Positions 1-64,000 of a stretch of DNA of 64,000 nt are shown here, piece by piece. Position numbers and translations under genes: made by a program. Each line of letters starts with the position of its first letter. Positions within the stretch are counted from its first letter, which is position 1. Source of the DNA: Boletus sp. NGJ (taxonomy: Eukaryota; Basidiomycota; Agaricomycetes; Boletales; Boletaceae); NCBI GenBank assembly GCA_019096195.1, contig JAGTXK010000103.1, positions 248,001-312,000 on the forward strand, written 5' to 3'. The notes under the pieces were generated by a model. It was not told the DNA's origin. It searched no databases and worked only from the letters and a program-made list of their open reading frames with translations.

Positions 1-1689
1 AAACAGCTGTAACTTCAAAGCGAGCGAGAGAAAAGCTGCCAACGGCGAAAGGTACAATCATAAGCGTTATATAAGCCTGTCGGACAACCGTGGGATGTGC
101 CTGCAAGCCTCCTTGTAGGGTGCCTGGACGTTTGCTCCCCACAAAACCCTCTCCACTTCGTGAGAGTCGGGGACTGTATATCGACCATACGGATCGCGTG
201 CATTAATTCAGTCAAGGATGCCTCCTCGCGGACCTGGACCATAATTAAACAGTCTGCTGCGATGCGTCTATACTGCATGCGTGACAGTGGTACAAGTAAC
301 AGTGCACCAAACGGCTGCCTGAGACGAGCGAGGAATCGCAATGCACGCATGGTTTTGTCAAGCATAGCTGCACCATACGAGAACTCTTGATCGAGCAAGG
401 GACTGATCCAGGGATGGATGAGCATGAGATCCTTCTTGCAGCAGGTCATCCGTGGTCTTGATCTCGACGTCCCCAAGTACACCGGTCGTCGCACGATACA
501 CATTGAAGTCCGAATTAGAACCTAATTCCAAGGTACGGAGAAGTCCAACAAGGGGGAAAACCATGCCAGGGAGCCGCAGTCGACTTGCAGCAAAGAAAGC
601 TCGTTGAGTCGACTATGTAACATCACGACCTGCGAAAGATCGGGCAAAGTTGCGTGCAGTTCCGTGACCATGCTGTCCATCTCAGCCGTCTCGATGGGTT
701 GTGGGACATGCAGCGGTACAAGTTGGTCGTAGACCGTGAGGTCAGACGGTAGGCAAGTATTGTGGCTACCCGCGCGACCTGTGACCTCGCCTGAGCCTGT
801 CAGAATGTGTTCCAGGAGTCGGCCCACCGCGCGATCGCCTTCGCCATATATGACTGGAATGGGGACAATGAAGATGCCAAGCAGCGAGTACGCAATATCT
901 TCCACGAACGTCGTTTGACGCAGGGAAGCTAAATAAAGTTTCTCGCGCACTCTCTCTAACCCTGCCAACCCCGTGTAAGAACACCTGCGGCCTGTTGCAT
1001 CTCCGAAATTATAGCAGGCGACTCTTTGTGGTTGAACATATCCACACCAAGGTACGGCTTCCAATCCTCAGTGTAGAACTGGACGGTCTCGGCAGCAATA
1101 TATTCTTGCAACGTCCATGCGCGAGTGTTCCAGATATTTTTCCGAAGGTCACCAGGCTGCTGGAATTGTGACCAGACACCACGGGGGTGGACAATTGTCA
1201 GCGATGAGCCACGATACCATGTAAACATGGCAACCAATGACTCTTGTAACACCACGTTATCCTTTCTATCAATGCAGCAGGTGTCAGACCACACCCATTG
1301 GAATCAAGCGAGCGGATAAAAGTGCAAAACGTCTGGAGTTTAATGTTCGGGGAGGATGACTCTAGCTCGTAGACCGAGATGTTCTCAACCCTCTGAAACA
1401 GAGGTTCACCATGCTCCCACCTGTGGGAGAACATCACGTATCGGTAAAATTTCTTTACCTCTCTCCAAATACGTGCATGGTCGAGCCGAATAGTCATTGA
1501 AGATCGCAGCTCGTCGTAGATCGGGAGTTCCTCGAAGGCTGCTGCTTGTTGTGGTTTATCGTAAAGACGACCCGTAGTGGTGTTGATGAGTACACGTGGC
1601 ATGTAGCGGATGGTCTGGTCGATCGCCCTTCGAATTGTTGATGTGGCATCGATATACTGTTGGAGAAGTTCTATGATTGAGATCAGGTC

Positions 1690-3165
1690 AACACATGTGC
1701 TTCATACAGACGAAATGGCTCAGTACGAATGTGTGGATCAGGAGATTGTTCGAGCTTTAAGAGCATCACCTTGAATGTCCCAAATGCTTCACTGTGGCGT
1801 CCCATGGCCTGTAATGTAGCATCCTTCCTCTCGTACCCTTTATAGGACGAAGAATCAAGTTCGGTAACCTGCTCGGTATATCACTGGGGTCCATTTGATG
1901 CGATGGAAAATACAGTCCATACCTGCTCTGCATCGCTCAATGCCTCCTCCCAGGAACCCAATGACCACTCTCGCTTTGCTCCGCTTGAGAAGAATATCAC
2001 ATTGATTCGTCGGATCGAGTGCCAATGCGTCAGAGTACTGTCCGATAGCTGCGTCGTAGTTCTGAGAGTTCATGGCCGTGTCGCCCAGCTTCTCCAACTT
2101 CTCAACACAACGTCCTCGAAAATCTGAATGAAATGTTTATATTAGCCCAAGCTACGTCGTAGTGACAACCCACCGAGTTCCCATTGCGCTCGCTCATCGT
2201 GGGTACTCCTGTCCTCTAGCTCGCTCTGCATCTGTCGGAAACACTCGACTGCCTCCGTGACGCGACTATCCCCTTCCAGAATGTCGCAAATGACACGATA
2301 AATGACAAACCTCGGTAGCTTGAACTGAACCCAATGACAGTCAATATCCAGATTCAATCCATCACGGAAAACATACCTTGGCAGCGGCAGTCAACGCTTC
2401 ATTCGCTGAGCCATGAATCAGCACCATGCTCGCCCACTTACTGAGTAAGGTGTTCGGAGTTGTGAGACTGAGCAGCAACGCAGCAGAGTAGGCTGCAAGT
2501 GCTTCGTCATGATTCTCAGTACTCGATGCCTCATCTGCAGTCATTTCTAGTGTCAATATACATCGGTTCGTGAACTCTGACAGTAGGAATTGAGTGCTTT
2601 TGTCCCGATTCACAATGCCAAAACTTACTAGCAAGCTAGCCCATGATGAGCCTGAAGAAACACCGCAGCATCAATTAATTATGCGACCATCGGCATACAG
2701 GATTTCGCGTTTCTGTTCATGCATATGAAAGATCTGGACGAGGCTATCCCCTCTGTGTTGGGAATCGGCATGCTGGGTGCGGAGTTGCTGGACGGTTTTT
2801 TCAAGATGGGCGATTTTGTTGTCTAATGGACACCGTGGGATGTGAATGAAGCGCTGACCAGGGTGACGATGTACCCACTCGAGTTCACGCCCTGTACACT
2901 AAGCAACTTGATCGTTTCGTTGAGACTGTCTTCCTTCCGATTGGCCACGCGTTGTGAGTCGGAGAACTGGTTACGGAGTTGCTGGACGGTTTCTTCTAGA
3001 CGTGCAATTTCGCTGCCTAATGGACGTGGATATCAACGACACGCAGTCAGGGTTCCGGTGGACGCACTTGAACGCTCGTCCTGTGCACGCAGGAACCTGA
3101 TTGTCTCTTCAAGATTGGCTTTGTCGACCCTCATGTAGGAGATCTCCCGCTCACGAAATATCTGT
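1690..3165 (-). other. Coiled-coil and TPR middle part of the WD40-TPR-HET gene
   Basis: From 3165 to about 2700 the minus strand reads as a long charged helix with leucine heptads (ANLEETIRFLRAQDE, ARLEETVQQLRNQFSD, AHLEKTVQQLRTQHAD), in fragments separated by stops or introns. From 2634 a TPR region follows (DEALAAYSAALLLS, then VTEAVECFRQMQSELED, then NYDAAIGQYSDALALDP and SWEEALSD). Two clean GT-AG introns join these pieces, near 2375-2330 and 2190-2135. The last piece (YKGYERKDATLQAMGRHSEA) reaches about 1690. Coiled coil plus TPR suggests oligomerisation and partner binding between sensor propeller and HET effector. Confidence 0.7.
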
Positions 3166-3189
3166 TGCAGTCAACCAAGCAATTTATCA

Positions 3190-4197
3190 TTAGGAAGGAA
3201 TCTCGCGCAGCAGTGATGCAGGTGCACTGACATTGTCAGAGTAGGGTGAAGGAAGGATATCACAGAGTTCCCAAAGGGTGACTTTCTTCTTTTCACCAAT
3301 GAGAAGGTCGTAGTTTGCCGAGATAACCATGGATTGGATGGCTTGAGTGTGCTCGATGACAGACCCGATTTGACTATGTGTCGTAGTGTCCCAGAATGAG
3401 ACAGATGAGTTGGCAGAAGCTGCGAGGAATGTGCCGTTGTTTGCAAGGGCGATGCACCTGGGATTGTTGCTGCTGTGAATGCACCATTGAGAGAGCGTCG
3501 TCCCGGTGGACACGTCGAGACAGACGATATTACCACTACGAGACAAGACGAAGAGTTGCTTGCTATCACTGGCCCAGGCAAAGGACTGGTTTTTGCATGA
3601 ATTGACTGGGATGAAGACGTCGACAAGGAGGTCGCCGTTCCGACTGTCGTAGATCCGAGTCACAGAGCTTGCCCACGTAGCAGTGGCAATGAGGCGTCCG
3701 TCGGGTGAGAACTTGACCGCAACCACCCAGTAGTCGTGTTTCAAGGGACCAAGCAGTCGTTGGCCAGTCGAGAGCGACCAGGCGCTGGCAGTGTAGTCAT
3801 TCGATCCGGCCGCGAATCTCTCCCCGTCTGGTGAGACATCCACCGCACACACCCAACAGTCGCCGCCGAGTCTCCGTGTGCGCATGATTACCTTGCTGCA
3901 GCTTTCTAAATTCCACACCGTCACTTCGCCATCATTTGTCCCAACCACGACCCACTTTCCATCTGGTGACCCCGCGATGCTGAAAACAGATTTCTCCACA
4001 TTTATTGGCATCCCTACCTCCTCTCCATCCTCCACTCGCCAACGGCGAATTTGCTTTCCATAGCCACCGCTCACGATGTGCTTCCCATCAGCGAGTGAGG
4101 CAACCGAGTATATGTTATCATGAACATCGATTTCGAGCAGATTTGCTTCCGTTTGGTGAACATTGCGAGAGGCGCAATTATTGTTTTCACTCGGCAC
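3190..4197 (-). CDS. WD40 beta-propeller exon (N-terminal part of the WD40-TPR-HET gene)
   Basis: This uninterrupted 335-codon stretch begins with MPSENNNCASRN, the start I prefer because the first WD40 blade follows about 25 residues later. I count seven WD40-like units, each with a SPDGK-like turn and a W-containing end: RRWRV, TVWNL, SAWSL, TRIYDS, VCLDV, SFWDT and TLWEL. That is enough for one closed seven-bladed propeller, a protein-interaction platform. In fungal NLR-like and HET proteins, WD40 regions are usually taken to be the recognition part. The exon carries no visible damage, unlike the downstream HET part, so an automatic annotation might call it as a stand-alone WD40 gene. Splicing out of its end near 3190 is not clear. 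Confidence 0.85.
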   Translation of the reverse strand: MPSENNNCASRNVHQTEANLLEIDVHDNIYSVASLADGKHIVSGGYGKQIRRWRVEDGEEVGMPINVEKSVFSIAGSPDGKWVVVGTNDGEVTVWNLESCSKVIMRTRRLGGDCWVCAVDVSPDGERFAAGSNDYTASAWSLSTGQRLLGPLKHDYWVVAVKFSPDGRLIATATWASSVTRIYDSRNGDLLVDVFIPVNSCKNQSFAWASDSKQLFVLSRSGNIVCLDVSTGTTLSQWCIHSSNNPRCIALANNGTFLAASANSSVSFWDTTTHSQIGSVIEHTQAIQSMVISANYDLLIGEKKKVTLWELCDILPSPYSDNVSAPASLLREIPS

Positions 4198-4499
4198 TTC
4201 AAGGGACCCACGTCAGTATAAACATCTCGACTAGGTAGCCACCATTGCTTGGCCACCAACCTATCTCCGAAGACATCTTTGGTCAGGTATCCGAGCGATG
4301 GAAAGAGGGATGTATGGTTATTCGTGACTCGCGGTGCGCCATGGTCGCCTGGCATATACGTGTCTCCTTATAATCGTCTATCAGTTCACACGTATCTATT
4401 AGGTGCCATTTCATCTGTATCCTACAAAGTAATGCGTTGTGCAGAAAACCGTCGTGCCATTCATCAGAAATTGGACAAGCGATGTCCTGTGGCCTAAGA

Positions 4500-5306
4500 C
4501 TGAGATTCTGAACGGAGAGTTTCAAAAGTAGGTGTGACAATCCTGTCAGCATTGGCTCAGACTGGTATGGATACGATTGCCATCTTTCTGGATGGATGGA
4601 TCTTGAAGTTTGTCCCTGTCTCTAGACCACGGTGCGGCCGCCATTAAGGATCGCTTATCTGCATCTATCCGGGAAGCTCGTTGATGACGCGGATACACCA
4701 GCGTGGCGAGTCAAGACTCTAAACAAGGGTTAGTTGTGCCCGAGTTTCTTTGTGACGCAGCGAAGTGCTGAAGATTACATTAGCTGACTTGATCGATATG
4801 CTTGACAAGCTGATCGAAGCCGTCGATGAAGAAAGAGCTCTCTGAAGAAGGTCTCGTGTCGATTGATGACATGGTGCTGCCGCACATCCGGCACTGGGAT
4901 CGCCTTGCTATACTAATCCGTGACAGAGCGATCGCCCCGGTGACGCTTCTACCTTTGGCGCTGGGTGTATCGACACTCACGATTGTCGCCGCCATCGTGG
5001 TGGTCACTCTAATCTACCTCTCTGTTGAAGCCTATAATGAGTGGGAGATCCTGGAGATGTTAGTGCGATGTGTCCTGCTTACTGAATTGCTGTCGTAGGT
5101 CCTTTAGACGGTTCGTAACACGCCATCAGAACTCCCACATCCTCAATACATTGCATGGGCGTGAGAGTCAGGCTCCTCAGGGCGGAGACGGACATGAAGG
5201 CGACAACGATGACAACTATGATGGTCGGGATGGTCAGGGGACTGAAGCAGTTCAGGATGGGCACAAAGATGAGGGTGTTCACGGAGGCGGTAACATTACT
5301 AACTGA
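4500..5306 (+). pseudogene. 3' relic of a DUF2235-HEAT-TM gene
   Basis: From about 4530 the DNA aligns with the last exons of the DUF2235-HEAT-TM genes (11480-12610 in copy A). It keeps the end of the HEAT region (GVTILSALAQT in the intact copies), the conserved helix ending LPHIRHWDRLAILIRDRA, a hydrophobic helix (VTLLPLALGVSTLTIVAAIV) and a tail rich in Gly, Asp and His ending at 5306. The catalytic and most HEAT parts are missing, the Pro/Ser linker is deleted and the frame shifts just before LSEEGLVSIDD. It is a truncated ancestral array member abutting the WD40-TPR-HET gene, and marks where the array once began. Confidence 0.8.
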
Positions 5307-7571
5307 CGTTGAAGGGTCATTGTTGTTCTCCGTCAAGATGGCGTACTCATATTTATAACATTGTTTCTGGTTGCGATCGCCTGGCTGCGGAAATGTGTAC
5401 ACGGCATGCGTTTTGCCCTATATTCAAATGTTTTTACCAGTGTCCGAGTCCGACAGGAACGAAGTTCATACGTACAGCTAAGACGTGAGCTTCAGCTGCT
5501 GGGCACTGGTCCCAAGTTAGCTCATAAATCAGCCTCGCAAACTTGTTTCAGTGTGAATATTGATGACCTGTGATGAGGAATGGGGGGTGAGCCGGATTCC
5601 ACATACTTGATAGCTGGCGTTTCTCGCAGCCGGCTTCGCTGCCATCAGACACAATTTTGGGGCTGCAAGGCACTGTTACATTGTTAGTTTCTTCATCAGC
5701 TCCATATATCACACCCTTGGGATTTGGGACTTAGGACCATACATTATGGATATGCACGATACTGCTGCACCGCGCTGATGGTTCGGAGTTGTGTCGCGAA
5801 CCACCGGACTTGGTGACAAACACGTTACATTCCTTGAATGGCTCTGTGTCACATATGGGTCTATTTATTACGGTCGCAGTAGTGGAGAGTTGGTCACCGG
5901 TGCGGAGAGGTTCAAAGTTCAACCACTCAATTGGAAGTATTCTCTTCTTTTCATCTCCGGCGCCTTGCAATTGGCTGCTGGGATCATCGGTCGTGAGCGA
6001 TTTGTGCGAAAAGAGGCTTAACCTGCCCTGGTTTCCAGGTCCAGTCAGTGACAGCCTAGTGATTCGGACGAGTTCAAACGCCTCTCCGGTTGAGGAGTTT
6101 TTCGGGGTATAATTTATCAAATTTGCATCTCCAACTGAAAACCGCCCAATTTGGCAGGTGATATGGTTCACTGCAACTACTCCTTGGTCCCGTCGAAATG
6201 GATCAGAAGACAAACAGTGTTCCATGAAATTGTACCGTAAGACGAGGAGCTCGAGGCTTACAGACAGTGCTAGTGTGACGAGACAAACCTGTCACCCGAG
6301 GGTTAGCCGGATTCAAATTCCGAATGACTCTAATCTCGGAGGCGATAAGTACAACGTTCCGGAAGACCGTGTGATGGAAGTGGTCGTGAGGTAGGTGGGT
6401 GGGTTGTGCGCTCCACAATGAGCACGGTGCCGGGTGGTCCATGGGCAGTTATCATGTCGGATTCAGTGAGTTTGTGAGAAGCTGGAAACTCGATCGGGCC
6501 GCAGTCCTCCAGGCTGTAGATTTGCGTGTTGGAAGCCTATCTTCAGGAGCCGGACCCGAACCTTGTGGTTAGGGCGAGTCGGTTTTCGTGTCAGATGCGG
6601 CAGAATCATATTGCATGCGACATTTACAACTTGATCAGGTACGATTTGGAACTGCGAGGAAAAGATGCCCACTTTGAACCCGGATAACTTGAGAGTAAGC
6701 TCTCAAATCTTCTGAGGCCCCTCATCCGAATATACCGACTGCGGTGAGTTAATTCGGAACCTTGTACTTAGACCGGACCAATCAGTTACGCCGGTAATTG
6801 GCGAAGGCTTTAATTGTGTTTCGTGAAGTTATCAATAGTGCAGCTCGTCACACGGCATTGCAACGAGTTCAATTTGCTGAAGGCAGACACGTTCCAGAGA
6901 TACTTCGGCCTCCCTGAACAGTGAGGGCTTGAGCGCGCACCTCTGATCAACACGGCCTTTTCCAAAACAGTGGTTCTTCCATAGTCCAGACAGGTTTAGC
7001 CAACTTGAAATTTTGCACGCATGGTCTAGTCTGTCACTCAGAATCCTATCAATTTACCCTTCTTCGATTGATTGATGCGGCTGTAAATGAACAGTTTCCA
7101 TTCAGTTTGTTTCGCAATGTGGCCATGCGGCAACTCGGCTAGCGTGTGAGTTATATATTGTCAGCATCTCTTGGACCAATGATTTCAACACCAAAGTAAC
7201 CCAGCTAACAATTCGAAAGGCACCCTTCATTGAAGTAGAGCTATAAGTTATCTGCAGTTTTCATCAGGTGAGTTTCGATACCGAACTTGTCATGAAGTTC
7301 ATCAGTATGATCCGTGGAGAGCTAACCGATCAGTGAGCAACGTTGCAGACCTCATGGATAACGAAACTATTGCACACCCTGACTGGCATACTTAGGTTCG
7401 CTGAGCCACACGTTCTAGCCGCACGGCTAGGCATGTTGCGAATCAAGGCCACAAGGCGTGTCGCTGTCGCAACCCTGATTCCTCGCGCTCTAGCGCTATT
7501 TTAGCGCACATACATGTAGTAACTTTACCCATTTTCGGGTCCCTGCTCCATACTTTGTCTTAACATTCACC
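5307..7571. other. Spacer upstream of copy A, with a possible minus-strand ORF
   Basis: This spacer is the best preserved example of the array's 5' flank. Blocks recur at 12830-14640 and at 28310-31190. A minus-strand ORF of 164 codons (6225-5731) has a damaged counterpart around 13990-13540, with KLASCNLTEHCLFAERC there against a related RYNFMEHCLSSDP here. It could be a real short gene or only conserved spacer; I recognise no family. The last 100 bp before 7572 hold the inverted repeat described separately. Nothing else was seen. Confidence 0.4.
7485..7496 (+). promoter_or_regulatory. Conserved inverted repeat upstream of copy A
   Basis: The 12-mer GCGCTCTAGCGC has GCGCT and AGCGC arms around CT. 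It lies about 75 bp before the start codon of copy A, in a conserved block ending TTTTA(A/G)CGCACATAC. The same 12-mer stands upstream of copy B (14550-14561) but is deleted upstream of copy C. It could be a transcription-factor site; no function is proven. Confidence 0.35.
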
Positions 7572-10500
7572 ATGACCACTGAGAGTCCTAGCACTTCTCC
7601 TCACATCGAGCACGCGGGCACGTCGACGATTAAGTCACCTTTCCGGGCTTCGTTCTCCAGATGCAGTCAGTGCAACGCCCGACATAGGGAGAGCACGAGG
7701 AACTTAGTCGTATGCATCGATGGGACTTCTAACCAATTTGGTCAGAATGTAATTGTTTCATATCTGTGTAGTGTCTTTCTCTCAGCTCACGACAATGGCC
7801 AGAATACCAATGTGGTGAAACTGTTCGCTAAAATCGATCTGGAGACGACCCATCCAGAACAATATGCATATTATTCCAGTGGAATTGGCACGCGGCCGAA
7901 GTCGTTGCATATATTTAATCGCATGGAAAGAGCAGTCTCTGATAAATTCGACATGGCGGTTGCATGGTTCGTACTCGTTATAATTATCTGCTTTTTGACG
8001 CACTGAAATACTTTATGGCAGGAATATGGAGGAAATTGTTAAGGATGCCTATGGCTGGCTAGCACGAACGTATCAAGAAGGAGACCAGATATACCTCTTT
8101 GGTGAGTTTGGTTCCTCATCATAGTTCTCGCAGCTGACGGTTACGGTACAGGTTTCTCTCGAGGTGCATATCAAGTACGGGTTCTCGCGGGGATGATACA
8201 TGAAGTATGGGCCAATCAGTTTCGTTATTCATCATGTAGAGCTAAATACGTGCGTCAGGTCGGCTTGATAAGAACGCCAACGGAGAAACAGATTGGAACG
8301 TGGGTAATCACTGCGTAGTTTGTGTGAGCTTGACGAACCACCAGACAGGGCTTACGATCACTATGAAGCGATTCGTTCAGGAAAGCCGAAGACAAGGCAA
8401 ATCGCTAGAGAATTCAAGAATACGTTTTCTTGGAAGGACCTAGGAGTGCACTTCGTCGGAGTATGGTAAGTTTAACATCTTCATTCCTCAATCGAAAATG
8501 CCTTAGCTGAGATCGGTCAGGGATACTGTCTCCTCTGTGGGGATGATAAGAGGGGACGTCTTCCTTTCGACTTCTTCGTCCGCAGCACATGCTTGCCATT
8601 TCCGACACGCGCTTGCTCTGGACGAGCTTCGGGTCAAGTTCATGCCAGAGTATTTCCATGAAATGAACTCTCAAACGAACGACGGGAGGTCCAAGTACAT
8701 CGTTACCTCCCTTGATGCTGAGCATACTGCAACTCCCGCGAGCGACCGGCGTGAGTCAACTGTGAGCGACAATGGCACTAGTTTTTCTGGAGGAAGCAGG
8801 AACAAGACTACTGAAATCAAGGAAGTCTGGTTTGCCGGCAGTCACTCGGACGTGTGGGTATGCCTGCGAGACCCACTCTTATGATACTGACATACTTTGT
8901 ACAGAGGTGGTAAGAACAGACCTGGAAAGTCTCATCAGGCTGGGAACGTCTCCCTACTGTGGATGCGTCGAGAAGCGGCTGCAAGTGGTCTCGTGTTGCA
9001 GCCGACAGATATAGTTTGGGTTCCGGACGATCTTGATTTTGGCATCAGTAACTCGATGACCCGTGCATGGCGAGCCATTGAATATATGCCCATCAAGCAA
9101 CAAGTATCCTTTAGTGGTGCTGGAGATGATGCTCGACGGTGAGACTTCAAGTGGTCTTCCAAGTTCGTGTTGTTGATATCGCGCTCGGCAGCTTGCATCG
9201 GCTACAACCACGTCGTATCATACCCGGTCAAAAGGTCCATGCTTCCATTTTGTTTGCAAACGCGTATAGTCCACAGGCAACGCTAGGGGAGGGTTTCGAC
9301 ATTCCCACCATACACGGTGAACTCGAAGATGCAGAACTGGACAGCCAAATTTGGGAGACGGGCTTGTTCGACGATACCGCAGCACAAGAGTTGATGACCT
9401 ACCTGGGTAGCCAGCAAGGAGTTGCTCCAATATACCTCGACAGGTTGTTGTTCATGCTGCGATTCAGTAAGGTTTCTTTACCTTCCCGGTCATCCACTTG
9501 ATAATCACGCCACCTCCGACTTCAGAGGAGGGAAAGCAATGCGTCAGGAACGTGCCCCAATGGCAAGACCAGTTTATGAACCTCATCCACAACCGCGAGT
9601 GTGCACCGCTTGTGAGGCTTGTCACTATCGTCGCCTATTACGAAGCTGGTGAGTGTCCGATCTTTAACACGTACGTCGTGTCATATATAATCTTTCGTTA
9701 CAGCTTGCGACTCTGAGGCGCACCCAAAGAGTCCTGCGCCGCCTCAGATCGAACTTTCGCAAGATATATTCGATGATGCGAAGAAATGTCTCAGAGCCAT
9801 TCTGGCTGCACATAAGCATCGTGATGGTCCCAGAGTGGTTGCTCTCTTGAGACCCTTGACTAAACATGAGATTTTGCGACAGCGCATTCTCACCAAGGAT
9901 GTCTTGGAAACTCTCGTGAAGCTACTCGATGTGATCGTTGAGCAACCGGGAGGGAATTTTGGACAGGCGATGGACGGCCTGACCTGCCTGTTGCGATGCG
10001 GTACGTTGGTGACCATCGTGCATCTAGCCATTCGTTTATGGTCCGTTAGAGGACACCCGGCAAATTATCACTGAGAAGCTCGGGGCCAATTGCTCAAACT
10101 CTAACGTACGCAGACTCTCCCGGATATTAGAAGTCAAAGGTAGGAACCACATCTATGGTCGGGACTACATGGAGATATATCATTCTTCGTAGAACCCCAC
10201 CTTTTGACTGCCGCGCTGCGCACGGTATTGACCCTGGCACGAATTCCGGATGGTAAGCATCTCACCTTCGTTAGTGAGCTATAGTAACTCAGTAGCGGCG
10301 TGCAGAGAGAGCGAGATCTGTGTGCACCCTAGTGAAACCTAGGATAAGAGAGTTGGCGAGAGAAGATGAACGACTAGTTGGTCTTATCGCTGTTGAAATA
10401 TTGCTTGCCCTGTACGATCCGGGTGACCAAGGTAAGCAATACGTTCTTGAACATGCGCTCTCGTCTAACATTCCGAGTTTTAGACCAACTAGACATTCAT

Positions 10501-12610
10501 GATCCACGCATTCGAGCTAATCTCGCCAGTGCCTTGGTCGGCTTAAACCCCAGCAGACACAATGCAACTGATGGAGAAGGTCGCGACGTAGATCCTGGGC
10601 AACAAATATTGCGTCGTCTTTTCGGGCTGGGTGAGTGACCACTGATGTTCATCAGGGCATTACTAACTTGGTTCGACCTTGATATCCTTCGTATCAGACG
10701 CTGCGGCACTCAATGACCAACAGAGAAAACTCCTTGGAGAACTGAAGAAGGCTATTCAGAAGGGGAGTGCCCGGGAGCGTACCGCTGCGACAATGACCCT
10801 TCTGAAGCTGTGCGAGAGTGAGTCTACGTTTTGACGCACCGAAGACATGAGTTTACCGTTCATCAGCTGACATCATTCGCACTTATCTCCGCGAGGTCAA
10901 CCTGTTGGGCGTCTTTGTCAAGCAGTTGCAACGGAGGGACTGCGCACTGCTTGCCGCATACGCGTTGGCCACCTGTTTGAAATTTGGTGAGTAGGATTGC
11001 GTGCGATAGGAGTTACGTAGCTCAGAATCGCACTAGGCGATATGAAGGAGTCCATCAAGGATAACGAACTCCTTCCGAAAAACATCGTTGGGATGCTGCG
11101 ACTAGACTATTTCGACGATGCTGTTGGCCAAGTCGAAGGGTTCCAGATTTTCGGTGACTTTATGCAACACGGTAATGAACTACCCCGGTCATTCTTGATT
11201 ACCGCATACTGATCCATGCGAGTTAGATGACCTGCGGGAGAAGATTAAGAAATACAACATCACGGAGGTCCTGAATACGAAGCTAGGAAAGGGCAAGGCG
11301 AAGGAGATTCGGACAAGCCTGATTTGTTTGGACATCTTCAGGTCCTTTGGTGCGTATTCGGAATGGCGGGGTTAGTTCATCATAGCTGAGGCACCTCCTA
11401 GAGCAGGACGGCCCGTGGACCCGCGAGCTTGTCGCCAAGAGTTTGGAACATCTACAGAACTCGGCATGGAAGGCTCAGAAAGCGGGTGTGACAATTCTCT
11501 CTGCGTTGGCTCAGACGGGTAAGCGTCATCGCCATCCTGAAGATGTTATCTGAGTTCTATGACTTTAGAGCACGGCGTGGCGGCCATTGTTTCTCAGATA
11601 GAAAAGATCATCGAGATGCTTCTCCCGGATGGTTATCTGCCCATACAGCCGCCTGTGCCAGGTGCAACGCCAGCGAACCCAACTTCCCCTAGCGAAGGTC
11701 AAACACAATCAGCTGCGATAACCACGGAGTCTGCAGACCCTCGGTCACCTACCTCACCGGATGCGCCGTCCAGGCCACCTTCGTGGATGTTGGGGCCCGC
11801 ATGCGCGCTGCGTATTTTGGCGCAGAACAGCAAGTGTTACTTGCTGTCTTGCGGAGACGATGGAACTGATGCGATGATGTGTTATTTCAGAGGTACTGCG
11901 GGACCGTACGCGCGAGACGATGCAATACGGCAGTTTGAAACATTTGTACCTATCCGGAACGCTCGTCGAGGAGGCAGACACGTCACCGTGGCGCGTCAGG
12001 ACCCCAAATCGAAGTGAGCCAACTTTTTCGTATCAGATGGGGTACTGAAATATGTTTCTTTTAAAAATCTCAGCTGACGTCATAGACATGCTCGACAAGA
12101 TGATCAAAGCCGTCGACGAAGAGCTGTCGGAAGAGGGTCTCATGTCGATCGGGGATGCGGTGTTGCCCCACATTCAGCATTGGAACCGACTCGTGACGCT
12201 GCTCCGCGATCGGGCGGTAGCAGTGGTAACCATCCTCCCAGCCCTACTCGGCGTCTCAGCGCTGGCGATCCTCGCCGTGGTCGTACTCACGCCGATATAC
12301 CTGTCTGTCCGGGTGTACGAGTGCGTATCGGAGAGCTTTTCTTCTTCTCGTCAATATGGTGAGACTGATGCGGACCAACTTATCTAGGTTCTTCAGACGG
12401 CTACTGTCGATCCATCAGAATACCCGTATCTTGGATAGTCTGCGTGAGGGATTTGGTATACACGGTGCCGAGGCTGCTCGTGGTGAGCACGGAGTTGAGG
12501 CTGTTGGGGTTGCCCATGAGGGCGAGGGTGCTCCGGCTGGACGTGACGGTGAACCTTCAGGTGACCATGACGGTGGAAGCCCTGTGGGTGTCGGGATCAT
12601 GCATACCTAG
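7572..12610 (+). CDS. DUF2235 (Tle1-like) hydrolase with HEAT-like repeats and C-terminal TM helix, copy A
   Basis: This is a multi-exon gene of roughly 1100 residues with introns of about 50 bp. The start follows CACC in CACCATGACC. DUF2235 motifs occur in order: RNLVVCIDGTSNQFG, NTNVVKLFAKID, SGIGTRP, GFSRGAYQVRVLAGMIHE (about residue 140, the GxSxG nucleophile), VGVWDTVSSVG, and AGSHSDV followed by GG. Ser, Asp and His of a lipase-type triad are therefore all present. Next come HEAT/ARM-like helices (VKLLDVIVEQPGG, VAKSLEHLQNSAWKAQKAG), a Pro/Ser/Thr-rich linker near 11660-11790, a conserved helix (LSEEGLMSIGDAVLPHI), a hydrophobic helix (VVTILPALLGVSALAILAVV) and a Gly/Glu/His-rich tail ending MHT. 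In bacteria this fold includes Tle1 phospholipases; the fungal substrate is unknown. Splicing near 9100-9175 is not obvious in this copy because its acceptor differs from those of B and C, so integrity is probable, not certain. Confidence 0.8.
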
Positions 12611-12869
12611 GAATAACTAATGTGACAAGCCAGGAGTGAGAGGTTCTTGCTCGTGGCATATAGTACAATTGTGTAGTCAGGCATCAGGAAGCTTGAAATG
12701 AGTACTGAAATGTGGCCGCCAGGATGTGTCAGAATTCGTCAAGAGTGATCGGAGTGTGACTTAGTAGTCAGAACACCGATGTGCACCGAAGCTATCTGAA
12801 AATCCTGACAATACCTGTTAGGAGTCACTAGTCAGGGTTCAAAGAAAGTGGGGTTTCCTGATGACGTTG

Positions 12870-13105
12870 CAAAACAGAAGCCTGAAGCATCTGCATCTAT
12901 TCGGGAACCTCGCTGATCATTAATCATTGACAAGGCGAATACATCAGTGTGGCGAGTGAGGACTCCAAACCGGGGTTGGTTGTGCCCCAGTTTCTGTGTG
13001 ATGGGGTGAAGTATAGATCGCATTAGCTGACGTGATCGGGATGCTTGGCAAGGTGACCAAAGCCGTCGACGAGGAGTTCTCGGATGGTCTTATGTCGATT
13101 GCTTT
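12870..13105 (+). pseudogene. Second 3' relic of a DUF2235-HEAT-TM gene
   Basis: This short stretch matches the penultimate exons of the array genes and of the relic at 4640-4860, including a shared TGTGGCGAGT block and the region for the conserved helix (GMLGKVTKAVDEEF, then GLMSI). It stops before the membrane helix. It shows that the array unit once carried a further copy. Confidence 0.65.
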
Positions 13106-13277
13106 ACCATCCAACAGGAACGAAGTTCATACGTACAGTAAGACGTGAATTTCAGCTGAATCAGCTCGGGCTGCTGGGCACTGGTCCGAAACCTGTGGAC
13201 CACAGGGCGTAAACAAACACGTGATATTCCTTGAATAAGGTGTGTTGCCTCTTCCTGGGACGCACGTTTGATCATGA

Positions 13278-13509
13278 CACAACACAAAAACTAATATTTA
13301 TGATAGGTCTGAATGTTGTATGAAATGTGAAGATTGCAGTTAAAATTTAAGCTTGACATTTTCACAGCACCTAAACTTGAAGTTTTTGCCTAATCTATAT
13401 CTAAACTTCAAGTTTAAGTGCCACAAAATGTCAAGACTAAATTTTAACTGCAATTTTCCCATTTCATACAACATTCAGACCTGTCCTAAATATTGATTTT
13501 TGCATTGTG
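13278..13509. mobile_element. Palindromic MITE, copy 1 (232 bp)
   Basis: The element is nearly one long inverted repeat. It starts CACAACACAAAAA and ends TTTTTGCATTGTG, with arms of about 100 bp matching each other with few differences around an A/T-rich centre containing AAACTTGAAGTTT. Flanking trinucleotides are TGA on the left and CGA on the right, an imperfect 3-bp duplication at best. It encodes no protein. Copy 2 is at 30234-30495. Confidence 0.85.
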
Positions 13510-14549
13510 CGAAATATCTGGCACAGAAAGGTTTCAGCAATTGGTTCTCTGTGATGAGGGTCTGTCTGCCAGTCACAGTACTGTTCAAACACTCCTATTA
13601 GAAGTGTTCTCTTCTTTTCATCTCCGACGCCGTGGCTTCTGGGATGGTCGTGCGTGATTTCTGCGAAAGGATTCTCAGCAGCGGCGTGTAGTAGTCATTC
13701 AGACGACTCTTTGAACGCCTATCGAGCGACGGAAAATATTGTTCGGCATGCGGGAGCGCTTATACTAAACATACATCTCCGACTGAAAACCACCCAAACG
13801 CCGGCTCAATAATGCGGGGAAATGGATCATGGCAGCGCTCAGCAAACAAACAGTGTTCCGTTAAATTGCAAGACGCCAACTTGAAGCTTGCAGACGGCGG
13901 CGTCCACGGAGCGCCCGTCATTTGATCAACACGTCCTCTTGCAACATCATAGCCCTTCTTCCATGGTCCAGACAAGTTGAACTAAATTGTACATGCATGG
14001 TCAAGTCAGTCGTCCTATCAAATTTACACTTTTTCAATCGATTGATAGTCGTATAGTCTCTAGTATAACATACCTTCAGGGCTATCGCGAAATTAAAGGG
14101 TATGTGTTATGAGGGAGTTGACAATATATTCAGCCATTTCCTTTGTTCCGCAAGGGGACCATGCCGGGGCAAGGCGCCTCAGCATCGCGGCCAGCATGCG
14201 AGTCATATGTTGTCACATCTCTTGGACGTCCATTTCGTCAACCCCAAAACAACCGAATCAACAATTTGCAAGTCACCATTCATGGAAGCTGAGTTACAAA
14301 TTACTGGTGGGTGAGTTCGATACCGAACTTGTCGCGAATTCATCAGTATGATCTGTGGAGAGCTAACCCCGTTGCAGACCTCATGGATAACGGTTGCAAA
14401 TTCATGGGTGACGAAGCCATAAATGATGTATTACACACCCTGACTATCGGTTCCGCGCCCAGAGCCACATTCTAGCTATACGGGTAGGCATCGTCGCCAC
14501 GAATCCACGCCACAAGGCGTGTTGCTTGCTGCCTCAACCCTGCTTCCTC

Positions 14550-14561
14550 GCGCTCTAGCGC
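14550..14561 (+). promoter_or_regulatory. Conserved inverted repeat upstream of copy B
   Basis: This is the same GCGCTCTAGCGC element as at 7485-7496, in a well-conserved 5' flank about 80 bp before the position of the copy A start codon. Confidence 0.35.
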
Positions 14562-14693
14562 TCTTTTAACGCACATACCTACTGAGTTTGTCCGTTCCAG
14601 ACCTATCCTTGTTCTCTATACTGTGTCTCAACATCCACCCTGGCCACTGAGAGTCCTGGGACTTCTCCTCACATCGAGCACGCACGCACGTCG

Positions 14694-17600
14694 ATGATTG
14701 AGTCACCTTTCCAGCCTTCATTCCCTGGTTATACCAGATGTACTCAGTGCAACCCCCGACAGAGGGAGAACACGAGGAACCTAGTCGTATGCATCGATGG
14801 AACTTCTAACCAATTTGGTCAGAATGTAACTGTTCCGCATCTCTCTACTTAGTGTCTTTCTCTCAGCTCACGACTATGGTCAGAATACCAATGTGGTGAA
14901 ACTGTTCGCCAAGATCGATCAGGAAACGACCTATCCAGAACAATATGCATGTTATGTCAGTGGAATTGGCACGCGTCCGAAGGCGCCACATATTTTTGAT
15001 CGGATGAAGAGAGCAGTCTCTGATATAATCGACATTGCGTTTGCATCGTTCGTACTCGTTATAATTATCTGTTTTTTGTGACGCAATGAAATACGTCATG
15101 GCAGGAATATAGGAGATAATGTTAAGGATGCGTATGGCTGGCTAGCACGAAAGTACGAAAAGGGTGACCAGATATACCTCTTTGGTGAGTTTGATTCCTC
15201 ATCATAGCTCTCGCAGCTAATGACTGCGGTACAGGTTTCTCTCGAGGTGCATATCAAGTGCGGGTTCTCGCGGGGATGATACATGAAGTATGGACCAATC
15301 GGTTTCGTTATTCATCATGTAGAGCTAAACACGTGCGTCAGGTCGGCTTGATAAAGACACCAATGGAGAAACAAATCGCAACGTGGGTAACTGTTGTGTG
15401 GTGTGTGTGGGATTGACGAACCACCAGACAGGGTTTACAATCAATATGAAGCGATTCGTTCAGGAAAGCCGAACGCAAGGCATATTGGTAGAGAGTTCAA
15501 GAATATGTTTTCCTGGCAGGACCTGAGAGTGCACTTCGTCGGAGTATGGTAATTTTACGCTTTCATTCTTCAAATTCGAACATGCCCCAACTGATCTCGG
15601 TCAGGGATACTGTCTCCTCTGTGGGGCTTATAAGAGGGGACGTCTTCCTTCCGTCAGGAGCAGATGGATGCTATTTCCGTCACGCGCTTGCTCTCGACGA
15701 ACTTCGGGTGAAGTTCATGCCAGAGTATGCCCACGAAATGAACTCTGGGGAACACAACAAGACTGCTAACATCAAAGAAGTCTGGTTTGCCGGCACTCAC
15801 TCAGACATGTAGGTTCCCCTTCGAGACCCATTCGTATGAGACTGTTATACTTCGTACAGAGGTGGTATGAACAGATCCGGAGGGTGTCATCACGCCGGGC
15901 ACGTCTCCCTGCTGTGGATGTGTCGAGAAGCGGCTGCAAGTGGTCTCGTGTTGCTGCCGACAGATATGGTTTGGGTTCCAGACGATCTTGATTCTGGCAT
16001 CAATAACTCGATGACCCCTGCATGGCGAGCCATTGAATATATGCCCATCAAGCATCAAGTATCATTTAGTGGTAGATGCAATGATGCTCGACGGTGAGAC
16101 TTGCGTCTTGCAGGTTCGCCTTGTTGATCTCGCGCTTGGTAGCTTGCATCGACTGCAACCACGTCGTGTCATACCCGGTCAAAAGGTCCATGCTTCCATT
16201 TTGTTTGCAAACGCGTATCGTCCACAGGCAACGCTAGAGAAGGGTTTCGACATTCCCACCATACACGGTGAACTCGAAGATGCAGAACTGGACAGCCAAA
16301 TTTGGGAGACGGGCTTGTTCGACGATACCGCAGCACGAGAGCTGGTGGCCTACCTGGTTCGTCAGCAAGGGGATGCTTTTATATACCTCGGCAGGTTATT
16401 GTTCATGCTGCGATTCAGTAAGGTTTCTTTACATTTTTCATCCACTCGATAATCACCCCACCTCCGCCTTCAGAGGAGGGAAAGCAATGCATCAGGAACG
16501 TGCCTCGTTGGCAAGACCAGTTTATGAACCTCATCCGCAGTCATGAGTGTGCACCGCTTGTTAGGCTTCTCAGTATGATCGCCTATTACGAAGCTGGTGA
16601 GTGTCCTATCTCGAACACGTACGCCGTGTCATTTAGAATTTTTCATTGCAGCTTATGATCCCGAGGCGCACCCTCAGAGTCCTGCACCGCCTCAGACCGA
16701 ACTTTCGCAAGATATATTCGATGATGCGAAGCAATGTTTCGGTGCCATTCTAGCTGTACATCACCATCGATATTGTCCCAGAGCGGTTACTCTCTTCAGA
16801 CCCCTGACGAAACACAAGATTTTACGAGAGCGCATACTCACCCAGGATGTCTTGGAAATTCTCGTGGAGTTACTTGATGTGATGGTTGTACAACCGAAAG
16901 GGGGTTTTGTACAAGCAATGGACGGCCTGACCTGCCTGTTGCAATGCGGTGCGTTGGTGATCATCGTGCATCTCGTAATTCATTCATGGTCGATTAGAGG
17001 ACACCCGACAAACTATGATTGAGAAACTCGGGGCCAATTGTTCGAATTTCAATGGTCCCAGACTTTCCCAAATATTGCAGGTCAAAGGTAGGGACCACAC
17101 CTGTGATTGAGACCGCACGGAGATATATCCTTCTTTGTAGACCCCCGCCTTTTGACTGCCGCGCTGCGCATGGTACTGACCCTGGCACGAATCCCGGATG
17201 GTAAGCGTCTCGCCTTTGTTAGTGAGCTATAGTGACTCAGTAGCGGCGTGCAGAGAGAGCGAGATCTGTGTGCACCCTAGTGAAACCTAGGATAAGAGAG
17301 TTGGCGAGAGAAGATGAACGACTAGTTGGTCTTATCGCTGTTGAAATATTGCTTGCCCTGTACGATCCGGGTGACCAAGGTAAGCAATACGTTCTTGAAC
17401 ATGCGCTCTCGTCTAACATTCCGAGTTTTAGACCAACTAGACATTCATGATCCACGCATTCGAGCTAATCTCGCCAGTGCCTTGAGCCACTTGAACTGCA
17501 ACAGACACAATGCAGCTGATGGACGAGATGATCCTGGAAAACAGATATTACATCGTCTTTTTGGGCTCTGTGAGTGATGTTCATCAGGGCATTTCTAACG

Positions 17601-19630
17601 AAGGTCGACCTTGACATCCTTCGTATCAGACGCTACGGCACTCAGTGACCAACAGAGAATACTCCTTGGAGAACTGAAGAAGGCTGTTCAGAAGGGAAGT
17701 GCTCGGGAGCGTACCGCTGCGACAATGACCCTTCTGAAGCTGTGCGAGAGTGAGTCTACGTTTTGACGCACCGAAGACATGAGTTTACCGTTCATCAGCT
17801 GACATCATTCGCACTTATCTCCGCGAGGTCAACCTGTTGGGCGTCTTTGTCAAGCAGTTGCAACGGAGGGACTGCGCACTGCTTGCCGCATACGCGTTGG
17901 CTACCTGTTTGAAATTCGGTGAGTAGGATTGCGTGCGATAGGAGTTACGTAGCTCAGAATCGCACTAGGCGATATGAAGGAGTCCATCAAGGACAACGAA
18001 CTCCTTCCGAAAAACATTGTTGGGATGCTGCGACTAGACTATTTCGACGATGCTGTTGGCCAAGTCGAAGGGTTCCAGATTTTCGGTGACTTTATGCAAC
18101 ACGGTAATGAACTACCCCAGTCATTCTTGATTACCGCATACTGATCCATACGACTTAGATGACCTGCGGGAGAAGATCAAGAAATACAACATCACGGAGG
18201 TCCTGAATACGAAGCTAGGAAAGGGCAAGGCGAAGGAGATTCGGACAAGCCTGATTTGTTTGGACATCTTCCGGTCCTTTGGTGCGTACTTGGAATGGCG
18301 GGGTTAGTTCATCATAGCTGAGGCACCTCCTAGAGCAGGACAGTGATGGCCCGTGGACCCGCGAGCTTGTCGCCAAGAGTTTGGAACATCTACAGAACTC
18401 GGCATGGAAGACTCAGAAAGTGGGTGTGACGATTCTCTCTGCGTTGGCTCAGACGGGTATGTGTTATCGTCGTTCTTAAGATTTTATCTGAGTTCTATGA
18501 CTTTAGAGCACGGCGTGGAGACCATTGTCCCCCATATAGAAAGGATTATCAAGATGCTTCTCCCGGGGAGTGATCTGCCAATACAGCCGACTGCGCCAGG
18601 TGCAACATCAGCGAGCCCAACTTTCCCTAGCGAAGATCAAACACAATCAACTGCGATGACCACGGAGTCTGCAGACCCTCGGTCACCTACCTCACCGGAT
18701 GCGCCGTCCAGGCCACCTTCGTGGATGCTGGGACCCGCATGCGCGCTGCGTGTTTTGGCGCAGAAAAGCAAGTGTTACCCGCCGCCTTGCGGAGACGTTG
18801 GAACTGACATGATGACGTATTACTTCAGAGGTACTGCAGGAGCATATTCGCGAGACGATTCAATACGGCACGTTAAAACGATTGTATCTATCCGGAACGC
18901 TCGTCGAGGAGGCAGACACGTCACCGTTGCGCGTCAGGACTCCAAATCGAAGTGAGCCAACTTGTTTTTTTTGCATCGGGAGGGCACTGAAATATATATA
19001 TATTCATTTTTTTCTATTCTATCCTGTCTTATACTCAGCTGACGTGATGGTCATGCTCAACAAGATGATCAAAGCCGTCGACGAAGAGCTGTCGGAAGAG
19101 GGTCTCATGTCGATCGGGGATGCGGTGTTGCCCCACATTCAGCATTGGGACCGACTTGTGACGCTACTCTGCGATCGGGCGGTAGCAGTTGTAACCATCC
19201 TCCCAGCCCTACTCGGCGTCTCAGCACTGGCGATCCTCGCAGTGGTTGTACTCACACCGATATACTTGTCTGTCCTGGTGTTACGAGTGCGTATCGAGAG
19301 CTTTTTTATTTTCGTCGATATGATGATACTGATGTAGATGGGCTATCTAGGTTCTTCAGAGGGCTACTGTCGATCCATCAGAATACCCGTATCTTGGATA
19401 GTCTGCGTGAAGGATTTGGTAGACACGGCACCGGGGCTGCTCGTGGTGAGCGTGGAGTTGAGACTGATCGGGTTGTCCGTGTGTGGGTGAGGGTGCTCCG
19501 GATGGACGCGACGGTCACTGTGGTCCTTCAGCGCCAGCTGAACATGACGGCGGAAGCCCTATGGCCGTCGGAATCAAATCATGCATACCTAGGATACTGT
19601 ACATTGAGAATAACTAACACCATGAACTAG
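14694..19630 (+). CDS. DUF2235 (Tle1-like) hydrolase with HEAT-like repeats and C-terminal TM helix, copy B
   Basis: The exon plan and motifs match copy A: CIDGTSNQFG, SGIGTRP, GFSRGAYQVR, VWDTVSSVG, GTHSD followed by GG, the HEAT-like middle, the Pro/Ser linker, the LSEEGLMSIGDAVLPHI helix, the hydrophobic helix and a Gly/Arg-rich tail. The ATG used by copy A is CTG here, so the first in-frame ATG is 14694 (MIESPFQPSF). This still precedes the DUF2235 domain, with about 30 residues fewer. Two parts have different relatives: the 5' half is closest to copy C, while 17220-17483 is almost identical to copy A 10272-10535. The C-terminal tail differs from copy A and runs on to 19630. It is probably functional, though a full spliced frame was not proven by hand. 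Confidence 0.75.
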
Positions 19631-20776
19631 GAGTGAGAGGTTGCTGCACTGTGGCATACGGGATGAGTAGATAATCTATTCATGGACTCGATATATAGCC
19701 CACGCTTCCGCGTTTCAGTCACTCGACTGTCAAATGGTGCAGACAGTACTACATGCCTTGGCGTGCTCACTCTGACACGTGCTCACCGACAGGAGAGTCA
19801 TGTAGTTCTACTATTTACAAGTAAGTGAACTGTCTGACATGAGCAGGTCGTCAATGTCAAACGACATTGCGGCATGCAGCAAGAATGAACCGATCGCGGC
19901 GGGTAGGAAATTACACGCAACCCAGAGACGACGACACTCGCAAAGAGGAAGGTAATCACACCTCCGAAGACCAGGTTAAGGACTGTGTAGTGTTGCCATC
20001 AGGTAACATTGTGGGGCAGCATGGTGTACGTACTAGCGAGGAAAAAACCACAGACCCTGCCAAGGACACCGAAAAGTATAAGCAAAGTACAGTACCATCA
20101 ACCAGCGGCACGATTCGCACAACGAGTCAGCGCGATGACACCGTTGTTCTGAGCACACAGGTTAGTAAGCGTTCCTCCTGACTAATCACAACACAAAACT
20201 TACCTGCGCAAAAATAGACAACGGCATTACAGTAAATAGTGCAGAAATAAATACTCCATCACTCTAAACTAGTAGGATTAACGAAATCGTGGACAGAATG
20301 TAAATGTAACTTGTATTCACCAAAACAACGCCTTGGATGCGTGAGTCAAAGTCATCGCCAGTGACCTTGAGGCGAGACACTTCTGCAGAAGCTGTGATAT
20401 CGCTTATAGCTTCCATTGTGGTGGACACTAAGGAGTCCTCACCTGTAACCACTGGTGGAAATATATGCTGCAGAGTGTGCGGGGGGATAAATGATAAGCC
20501 CATTTCAAGGAACGAACATATCAATGACATAGCTAGATAAAGCCGTGCAGAAAATCAATGCCCTTGCCAGAAGGAAGGTTTGTGATTGACTTACTGACCA
20601 CCAAACTAGTACCATCAGTAATGGTAATGGAGGGACAGTTGCCGTTAGCATACAGGACATTGAAAATCTTGCAGGTGCACCTTCAGGCTGAATTCAAACC
20701 CCAGAGAAAGAAGAAGATACATAGAGCGAGTCAGTGCTGAGCATGGCGAAACTAGTTCCAAGGGCCACAGAGAGCA
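19631..20776. other. Region between copy B and the Plavaka transposon
   Basis: The stretch 19685-19830 is similar to the 3' flank of copy C (35945-36060). A plus-strand ORF of 104 codons (19867-20181; many Thr, Ser and charged residues) and a minus-strand ORF of 88 codons (20530-20264; two hydrophobic stretches) are open, but I recognise neither and coding is doubtful. Confidence 0.4.
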
Positions 20777-20802
20777 GCCATCACAAAAATTGCAAAATCG
20801 TG
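20777..20802 (+). repeat. Left terminal inverted repeat of Plavaka transposon 1
   Basis: The 26 bp begin GCCATCACAAAAATTGC and are the exact reverse complement of 28284-28309. Confidence 0.9.
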
Positions 20803-21452
20803 GTATGACAACATATACAATTGTCACACAGTATATGTGTCGCATGAGCCGCCCCAGCTGTCTTACTGGAGGGACGCTGTTTATTACAATGTGTAGGAAC
20901 TGACAAGTTGGACAAAGTCGGCCAGTCCGTCAAAGTAGCTGAGCGACTCAAGCATGTATAATGCCATATATTCCTTCTGTCAAGGATTCAAGACACAATA
21001 CAATATTTTGACCTGAGCATGTAGAACACCACATATCCTTTTGTCATGACACAATAGCATATAGTGTGACCCGAGCAGGATGTTCCTTCCATCAAAACAT
21101 AACAGAATATATTGTGGCTGTACTACAGCTATGGACAATATATGCTATGTCACCATGGCGACAGTACATCATCACTACACTCATAGAGCTGATGACCACG
21201 AAGTAGGCAAACGAGCGAGTATCATGAGAACTTGGTGATTGGAACAATAGCAAGATAGGCAACGATACGAAACTTGAAGAGACGAGAGCCTGGAGCAATG
21301 CGAAAGCTTGAGGGAACTTGTGTGAGAAGACAACGAGCATTCCAATTGAAAAGCTGGACATGAGCGAACTTGTGGGAATTGACTAAACGAAAGGATACAC
21401 TGTCTCGAAAGTCAGTAGCGCTATCAGAACTTCCGGTGAACCTCACGTACAT

Positions 21453-23345
21453 TTACTTGCGACTCCGCTTGGACTTCTTGCTGCGACCACCAATGGCTAT
21501 ATCATCCAGTTCCTCATCCGGAAGAGCGCATCTCTTGCTGTTTGCTTTTGTGGACTTTGCTTGCTTTTCCTTGCGGTTCGTGACAGGTGTGAGTGGCATG
21601 GATCCATCTTCCTTCAAAAGTGGGCTCTCGGAAATTGTAGTTACTGGTACTGGTCGGGGTGGTGTTGCTGGTGGCACCGACTCAGATGGACATTGTAGGG
21701 ACGAAGTGGAAGCAACAGTCTCGGGTGGTTGGGACTCAGAGAGTAGGAATGGATCAATTACAAACTCGGGTTCAGGGGGTGCAGTAAGGCGTGCCTCCAT
21801 CTGAGCACGAAGTCTCTCCATTGTGCTCATACGTGGGACAGAGTTACCATCTTTATTCGCTGTCTTCTTCTCAGAACTGTCCCAACCATTCTCGTTCCCA
21901 AAGATTTCCCTTTAAGTTGTATATGAGATGATACTATCTCCAAGAAAGACGACACTTACTTATTCCACCACTGCAGTAGACCATCCCTCCATTCTGTGTC
22001 AATGGCATCTCGGATGAATCGAATGATGCCTCTGTACATTTCGAAGTAGCTGAGATTCCCATCCCTTTCATTCCACTGATCCTTTGATGAAATTCCAAAG
22101 TGAGCCTAAAAGATTCCCATAGTAAGCTATGGTGCAATGATCGAGAGAAGAGTGAGAACATACTTGAATGCATACATACGCAATGTGTTCCGGTTTGATA
22201 GTAGTCACATTATTCAAAATGGCATTGCATGAGTGGTTCTTTCTATCGGGAGGTGCTACTGCGAAGGATGGGCCTAAAAAAATATGTTGTGCAACCTGAG
22301 ATGATTCAGTTAGTAGTCCAATTAGACCAAAAATATCAAAAGACTTACTTGGATGAGAAAATAGCTTTTGAAAAGTCCATGCAGCATATTCCTTGGGTTG
22401 AAGTCCTGTCCAGGTATCGCTCCACTCCAGAAGAACGAGGGAAAGTCCTCAGCTTCCATGGGAATCACACCTGAGGCAAGATCTTTTCATGCCCTATTAA
22501 GATAATATAGATGGGTTAATTGCAAAGTTCCATGTTCATACTTTTCTGGGTCTTCGTCAAATACTTTGAGCTGATCGGCTGGACAAAGCCAGTGAGCAAG
22601 GATGGGATGGTTCAATCCCATTTCGGCTCTCCCCTTTGTATTGGAGATCAGGGGGTTGAGGGATGTGGGATCAGACAGGTTTGGCAAACAGTACCGAGGG
22701 ATGGATGCCTTGAGGTGAGTTGCGTCACTCGAACGTGTACTCTTGATATCCGAATTCATCTAGAAAATGAAAAAAATGTGGATGTATGCACACATATCTG
22801 AGTCGAATGAACAACTTATACCTTGGAACAGATATTCACAAGCTCTACACTTCTACTTTGATCATCGATGATTTCCTTCAGGCCAGGTACAATGTGAATG
22901 ATCTTGTAGTAAGTTCGAGTGGCGTACTCCCGTGATTCAGGTGAGCTGCAGAGCTATCAGAATTACTGATAGATAGGTAGTTTACCAAAGAAACACACAT
23001 TTGGTGCAAGAATTCCTTGCGAACTTCCCTTGCCGTGTTGTCTTCATCAAGATCACCATATTTACTTGCTTCATCTTGTTGAAGAAGACGCATAGTCTTG
23101 ATTACCTTATCGATGTCACACCATAAGTCGATGCAACGTGCGATAGTATGTGCAGCCAAGACATAAATGTCTTCACCCTTCTTTTTGGACCTCCCAGACC
23201 TTTGAAAACAGAATTTACATTAGTATCTGCTCATAATTGGACCCACTTGATTGACTTTTTTGAGTCATCTGAATTGCCATTGACCAAAATAGTAGCAGAA
23301 GGAGCCATACCGCCACGGTGGCGCTTGGTGGCAGTAGTAGATGAA
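21453..23345 (-). CDS. Plavaka accessory gene, DUF6698-like protein with basic tail
   Basis: The minus strand carries a spliced gene of roughly 500 residues. An N-terminal exon (KRHRGGMAPSATILVNG) is followed by a helical part (AAHTIARCIDLWCDIDKVIK, then REYATRTYYKIIHIVPGLKE), a core (GLNHPILAHWLCP, WSGDTWTGLQ), then HFGISSKDQWNERDGNLSYF with EWRDGLLQWWNKEIFG, and a C-terminal Pro/Ser-rich region ending in the basic string GRSKKSKRSRK, a likely nuclear-localisation signal. Motifs resemble a fungal family I recall as DUF6698, common beside Plavaka transposases; its role is unknown. Short introns with GT-AG borders separate the exons. It diverges from the transposase gene, so the two probably share a promoter region. 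The family name is from memory. Confidence 0.6.
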
Positions 23346-23640
23346 GGAGCAAAATTAGGTAAGTGAAGATAACAGTGGAGATTATATGGCTGTGGCGCTG
23401 TATCCTCTTTTCATCACCACCACTCCAAGTCCAAGCACTGCTGGTCTGCCGCAAGAAACTTTTTGTAGAACTTTGTAAGCATCAATTCTCTTTGTTCTTG
23501 CATTTTGCCTACCAACTGTCATTTCTAGATTGTAGATTACACTTTTAGATACCTTGTACCACCTCTGTACCCCAATAAAAGCTGCTCAGCACCGATAAAC
23601 TTCTCTGTAATATTATTGCTCCTCAGCGCCCTCAAATTCC

Positions 23641-26600
23641 ATGGACAACAGCCATTCTTGCTTTGGCTGTCAGAAATCTTTCACAACTCAGAAAAGGCTT
23701 CATGCTCACGAGGCCAGATGTCAAGCTCATACACGATGGAAATCCAACATAGCTCAGTCCCATAAGCACCTGAAAATGACCCAAGACAACATGGAGAATA
23801 CTCGTTACCAGCTCCAAGGTGCCATTACAGACAAAATGGATGCTAACCAGCCTGAATCGTTTCATCAAGCCACACCAACATTCCATCACCTGGATACCAA
23901 TCACCCTGAAGATAACTTGGTGTGTATATTTGGATTTCTCGCTTTTTCTACAAGTACTCCAATATCTACAGGTTGAAAGCGAAGCAGGGCCATCCGAACC
24001 TGCTCTTGAGCAAGATATACTCATGCCCCAATCTCCAGAGCTACCTCCTGCAGTATCTGCTTGCTCTGGACGCTCTATCCAGTTACCGGCAAGATATACA
24101 GACTACCTACCCACTGGAAGTGGCCTATGACATATATCTTCACCACCTCCTTTGAGTCAAAGCTCTCATCAACCCTCACCTGCCAGCGATCCCTCTATCA
24201 ATGACATCCTCCTTGAATACAAGACCCTACCTAACGATATGGGCTTGTCTCGAGTCTATCCAATCCAGCCATCTTTTATTCCCAAGGGAGATGGTGATAT
24301 CCACACTGTTGTTGATGCACCCACATTGGAGGCTTCTGAAGCCTCTCAAGCACTAGATAACACAGCCATTCGCTGTATCACTGAGCCTCAAATCACGTGT
24401 GACAATCTTTACTCTGCATTTAGCAGCCCGAGTGCTGGGCTTTTGATGTGCTGGCACTACTCTGGGACAAATGAAAAATCTGGCACTGAGTTGAATTGCT
24501 TGTGGTCATTCGTTACTGACCCCCAGTTCCAACCATCACCTCAGGGTACTTTTAATCATGAACGCGAGAAGAAACTAGTCGAAAAGTATCTACGCAATGA
24601 GTCTAACCCTTTCCACATTGACCATGGTTGGAAGACATCTTCCATTTCGATTTTACTACCTCACGAAGGATCAAAATGGTCATTGGGGGAGCGCAATCGC
24701 TCTATTCCCACCCTTACAGTCAATAGTGTGCATCACCGTGATATCACTGACATCGTCATTACCACACTCCAAGATGAAATTGCATTAACCTTTCACCTTA
24801 CCCCCTTCGAGGAGTATTGGCAACCAGATCCAACCACCAACCTCATCAGAGTATTTGGCGAAGCATACTCTTCTCCAATGTCCCTCAATCTGTATCGATC
24901 AGTTCATTCCCTTCCACGAGAGCCTGGTGATGATCTTGAACGTGTCATTATTCCCATCATGCTGTGGTCCAACGCCACACATCTCACAAATTTTGGTGAC
25001 GCATCGCTCTGGCCAATCTATTTATATTTTGGGAACCAGTCCAAATATACCCGGGGAAAGCCTACAGCGGCAGCTTGCCATCATGTCGCATATATACCCA
25101 AAGTACGTGAGCTGTCATTTCAAAACTGAGATGCTAACTTTAAATATTCAGTTACCTGACGACTTCCAGAATGAATATACCTGATATTTCCTTAGAGGAT
25201 CATCTGATGACGTGTACACTCACTGTAAGCAGGAGTTGATGCAAGAAATATGGAAACTTCTACTAGATGACAAGTTCATGCACGTGTACAAATTCGGTCT
25301 GGTGATCAAATTTGTTGATCAAATTGTACATCGTGCCTTTCCTCGGTTCTACACATATGATGTAGACTATCCTGAGAAGTAAGTGTCAACTATGTACAGT
25401 TTAGCTATCTAATTGAGTCCGGGGATCTAGAATCCTGCTAACATGCATTAAATTTCTCGGTTTGTGCCTTTACCCGCGCTGTTTGGTCAAGAAAGCAAAT
25501 GTGTCAGAAATGGGTACACCAGCCGACATGGAGATGCGTAGGGACAACATCCGAATTGATGATCAATCATGCAGGAACAAGGTCTCAAAGGTGCACAGAT
25601 ATATATTCAAGCATGGCGCAAGTATCAATGGTGTTCATGTCAAGAATATCTTGGCAGATGAGTCCTTGGTTCCAACAATGGTTTGTCTTTTGAATGTTCT
25701 TGACTCCAAGTCAGCTGAAATTATGATTTAGAACACTTTTTCTGACTGAATTCAGGCTATTGACAAAGAATTTAATCTTTTCTTGATGTTTGTTGTGGAT
25801 CTTTTGCATGAATTTGAGCTCGGAATATGGAAGGCTGTTTTTACACACTTGATGCGGATCTTCCATGCTGCTGGAGGAACAACAATACAACGTCTCAACT
25901 ACAGGTGACCTATATTTATTTTATACTTCAATTTGTTCTAGTTAATCTCTACTCTAGATATCGCCGGGTCCCTACATTTGGACATGGAACAATCCGCTGA
26001 TTCCACAAGAATGCGTCAGCAATGAAGCGCCTCGCAGCACGAGATTTTGAGGATCTCCTGCAGGTGGGTGATCACAACAATCATACTTTTCGTCCAACTA
26101 ACATATCTAGTGTGTGCTCCCAACCTTTGAGGGTCTCTTACCACCTCAACATAACAATATTGTCCTCGACTTACTGTTTGACCTGGCAACATGGCATGCC
26201 TTTGCCAAACTTCATACCCATACTGAGCAAACACTTGACTTTTTTGACGCAGCCACTACCTATCTCAGGCAGTCAATACGCAAGTTTGAACGTATGACAT
26301 GCAATCACTTCCACACAACAGAGCTCCCTCAGGAACATGCAGCTCGTGGCCGTCGCACAGCCACATTAGCAGCCAAACAAGGTCATGCAGTCCCCTCCAC
26401 TTCACATCCGAAGGCAAAGAAGCTGAACCTCTTGACATACAAATTTCACGCGCTTGGAGACTATCCAGACACGATTCGTCGCTATGGAACAATAGACAGT
26501 TATACAACCCAGACTGTAAGTGATTTCTTGTGTTCTGACATCTGCATCTATTATTGACTGGTTACCAGGGCAAGCTTGAACACCGCCGTGTAAAGCGGCG

Positions 26601-28024
26601 CTTCCCACAATCCGGGAAAAAAAAAAGAATATATGGTCAAAAGCATTACCAACCAAGATGCTATTGAGCGATTCATTAGAAAGGTTGATGCAGCACGAAA
26701 GGCTCTTAGTCAACAAGATGATTTGCAGCCATGCCAGCGTGCTCGCACCCCCCCTTCGGATCATTATGCCATCACTCAGTCCTCCCATAAGAGTGAGGAT
26801 CTTACTGCTTGGCTGGGAATACGACGAAATGACCCTGCATTCAAGGTAAATGAGAAACCTGATAATAGTAGCCTACTAACTTGAATGGAAACTACAGGAT
26901 TTTCTCCCGTGACTCAAGGATCATCTGTTGGCTCGTGCTCGTGGTGTGGCTTACAAGGGTGATGAGCACAGTTTTTCTGACAATGATCGCTACTGTGTCA
27001 ACATCAGGGACAACCAAGTATACCACCATTCACTCCTTCGCATCAACTACACTACTTACGACCTACGACGTGAGCAAAACACTATAAATCCTCTTACCCG
27101 ACCCAACATCATGGTTTTGTCACATGAAGACGAGCGCAGCCACCCATATTGGTATGCACGCGTCATTCATATACTCCATGTCATGATACAGCATCGCAAA
27201 AATACCCTCTCACCATTTTCAGCTCCAGTGTGCATGGATGTCCTGTTCATGCGGTGGTTTTGTTGAGACATCAACTATCCATCAGGATGGAGTGAGAAGT
27301 GACTCCATAGGCTTCAATTTTTCAGTTGAGAGAACCTGTCAGATGCTTTTGGTTTTCTCGACCCAGATTCAGTTATCCGTGGAGTCCATCTCATCCCAGC
27401 ATTTGCGTTCGGTCGCACTGATGAGCTACTTGGACCCTCACAAGCACATCAGATGAGATACGAAGACGACCCAAATGGAGATTGGAAGTACTATTATGTG
27501 AACATGTGAGTTGTTTAAGTAAATTACATTACAAGCAACTCAACTACAAGTATTCTAGGTTCGTTGACCGGGATATGTTCATGAGATTCTGAGGTGGTGG
27601 TATTGGCCATAAGGCTACTTGGGACTGGAACAAGGTTCTCTTCGAAGATGTTGGCAAGCCGGTTGATGACGAGGATGAGGACAGTGACTCTACAATGGAA
27701 GAGGCGACTGACGAGGGTCCTGAGAATGAAGGACAATTGCTTGAAGTCGAGGCCAGGGATGAAGAGAGAGTCATGGAGAAAGAGGAAATGGTTGGTCACA
27801 GAGATGGAGAGGACGATGAAGAGGAACCTGAGGATGGAGAGGAGGAATTCGAGACTTGGAGACGTACCATGAAAGAACAGGACATCGAGAATGGCGTTGA
27901 CAGCAATGACAGTGACTCAGAGACTGACGAGGACGACGAAGATGATCCAGACTGCATTGTTCCTGATGAGAACGAGGAGTTAGATGTCGACATTTATGCT
28001 TGTGAGGGATATGGTGCACTGTAG
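23641..28024 (+). pseudogene. Plavaka transposase with several internal stops
   Basis: The gene starts at an ATG with a CxxC...HxxxC zinc-finger-like motif (CFGCQKSFTTQKRLHAHEARC without its last residue is 20 long). Diagnostic stretches follow: YTDYLPTGSG, IIPIMLWSNATHLTNFGD, SLWPIYLYFGNQSKYTRGKP, THCKQELMQEIW, VVDLLHEFELGIWKAVFTHL, MKRLAARDFEDLLQC, LTYKFHALGDYPDTIRR, GKLEHRRVKRR, GVHLIPAFAFGRTDELL and YYYVNMFVDRDMFMRF, with an Asp/Glu-rich tail. It catalyses excision and integration of the element. The frame contains seven in-frame stops outside introns (24128, 25182, 25998, 27264, 27300, 27327, 27590), all TGA, and a likely slip in the A-run near 26617. The copy should not make full-length transposase unless rescued. 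Confidence 0.85.
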
Positions 28025-28283
28025 ATATAATCCCATATACACTCTTATGTCGCCTGGTGAGAGTATCATCACAACAATATATTGCAGTGCATTGTCGCAG
28101 ACGACACAGTATTGGTCCGCTGTGAACTCCTCATCTGTTTGGTCTTATCACAGTGTAGATATAACCCTATATACACTCTTATGTTGCCCGACGAGTGAGT
28201 CATCACCACGATATATTGTGATGCGTCATCACAGATGACATACTATTGCTCCGCTGCAAACCCCCTTGTCTGTTTGGTCTTGT
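28021..28283 (+). repeat. Subterminal tandem repeat, two units of about 134 bp
   Basis: Units begin GTAGATATAA at 28021 and 28155 and share the ATATACACTCTTATGT and TCTGTTTGGTCTT blocks. They lie just inside the right terminal repeat of the Plavaka element, where transposase-binding sites are expected. Confidence 0.8.
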
Positions 28284-28309
28284 CACGATTTTGCAATTTT
28301 TGTGATGGC
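28284..28309 (-). repeat. Right terminal inverted repeat of Plavaka transposon 1
   Basis: The 26 bp end TTTTTGTGATGGC and match the left end perfectly in inverted orientation. Confidence 0.9.
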
Positions 28310-28822
28310 CCAGTACCGTTATCACTGCAGGGCCAGCTCAACTACACACTCTTTGGCTGCTTCAAAAAAAGAAATGGATCATCACCAAACAAACAGTGTA
28401 TTAAACTGCAAGACGATGAGCAGTTGAGGCTTGGAGACCACGGCGCTAGTGTGACGAGAGAAGCCCATCCCAAGAATTACCCAGACTCAAAGTCCGAGCG
28501 AACGACTCTAATCTCGGAATGTTCCAGAACGATAGCTACTAGTAAAATCCTGACACTAGGGTCATGAGGCAGACGTGGTGGGTTGTGCGCTCCACAGTGC
28601 CCACAGTGCCAGTTGGTCCATGGCCAGTTATCAGGTCAGACTTAGTAAGTTTGCGAGAAGCTGGAAACTCATTTGATCTGGCTGAGCTTCTCCAGGCTGT
28701 CGATTTGTGCTTTGCAAAGCCAAAGTAGGAACTATCTCCAGAAGTCAGACCGAGCCTTGTGGTTAGGGCGAGTTGTTTATTCTATCAAACAGTGACAGAA
28801 GCATATTGAAATGATCACAGAC

Positions 28823-29936
28823 TGTTTCACCTATTTATTAGCACTCCCACCTACACTTTCACACTACCCATAGACGATACACTCGCCTACTATCAACCAA
28901 ACTCCATCCTAGCCTTACCCACGCATACACCTAGAGTAGTCACTCACCGTATCCACCCCCATACGATACACCATACAACCGTATATACCTACATATGCTT
29001 TCACTAGTCGTACCCTAGTCGTATCCATTACACTACGACACCAAGTAGCCCCACGGCTAAACCCCTGGCCTCACGGCCACAAGCAAGGCCCACACGCCTA
29101 TAAACTACGCCACCCCCCGTGAATCTACCTGATGCAGCGCTCAGTAGCCACAACACATGACATAACACGCCGTATGATGACAGAAACCCCTCTGTCACAT
29201 ATACGCTCGTTACACACACGACCCCCGTAGACAGTATCTGACGCAGAGCTCGGTACCCTACACAAGTACTAATCAGGAGCTCGCCTCCAGATCCCCGACT
29301 CCCCGCTCATCCCGATCCCTGGCCCACGCCACAGATCACCCCCGACGCTATCCCACGATACCGCCACCAAGTACTAATCAAGCCCACGCTAGATTAACCC
29401 AAGTACTGATCAGGCCAACATCAGATCACAAGACCTAGACAAGACTCGATCTATCACCCGATACGATCCTGTCTCGATACCAGATCCAACGATCACCCTA
29501 TGCGATGCCCTATGCATCATTCTTTCATTTCACTTCCCGCTCCCATTCTATCTATTAGTTCCCTTAGATATATCACACGTAGCCACACCTAGAGCGCTCC
29601 GGACTACCATTTCACTCACATGCGTATACCACGCGCATCTCATTCCACCATTTCTCTCTTTTGCCATTGGACACTGACATTTCCCCGTTCCTGTGATGTC
29701 ATACCCAGTACCCTACGACGTCATAGCACAGCACGGTCCGTGCGCCACTATCGGTAGTATATAAGTAGCCGGTAGAGTACCCTGTTTTCCCCTAACCTTG
29801 AAATTGCTCTTCTCTCTGTCGCATATTGCTTTAGTTAGCAACGCTTCAGATATTGAGTTTAGGTTTCTTTCTCTCGTCCATTGAAGGTTCCTTTCACATA
29901 TTGGGTGCGGCATTCCCACTCAATTGGACCGGACAA
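28823..29936. mobile_element. Probable solo LTR or LTR-derived insertion
   Basis: About 1.1 kb with very few G on the plus strand interrupts the array spacer where 6600 onward would continue. It starts TGTTTCACC, ends CCGGACA, and holds a TATA-like box with downstream leader-like sequence (29757 onward). Family uncertain; borders approximate, and no exact target duplication was found. A fossil. Confidence 0.4.
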
Positions 29937-30233
29937 TTCGAGACTGAGCGTATGAAGCAGATCTGAAGCTGCTCATCTAAGTGTACTGCCCACTGTGGAC
30001 CGGCGGTGAGTTGCCAAGTTGGACCAGTCGAATATGCTGCTTTGCAGAGGCTTCTGTTCTCACCTTCTGCTCAACACATTCAAGATTTCAGCTCATGATT
30101 CACGCGGTGATCACAGGGGTTCATGGCGACACGTTTCGGAGATTCCTCGGCCTCCCCTGAAGTGAAGGTCCGTGGAGCGCCCGTCATTGATCAATGCGGC
30201 CTTTTCCAGAATGGCCTTCCATAGTCCAGACAA

Positions 30234-30495
30234 CACAACGCAAAAATCAATATTTAGGATGGGTCTGCATGTTGTATGAAATGGGAAAATTGCAGTTAAA
30301 ATTTAGTCTTGACATTTTGTGGCACTTAAACTTGAAGTTTAGACATAGATTAGGCAAAAGCTTGAAGTTTAGATATAGATTAGGCAAAATTTTCAAGTTT
30401 AAGTGCTGTGAAAATGTCAAGCTTAAATTTTAACTGCAATCTTCACATTTCATACAATATTCAGACCTATCATAAATATTGGTTTTTGTGTTGTG
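30234..30495. mobile_element. Palindromic MITE, copy 2 (262 bp), with CAA target duplication
   Basis: Same family as 13278-13509: starts CACAACGCAAAAA, ends TTTTTGTGTTGTG, and the arms are inverted copies. The centre carries an extra direct repeat of an AAGTTTAGA-type block. It is flanked by CAA on both sides. The paralogous spacer at about 13966 has the same flanking sequence (CCAGACAAG) without the element, giving a natural empty site. Confidence 0.88.
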
Positions 30496-31191
30496 CAAGC
30501 CTGTTGTTCCACATTGTGCATGCAGGGTCAATTGGTCAGTCGCTCAGAATCCTATCGCTTTACTCTTTTTCAATTTATTGATAGTCGTACTGTCAATTCT
30601 CCCATAACACATACTTACTACATACCTTCTATCGCGAGGCAGTGACTGTATTCATTAAGAGTTCCATTGCAAGGTGACCATGCGGCGGCAACATGTCTCA
30701 GCGTTACGGCTAGTACGCGAGTCATACGCTGTTACATTTCTTGGATCCCGCCCATTTCGTCAACCCCAAAACAATCGAATTAACAATTTGCAAGTCACCA
30801 TTCATGGAAGCAGAGTTACAAATTACTGGTAGGTGAGTTCGATACCGAACTTGTCATGAATTCATCAGTATGATCTGTGGAGAGCTAACCCCGTTGCAGA
30901 CCTCATGGATAACGGTTGCAGATTCATAGGTGACGAAGCCATGAATGATGTATTACACACCTTGACTATCGGTTCCGCGCCCTGGGCCACGTCATTCTAG
31001 CCATACGGGTAGGCATCGTCGTCACGAATCCAGGCCACAAGGCGTGTTCCTTGCTGCCTGCACTCTTTTGACGCACATACTTGCTGAGTTTGTCCGTTCC
31101 AGATCCTTGCTCTCTATACTGTGTCTCAACATCCACCCTGGCCACTGAGAGTCCTGGGACTTCTCCTCACATCGAGCACGCACGCACGTCG

Positions 31192-34100
31192 ATGATTGAG
31201 TCACCTTTCCAGCCTTCATTCCCTGGTCATACCAGATGTACTCAGTGCAACCCCCGACAGAGGGAGAACACGAGGAACCTAGTCGTATGCATCGATGGAA
31301 CTTCTAACCAATTTGGTCAGAATGTAACTGTTCCGCATCTCTCTACTTAGTGTCTTTCTCTCAGCTCACGACTATGGTCAGAATACCAATGTGGTGAAAC
31401 TGTTCGCCAAGATCGATCAGGAAACGACCTATCCAGAACAATATGCATGCTATTTCAGTGGAATTGGCACGCGTCCGAAGTCGTTACATGTTGTTGATCG
31501 TGTGAAGAGAGCAGTCTCCGACACATTCGACATGGCGGTTGCATCGTTCGTACTCGTTATGATATATTTTTTTCCGACGAATTGAAATACTTCATCGCAG
31601 GAATATAGGAGAGAATGTTAAGGATGCGTATGACTGGCTAGCACGAAAGTACGAAAAGGGTGACCAGATATACCTCTTTGGTGAGTTTGATTCCTCATCA
31701 TAGCTCTCGCAGCTAATGACTGCGGTACAGGTTTCTCTCGAGGTGCATATCAAGTGCGGGTTCTCGCGGGGATGATACATGAGGTATGGGCCCACCCGAG
31801 TCGGTTGCTTTGATCATCATGTAGAACTAAACACGTGTGTCAGGTCGGCTTGATAAGGACGCCAATGGAGAAACAAATCGCAACGTGGGTAGCTGTGCGT
31901 GGCGTGTGTGGGGTTGACAAACCACCAGACAGGGTTTACAATCAATATGAAGCGATTCGTTCAGGAAAGCCGAACGCAAGGCATATTGGTAGAGAGTTCA
32001 AGAATATGTTTTCCTGGCAGGACCTGAGAGTGCACTTCGTCGGAGTATGGTGATTTTACACTTTCATTCTTCAAATTCGAACATGCCCCAACTGATCTCG
32101 GTCAGGGATACTGTCTCCTCTGTGGGGCTTATAAGAGGGGCCGTCTTCCTTCCGTCCGCGGCAGATGGATGCTATTTCCGTCACGCGCTTGCTCTCGACG
32201 AACTTCGGGTGAAGTTCATGCCAGAGTATGCCCACGAAATGAACTCTCAAACGAACAACGGGAAGTCCAAGTACATTGTTCCCTCCCCTGATGCCGAGCG
32301 TGCTGCAACTTCCGCGAGCGACGATGGCTCTAGTTTCTCTGCAGCAAAATACAACAGGACTGCTGACATCAAAGAAGTCTGGTTTGCTGGCACTCACTCA
32401 GACGTGTGGGTACACCTTCGAGACCTACTCATATGATACTGATATACTTCGTACAGAGGTGGTGTGAACAGATCCAGAAAGCCTCATCAGGCTGGGCACA
32501 TCTCCCTGCTGTGGATGCGTCGAGAAGCGGCTGCATGTGGTCTCGTGTTGCTGTCGACAGATATGGTTTGGGTTCCGGACGATCTTGATTTTGGCATCAG
32601 TAACTCGATGACCCCTGCATGGCGAGCCATTGAATATATGCCCATCAAGCATCAAGTATCCTTTAGTGGTAGATGCAATGATGCTCGACGGTGAGACTTG
32701 CGTCTTGCAGGTTCGCCTTGTTGATCTCGCGCTTGGTAGCTTGCATCGACTGCAACCACGTCGTGTCATACCCGGTCAAAAGGTCCATGCTTCCATTTTG
32801 TTTGCAAACGCGTATCGTCCACAGGCAACGCTAGGGGAGGGTTTCGACATTCCCACCATACACGGTGAACTCGAAGATACAGAACTGCACAGCCAAATTT
32901 GGGAGACGGGCTTGTTCGACCAAACTGCAGCACAAGAGCTGGTGACCTACCTGGGTGATCAGCAAGGGGTTGCTCCTATATACCTCGGCAGGTTATTGTT
33001 CATGCTGCGATTCAGTAAGATTTTCAATCTCTTTACCTGTCCGATCATCCACTCGACCTCCGTCTTTAGAGGAGGGAAAGCATTGCATCAGAAATGTGCC
33101 TTATTGGCAAGACCAGTTTGTGAACCTCATCCACAGCCGCGCGTGTGCACCGCTTGTTAGGCTTCTCACTTTTGTCGCGTATTACGAAGCTGGTGAGTGT
33201 CATATCTCAGACATATACGTCGTGTCATATATAACCTTTCATTCCAGCTTGCGATCCCGAGGCGCACCCTCAGAGTCCTGCGCCGCCTCAGATCGAACTT
33301 TCGCAAGATATGTTCGATGATGCGAAGCAATGTCTCAGTGCCATTCTGGCCGCACATGATTATCACGATGGTCCCAGAGTGTTTGCTCTCTTCAGACCCC
33401 TGACGAGACACAAGATTTTACGAGAGCGCATACTCACCCCGGATGTCTTGGAAATTCTCGTGGAGTTACTCGATGCGATGGTTGTACAACCGAAAGGGGG
33501 TTTTGTACAAGCAATGGACGGCCTGACCTGCCTGTTGCATTGCGGTGCGTTGATGATGATCATGCATCTCGTAGTTCACCAACATTCATGGTCGGTTAGA
33601 GGACACCCAAGGTACTATCATTGAGAAACTCGGGACCAATTCCTCGAACATGGCCAGCCAGTCCAGACTTTCCCAAATATTGGAGGTCAAAGGTAGGGAC
33701 CTATGGTTGAGACTACATGGAGATATATCATGCTTTGCAGAACCCCACCTTTTGGCTGCTGCGCTGCGCATGGCATTGACCCTGGCACGAATCACGGATG
33801 GTAAGCATCTCACCTTTGCTAGTAAGCTATAATAAATCAATAGTGACGCATAGAGAGAGCGCAATCTGTGTGCGCCCCAGTGAAAACTAGGTTAAGGCAG
33901 TTGGCGAGAGAAGATGAAGGACTAGTTGGTCTCCTCGCTATTGAATTATTGCTTGCCCTATACGATCCGGATGACCGGAGTGAGTAGCACGTTCTTGAAC
34001 TTCTGCTATCGTCTGACATTCCACGTTTTAGACCAGCTAGATACTATTCACGATTCACGCATGCGAGCTAAGCTCGCCAGTGCCTTGATCCACTTAAACT

Positions 34101-35730
34101 CCGATGGACACAATGCAGCTGATGGACACGGTCGAAGTGTAGATCCTATACGACAGATGTTGCATCGTCTTTACGGGTTCCGTGAGTGATGTTCATCGGT
34201 CCTCTCTAACGGGCTTCGACAGTGACATCCTCCGTATCAGACGCTATGGCACTCAGTGACCAACAGAGAACACTCCTTGGAGAGCTGAAAAAGTCTGTTC
34301 AGAAGAGGAATACTCGGGAGCGTGCGGCTGCGACGATGACCCTTCTGAAGCTATGCGAGTGTGAGTCTAGTTTTGATGGACCGAATGCACGAGCTCACTG
34401 TTCATTAGCTGACACCATCCGCACTTATGTTCGCGGGATCAACCTGTTGAACATCTTTGTCAATCAGTTGCAACGTAAAGACAGAGCACTGCTTGCCGCA
34501 TACGCGTTGGCTACCTGCTTGAAATACAGTGAGTTGGATTGCGTGAACCTATAGGACTCGTGTACTAGCTGAGAATCGCATTAGGCGACATGAAGGATTC
34601 CATCAAGGACAACGAACGCCTTCCGAAATGTATCGTTAAGATGCTACGACTGGACTATTTCGACGATGCCGTAGGCCATGTCGAAGGGTTCCAGATTTTC
34701 GGTGACCTTATGAAACACGGTATAAACTACCCCATCACTCTTGATGATCCGGCTCCGCATACTGATTCATCTGAGCCAGACGACCTGCGGGCAAAGATCG
34801 AGAGAGACAACATCACGGAGGTTCTGAACACGAAGCTAAGAAAGGGTAGGGCGAAGGAGACTCGGACAAGCCTGATCTGCTTGGACATCTTCCGGTCCTT
34901 TGGTATGTATTTGGAATGGTGGCATTGGTTTATCATAGCTGAGGCACGTCCTAGACCCGAACGGCCCGTGGGCTCGTGAGCTTGTCGACCAGAGTTTGAA
35001 ATATCTACGGAACTCGGCATGGAAGGCTCAGAAAGTGGGTGTGACGATTCTCTCTGCGTTGGCTCAGACGGGTATGCGTCATCGCCATCCTGAGGGTTTT
35101 CTCTGAGTTCTGTGACTTTAGAGCACGGCGTGGAGGCCATTGCCCCTAGGATATATGAGATCATTGAGATGCTTCTCCCGAAGAGTTGTCTGCCCATACA
35201 GTCGATTCCACCAGGTGCAACATCAGCGAGCCCAACTTTCCCTAGCGAAGGTCAAACACAATCAGCTGCGATGACCACGGAGTCTGCAGACCCTCGGTCA
35301 CGCACCTTACCGGATGTGCCCTCATCTTCGTGGATGCTAGGACCCGCATGCGCGCTGCGTATTTTGGCGCAGAAAAGCAAGTGTTACCCGCCACCTGGGA
35401 GACGCTGGAAATCATATAATGACGTGTTGCTTTAGAGGTACTGCGGGACCGTACTCGCGAGACGACGCAATACGGCAAGTTGAAACACTTGTATCTATCC
35501 GAGGCGCTCGTCGAGAAGGCAGACACGTCACCGTGGCGCGTCAAACGTCCAAACCGAAGTGAGCCGACTTTTTTGTATCGGAGTGGCGACTGAACTATGT
35601 GTTCTTTGGTATAAATAAAAAAACTCAGCTGATGTCATGGACATGCTCGCCAAGATGATCAAAGCCGTCGACGAAGAGCTGTCGGAAGAGGGTTTCATAG
35701 TGGATACGGTGCTGCCCAACATTTAGCGTT
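31192..35730 (+). CDS. DUF2235 (Tle1-like) hydrolase with HEAT-like repeats, copy C, lacks the TM helix
   Basis: The same exon plan and catalytic motifs as A and B are present: CIDGTSNQFG, SGIGTRP, GFSRGAYQVR, VWDTVSSVG, GTHSDV. The upstream ATG of copy A is CTG, so ATG 31192 (MIESPFQPSF) is the likely start. The 5' half is close to copy B, while 33840-34990 diverges from both others. At the 3' end the conserved helix is shortened (EEGFIVDTVLPNI) and a stop near 35725 ends the frame before the membrane helix; sequence after 35730 no longer encodes that helix. If translated, the product would be a soluble version of an otherwise membrane-anchored protein. It also lost the upstream inverted repeat. 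It may be a decaying copy. Confidence 0.7.
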
Positions 35731-36066
35731 GTGACCGACTCTAAAGATTCTACGACTATGTCCCGACAACGACAACGACCCAATTCAACCTTGAAACCAG
35801 AGCCGTATCGGGCTCGGCTCGAGCTGCTCGGAAACTTTAGAAAGCTGAATCAGAATCATACCTCTAGTCGATTTCGCCATTCAGTTCATACATGTTCATG
35901 ACGTGTCGTCGCCACTTTGCAGCTGAGCTGCTTTACTTCCATTTGTATTTACACTCGATATAGCCTACACTTACAAGTTTCAGTGTCAAATGATGCAGAA
36001 AGACATGCCTCTGACAGTGCTCAATGCTCTTAGTGTTTACTCTGAACACACGTGTCATACAGTCTA
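35731..36066. other. 3' flank of copy C
   Basis: The end of the degraded copy C tail is followed by sequence similar to the copy B 3' flank (19685-19830). No gene was seen. Confidence 0.5.
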
Positions 36067-37215
36067 TTACAAGTCTATGTATTCCTGCACAATTGCCCAT
36101 TTAACCCTCTCCCCCTCGGCGATGTCTCCAAAAGCAATCCGCAGACCGGCGAGACAGGCATCCACCACACTCATCCCGCTTGCGACGCCCATCACCAAGC
36201 TGGCGGCGTAATAAAAGTTGGCGTTCCCTTCGGTCGAAGCGCTGCGTGCGTATGTACGAGGGAGGTCTACGGGTGTGCATGCATCAACACTAACCATCAA
36301 TAATGAGAGTGCGCGGATTTCGTTTCCACGTCATGTTGAGCTGAGAGCAAAAAAAAACATACATGGGTATATTTCTGGGGAGAGCACCAACATGCTTAGG
36401 AAGAGTCCAGGGTCGGCGAGGGTGAGGTACGCTTTGAAGATTCCAAGGACGCCGACAAACAAAAAAAGATGCGTACAGCGCATTGCGCCTAAAAGCCGTT
36501 ATAGGGATGAGCACAACAAGGCGAAGCAACAACTTACTCCAATTTAATGCAAATCGGTAAGGCGTAAATCACGAGGTGGGCCTTTGAAAAGCAACGCATC
36601 AGCGTCGAATAGGAAGATCCAACCTTGGGGTTTGAATGGGAACATACAGCGAAAACCATAAGGAAGAATGACCTGAAATTGTCGAACATTTCGGTGAAGA
36701 AATACCACCACAATCCAGGGTTAGGCGTCAAATCCGGGAGGGTCAAGCTATCGCCTCGTGTTTTTCAGTGCATCTAATTCAGTTTGTCGTGACAATACGA
36801 ACCTAGCTCCCCACGTTTCACGCACCCATCCCCACTCTCCACCAACCGACAAACAAATAAGTGGCGAACTGACATGCGTAGTTGCAAGCGGTTCGGATAT
36901 GATATCACTTCTGAATATTTGCGGAGCTGCGAGCTGCGATACTGGAGAATCGACGAGCAACGTCAGGACCGGGAGGAGTAGAAGCAGTGTGGATATGGAG
37001 AGATGAGTCGAGAATGTGAGAGCCAGGAGGACTGCGGATGGTTTTCCTACGGAATGTAACGGAGTGAACAAGTATCTTTTGACAACCGAGCCGACTCACC
37101 TTCGGACGCGAACATAAGTGTCAGAAGGATTGCCGTATTCTCGAATGTAGAGGTAGACAGTGCCAGAGACGGAAGAATGAGGTAGGGACTCAGGAGGGAC
37201 ACTGTGAGAACCAAG
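36067..37215 (-). pseudogene. PIG-U/GAB1 (GPI transamidase subunit) fragment, decayed
   Basis: Minus-strand exons encode parts of PIG-U, an ER membrane subunit of the complex that attaches GPI anchors. Recognisable stretches are VSLLSPYLIL, LLLLLPVLTLLVDSPVS, GEWGWVRETWGA, LPDLTPNPGLWWYFFTEMFD, FRSFFLMVFA, LVIYALPICIKLE and the end GNANFYYAASLVMGVASG with GLRIAFGDI. Several GT-AG introns are still visible (for example after TWGA and after MVFA). The N-terminal third is missing beyond 37215, the frame slips in a T-run within the RNALYASFF exon, and the exon expected before GNANF is not recognisable. PIG-U is essential, so a functional copy must exist elsewhere; this is a dispersed relic. Confidence 0.78.
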
Positions 37216-37901
37216 CCATCGCGACCACCTGAGCCCTTACCGACGCGCTGTTGGGCGTGCCATACTTATGCGGAGTAGTGCCCAGGCACCTACTATATCA
37301 CTCAATGCACATATGATGGGTACTGGTGGCAATACAGTAGAAAATATGGAAAGCAGCAATGGGGACTAGAACGCAGGAACTTGAGAACCGTTTCGAATCT
37401 TAGAAAGGTACTTGACTCTCACATGGCAAGAAACTCCTCCAGCGTATGGATCGATATCATGGCTATAAAGCCAGAGACCCTCTTTCACTGCGCAATTAGC
37501 AAATCAGGACACGCATCGTCAATTTCAGCTCACATGAGACGTGAAAGCACACTAACAGCGGCCCGAATATGAAGTCGGCAGAGAGGACAATTGATGGTCA
37601 CGTTGAAGTCCACATATCGAATGAATGCCAATAACAATCTCAGGAACGACACAGATACTGGGAAGAACGAAGAGTCATGATGAGAACTTGGGCCAGACCA
37701 GCCACTGGGAATCTCATATAGTAGTAAATCGGAAAACATAACCCTAACCAAACTTCGGTGTCGTAACTTGAGATCAAACTTCAACTGCGATGCGATTGCG
37801 ACTATCAATGCCACGTCAAGACCTTGTCAACTTGCAAGGTAATGCCACGTCAGTACAAATGGACCCACCTCGCACAGGCCAGGAATTTCATCGATCAGGT
37901 C
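37216..37901. other. 5' flank of HET unit 1
   Basis: The blocks around 37255-37330 and 37380-37560 match 41795-41880 and 41920-42060, upstream of HET-2. An open stretch here (SNLRKVLDSH... and DIMAIKPETLF) has a counterpart before HET-2 (DIMTMKPETLF), but neither links to a known protein. Confidence 0.5.
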
Positions 37902-40118
37902 ATGGCATCCTCAGAGTCGATTGCGAGACTCTGTGAGGTGTGTTCAAAACTCAACAAACAACGCTTCACACATCCTATCTATCCCTGCCGCGACCCGTTA
38001 CCGTGTTCCACTCCCCCAATCAAGGGCGCACATGCAGCTTTCTTCCCTCTGGGATCCATAGATGAAATCAAGCGTAGGCGCTTCACTTGCGACTTTTGCA
38101 AACTCGTCGCCGAAGGCCTGGATAAAGAGCCCCACCTCAAAGGTGGATGTTCTGTGAAGGAAAGCGAAGAGTTTTGCAACTTCAAGTTGCCGAGAGGCGT
38201 CAAGGCTCGAGATCCCAGCATGACGCACTTCCATCTCCCACAGCTTGCCGTCCTCTTCGATCCGCCCGCAGAAAATCGATTCACTGGGCCGTCCCTTCCC
38301 TGGGAAGTCAAAGCGAAAGCGAGAGATCCCCAGTCAAGCCACTACATTCAGGTTTTCCAGGTTAGCCAAAACTAGGTTCCGAGCAAATTAATACTAAACA
38401 GTCGGATCAAGGTCAAGGCCAGATCCTGCGCCAAATCAGGAGATGGAACTGCAGCCTCCCCGCAAACGGAACAAGAATTCCTTGACACGATCGGCGGCAG
38501 ATACGTTTCCACACAAGTGAATGCACAACTCTTACGTGCATGGCTTCACCAATGTGAAAGCGAGCATGGCGAGGCTTGCATGCCTTCATCGCGCCTTCGG
38601 GTGGAGCAAAACAGAGAAGCGGCCTTTCAGCCGACTTTCGTGATCGATGTGGTCCAGTGGTGTCTTGTGGTCACTCCCTCGAAATGCCGCTACGTTGCTT
38701 TAAGCTATGTCTGGGGCAAAGCTCCTGTGTTCAGGCATCTGCTAGAGAACACCGAAGATCTTCGAAAGAAGAATTCCTTACACTCCTTCCCTATTCCCGC
38801 CACTATCCGAGATGCCATCACCCTCGTTCGCGCCATCGGGGAGCGTTACATATGGGTAGACTCCCTCTGTATCGTCCAAAACGACTTGAAGATGCAGCAA
38901 ACAGAGATTGCGCGGATGGGGTCAATTTATTCGAATGCTCTGTTTGCCGTAATCGCAGCCGCTGGGGATCATGCAAATAGAGGCCTTCCAGGTATCGAAC
39001 GGGAATCCCGTGAGCAGGTACAGAAGTCCTTGAAGTTTGCCGACTGTGAGCTCCTGACGGTCATTGATGTCCGCCATACGGCAAGCGGAATCAACGACAC
39101 GATATGGGCGGAACGGGCATGGACATTCCAGGAACGGGTGTTGTCCAACAGAGTATTGGTATTCTCGGAGAATCAAGCTTACTGGAGCTGTCGCGCAGCA
39201 TCGCACTCAGAAGAACGAGCTCTCGAACAAGTCCGGGACATCAATCGGCGCGACTTACCATTCCCTCAGCAACCCGCCACTGATTCTCTGTCCTGGAAGC
39301 GTCTCCAGCCACTGCAGTACTGCAGTACCTACGACGACCTACTCGCCGGTTACCGACAGCGTCACTTGTCCTATCAGACAGATATGCTGAACGCATTTAA
39401 TGGCGTCTCCGAGATTCTTGGAAAACTTCAAGACGATGCATTCCACTGGGGCCTTCCAGAATCACTCTTTTCATACGCGATAACATGGTTTTTCACCGGT
39501 CCTTCTTTGCGAAACAACGTCGAGATCCCTGTCTTCGATAGCAACGGCTCGAAACAAATGATTTCAATCCCTTCCTGGAGCTGGGCAGCGTGGTCAGGGG
39601 CAGATCCGGCCCGCCCACCCTTTCTCCATGCTGGGGATAGCACTGGTGTGCGACCTGTGATTGATTTCGACATAGTGGATGGGAATCACAAGTTGGTCCG
39701 GATTAAAGACCGGCCAATGCAGGGCCGTCCAAGTGACTCCGTTCCTACGTTATGGAAGAACGAGCAGCCTCACCCGCTTCAATCTCCTACACAACATCCC
39801 GTCACCCGAATTGGCCAGATACATTTCTGGACCAGTCTTGCGAACCTGAGGGTAATCCGACGCTGGAGCGACCTGGGACCAGGTCAGGTGCAATATATAC
39901 TGTTTCCTTCCCCCGATTTTATACGAGACCCAAACTCTCACCATGAGACCGTAGACCAGGACTTCATCGTGATTGCAGCGCGCATCCCTGGGGAGTTGAT
40001 CCTTTTGGCTATTGAGTGGAAAGACGGCGTGGCATACCGAGTGGGAATTGCAGATGTCAAAGAAGTGGAGTGGCTTCGGGTGAAGAACAGGGAGTGGCGA
40101 TTGATCACGCTGGGATGA
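37902..40118 (+). CDS. HET-domain protein, HET-1
   Basis: Two exons (37902-38360 and 38412-40118) give about 721 residues. The 51-bp intron has GT-AG borders and a TACTAAAC branch-like site. I chose ATG 37902 because MASSESIARLC aligns with the starts of HET-2 and HET-3. The N-terminus has paired cysteines (CEVC, later CDFC), suggesting a zinc-binding module. The HET core starts near residue 245: YVALSYVWG, IPATIRDAITLVRAIGERY, WVDSLCIVQND, IYSNALFAVIAAAGDHANRG, then AERAWTFQERVLS. The rest is the conserved variable-region type, with SIPSWSWAAWSG, and ends EWRLITLG. HET proteins control non-self recognition and cell death in fungi; partner and trigger are unknown. No damage was seen. Confidence 0.9.
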
Positions 40119-40292
40119 TTCACAAATCGGTTTTGAAGGAGAAGCACCGAGTTCACCAATGTCTCGCATCTCAAATGTACAGTAATCCGGCTTGCTTTTC
40201 TCTTGTACAATGTACCTGCCAAGTTTGCGTTTGAATTTGAAGGCGTCATGATCAGACCGGCGCATTGGTGGCACCTTTGGATTAGGTGCCGC

Positions 40293-40541
40293 TTAGGGCC
40301 AATGCCTCACACTTACATCTGGTGGCCTAAATTCAATCTGGCCCTCTGAAATCGCCCCCATCTTCCACTGGGTCAATTGGTCATATGCAATGCACCTCCG
40401 ATTGCGGTGATAAAAAACGACATTGTAAAGCCTCTCCCCCGATCTACTGCGTGGCAATGTCATGCCGGAAGAATTGAATATTGCCCTCGCACACCGATTA
40501 ATTAAGTACGATACTTGATATATTGACACGAGAAACAACAA
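40293..40541 (-). CDS. Small hypothetical ORF, possibly an exon
   Basis: An 82-codon ORF contains YNVVFYHRNRRCIAYDQLTQWK and then EGQIEFRPPD, followed by a good donor (GTAAGT at about 40317). It looks like a coding exon because of the donor and composition, but I recognise no family and cannot find its next exon. It lies between convergent HET-1 and Hsp20. Confidence 0.3.
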   Translation of the reverse strand: MLFLVSIYQVSYLINRCARAIFNSSGMTLPRSRSGERLYNVVFYHRNRRCIAYDQLTQWKMGAISEGQIEFRPPDVSVRHWP

Positions 40542-40678
40542 GAAGATTCAGGATAAACTACCGTCCATTACGCATCCAGACAGATTATTACGAAGTACTA
40601 CGATTTAAAATAGAAAGAAAAAAAAGTAAACCATGAGGTTGCGTGGTCCGTTAATTAGATGGTTTGAAAGTAAAGCAT

Positions 40679-41254
40679 CTACTGAATGGCGATGCGCTTG
40701 GCCTGCCGTTCGGGAGAGGCCTTTGGGAACGTTATCGTCAAAAGGCCGTTCTCCATCCTGGCCTTCACGTCTTCGGGCTGACATGCTGCGTTAGCATCCA
40801 ACGTGGAGAGAAAGTCAGTCCATGAACTTACTTTGATCCCGAAGGGAAGCTGCAACGTCCGGGAGAATTTCCCGGAGCGGCGCTCACGAACGACGTAGTT
40901 TCCCTCTTCCTGAAAGTCCGAAACGGCTGATTCACCAGAGACCGTTAAACGGTTCTCGTGGACATCAATGGAAACGCTTTCTGACGTCCAGCCGGGCAGC
41001 TCAAAGGTTGCTGTTACGGTATTGGTGTCCTTGGATTCGTGAAGGTTCAATCTAGAGAGAAGATTGAGTAGGGATAACGAAAATATAGGGAAACCCAATT
41101 ACTTTGGACGGTAAATGTCGCGCTCTCGTGGTGTGGCCGCGTGTCTACCCTCTGTCAAGGGAGCGCAGGTACGAGGGCAGACCCGAGCTGTAGGAGCGTC
41201 TTCAAAGAGACGGTCAAACTTAGTGGTGGGGCCGTAGAAGTGGATCAGGGACAT
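40679..41254 (-). CDS. Small heat-shock protein, Hsp20/alpha-crystallin family
   Basis: Three exons (41254-41103, 41051-40832, 40777-40679) with GT-AG introns encode 156 residues. I start at MSLIHFYGPTTKFDRLFED because this matches the usual N-terminus of fungal Hsp20 proteins. The alpha-crystallin domain is clear: VTATFELPGWTSESVSIDV, NRLTVSGES, YVVRERRSGKFSRTLQLPFG, then PEDVKARMENGLLTITFPKA, and the protein ends AKRIAIQ. It is an ATP-independent holdase that binds unfolding proteins in the cytosol and forms oligomers. No obvious nGAAnnTTCn heat-shock element was found in the 250 bp upstream. It is a normal intact host gene, flanked by HET units 1 and 2. Confidence 0.9.
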
Positions 41255-42569
41255 TTGTGATGTCTGGAGAGTTGGTACGATTGGGGCTACTGCTGCTTGG
41301 AGCGAGGGATAGAGTCGTTGGTACAAGTTGTGAAGATATCGTTATGAGCAAGACGGTCGTGGATGCTCCCCTTTTATAAGGCTCAGCAGTGCATCTGTAA
41401 TGTTCTGGATTAAAGGAGAATGTAGAATTTGTTCGTGCGACAGAGAGTCCACCATAATGTTCGAGCGTACCCTTGACGATTCGACAACTTTCGAGGACGG
41501 TGAGGCCTGTTTTGGAAGGCGACATGTTGTCATCTATTTGGAAAATAACGGAAATGGCAACTTCGTTCGTCAGCCAGGACGCGGGCAGAATATATTGCAG
41601 GGAGCATTTAGTACGAATCATTTGTGCGCTGTGAACATGAAGCTCCGTTCGGGCCAAGTAGTATTGCTCATCCCAATGTCGAGTTGGCCAGTCAATGACA
41701 AATATTCCAGATCCTAGATAATGCACAGTAAATCCTTGCCATGTTTAACTAGTAGTAAAACGGACAACCTGGGCGTTGGCCGACGTCCTGCCAGGTGTGC
41801 CATATGCAGAATAGTGCCCAAGCACCTACTATATTACTCAATGCCTGTTGGAGCGGTCCAGCCCGCAGGGACGTAACAATATGGTAGAAATGATAGAAAG
41901 AAGCAATGAACGAAGGAACTTGAGAACCATTCGGGATCTTAGAAATGAACTTGCCTCTCACTGCATGACGATAATCACCTCCAACATACGGATTGATATT
42001 ATGACTATGAAGCCAGAGACCCTCTTTGCAAGGTCATCGAAATTCGAGAACCACTGGCAAAGCTGTGCTTGATGTTTTCATACAGTGCGTTTTGCCAGCT
42101 GTTTGTCCATCATGATGTTCCTGACCCTCACCATACTACTTCTGACCAGGTCGATAGGCACGACTGGTTTCAATCCTTCGCAATCATTCCACGGTCTCCA
42201 TGGTATGGCTTGGGCATGAATATCAACGAGGTATTGCTCAGCCTGAGCGCAATCGTCACTGTACCTCTCAGTTCTGGTGTTTTTACGATATTCTCCATTG
42301 GAGGTTTTTCCGGGTCAGGGAATGAACTAAACAATAGCGAGTGTGCAGTTTGCGTTTTGCTACAGTTTAGCGCAACACACAACAGCTTAATTACTGACTG
42401 CTGATGGTGAGAGTTTCATTCTACGAGTCGTAGTAGGGTGCGAGCATGTTGAGGTCCAAGTTCCAGGTAGTGACTGCAACGAGATTCCTTAGTGTCTACG
42501 TAAGCACGAGAAGTGCACCTCGTGGCACTGCAGGCCGGATTCACTTTCAAGATTGCCATCGATCAGGTC
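41255..42569. other. Hsp20 promoter region and 5' flank of HET unit 2
   Basis: The first ~400 bp should contain the Hsp20 promoter. From about 41790 the sequence matches the flank before HET-1, and 42110-42500 matches 47900-48240 before HET-3. No gene was recognised. Confidence 0.5.
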
Positions 42570-44806
42570 ATGGAATCCTCACATTCGATTGTCAGACTCT
42601 GTGAGGTGTGCTCAAAACTCGACATACCACACTCGACACATACTATCCATCCCTGCCGCGAACAGTTACTGTGTTCCACACCCCCAATTGAGGGCGCACA
42701 TGCAACTTTCTTCCCTCTGGGATCCATAGATGAAATCAAGGGCCGGCGCGTCACTTGCGACTTTTGCAAACTCGTCGCCGAAGGCCTGGATAAAGAGCCC
42801 TCAGACCTCGAGGGTGATTGCTCTGTGATGAAAAGCGAACAGGTTTGGAACTTCAAGTTACCGAGCGACGTCAAGGCTCGAGATCCCAGCGTCACGCATT
42901 TCCATCTTACACAGCTCTCCGTCCTCTTCGATCCGCCGAAAGAAAATCGATTCCAGGGTCCGTCCCTTCCCTGGGAAGTCAAAGCGAAAGCGAGAGATCC
43001 CCAGTCAAGCCACTACATTCAAAATTTCCAGGTTAGCCACAACCAGGTTTCGAGCCCCATTAATGCTAAACAGTCGGATCAAGGTCAAGGCCAGATCCTG
43101 CGCCAAATCAGGAGATGGAACTGCGGCCTCCCCGCAAACGGAACAAGAATTCCTCGACACGATCGGCGGCAGATATGTTTCCACACAAGTAAATGTACAA
43201 CTCCTACGTGCGTGGCTTCACCAGTGTGAAAGCGAGCACGGCGAGGCTTGCATACCTTCATCGCAATTTCCTGTGGAGCGAAGCAGAGAAATGGGTTTTC
43301 AACCGACTTTCGTGGTCGACGTGATCCAGTCGTGTCTTGTAGACACTCCGTCACATTGCCGCTACGTTACGTTAAGCTACGTCTGGGGTACAGCTCCTGT
43401 TTTCAGGCATCTTCTAGAGAACACCAAAGATCTTCGAAAGACGAATTCCCTACACTCCTTCCCTATTCCCGCCACTATCCGAGATGCCATAACCCTCGTT
43501 CGCGCCATCGGGGAGCGTTATATATGGGTAGACTCCCTCTGTATCATCCAAAACGACTTGAAGATGCAGCAAAGCAGAGATTGTGCGGATGGGATCAATT
43601 TATTCGAATGCTCTGTTTACCATAATCGCTGCGGCTGGAGATCATGCAAATAGAGGCCTTCCAGGTATCGAACGGGAATCCCGTGAGCAGGTACAGAAGT
43701 CCTTGAAGTTCGCCGACTGTGAGCTCCTGACGGTCATTGATGTCCGCCGTACGGCAAGCGGAATCAACGACACGATATGGGCGGAACGGGCATGGACGTT
43801 CCAGGAACGGGTGTTGTCCAACAGAGTATTGGTATTCTCAGATACTCAAGCTTACTGGAGCTGTCGTGCGGCATCGCACTCAGAAGAGCGAGCTCTCGAA
43901 CAAATCCGGGAAATCAATTGGCGTTCCTTTAAATTACCATTCCCTCAGCAACCCGCCACTGATTCCCTGTCCTGGAAGCGTCTCCAGCCATTGGAGTATT
44001 GCAATACCTACTACGACCTACTCGCCGGTTACCGACAGCGTCGTTTGTCCTATCAGACAGATATGCTGAACGCATTTGATGGCGTCTCCGAGATTCTTGG
44101 AGCACTGCAAGACGATACATTCCACTGGGGCCTTCCAGAATCACTTTTTTCATACGCGATGACATGGTCTTTCACTGGTCCTTATTCACGAAACGATGTC
44201 GAGGTCCCTGTCTTCGATAGCAACGGCTCCAAAGAAATGGTTTCAATCCCTTCCTGGAGCTGGGCAGCGTGGTCAGGGGCAGATCCGGCCCGCCCCCCCT
44301 TTCTCCATGCTGGGAATGACACTCATGTGCGACCTGTGATTGATTTCGACATAGTGGATGGGAATCACAAGTTGGTCAGGATTAAAGACCGGCCGATGCG
44401 GGGCCATCCCGGCGATTTTGCTCCTCCGTTATGGAAGAATGAGCATCCTCATCAGTTTCAATCTCTCACGCAACACTCCGTCTCGCAAATTGGCCAGTTA
44501 TACTTCTGGACCAGTCTTGCGAACCTGAGGGCAATGCGACGCTGGAGCGACGTGCCAGTGGGACCGGGTCATGTGCAATATATACCTTTTCCTTCTCCTC
44601 CCGATTTTCTACCAGACCCAAACGCTATCAGTGAGATCGTACACCAGGACTTCATCGTGGTTGCAGCGCGCGACCCTGGGGAGTTAATCCTTTTGGCTAT
44701 TGAGTGGAAAGACGGCGTGGCATACCGAGTGGGAATAGCAGATGCCAATGAAGTGGAGTGGCTTCGGGTGAAGAACAGGGAGTGGCGGTTGATCACGCTG
44801 GGATAA
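42570..44806 (+). pseudogene. HET-domain protein, HET-2, one frame break in the HET core
   Basis: This is a close paralog of HET-1 and HET-3 with the same two-exon layout (exon 1 42570-43031, intron to 43083). It has MESSHSIVRLCEVC, CDFCKLVAEG, YVTLSYVWG, WVDSLCIIQND and IYSNALFTIIAAAGDHANRG. The frame is open except for one shift near 43573, between WVDSLCIIQNDLKMQQ and MGSIYSNALF, where the sisters are continuous. Translation would stop about 25 codons later, so the HET domain is truncated. The rest is well preserved (ending EWRLITLG), so the break is recent, or a sequencing error. A shorter C-terminal product from 43583 is possible but would lack the key first half of the HET core. Confidence 0.85.
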
Positions 44807-45179
44807 TTCACAAATCGGTTTGAAGGAGAAGCACCGAGTTCACCAACGTTCTCGCATCTCAAATGTACGGTAATCCGACTTGTTTTTCTCTTGTACACTC
44901 CGCTTCGGAACAGTTTGAGTGCGTGGTCAGATGTTTCGGAGCTGAATCTCCCTGTGGTGATGGCGCCTTTGGATCGCATACCACTCGCGGCCGGTGACCT
45001 TGTCCCTGCCATCTTCAAAGTTAAATTCGATAGATCAGCTATGTTTTGTGGGAAAAGGAGTTGATTCCTTTCGACCTTAGTTGAGAATTGGACTGTATTC
45101 GAACCTTCGTACTGTAGCAACTACTTAAGTGACCACTAACTAGAGTATAAGTACACTACATAAGATGAAGAAGAGTGAC
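44807..45179. other. 3' flank of HET-2
   Basis: This is nearly the same as the flank after HET-3 (50565-50880), to the point GCAACTACT, where the HET-3 unit jumps to sequence equivalent to 45789. It is probably 3' UTR and spacer. Minus-strand ORFs here are conserved only because the DNA is duplicated. Confidence 0.5.
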
Positions 45180-46330
45180 TTATTTGGAAGGCTCGGGCTG
45201 CGTGGTTGCGGGAGAAACGGGCGCGGAAGCAGGGGGAGAAGTTGGGATAGGCGTAGCCATGTACTTCTTAATGCGAATGGCTTCTTGATGAATGTCGCGT
45301 ACTTCCTTAGTAGTGCTGATGTAGAAAGACAAGACGGACTGCCCGAGGGGCGAAGCAAGCGCGTTCGCATAATACTACAAAATGGCACGCATGTGAGCAA
45401 GGAAAAGGAGGGTTGGGAGGAGATATATATTTACTCCATGTGGTATCTCTGAGTATCCCTTTTGCTTAAGGGTGCTTTTTGCACGCGTATGGACTTCCTT
45501 GGAGGTGGATTGGACTTTTCCGGAAACGGTCTGGTCAGGCCCAAGGGCACTCTGACCAACTGACTTGTGAAGGTCGGAGATAAACAACAAGAATGTCTTG
45601 GAGATTCCTCACTTGCCTTCGAGTAGAATTAAAATCAGTCTTCAATTCCCTCTACGTGCAACACGTACTGTCGATTTTAATGGCACGCTGGAGGGTACCA
45701 TCGGACAGTTCGTAACCTTTGGCGAGATACTCGGCAGCAACTAAAGGTAAAGCGTTGATAAGTGAGTGGCAGTCGTATGGAGCATTACTCACTACCAGCT
45801 CGCGGCTTGTCAGACTGCTCGATGTGAAAGTGATGCTCTTCAGCATCATGATGATCGGTGTACTCAACTTCCGAGGTGACAGTGCATGTGTTTCGACCGA
45901 GTTTACCACCGTTGAGCTGGGATGACATGGATAAAAGTATACCGCAAGGAAATAGTGGACCATACCATAAGCGCGGTGTTGGCTGCGGAATGCGTTTCGA
46001 ATATGACGACTGCAGGGTACCCTGGCCTGCAGTACTTGATCCTGGACAGTTCTGAGAAAAATTAGTATTCTGAGATGGATCAGTATGTACTTTCCACAGA
46101 CACTGTGCAGCATATGAACAAGGGGTCACGATTACAAAGGAAAGGATGCCTACCTGAAGATGTTGCGCAGCTATGTTTTGTTAAAAGAAAATTTGAGCCG
46201 CGACGCGCCAGTGTATTGAGCAGCCTGTAACTGGCAGCGACCTGTCAGGTATTGTCAATATACTTTCCGGCATCATCGAGGGCGACACGCACGTTGACTG
46301 CTGCTTGATCAATATGCGACATGGCTGACG
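45180..46330 (-). pseudogene. Vip1-like RRM protein gene fragment, copy 1
   Basis: Minus-strand exons match the fungal Vip1 family, which has an N-terminal RRM RNA-binding domain and a conserved C-terminal region. From upstream: VTGASRLKFSFNKT, then CGKIKYCRPGYPAVVIFETH, SAANTALM, LNGGKLGRNTCTVTSEVEY, HHFHIEQSDKPRAG, AAEYLAKGYELSDGTLQRAI, SVGQSALGPDQTVSGKVQST, and ASPLGQSVLSFYISTTKEVR, ending QPEPSK at 45180. Exon borders are GT-AG. Compared with copy 2 there is a stop in the first RRM exon (near 46145), and the upstream start is not clear, so it is likely a pseudogene. It trails HET-2 and is part of the duplicated unit. The family call rests on the DKPRAG...AAEYLAKGY and GPDQTVSGKV motifs. 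Confidence 0.72.
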
Positions 46331-46486
46331 ATGATGGATGTCGATAGGGGTTGACCGGGACCGCAGGTCCGTGATAAACTAAGAGAAACAAGTTCGAACT
46401 GAACTATCGGTGTGCAGGCTCGGAGTATTATGCCGGCTAACATGTAGGCTTTCTTCTGCCGAAGCATGTATTCATACCACCGCATG

Positions 46487-47460
46487 TCATTGTGCTGCCT
46501 TCTCGACGATCGACCACTGCAACCCGACTTTGCGTGAACCAGTAGGCTCATCATCTCGCCGGAACAGGTCGTCGACCGACTCAAGCGTAAGTCCTGCCGT
46601 CTCGGGATAGAACGCCCACACGATATATACATTGACAAAGTTGAAGACTGCGAAGATGATGTATGTCTTGTATCCAATGTTGCGTAACGCCGGCGGTGTG
46701 ATTTGGACGACCTGCGAATACATGTGCTTCGATCAGCACCCGTTGTTGCCGTTCGAAAACCGGATGATGTGAAACGAACCACAAAGTTTCCCAGGAAGTC
46801 GGCTGCTGCTGCAAGTGCAGCACCCTTTGCACGAAGCTTGAGAGGTAGGATCTCCGGTGGATAAATCCAGACGGTCGCCATCCAACCTACGTGAATACGT
46901 CAGAAACGAACACGAAAACGAAAAGGTATAATGATTGACCCCAAGTAAAGCACGATTCGTAGGCAAAGACCAGGAAGACGGCACCAATACTTGCCCGAGA
47001 TGTGTTCAGCTTCACACAGATAGCTTCTAAGACGAGCACGAGACACTGTCCGTATGCCATCGATATCCAGAGCTTTCGACGTCCGACACGATCGATAGTG
47101 TACCACTATATGCAGTACACCGCAGTTAGATGCCGAAGAATTATGAACGCACATATGCTTACAGTAACAAAGGGGGCTATGATGTACCACACTTGCAGGA
47201 AACAGCCAAGGAAAAGAGACCGTTCTTGTGACATCCCTAGGCTCTCTTGGAACAACGTTGGCGCATAGTATGTGACGATGTTAATGCCTAAGGGGACGAC
47301 TTCGAACGTTGTACGATTGCATACTGTTGCAACGTACCTGTCATCTGTTGCATAAACTGTATGCCGAGGACAAGGTAGAATCGCTTGTTTCCCCGAATGC
47401 TGTGGTCTTTGAAAAGGTCTGCACTGTAAAGTCTCTACCCCACACACAACCTGGGATAAT
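46487..47460 (-). pseudogene. MFS sugar transporter, 5' truncated
   Basis: Minus-strand exons encode the C-terminal half of a major-facilitator sugar transporter: NKRFYLVLGIQFMQQMT, GINIVTYYAPTLFQESLGMS, LFLGCFLQVWYIIAPFVT, WYTIDRVGRRKLWISMAYG, WMATVWIYPPEILPLKLRAK, ITPPALRNIGYKTYIIFAVF and WAFYPETAGLTLESVDDLF, ending VEKAAQ. Conserved family features are GRR after the loop helix and PETAG at the end. Introns with proper borders lie at about 47335-47280, 47165-47100 and 46935-46880. Nothing matching the first five or so membrane helices is found above 47460. A 50-bp piece of its 3' flank recurs at 55088-55136. Confidence 0.82.
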
Positions 47461-48303
47461 CACCAGGGATAACCAGGAAGGTAGTCATGCCTACTAAGGT
47501 TAGCCAGGAGCACCAATTAATCACGCCTCCGTGCTCTGGAGCCTGAACTTTGTCCGGCCCAGGATCTACGCTTCATGATAAGTACAGGCAAACCCTTTTT
47601 GTCGCGTATAGGACTGTCGGCGTGTTCGTGAGAGCGAGAGATGCATGTCGTTCTCAGAACATAGCTGAAAAAAACCTCGGGTAGACGACCCGGAACGTAT
47701 TAGTGTTCACTTTTTCCCATTTGAGACATAACAGATAAAAACACTCCCTTTCATAAACTTTTCCACAAAGACGGTCGACAGCCAATAGCGAACTCTTTAT
47801 TTGATGTCTATGCAAATGCGTTTAAGACAGGTGAGTTCGAGACACCGGTACTAGGTAGTCCAGAGATGAAGAAAACAAGTCACGTTTATTTCAAGTTGTT
47901 CATCATGATGTTCCTACGAAAACCTAACCCTCACCATACTTTCGACCAGCACGATTGGTTTGAACCATTCCACGGTCTCCATGGTATGGTTCGGGCATGA
48001 ACATCTGAAGAAAGGGAAGAGGTATTCAACTGAGCGCTTCAGGTATTTTTACAACATTCGTCAAGGTTTCCAGTGAATAAAAATAGCGAGTTTGCGTCTT
48101 TCTACGGTTTTGCGCAACCCACAACGGCACAATTATTGATTGCTAATGGTGAGAGTTTCATTCTACAAGGCGTAGGGTGCTGCGCATGTTGACATCCAAA
48201 CCTCTAGTATTGACTGCAATGAGATTTCTAGTGCCTACGTAAGCTCGAGCAGCGCACACAGGCCCGGGCCGGATTCACCTTCAAGACCGCCATCGATCAA
48301 GTC
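47461..48303. other. 5' flank of HET unit 3
   Basis: The first 350 bp hold nothing recognisable. From about 47900 the sequence parallels the flank of HET-2 (42110 onward). No gene was seen. Confidence 0.5.
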
Positions 48304-50564
48304 ATGGAATCCTCAGAGTCGATCGCGAGACTCTGTGAGGTGTGCTCAAAACTCAACATACAACGCTTCACACATCCTCTCCATCCCTGCCACGACCCGT
48401 TACCGTGTTCCACACCCCCAATCGAGGGCGCACATGCAGCTTTTTTCCCTCTTGGATCCATAGATGAAATCAAGGGTCGGCGCTTCACTTGCGGCTTTTG
48501 CAATCTCATCGCCGAAAGCCTGGATAAAGAGCCCTCAGACCTCAATGGAGAGTGTTCCGTTCGGGAAACCGAAGAGTTTTGCAACTTCAAGTTGCCGATA
48601 GACGTCAAGGCTCGAGATCCCAGCATGACGCATTTCCATCTCACACAGCTTTCCGTCCTCTACTATCCGCCCATAGAAAATCAATTCCATGGCCCTTCCC
48701 TTCCCTGGGAACTCAAAGCGAAAGCGAGAAGTCCCCATTCAAGCCACTACATTCAGGTTTTCCAGGTTAGCCAAACTAGGTTTCGAACAAGTTGATACTA
48801 AACAGTCGGATCAAGGTGAAGGCCAGATCCTGCGCCGAAGCAGGAGATGGAACTGCAGCCTCCCCGCAAACGGAACAAGAATTCCTTGACACGATCGGCG
48901 GCAGATACGTTTCCACACAAGTGAATGCACAACTCTTACGTGCATGGCTTCACCAATGTGAAAGCGAGCACGGCGAGGCTTGCATGCCTTCGTCGCGACT
49001 TCCGGTGGAGCGAAACAGAGAAACGGCCATTCGATCGACTTTCGTGGTCGACGTGATCCAGTTGTGTCTTGTGGACACTCCTTCGCAATGCCGCTACATC
49101 GCTTTAAGCTACGTCTGGGGTACAGCTCCTGTATTCAGGCATCTGCTAGAGAACACCAGAGATCTTCGAAAGAAGAATTCCTTACACTCCTTCCCTATTC
49201 CCGCCACTATCCGAGATGCCATCACCCTCGTTCGCGCCATCGGAGAGCGCTATATATGGGTAGACTCCCTCTGTATCATCCAAAATGACTTGAAGATACA
49301 GCAAACAGAAATGATGCGGATGGGGTCAATTTATTCGAATGCTCTGTTTACCATAATCGCTGCGGCTGGGGATCATGCAAATAGAGGCCTTCCAGGTGTC
49401 GAAACAGGATCCCGTGAGCAGGTGCAGAAGATCTTGAAGCTTGCTGACTGTGAGCTCCTGTCGGTCATCGATATCCGCAATATGTCAAACGGAATCGACG
49501 ACACGACATGGGCGGAGCGGGCATGGACATTTCAGGAACGAGTGTTATCCAGCAGAGTATTGGTATTCTCGGAGAATCAAGCTTACTGGAGCTGTCGTGC
49601 GGCATCTCACTCAGAAGAGCGAGCTCTCGAACAAGTCCGGGACATCAATCGGCTTCACTTACCATTCCCTCACCGACGCGCCACTGATTCTCTGTCCTGG
49701 GAGCGTCTCCAGCCATCGGAATACTGCAGTACCTACTACGACCTACTCGCCGGTTACCGACAGCGTCGTTTGTCCTATCAGACAGATATGCTGAACGCAT
49801 TTAATGGCGTCTCCGAGATTCTTGGAGCACTTCAAGACGATACATTCCACTGGGGCCTTCCAGAATCACTTTTTTCATACGCGATGACATGGTCTTTCAC
49901 TGGTCCTTATTCACGAAACGGTGTCGAGGTCCCTGTCTTCGATAGCACCGGCTCGAAACAAATTATTTCAATCCCTTCCTGGAGCTGGGCAGCATGGTCA
50001 GGGGCGGACCCGACCCGCTCACCCTTTCTCCATGCTGGGGTTAGCACTCATGTGCGACCTGTGATTCAATTCGACATAGTGGATGGGAATCACCAGTTAG
50101 TCAGGATTAAAGACCAGCCAATGCGTGAGCATCCAGGCGATTTCGCTCCTCCGTTATGGAAGAATGAGCAGCCTCACCAGCTCCACCCTCTCACGCAGCA
50201 TTCCGTCTTGCGGATTGGCCAGTTATACTTCTGGACCAGTCTTGCGAACCTGAAGGCAGTCCGACGCTGGAGCGACCTGGGACCGGGTCAGGTGGAGTAT
50301 GTACCTTTAATTCCTTCTCCCGATCTTCAACCAGACCGTATACCTTTAATTGCTTCTCCCGATTTTCTACTAGACCCAAACGCCATGCGTGAGATCGTAC
50401 ACCAGGACTTCATCGTGGTTGCAGCGCGCGTCCCTGGGCAGTTGATCCTTTTGGCTATTGAGTGGAAAGACGGCGTGGCATACCGAGTGGGAATAGCACA
50501 TGTCAGTAAAGTGGAGTGGCTTTGGGTGAAGAACAAGGAGTGGCGGTTGATCACGCTGGGATGA
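48304..50564 (+). CDS. HET-domain protein, HET-3
   Basis: Two exons (48304-48765 and 48816-50564) give about 736 residues. The start MESSESIARLCEVC is the only in-frame ATG compatible with the conserved N-terminus. Paired cysteines (CEVC, CGFCNLIAE) precede the HET core: YIALSYVWG, IPATIRDAITLVRAIGERY, WVDSLCIIQND, IYSNALFTIIAAAGDHANRG, WAERAWTFQERVLSS. It is continuous where HET-2 breaks. It differs from its sisters by a 39-bp tandem duplication near residue 650 (50302-50340 and 50341-50379), giving a repeated PLI(P/A)SPD unit. It ends EWRLITLG. It is likely an intact non-self-recognition or cell-death regulator. Confidence 0.9.
50302..50379 (+). repeat. 39-bp tandem duplication inside HET-3
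   Basis: Two 39-bp units start TACCTTTAATT at 50302 and 50341. HET-1 and HET-2 have only one unit at this place. The duplication keeps the frame and adds 13 residues. Confidence 0.88.
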
Positions 50565-50888
50565 TTCACAGATCGGTTTGAAGGAGAAGCACCGAGTTCA
50601 CCAACGTCTCGCATCTCAAATGTACAGTAATCCGGCTTGTTTTTCTCTTGTACAATTCCGCTTCGGAACAGTTTAAGTGCGTGGTCAGATGTTTCGGGAG
50701 CTGAATCTCCCTGTGGTGATGGCGCCTTTGGATCGTGCATGCCACTCACGGCCGGTGACCTTGTCCCTGCCGTCTTCAAAGTTAAATTCGATAGATCAGC
50801 TATGTTTTGTGGGAAAAGGAGTTGATTCCTTTCGCCCTTAGTCGAGAATTGGACTGTTATTCGAACCTTCGTACTGTAGCAACTACTC

Positions 50889-51420
50889 TTACTACCAGCT
50901 TGCGGCTTGTCAGACTGCTCGATGTGAAAGTGATGCTCTTCGGCATCGTGATGATCAGTGTACTCAACCTCCGAAGTGACAGTGTATGTGTTTCAACCGA
51001 GTTTACCACCATTGAGCTGGGATGACATGGACAAAAGTATACCACAAGGAAATAGCTGCACAGTGTCTGTGGAAAGTACGTATTAATTCATCTCAAAATG
51101 CTAATTTTTCTCAGAACTGTCCAGGATCAAGTACTGCAAGCCAGGGTACCCTGCAGTCGTCATATTCGAAACGCATTCCGCAGCCAACACCGCGCTTATG
51201 GTATGGTTCACATATGAACAAGGGGTCACGATTACAAAAAAGAGGATGCCCGCTACCTGAAGATGTTGCGCAGCTCTGTTTTGTCAAAAGAAATTTTGAA
51301 TCGTGACGCGCCAGTGTATTTATTGACTGTAACTGGCAGCGACCTGTCAGGTATTGTCGATATACTTTCCGGCATCATCGAGGGCGACACGCACGTTGAC
51401 TGCTGCTTGATCAATATGCG
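50889..51420 (-). pseudogene. Vip1-like RRM protein gene fragment, copy 2
   Basis: This is near-identical in layout to 45789-46330: VTGASRFKISFDKTELRNIF, GKIKYCKPGYPAVVIFETH-like exon, LNGGKLG and SEVEYTDHHDAEEHHFHIEQ to DKPQAG. The C-terminal region is deleted, with the break at 50888 joining directly to the HET-3 flank. The first RRM exon is better preserved here than in copy 1. It is truncated and so a pseudogene. Confidence 0.7.
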
Positions 51421-51479
51421 ACATGGCTGACGATGATGGATGTCGATAGGGGTTGACCGGGACCGCAGGTCCGTGACAA

Positions 51480-52329
51480 ACTGTAATGTACATTCTAGTA
51501 GTACGAGTTCGCGGGCACGAACAGAACTTTGTCTTTGCGCGAGTGGCTGTGACCCGGTACTCTCTTTCTTTCGCTCCTTCGTCAGTTAGCCTACCAGCCG
51601 CGCCCTGACCCCGTTCTTTCTTTTTGCCCACCCACCACACCCTGTGATTCTATCGGGACCTTCAGAGTCCCATCAGAATTGCCTTGCTGGACCCTCGCTG
51701 TCGCGTTCTCCGAGATCACGCGCCCACGACTCGCTGCGTGCAAGGCCTTTCCCGGCCCGCCCACGCAACTGACACTCGGGCCCCCCAGGTTCTCCCAGAT
51801 CGCGGCTGGGAGGCGCTTGGCGCCTTCGCCCACACTCAGTCGGCTTAGTCTCTTTCTCTTCCTCTGCAACTCGGATCACACAACGACGATCAAAGACCTT
51901 TGTCTTTGCATTTTCCACTACATTTCACTCGCCATAAATACAGCTGCCCCGGACTGCCTTGTATAAGGGAACTGTTTTGTTTACACAATTTTTGCAATCC
52001 GGGCGTGGATACTTCTATCATTGACCACTTTTACCTACTCCGATAAGAGCTCCTCGATCGACTCTCAGTAATATTTGATCCCCTCAACCCCAATGACTCT
52101 ATATAGGCATCGGTGCTCCAGACAGTAACCCTGCCTTTTTTCGTTCAATTTCGCACCCACGGACGGCTTCGACTGGGCGCGACAGTTCGCCGTTGAACGC
52201 ACGAGGCACCACCGCAGCCCAAAGGGCGTTGCCCATCAAAACATCACCCAGCCGAATCTTTGCCTTTGGGAATGAGATGGCGGCTGACAGTCAAACACCA
52301 CAGCTCGCTACTAAGATTCTCGTCATTTT
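51480..52329. other. GC-rich segment before the chitin synthase relic
   Basis: The HET-unit duplication is interrupted at about 51480, where the counterpart at 46376 continues into the transporter flank. The inserted DNA begins TGTAATGTACATTC and is GC-rich to about 51850. It may be the promoter and leader of the chitin synthase relic that follows. Open frames here look non-coding. Confidence 0.45.
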
Positions 52330-53920
52330 ATTCAGCGCCTAGGTCTTCTTTTCTCAATCTACTTTCCATTCTCTCGAGGACCGTATTCGTGCCCTTGATG
52401 CGGAGGAGCAGAAACGAAACCGCCTCCGCGATGCAGAAGCAGAAGCACGTTTGCTCAATAGGCGACCCGTATGTTTTGTATACATCGCCAGGACGCCCCC
52501 CAGACGACTACATGGATCCGTTCAACCAAGCATCTTCCCAGGTGCACGTCCCACTCGTATCCAGTACCTCTCCATCCAATATGCCAGTAGATATTTCTAT
52601 GACGAATATGAGGTTCGCAGATCGTTTCACTCTGACGATTTCGGCAACGGGAGTCAACTGACATTTGATCGGGAAGAGACCAACTCCAACTACGGTTCTG
52701 AGACTTATGCGCCTTCCCGGAACATGTTCTGAACGTGGATGAGGAAGGACTGATCATCAAAGAGGCTCTGGCGGGCGAGATTGTGGAGAATGAGACGACT
52801 GAGGTCGTCTAAGACTCGGATACGTCGGCGCGACGTCGCTGGGTCTTACTGTGCTGGCTTCCAAAATTGTGAAGATATTCGTGAAGCGTGGAGGGAGAAG
52901 CTCGCCCCAACATGATCGTTTGGATCATTGTGCAGTTTTCGGCATCACGATTCTTGGGCTTGTCATCTGTCCGACGGAGTACGTCCTCAGTACATAGGAA
53001 CCTGCATCACATTCCTATACGAACTCGCCGAACAATGTCTACACCATCTTTCGCGGAGGTGCTTGACTCCACGCCAGTCGCGACGATGCACCAGAGTTGT
53101 CAGCATTATTACTGCGAAGCGATCTTGCAGTATGGTGCCAATGGTGGCGTGGATGCTTCCAATTTGTTGTAGGTCGTTTGCGTTATGCTTGCACTCTTTT
53201 TCACCGTTTTGGTAGGTCAGCGCCATTTGCAACGGTGTTTCTGGTTCGGTCAGCCCATGGGTCCAGCTTACCTTGGGGAACACGACGGATTCCAACGCAC
53301 AAATACCACGACTTCCGTGCGAACACCAATGATTCAGGTCCCGACTGGTACTTTGAGAGTATGCCCATCATGCATTGGAACAACCGCGTTGGCTACATAG
53401 TTCCACCCCTCAATAAATATCCAGCATGGCGAACTCCGGGTCGGGGGTTATCTACACGGTCTCATCTACGATTGACAGACTACGTCAACTACGGCCTTGC
53501 TGTCCAGGGACCAAGTGGTGAACAGGCTCCAGGCGCGCAGTTCATGAACAGTACCATCATCAATCTATTGTTCTGGTCAGGACCTCACGAAGGCGATCGA
53601 TAATCTCAGTATTGATGCCGCGACGTTCGCCGCACAAAAGACGTGCCTCTGAAACCTATTCCTCATCGGCATGGTTTACAATCGGAATTCACCCTAGTGT
53701 TTGTTCGCGGATTACATTCTCTTCGCGTTCAAGTTTATCGCGTCAATCTTCCTCTCGTGCGCCAGATGTGAATCATGAGAAGATTGTGATTTGCAAAGTG
53801 CCTTGCTACATGGGCTGGAGCCCTCTCCTGCATGGTGGCCTCTCGGAAGTTGTAACTACGCTTCATTCTCCAAACCTTTTGTCGTTCGCAAACCGAACCA
53901 TCAGAATCTATATTGGATGT
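52330..53920 (+). pseudogene. Chitin synthase 5' part, heavily decayed
   Basis: Across all three plus frames, pieces match the N-terminal half of a large basidiomycete chitin synthase in correct order: LEDRIRALDAEEQKRNRLRD, DYMDPFNQASS, RSFHSDDFGNGSQLTFDREE, SNYGSETYAPSRNMF, EALAGEIVENETTEVV, SARRRWVLLCW, VSALCNG-type sequence, WYFESMPIMHWNNRVGYI, YVNYGLAVQGPSGEQAPGAQ, then HEKIVICKVPCY. This corresponds to the N-terminal cytosolic region, the first membrane helices and the cytochrome-b5-like part. The glycosyltransferase catalytic domain is absent after about 53920. Frames change many times, so this is an old relic. It sits inside an insertion splitting the duplicated HET unit. Confidence 0.78.
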
Positions 53921-53971
53921 AAGTGTAAGAAGGAACAGCTACTCACCTGCCTGAGTGGCCACAGGGAATTT

Positions 53972-54811
53972 TTACTTGTGTTTCGACGGTCCGGCAGTGA
54001 CTGCCGAGGGACCAGTGGTGGACTTGCTCCGAGTCTTCTTCGAAGGGTCGGCAGAAGCTGTAAAACATGGTTAGCAAGTAGCATCATATATGCTGTGTAG
54101 TAGGTGGGTACCTACCAGCATTGTCTTGTGCTTTCCTCTTTCCCTTGGAATGTTTGGTGGCTGATAACCCTGTCAGTGTAAACATATGTAAGGTCTCCAT
54201 GTAAATGGCTTACTCTGTTCATTAATGTCATTCATGAAGCCCAGGTAATGGGCCACCTGATTGGCAATTTTCTGCCAGCCCTTTTTTGGAACCTTCGTGA
54301 CCTTGAAGTCATATTCAGACCACACCGGATCTGATATGTCCTTCTCATGATAGAACATAATCCAATCTGTATTAGGTTATTGGTGTCAGTGTGAAGATCA
54401 ACAGATTTGCTGATACTCGCCTAGGCTGAAAGCATCCTGGCATTCCAGGATCATGTCAGGATGGCTGGCCCTCCACTGACCAGCTACATCATACTCATGC
54501 CTCCCAATGAAGTGTTCAACAACCAAGTACATGTCAAACATGACTGACCGGTAGGTGGGATCATTATGTTTGTTCCTTGCAGTGGTCAGTAGTCCCTCCA
54601 TGATCCCGTCCATGTACATGATGTACCGATGGATGAGTGGGGAGATGTGGGGGACAAGGCGGACCTCCTGAACGACACTCCACCTGATGACCTCCATGAA
54701 AACCTGGTGCCGCCACAAGAAACGAGATAGATGATCTTTATAATGAACCGGCACCAGGATGCCAGGCACACAAATACGGTTTAATTCAGTGTCCTGTACC
54801 TTGACGGTAAT
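53972..54811 (-). CDS. Unknown four-exon gene with basic C-terminal tail
   Basis: Read from 54811, an acceptor (ATAACAG) precedes GFITVKVQDTELNRICVPG, continuing through FLWRHQVFMEVIRWSVVQE, LIHRYIMYMDGIMEGLL, YRSVMFDMYLVVEHFIGRHE and DMILECQDAFSLG. Next exons give DWIMFYHEKDISDPVWSEYD, VPKKGWQKIANQVAHYLGFM, then ATKHSKGKRKAQDNA, and last SADPSKKTRSKSTTGPSAV ending at 53972. All borders are GT-AG. The basic Lys/Ser tail suggests a nuclear or DNA-binding protein, in the style of accessory genes in fungal transposons. I do not recognise the family, and its first exon was not found, so it may be 5' truncated. Confidence 0.5.
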
Positions 54812-55742
54812 GAAACCCTGTTATAATGTTGACGAGACAATGTAGTGAATAAGCATGATGAGCCTAAGCTCTTGGTTGCTTGGGGAAAAGATGGGGAAGT
54901 AGCGATCAGACATTGGATGATGTGGTTGCGAGTGGGTGATCCAGTGATGGTATGTAACAGAACAGTGGCAGGAGTCAGATGCGGACAAAGGATGCGCGGT
55001 CGTCTATTTGCGGCACGCCGTTGTCAAAGTTAATCTGGTAACCAGCCCGGTCTATGAGGCAAGCCATCAATAGACGAATCTAACAAGTTCGAACTGAACT
55101 ATCGGTATGCAGGCTTGGAGTACACGCCCAAGTCAAGGTAATGTCTGGTGGATGTCAAAATTCGTTTATGTTGGACTTACATCAGCGAGTGGTGTGGCTG
55201 AGGATTTCCATCAATTGTTTGGTGAGTGACGTGCTAAACATGATTATTATGATGTGCTGCATGTAATTTATTTGTCCATTGTATTGTTAGTTGGCTCTCG
55301 AGGGTTCAGACATTCCATTTATGTTTCAAGCCAGCTGTGTTGACAACCCCAACCCAACCATCCACTGAATATCCAGCAGGCATCCAGTGAACATCCATGT
55401 TTTTACATAGTTTTGGTGCAATATAAATAGATCTTACATTCACTCAAATAGCACAATGAGCACAGTAGGCTTAACATAACAGATTGAATTATTAGAATAT
55501 CCAGTACATTGAAACATAATAACATAAATAAGCGGGTAGAGACAAGGCTCAGGCACACTTTTGAGTGCTGTGAGCAAGTAAGGTGGCTTGCATCAGCAAA
55601 AAAAGATTCTACAACCTCGCATTCTGTAGTCAATGTAGTCACTGTAGTAGCAGTAGTCTTCCTACTTGATTATAGCACAAAATATTGTATTGAAAACTAG
55701 AAACAAGTCTACTGTCATGTTACCCACACTACATAGGAAGGG
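54812..55742. other. Spacer with a 50-bp relic of the transporter flank
   Basis: The region 55088-55136 matches 46382-46430 (shared AACAAGTTCGAACTGAACTA), showing that the HET-unit duplication resumed after the 51480-55087 insertion. Near 55355-55400 there is a short run of ATCCA(C/G)TGAA-type repeats. Nothing else was seen. Confidence 0.55.
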
Positions 55743-58218
55743 TTACACTTTTCCGGTGTGCTCGTACTCATGAATGGCATTCATAAATGCCTGTTGAGGG
55801 ACTGCAGTCATTTTTGGAGGCGCTGCATCTGTCTCGACATTGGCATGGACACTAGATTATAAAAACATGATTTTGATTGAGTTGCAAGCTGTGGATGACA
55901 AGATGACACATACCAGCCATTGTTATAAACCTGCTCCATCAGTTCTGGGACTAGATCATACTTGGCTAAAGCATCCACAAAGTCATTGAGAGACTGGAAG
56001 TGAGCAGTGAAGATACTAGTATATTCATATTCCTTAAATGGAATTGGTTCGTGCGACCCAGTTGCCCACTCATCAATAGTGCACTGTAACTGAATGCAAG
56101 AAGTTAGTCATTTTGTGGTCCATGACACAACACCGCATCCCTACCGCTGTGAGTGTGAGTGCAAAAGCAGAAGTTGGAAAAGGCTTGTAGTACTTGGCCC
56201 ACTTGATCCCATTGTTGGACTTGCTCTTGAACAGAACTTCATTGATTAGTTGTTGTATTCTTTTATTCTGGTATATGCCATCATGTTGATCAAGCGTCAG
56301 ACCACATGTCTTCTCAATGAGATGTACATTAAGTAATTGTCAGTGTGAGGGAAGGACTACTTACACAGTAGATGAATGACAAGTTCTTCTTAAGTTCTAC
56401 AACAAGGTTGTGATTCTGTTGCTGCACTGCCTTGACTGTGCTTGTTTCGAAGCCAAATATCGTAGCAACAATCATTCGAGCCTTGGACTTGAATTGACCG
56501 CGTAAATGGGCGCTCCGTGCCATGATCTGTTCTCCAAGTCAATATTAGCGAGAATACAAGAACATAACATACCAGCTTCAATACAGTGATGTCGTGAGCC
56601 AGGTTTGAGTCATGGTGCTGATGAGCTATTTCCCATGCTGCTTTGGCCCATTCAACTTCCTGGGTTGCAGTCGGAAATGGAGTCTCAGTGAGTAAAATAG
56701 CACAATAGACCTTGATGGCAGTCATCGAGAACTTGGCGTGTAGCCAAGTCATAATCGCCTGCCTTTGGTCAGCCCTTACTCTCACTTCCAGTAGTGGCTG
56801 GCTGCATGACAATATTCATCCATGATCAAGTTCCAAACCATTCCGGTTCCATCACTTCCAAACCTGGAAGTGCCATCCCGGAACCACTGGTTCCGAAGGT
56901 GCTTCCGATATTTTCCCATGCCCTTCTGCAGGTTCTGAGACTATCATCCCAAAGCAGTTCCGGAACTGCTTCCGGAACTTTCCCGCACTCATTCCGAACT
57001 CGGAATGAGCTTTTATTACGGTTAGACTTTCATCATTTCTTAGCTGATACTTACATATATTACATGCTTCTTTCGGACCCGTTCACACAATGTTACACAT
57101 AACATAATACGAGTATACCTTCACCCATAGTATATATAGTCTTCACTCACTGACACACACCTCAGCCGTTTCCACCATCTTAGGCAGTGGCTGAGGTGAG
57201 TCTCTTTTTACTTATCATTTACCTGTAGCTAATGTACTGTAGTCTTGGGCATTCCTGCCCTTTTCTAGGTGAATAATCCAGTCGTTTCTGCCCTCTTAGG
57301 CAGCGGCTGAGTCTTGGGCATTCCTACCCTTTTCTAGATTCTGTCACTGCAGACCCAGAGCAGGAAGCTTCAGGGCAGGCATATTGACATCCATAGACTC
57401 ATCTTTGACAGGCCCATGGATCTTTACCTCCTCAACCTGCTGATGCTCCATGTCAGACAGTGCCTCATCTGTCTCATCATTGTCCTCCAAGTCTGAATCA
57501 TACCATAGTGTGTGCCGGGCATGCTTCTTGGAGACCAATTCATCCGAATCATAGCCCTTAGTAATAGTAGTAGTCTTGTCACTAATGGCATCATCTTCGT
57601 TGTAGCACATCTCTTGGCCATTGAGATGTACAAACCTAACAGGTAGATCATAGTGAGCACACACCGCCTTGAAAGATAGATGACAAACCTTCATTCAATT
57701 TCCTGTTTAGGCAAAGGTGTTGCCTCATGTTCATGAACTCTTTTTCGGCTTGTGATGATCCCCTGAGGAGTGATCAATGTCTCGGTACGTGTGAGGGCAC
57801 GGACTCAGGGAGGGTGGTTTTCCTGTACACATTGTGTCTTAGGATTAGATTCAATGTAGTAAATGTAATACTCTGTACCAGTGGCATTCCACTTGAAACT
57901 GGTGGAACAGTGCTGCTTCACACAACTAAAGGGGATGCAAGCACCATGAGCAAGTTTGTGGTCTTGCGCCCTTCCACAGGTCTAGAAGTAAACTAAAAAA
58001 TATTTTCATGAGCCCCAACCAACCAAAGAACAAGAAAAAAATACCCCTGAATCAATTATGATAGTGGGATCACCAGTGCTGGTGAAGTGGTCTTCATGTT
58101 CAAGTTGGGCTTCTGACCTGCATGTGACTTGCTCAGCAGCCTTGGTAGCTTGTACGTGCTTTTATGTAAGATCCTTGTGCTGTTTGGCTGTTGCTTTGGC
58201 TTTCTTCTGCAAGGCCAT
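55743..58218 (-). pseudogene. DUF6532 accessory gene of a Plavaka-type element, interrupted by a solo LTR
   Basis: The minus strand, from MALQKKAKATAKQ (58218) to HEYEHTGKV (stop 55743), carries a multi-exon gene. N-terminal exons are charged and low in complexity (RPVEGRKTTNLLMVLAS; SDLEDNDETDEALSDMEH). The C-terminal half matches the fungal DUF6532 family: EWAKAAWEIAHQHH, ARSAHLRGQFKSKARMIVA, NNGIKWAKYYKPFPTSAFAL, TIDEWATGSHEPIPFKEYEY. The gene has an early in-frame stop near 58170, a frame shift near 56725, and a solo LTR at 56807-57346. It diverges from the Plavaka transposase at 58870, the same head-to-head plan as in element 1. DUF6532 function is unknown. Confidence 0.65.
56807..57346. 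mobile_element. Solo LTR with 5-bp target duplication
   Basis: This 540-bp LTR begins TGACA and ends TGTCA, an inverted pair, and is flanked by CTGCA on both sides (56802-56806 and 57347-57351). It contains a TATA-like box near 57131 and short internal repeats (TTCCGGAACTGCTTCCGGAA region; GTCTTGGGCATTCCT twice). It is probably of the Ty3/Gypsy type. A fossil: no internal element remains. It sits inside the DUF6532 gene. Confidence 0.85.
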
Positions 58219-58490
58219 TTTTTCCTATTCATGATTCGCTACAATGGCAGGGAATCTTGAGAAATTTTACCAAGAACAGGGTGACTACATACCAAACATT
58301 GCTTGCACCTTCTCACTGGGACGACAAACACAGCCCCCCATGCCAGAGTGAGTGGTCTCTGCTGTCTCGGAATGGGGAATATTGTCCAGCACTTTGGGCA
58401 TTGTTAGTCGTATTCTGAGTGGAAAGGTTGGGGAAGAAATGCGTACTCAATCTTGTGCATTAAATACTCTGGTAGACGAAGGGTTGGGCC

Positions 58491-58655
58491 ACTGTGTCGT
58501 GGTGATCAACAAACTCAACGCGTAATGTGGATAACGTGGATGCCAATGGGATGAAAGAAAAGATGTGAAGGGTCAGACTACTGTGTCACAGTGATCAACA
58601 CACTTGACATGCATCGAAACAATGTGGTTGATGTGGATGCCAGTGGGTGAAAAAA
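58491..58655 (+). repeat. Two direct repeats in the divergent promoter region
   Basis: Two related units contain ACTGTGTC(G/A)(T/C)(G/A)GTGATCAACA and end GTGGATGCCA(A/G)TGGG. They lie between the divergent DUF6532 and transposase genes, a place for shared regulatory or transposase-binding sites. Confidence 0.6.
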
Positions 58656-58691
58656 AAATGTAAGCTTTTACGAAACATTGGAATGACACCA

Positions 58692-58752
58692 TGAAATGGA
58701 GCCATGGTACAGAGCCGGCATAGAATGGAGCTGGCATAGAATGGAGCCAGAT
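58692..58752 (+). repeat. Short minisatellite
   Basis: Units of about 15 bp of the type GGCATAGAATGGAGC are repeated with changes, just upstream of the transposase relic. Confidence 0.6.
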
Positions 58753-58869
58753 GGCTGTCACCACTTCAATTTATCCACCAGCTGGAGAACATAATGCTCT
58801 TCTGCAGCATACCCTCTATTCTTTTCCTTGTCTCTGTTATGCCTCACTGTGTTCCCATCCATCAGCGTC

Positions 58870-61800
58870 ATGTATGTGGTCACTGCAGATGATCATTTCC
58901 TACCTCCAGTAGCGTGCGGTGACATATCACACACTCACGACCTTGTCATGTCCAGTGGGAAAGCCAAGCTCGGCATGCTGCTGGTACCAATGTGGATATC
59001 GCTGATGCCATTGCTAGTGCAAGGAGAGAACATCAGGTGTATGGGCATGGTAATGATGCTGACGACAACATACCTTTTCGATCATAATGATGAACCCAGT
59101 CCCCCACATGGTGAAGAGGAAGATCAGGAGAGAGACAGCCATTTTCCTCAGTACGCGCAAGAATTTACCATGGCACGTGTTGCCGACATCCTGGGGATGG
59201 CAAGTACCACATTTGATAGGATGCAGGCATCTCAAAAAGCCTCTGGGGGAGGCGCATATGCCCCATTTGTGGACAAAAGAGAATGGGAACTCGCTGAGTG
59301 GCTCATCAGGGATGTGAACCAGCGTGCTACTGACGAGTTCCTAAAGTTGCCAATTGTGAGTAACTGATTCATGGAGTAGATGGATGGAAACTAACATTAC
59401 CATGATTCCAGATGAAAGATTGGATCAAGCCTAGCTTCCGGAGTCAGTATTTATTCATGAAAATGATCGACAAACTACCCACTGGACCAGAATGGACATG
59501 CAAGCTCATGCAGGTCCAGGGCGATCTTGAGCCTATGGGAGATGAACTTGTGGATGAAGATCCTAATGCTGAAGAACTGGAACTATGGTTGCACAATCCC
59601 ATCACATGCATCCGTGAGTTAATTGGCAACCCCTCGTTCCAGGGTGAAATTGCATATGCACCAGAAAAAGTCTACCTGGATTGTCAGGGTAGAACTCGCC
59701 ATTACGACGAGATGTGGACTGGAGACTGGTGGTGGAGAACTCAAGTAAGCACACTCAAAGGCATGGGTTGACGCTCCCTGATATGTAAATGTTCTAGGAA
59801 TGCATGCCTGCTGGCGCCACAGTGGCGCCAGTGATTTTAGCCTCTGACAAGACTGAGTTGTCACGGTTCAAGGGATGACAAGACCACTTGGCCTGTGTAT
59901 CTGAGCATTGGAAATATATCCAAGCATGTGCACCGCCAGCCGTCACAGCATGCGTCAGTTCTACTTGGGTATATACCTGTTTCCAAAATGGCGTCGTTTG
60001 AGGATAACTCAGTTGCTGGATACTGTTTGTTCCATTATTGCATGAAGCAGCTTGTTGAGCCTCTGGTTGTGGCGGGCCGTGAGGGTGTAGAGATGGTATG
60101 TGCTGATGGGAAGGATTCAGCGAGTTTTCCCTGTCCTCGCAGCCTTTATTGGAGACCATCCAGAACAGTGCCTTGTGGCATGTTGTGCTGAGAACCAGTG
60201 TCCAAAGTGCCTCGTGCCTCCAAATCAAAGAGGTGCAAACTCTTCATTTCCATGTGTGCACAATCAAACACAAATGACGCACGTTCTCCACGTGCAAGCC
60301 ACAGGTCAATACCCTCCTGAGTTCATTGCTGACGGTCTTCACCCCATCTTTGCTCCATTCTGGGCTGAACTCTCCCTACACCAACATCTTCACCTGCATT
60401 GCATCCGATATCCTCCATCAGCTTCATCAAGGAATCTTCAAAGACCATTTTAAAAAATGGTGTTCAACACTCACCAACACGAAACACTTTGATGGTCGTT
60501 TTTGTGCCATGCCCGCTTTTCCAGGGCTTCATCATTTTAAAGAAGGGGATTTCAAAGATCAAGCAATGGACGGGCAGTGATCACAAACAGGTGCAATGTG
60601 TCTTTGCCGGTGCCCTGGTTGGTGCTACCCCCAACTCAGCAGTCGTTAAATCGGGATGGAGTCTCCTGGACTTCATATACTTGGCTCAATACCAGTCTCA
60701 CACTGACGATATGCTCCGAGCCTTACAGAACGCACTTCGATGACTTCCATTCTGTCAAGAACACTTTCATCAACCTCGGATGCCACAACCATTTCAACAT
60801 ACCCAAACTGCATTCTCTCCGCCACTATGTCAAGTCAATCAGGAATTTCGGCAGCCTAGATGGGCTCAATACAGAACATTCTGAGTGTCTACATATTGAC
60901 TATGCAAAGAAGGCCTATGCCACAAGCAGCCAGAGAGACTATGTGATCCAGATGACCAAGTGGCCTCAACAACAGGAAAGCCATTATGTGGTTTAAAGTG
61001 TATCTGACTTGGCACAATGGTAACCTAAGAAGAGATTCAACTCTTCTGACTCAGATTCTGAGAACAGTAATCCTGACTGTTCTGCCATTACACAGCCCAT
61101 GCGTGGCGCACCTACACTCACCCAAATTTTCTCTACAGATAAACGCTACCATATCTCGTAGCACCCTCAGTTCCCTGGCAAGACTGTCGAGTATTTGGAG
61201 AGACATCACGGTGCTATCAGCTTCTTGGATGCCCTCCGGGCCTTCCTCAACACTTTGCCTCACGGACAACAATACTTTGATCCAAATGCTAATGATTGGT
61301 TTGATATTTTCAGCAATCTCACCATTCTAATGCCGCCTAGTGAACATATGCCCAACAAGAATTCTGCAAGGATTCGATCTCATCCACAGCATTCGAATGG
61401 TCCTTGCAAGCCACCAACGCCAGCAAGGTTTGACACCATTCTGGTTCCGGTTGACAGCGAGTCACAGCAGTGCGGAGGATTTCATGGTAAGCTCTCACTT
61501 GTTTATGATTGGTATGGTACTAGTACCTTGCCACTTTCAGGGCTTCATGTTGCCGAAGTGTGAGCAATCTTCAAGTTGCCTCAACACCTTGGCAATTACC
61601 CTCACCCTCTCACTTATGTGCATTGGTTCAAGCTCATACAAGGTATTGACGACACCATATGGATGTTCTGGATCAGTCACTCAACTCGGCGGCACAACCC
61701 AAATGCAGAAATCATTGCAGTTGATCACTTGGTCTAGCCATGTCATTTAATCCCCAAATTCCCAAATGGAGCCGTCAATCCACTGTGGACAAGGGGGGGT

Positions 61801-61887
61801 ACTATGGATGAAGCTGACAATTTTTTTCTGAACAGATATGCAGATTTCGGTATCTTTGAGCAGTACCGAGTCCACCATGATCTATAA
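58870..61887 (+). pseudogene. Plavaka transposase 2, broken in several places
   Basis: Plus-strand frames together show a Plavaka transposase: APFVDKREWELAEWLIRDVN, TDEFLKLPI, WIKPSFRSQYLFMKMIDKLP, GDWWWRTQ, GATVAPVILASDKTELSRF, VYLSIGNISKHVHRQPSQHA, FIGDHPEQCLVACCAENQCP, LHQLHQGIFKDH, TLMVVFVPCPLFQGFIILKK, FNIPKLHSLRHYVKSIRNFG, DGLNTEHSECLHIDYAKKAY and a C-terminus with NRYADFGIFEQYRVHH (stop 61885). The family's catalytic-core motifs are in order, but the frame changes several times (around 59870, 60100-60400 and 60560) and there are stops near the end, so the copy is dead. No terminal inverted repeats were found for this element. Confidence 0.8.
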
Positions 61888-62484
61888 CTGCATGGCAGGA
61901 GGGGGCGGGTGGGTGGGTGGGCAGTAAGTCACCACCAATATGTTAGCCCACATGCTTACATGGTTACAGAATAACCTGTGCATCCAGCGAAATTGAGTTG
62001 ATCGTCCCTGCGGCAGATTCGAACAGTTTGTAGGTGGGCGGTCCCCCTCCCTCAGTGGATTCAAACAATTTTGAGTTGAATGGAACACCGCAGTAGGTGG
62101 GTGGGCAGCAGGTAGTGTGCAGTGGGCAGCAGGTGGTAGGTTACTGTCTATCTGGTAGACCATGCATTCACACAGTTACAAAATGACTGGTGCATGCAGC
62201 GCTCCATTCCCTATCTCACTGTTTTCATTGCTTTGTGGCCTGGCTCATGAAGCATGGTGTGGCACTGTAAACCCCTCTTAAACCATTTACTTTATATAGC
62301 ACCCTATAGAACACGAGCTTTATTATTTAGCATCAATCTGACTACATCGTTCTACAGTATCTTGGACTTTGAAGCCACTTCAGTGCAGTAGTCAACAGTA
62401 GTATCATCTAAAACAAAATCTACTATATTGTGCAATGGTGACTACGTAGTTACATAGTTGCTACGGCCATATTTCTTTTTTTCC
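61888..62484. other. Repeat-rich right flank of Plavaka element 2
   Basis: G-rich runs (GGGTGGGTGGGTGG near 61905; a related run near 62095) and a direct repeat (GGTTACAGAATAACCTGTGC near 61960 against AGTTACAAAATGACTGGTGC near 62175) look like subterminal repeats of a DNA transposon, but no terminal repeat could be paired with the left side. Nothing coding was recognised. Confidence 0.5.
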
Positions 62485-64000
62485 TGATGTGGATACACAC
62501 AGAGGTGGGTGGATACTTGGTGTTTCAATTATTAGGACTTTTTAATCCTTCATGTTTCTCGTCTCAGACCGTCTATGTCATCCTGATGTCATGTCTCACA
62601 TTTGGATCTTATCTCAAAGGTAGTCTTGGTATTCAGCCCTCGTATTTAAGTCTACCCACACCCATGTACTTTCCCTAATTTTGGAATAGTTATTCATTCG
62701 TCAGAATCATGGTTCATTTTGAGTCGCCTCTGTTCGCTACCTAACATTATTCCGAAATTCCCCTCTATCCAACCTTACCTCCATTCCATCCTGCCTTTCA
62801 TTGACAAAGCTCTTGTGCTAACGACAACTGTCTATGCTCCCACCCTTCTATCATCATGAACCAGAATGACTTATCCTTCTCAGCCTGGAGAGACCCTGGT
62901 TCTATGGAATCACCCAATGTCCCTACCTTCCAATCTGTTCAAATGGAACTCGAACAGGAACCCCTTGTCTCTCCACCCTCCTGATTGTTCCAACTCGCCA
63001 CCTCCCAACCCACTTTCAATGCTGTCTATCGAGAGTGGTACAACAACTACCGATGAAACCCTACCTTGGCAGGCCCCCCTCCTATCCCATTTGCGCAACC
63101 TGACAATGCAACTGAATTTCAACCAGAACCTCAGGCACCGCCGCACGTTCCCCATCCATGAACTCCGCCGCCTTGTGTCAACCTTCCTACTGATGCCTGC
63201 TCGAAGGGTATCAGCAAATTGCTTGCTGCCAAACCTGAGTCCTACAACAGCAGCAAAGAGAAATATGTACAGTGGTGGCGTATAGTCAAACTCTATCTCG
63301 CCGGGTTCGAAACCGAACCAACCAACCAACAAAAGATCCTTATCGCTCTTTCGTACATGAAAGGTAACAATGCAGCTGGTAGATTTGCAGACCTTTATGT
63401 CACCCAGGGTTTGCTTGACTCATCAGATTTCGACGACTTCTCCACCAAACTCCAACACTCTTTCTGCCCTGTGGCTCTTCAGCACACTGCGGAAAAGAAA
63501 CTACTCTCGTTGCAACAGGGGAAAGAGACTGTCGAGGATTTCATCATACGAATGAAACACCTTATCATCGAAGCCAATTATAATGTCTTCACCCATGCAC
63601 GACTCCTCATCAACATCCTTTGGAATGGAGTTCATAATGAAGTGGTTGAATATGTAGAGCATTCACAACCAGAGCTCCTCAACTCCCACATATTCACCCA
63701 CTGGGAATCTGCCCTCATCAAAGCTGATCAAGTTCTTATGGAAATTGCCGAGCATAAACATGGCATCCATTCCTCCTTCACCTCGAAGGGCTTCCCTACC
63801 ACTAGCACTAGTAAGACGATGAACCCCCTACCAACAACTTCGACCTCAGCCCCACCTAAGGTTGATGTCCACCCAAACCAATCCAGAACATTCGGTGGTC
63901 AGGGAGTCCCCATGAATATCAGCAAGGTTCATGTGGAGGGTAAATGTTTCAAGTGCGGCGGAGTGTGGCCATGCACAGAACATTCTCGCCCCTGTTGACA
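62485..64000 (+). mobile_element. Ty3/Gypsy-like LTR retrotransposon, 5' part, runs off the window
   Basis: A gag-type coding region (from about 62857, clear at 63219-63998) has the capsid-like pattern of fungal Gypsy elements (YVQWWRIVKLYLAGF, ETVEDFIIRMKHLI) and the start of a zinc knuckle (CFKCGG). A possible 5' LTR lies at about 62485-62747 with a TATA-like box near 62640; its borders are uncertain. Protease, polymerase and the 3' LTR would lie beyond 64000. A fossil or recent copy: age cannot be judged from the part seen. Confidence 0.75.

What the first reader, a model, noticed from the sequence alone, without database searches (positions are those of the whole stretch)
15..51480. Candidate fungal non-self-recognition island: WD40-TPR-HET, DUF2235-HEAT-TM array and a HET triplet
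Within 51 kb there are one WD40-TPR-HET gene, three DUF2235-HEAT-like genes with two relics, and three HET genes. HET domains are established in heterokaryon incompatibility. Clustering with an expanded, membrane-anchored serine-hydrolase family, with duplication, decay and sequence exchange in both, is what is expected of allorecognition or immune loci. That the DUF2235 family takes part is inference.
Basis: partly seen in the sequence, partly recalled or inferred. Interest (0 to 1): 0.7.

Follow-up and report, generated by a model that had tools for sequence, protein, structure and literature searches.

The report
Fungal hydrolase and HET gene cluster
A stretch of a fungal chromosome holds two repeatedly copied gene families, membrane-tailed lipase-like enzymes and HET cell-death genes, that have exchanged sequence and partly decayed; they resemble fungal immune genes, but that the two work together, or tell self from non-self, is not shown.

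Summary
The gene content is largely as reported: three tandem DUF2235 (now 'Tle1-like catalytic', PF09994) genes with two relics at 4.65-35.7 kb, three HET genes at 37.8-50.6 kb, a WD40-TPR-HET gene at the left end. Corrections: the WD40-TPR-HET gene and HET-2 are frameshifted in the HET domain, and DUF2235-C stops before its membrane helix. DUF2235 A, B and C otherwise look like constrained genes: 21 of 21 introns canonical in each, every exon-length difference a multiple of three, Ser-Asp-His motifs kept, dN/dS 0.45-0.71. 'HEAT' is below Pfam threshold; 13 same-phase exons and helical periodicity suggest an alpha-solenoid. B is a mosaic of C-like 5' and A-like 3' sequence; exchange among the HETs is weaker but detectable. 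A diverged block on contig C127 keeps a truncated DUF2235, HET and Hsp20 in the same order, so the linkage predates it. But only 2 of 7 DUF2235 places lie within 35 kb of a HET (P 0.10), the C42 pair of the long type has no HET match on its contig, and C127 keeps an open HET beside a truncated DUF2235. Allorecognition could not be tested. Best reading: a transposon-rich birth-and-death cluster of immunity-like families; functional coupling unproven.

The parts
174..4355 (-). WD40-TPR-HET gene, frameshifted in the HET core (near 1303-1306) and again near 600; probable pseudogene
   Evidence: tblastn with the C114:225556-229659 paralogue model; not among the 53 PF06985 matches
4650..5035 (+). 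relic 1: C-terminal (membrane-helix) part of a DUF2235 gene
   Evidence: tblastn 54-77% identity; blastn 73% to relic 2
7572..12610 (+). DUF2235 gene A: Tle1-like catalytic domain, alpha-solenoid-like C-terminal half, one C-terminal membrane helix; 24 exons, 1237 aa
   Evidence: PF09994 E=2.4e-74; exons; hydropathy 2.79 from residue 1138
12889..13158 (+). relic 2: C-terminal DUF2235 remnant
   Evidence: blastn 73-92% to relic 1 and 79% to genes A and B
14694..19337 (+). DUF2235 gene B: as A, mosaic (5' half like C, 3' half like A), membrane helix kept; 1128 aa; start taken at the first in-frame ATG (A's start codon reads TTG here)
23776..28024 (+). Plavaka-type transposon between B and C (gene-finder model)
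   Evidence: PF18759 E=2e-20 for the first 694 aa of the model
31192..35726 (+). DUF2235 gene C: catalytic and solenoid-like parts open, stop before the membrane helix; 1094 aa
37842..40118 (+). HET-1, open, intron 38361-38411, 741 aa
   Evidence: PF06985 E=2.1e-33 for the long exon
40679..41098 (-). Hsp20 gene beside HET-1 (one ORF with an apparent intron); similar DNA beside HET-5 and beside the C127 HET
   Evidence: PF00011 E=8.8e-19; DNA matches
42558..44806 (+). HET-2, frameshifted inside the HET domain near 43.57 kb
46487..46881 (-). sugar transporter (MFS) fragment; neighbouring sequence repeated next to HET-3 and at C114:321-325 kb
   Evidence: PF00083 E=1.1e-19
48283..50564 (+). HET-3, open long exon (594 aa) plus 5' exon
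   Evidence: PF06985 E=8.5e-34

Best explanation
This is a transposon-rich birth-and-death cluster of two physically linked, immunity-like gene families in a fungal genome, on a contig rich in HET genes. One family encodes intron-rich Tle1-like serine hydrolases (Ser-Asp-His motifs kept) with an alpha-solenoid-like C-terminal half; two of the three copies end in a hydrophobic helix and would sit as tail-anchored, cytosol-facing enzymes on a membrane. The other encodes HET-domain proteins of a type known to trigger regulated cell death. The most likely mechanism, inferred, is that the solenoid senses or is released by a partner and the hydrolase then acts on lipids of its own membrane, while the HET proteins act separately through their TIR-like domain. 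The families were linked before the C127 block arose and then expanded by tandem duplication with gene conversion. Shown: gene structures, constraint, catalytic motifs, mosaic, linked block. Inferred: lipid substrate, sensing, cell death. Not shown: that the two families act together or take part in allorecognition.
For:: 22 exons shared by A, B and C; GT 21/21 and AG 21/21 in each; exon-length differences all multiples of 3 (4 of 4 A-B, 5 of 5 A-C), whereas 5 of 6 and 10 of 13 intron-length differences are not; dN/dS 0.45 (0.36-0.59), 0.51 (0.42-0.63), 0.71 (0.56-0.92). Tle1-like domain; the family profile matches Tle1 structures 9j3f (E=6.9e-7; GFSRGA and HSD motifs aligned) and 4o5p (E=2.2e-4); one search aligns the DTV motif to 4o5p, though that single-sequence hit is weak (E=0.96); 13 of 13 consecutive C-terminal exons keep phase 1, 8 of them 117-126 nt; helical moment at 100 degrees z=3.4, at 170 degrees z=-3.0; hydrophobic helix near the C terminus of A and B. 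DUF2235 mosaic, chi2 152 and 140, 0 of 200 and 0 of 500 shuffles reach it; HET within the homologous stretch chi2 24, 0 of 500; seven colinear pieces over C127:314655-323144; 10 of 52 HET loci on C114 (expected 1.4).
Against: No expression, substrate or cell-death data. The solenoid has no significant family match and the spliced proteins were not folded. The C127 DUF2235 shows no match to the solenoid and membrane part while its HET stays open. dN/dS is relaxed and reaches 1.02 for B-C in codons 340-600. Gene models come from my own simple gene finder plus paralogue comparison, without transcripts. Assembly errors could mimic the frameshifts.
Confidence: 0.6

Rival explanations
1. Chance neighbours: two expanding families that landed and tandemly duplicated in the same transposon-rich region; their adjacency has no functional meaning and the C127 block is one passive segmental copy. 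(Compatible with the anatomy above; it denies only that the linkage matters.)
For: 2 of 7 DUF2235 places within 35 kb of a HET, P=0.10; no HET match on C42, C79, C81, C43; open HET beside a truncated DUF2235 on C127 and an open HET copy on C62, where searches list no DUF2235; Plavaka, MITE and retrotransposon gag sequence in the window.
Against: Order kept on C127 over 8.5 kb; A, B and C retained under constraint.
Confidence: 0.45
2. Non-self-recognition (het-type) locus: DUF2235 and HET products of different alleles meet after hyphal fusion and trigger death, as in the HET/PII-like het-B pair of Podospora.
For: HET family, gene conversion, linked unlike genes, HET-rich contig; het-B is a precedent for a HET gene with a linked unlike partner (PMC10890737, passages read).
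Against: Purifying selection between paralogues; partner truncated on C127; no allele to compare: the tested flank C114:220.7-224 kb is single copy; most HET genes are not allorecognition genes (PMC12881547, passages read).
Confidence: 0.12
3. Ordinary lipid hydrolases: the tail-anchored DUF2235 enzymes do membrane lipid turnover or stress response, and HET proximity is irrelevant.
For: DUF2235 was among the domains reported upregulated in Armillaria under Trichoderma attack (PMC10269595, passage read); short DUF2235 genes lie elsewhere (C79, C137).
Against: Copy-number change, mosaic exchange and relics are unusual for housekeeping enzymes.
Confidence: 0.25

Closest known systems
Bacterial Tle1 phospholipase effectors (PF09994; PDB 4o5p, 9j3f)
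   Same: catalytic domain with GFSRGA, DTV and HSD motifs
   Different: fungal genes with 23 introns (gene A), solenoid-like C-terminal half and a C-terminal membrane helix; nothing here suggests delivery by a secretion system
Other fungal DUF2235 genes (here C79 and C137, models of about 500-520 aa); DUF2235 in fungi is recorded as Tox-ABhydrolase-1 in PMC3482391 (passages read)
   Same: same catalytic domain
   Different: no solenoid half and no membrane helix in the models
sesB-like and patatin lipase domains of fungal NLRs (PMC4986451, passages read)
   Same: predicted lipase effector in a gene family linked to cell death
   Different: those are fused to NACHT/NB-ARC; no NACHT match lies in the window (the one on C114 is at 83.6 kb)
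HET-domain genes such as het-B of Podospora (PMC10890737, passages read)
   Same: PF06985 domain, lone HET protein, linked unlike gene
   Different: no lectin-fold or PII-like partner was seen (not searched for specifically); no allele data
Two-gene fungal death clusters (gasdermin/protease, HET-S/NWD2; PMC10197012, PMC12881547, passages read)
   Same: candidate effector next to a candidate signalling gene
   Different: close linkage does not recur significantly among the 7 DUF2235 places tested here

Membership tests
PF09994 (DUF2235 / Tle1-like catalytic) | profile match over the whole domain | tested here: met
   gene A 1-287 of 287, E=2.4e-74; 6 of 6 members of A1 match
PF09994 (DUF2235 / Tle1-like catalytic) | Ser-Asp-His catalytic residues | tested here: met
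   S143, D212 and H319 of A kept in B and C and aligned with Tle1 motifs; that these are the Tle1 triad is recalled
PF09994 (DUF2235 / Tle1-like catalytic) | phospholipase activity | not testable with these tools
   needs an assay
ARM/HEAT solenoid | profile match above cut-off | tested here: not met
   ARM_ARMC5 E=0.046, 13.5 bits against cut-off 79.9, in 3 of 6 members
ARM/HEAT solenoid | tandem two-helix units of about 40 aa | tested here: inconclusive
   13 of 13 same-phase exons, 8 of them 117-126 nt, and helical periodicity; no structure
PF06985 HET | full 146-position domain in an open frame (HET-1, HET-3) | tested here: met
PF06985 HET | open frame in HET-2 and in the WD40-TPR-HET gene | tested here: not met
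   frameshifts
fungal NLR | NACHT domain in the window | tested here: not met
   8 NACHT matches listed in the genome, none in the window; NB-ARC not searched
heterokaryon-incompatibility locus | polymorphism or balancing selection between strains | not testable with these tools
   no second strain held
two-gene fungal death cluster | recurrent close linkage | tested here: inconclusive
   2 of 7 places within 35 kb, P=0.10; C127 adds a linked pair but by duplication; one genome only

The most novel reading that the evidence does not exclude
The solenoid-bearing, tail-anchored Tle1-like hydrolases are an undescribed class of fungal membrane-damaging immune effectors, kept with HET signalling genes in a chromosomal defence island comparable to bacterial defence islands.
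Probability: 0.13. Interest if true: 0.75.

Novelty: new variant of a known kind. Interest (0 to 1): 0.4.

Why it matters
Whether fungi keep defence islands, and what HET proteins do, are stated open questions (PMC10197012, passages read). If the tail-anchored Tle1-like enzymes are effectors, a domain best known as a bacterial weapon would serve fungi as a self-directed one. The region gives concrete, testable genes: two membrane-anchored hydrolases, one natural variant without the anchor, and two open HET genes. If the null is right, it is an ordinary example of gene-family churn in a transposon-rich region.

Tried and rejected
C127 as a retained second allele: not supported as far as tested, because the flank C114:220.7-224 kb is single copy; the flank query from L027 was not scored. 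HEAT by Pfam or PDB sequence search: no significant match (the one PDB hit, E=0.13, is a designed PPR protein). Structure of HET-1: the AlphaFold model from two aligned sequences had mean pLDDT 28 and was discarded; no fold search was run. The spliced DUF2235 proteins were not sent to the folding tool, because by my reading of its rule only contiguous translations pass. PADLOC: 0 hits for 2 proteins. Rfam: 0 hits at gathering threshold. First two gene-finder settings over- or under-predicted introns and were discarded. WD40-TPR-HET as an intact gene: the gene finder made a 1011-aa model only by skipping part of the frameshifted HET region. HET exchange: the first test (chi2 48) included a 5' flank where HET-1 is not homologous to the others, so I repeated it inside the homologous stretch: chi2 24.0, 0 of 500 shuffles, and in exon 2 alone 18.6, 1 of 500; the claim is now weaker. 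Hsp20: the first Pfam hit rested on a hybrid I had typed (see below) and was redone on the window's own ORF. Organism: Phlebopus portentosus assemblies are 30.4-32.7 Mb with about 49% GC (PMC12411881, passages read); this genome is 32.8 Mb and the window 48.4% GC; that proves nothing. Literature: six searches with DUF2235 or Tle1 and four on HET or NLR showed no paper on this architecture or pairing in the listings or in the passages I read; only open-licence PMC texts are covered.
Full report
SETTING. The window is C114:248001-312000 of a 32.8 Mb, 141-contig genome. Short GT-AG introns, a Plavaka transposase and retrotransposon gag fit a fungus, probably a basidiomycete; the species is not known to me. 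PF09994 gives 25 exon matches, which I group as 10 genes: three in the window, two on C42, and one each on C82, C79, C81, C137 and C43. A further fragment on C127 shows only in DNA searches. HET (PF06985) gives 53 matches, merged to 52 loci, 10 of them on C114. By the tool's own note, counts of large families are lower bounds.

DUF2235 ARRAY. Genes A (7572-12610), B (14694-19337) and C (31192-35726) align over 22 shared exons. In each copy 21 of 21 introns start GT and end AG, and exon-length differences are all multiples of three (A-B: 4 of 4; A-C: 5 of 5), while intron-length differences mostly are not (5 of 6; 10 of 13). dN/dS is 0.45 (A-B), 0.51 (A-C) and 0.71 (B-C), with bootstrap upper limits of 0.59, 0.63 and 0.92; for B-C in codons 340-600 it is 1.02. 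These are constrained genes, though the constraint is relaxed. A's start codon reads TTG in B and C, whose first in-frame ATG lies 18 codons later. Gene C stops before the membrane helix that A and B carry. Two C-terminal relics lie upstream of A and of B, so the duplicated unit includes relic, spacer and gene.

PROTEIN. The N-terminal third is a full Tle1-like catalytic domain. Its Ser, Asp and His motifs are kept in all three copies. A profile of six genome members matches the Tle1 structures 9j3f (E=6.9e-7) and 4o5p (E=2.2e-4); the Asp motif is seen aligned to 4o5p, whose own E-value is only 0.96. The C-terminal half is encoded by 13 consecutive exons that all keep phase 1; 8 of the 13 are 117-126 nt, about 40 residues each. 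Runs of 9 and 10 symmetric exons appear in the models of the two C42 relatives. The half shows a helical hydrophobic moment (z 3.4) and a low moment at the beta angle (z -3.0) against 100 shuffles. That suggests an alpha-solenoid, but no family profile supports it. A hydropathy scan finds one strong hydrophobic helix near the C terminus of A; B has the same helix, a second weaker stretch just after it and a weak one at residue 531; in A nothing else passes the threshold. A tail-anchored, cytosol-facing enzyme is inferred.

HET GENES. HET-1 and HET-3 are open; HET-2 and the WD40-TPR-HET gene are frameshifted in the HET core. Two further copies lie outside the window at C114:321.5-328.6 kb, one open and one with frame changes, and single copies lie on C62 and C127. 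dN/dS among five open copies is 0.33-0.53 in 10 of 10 pairs. In 90-codon windows mean dN is 0.06-0.09 in the first three, which include the HET core, 0.11-0.145 in the next three and 0.10 in the last. An Hsp20 gene (PF00011 E=8.8e-19 for the window ORF) and sugar-transporter sequence accompany several copies.

EXCHANGE. Gene B is 85-100% identical to C over the first ten 200-column windows and 87-99% identical to A over columns 2800-4600. A single-breakpoint test on the three gene bodies gives chi2 152 and 140, with 0 of 200 and 0 of 500 shuffles as high. For the HET triplet the first test was inflated by a non-homologous flank; inside the homologous stretch chi2 is 24.0 (0 of 500), and in exon 2 alone 18.6 (1 of 500). 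Exchange is therefore clear for DUF2235 and modestly supported for HET. The shuffles treat sites as independent.

LINKAGE. Seven pieces of C127:314655-323144 match the window in the same order: 4930-5477, 6195-6694, 31475-31657, 31848-32617, 35898-37673, 37832-40236 and 40482-41559, at 75-88% identity. So relic/spacer, DUF2235, HET and Hsp20 were linked before that copy arose. No C127 match was found for the first DUF2235 exons or for the solenoid and membrane part (window 32618-35897), while its HET is open. This argues against an obligate pair. Across the genome, taking C114 and C42 as one place each and leaving out C127, 2 of 7 DUF2235 places lie within 35 kb of a HET locus; 0.56 would be expected and P(2 or more) is 0.10; within 7 kb it is 1 of 7 (P 0.13). 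The distances were chosen after seeing the data.

HET-RICH CONTIG. C114 carries 10 of 52 HET loci against 1.4 expected (nominal P 1e-6); without the eight strongest loci it has 5 of 44 (nominal P 0.006). Tandem copies are not independent, so these P values are too small. C137 holds two NACHT matches, one HET and one DUF2235 within about 82 kb.

JUDGEMENT. The interpretation as an allorecognition island goes beyond the evidence. What can be defended is a birth-and-death cluster of two linked families with immune-like features, one of them a constrained, partly tail-anchored Tle1-like hydrolase with an unusual C-terminal half, for which the six DUF2235/Tle1 paper searches turned up no description in listings or passages seen. 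Whether the linkage is functional or a chance neighbourhood is close to even.

Noticed in passing
window 13271-13513 and 30233-30496: A foldback MITE with arms 88% complementary, about 240-260 bp, with 19 further places outside the window listed at 82-97% identity; the two copies sit just upstream of DUF2235 genes B and C.
   Followed up: partly
window 40679-41098; C114:328718-329640; C127:322026-323144: Hsp20-containing DNA lies next to three HET copies of the family; lone similar copies at C114:357 kb, C114:68 kb and C109:77 kb.
   Followed up: partly
window 45773-46380 and 50869-51482: Repeated sequence downstream of HET-2 (sugar-transporter side) and HET-3 with an inverted 157-bp piece in one copy.
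   Followed up: no
C137:5-87 kb: Two NACHT matches, one HET and one short DUF2235 gene on one 199-kb contig; a second place to look for an immune cluster.
   Followed up: no
window 55743-56752 and 63357-63998: A DUF6532 gene model on the minus strand (E=2e-43) and retrotransposon gag (E=6.8e-8).
   Followed up: no
C114:80-110 kb, 175-230 kb: Several further WD40-TPR-HET-like gene models and a NACHT-WD40 gene model.
   Followed up: no
window 35898-37673: A 1.8-kb stretch between DUF2235-C and HET-1 is 81% identical on C127 although no convincing gene was found in it.
   Followed up: partly
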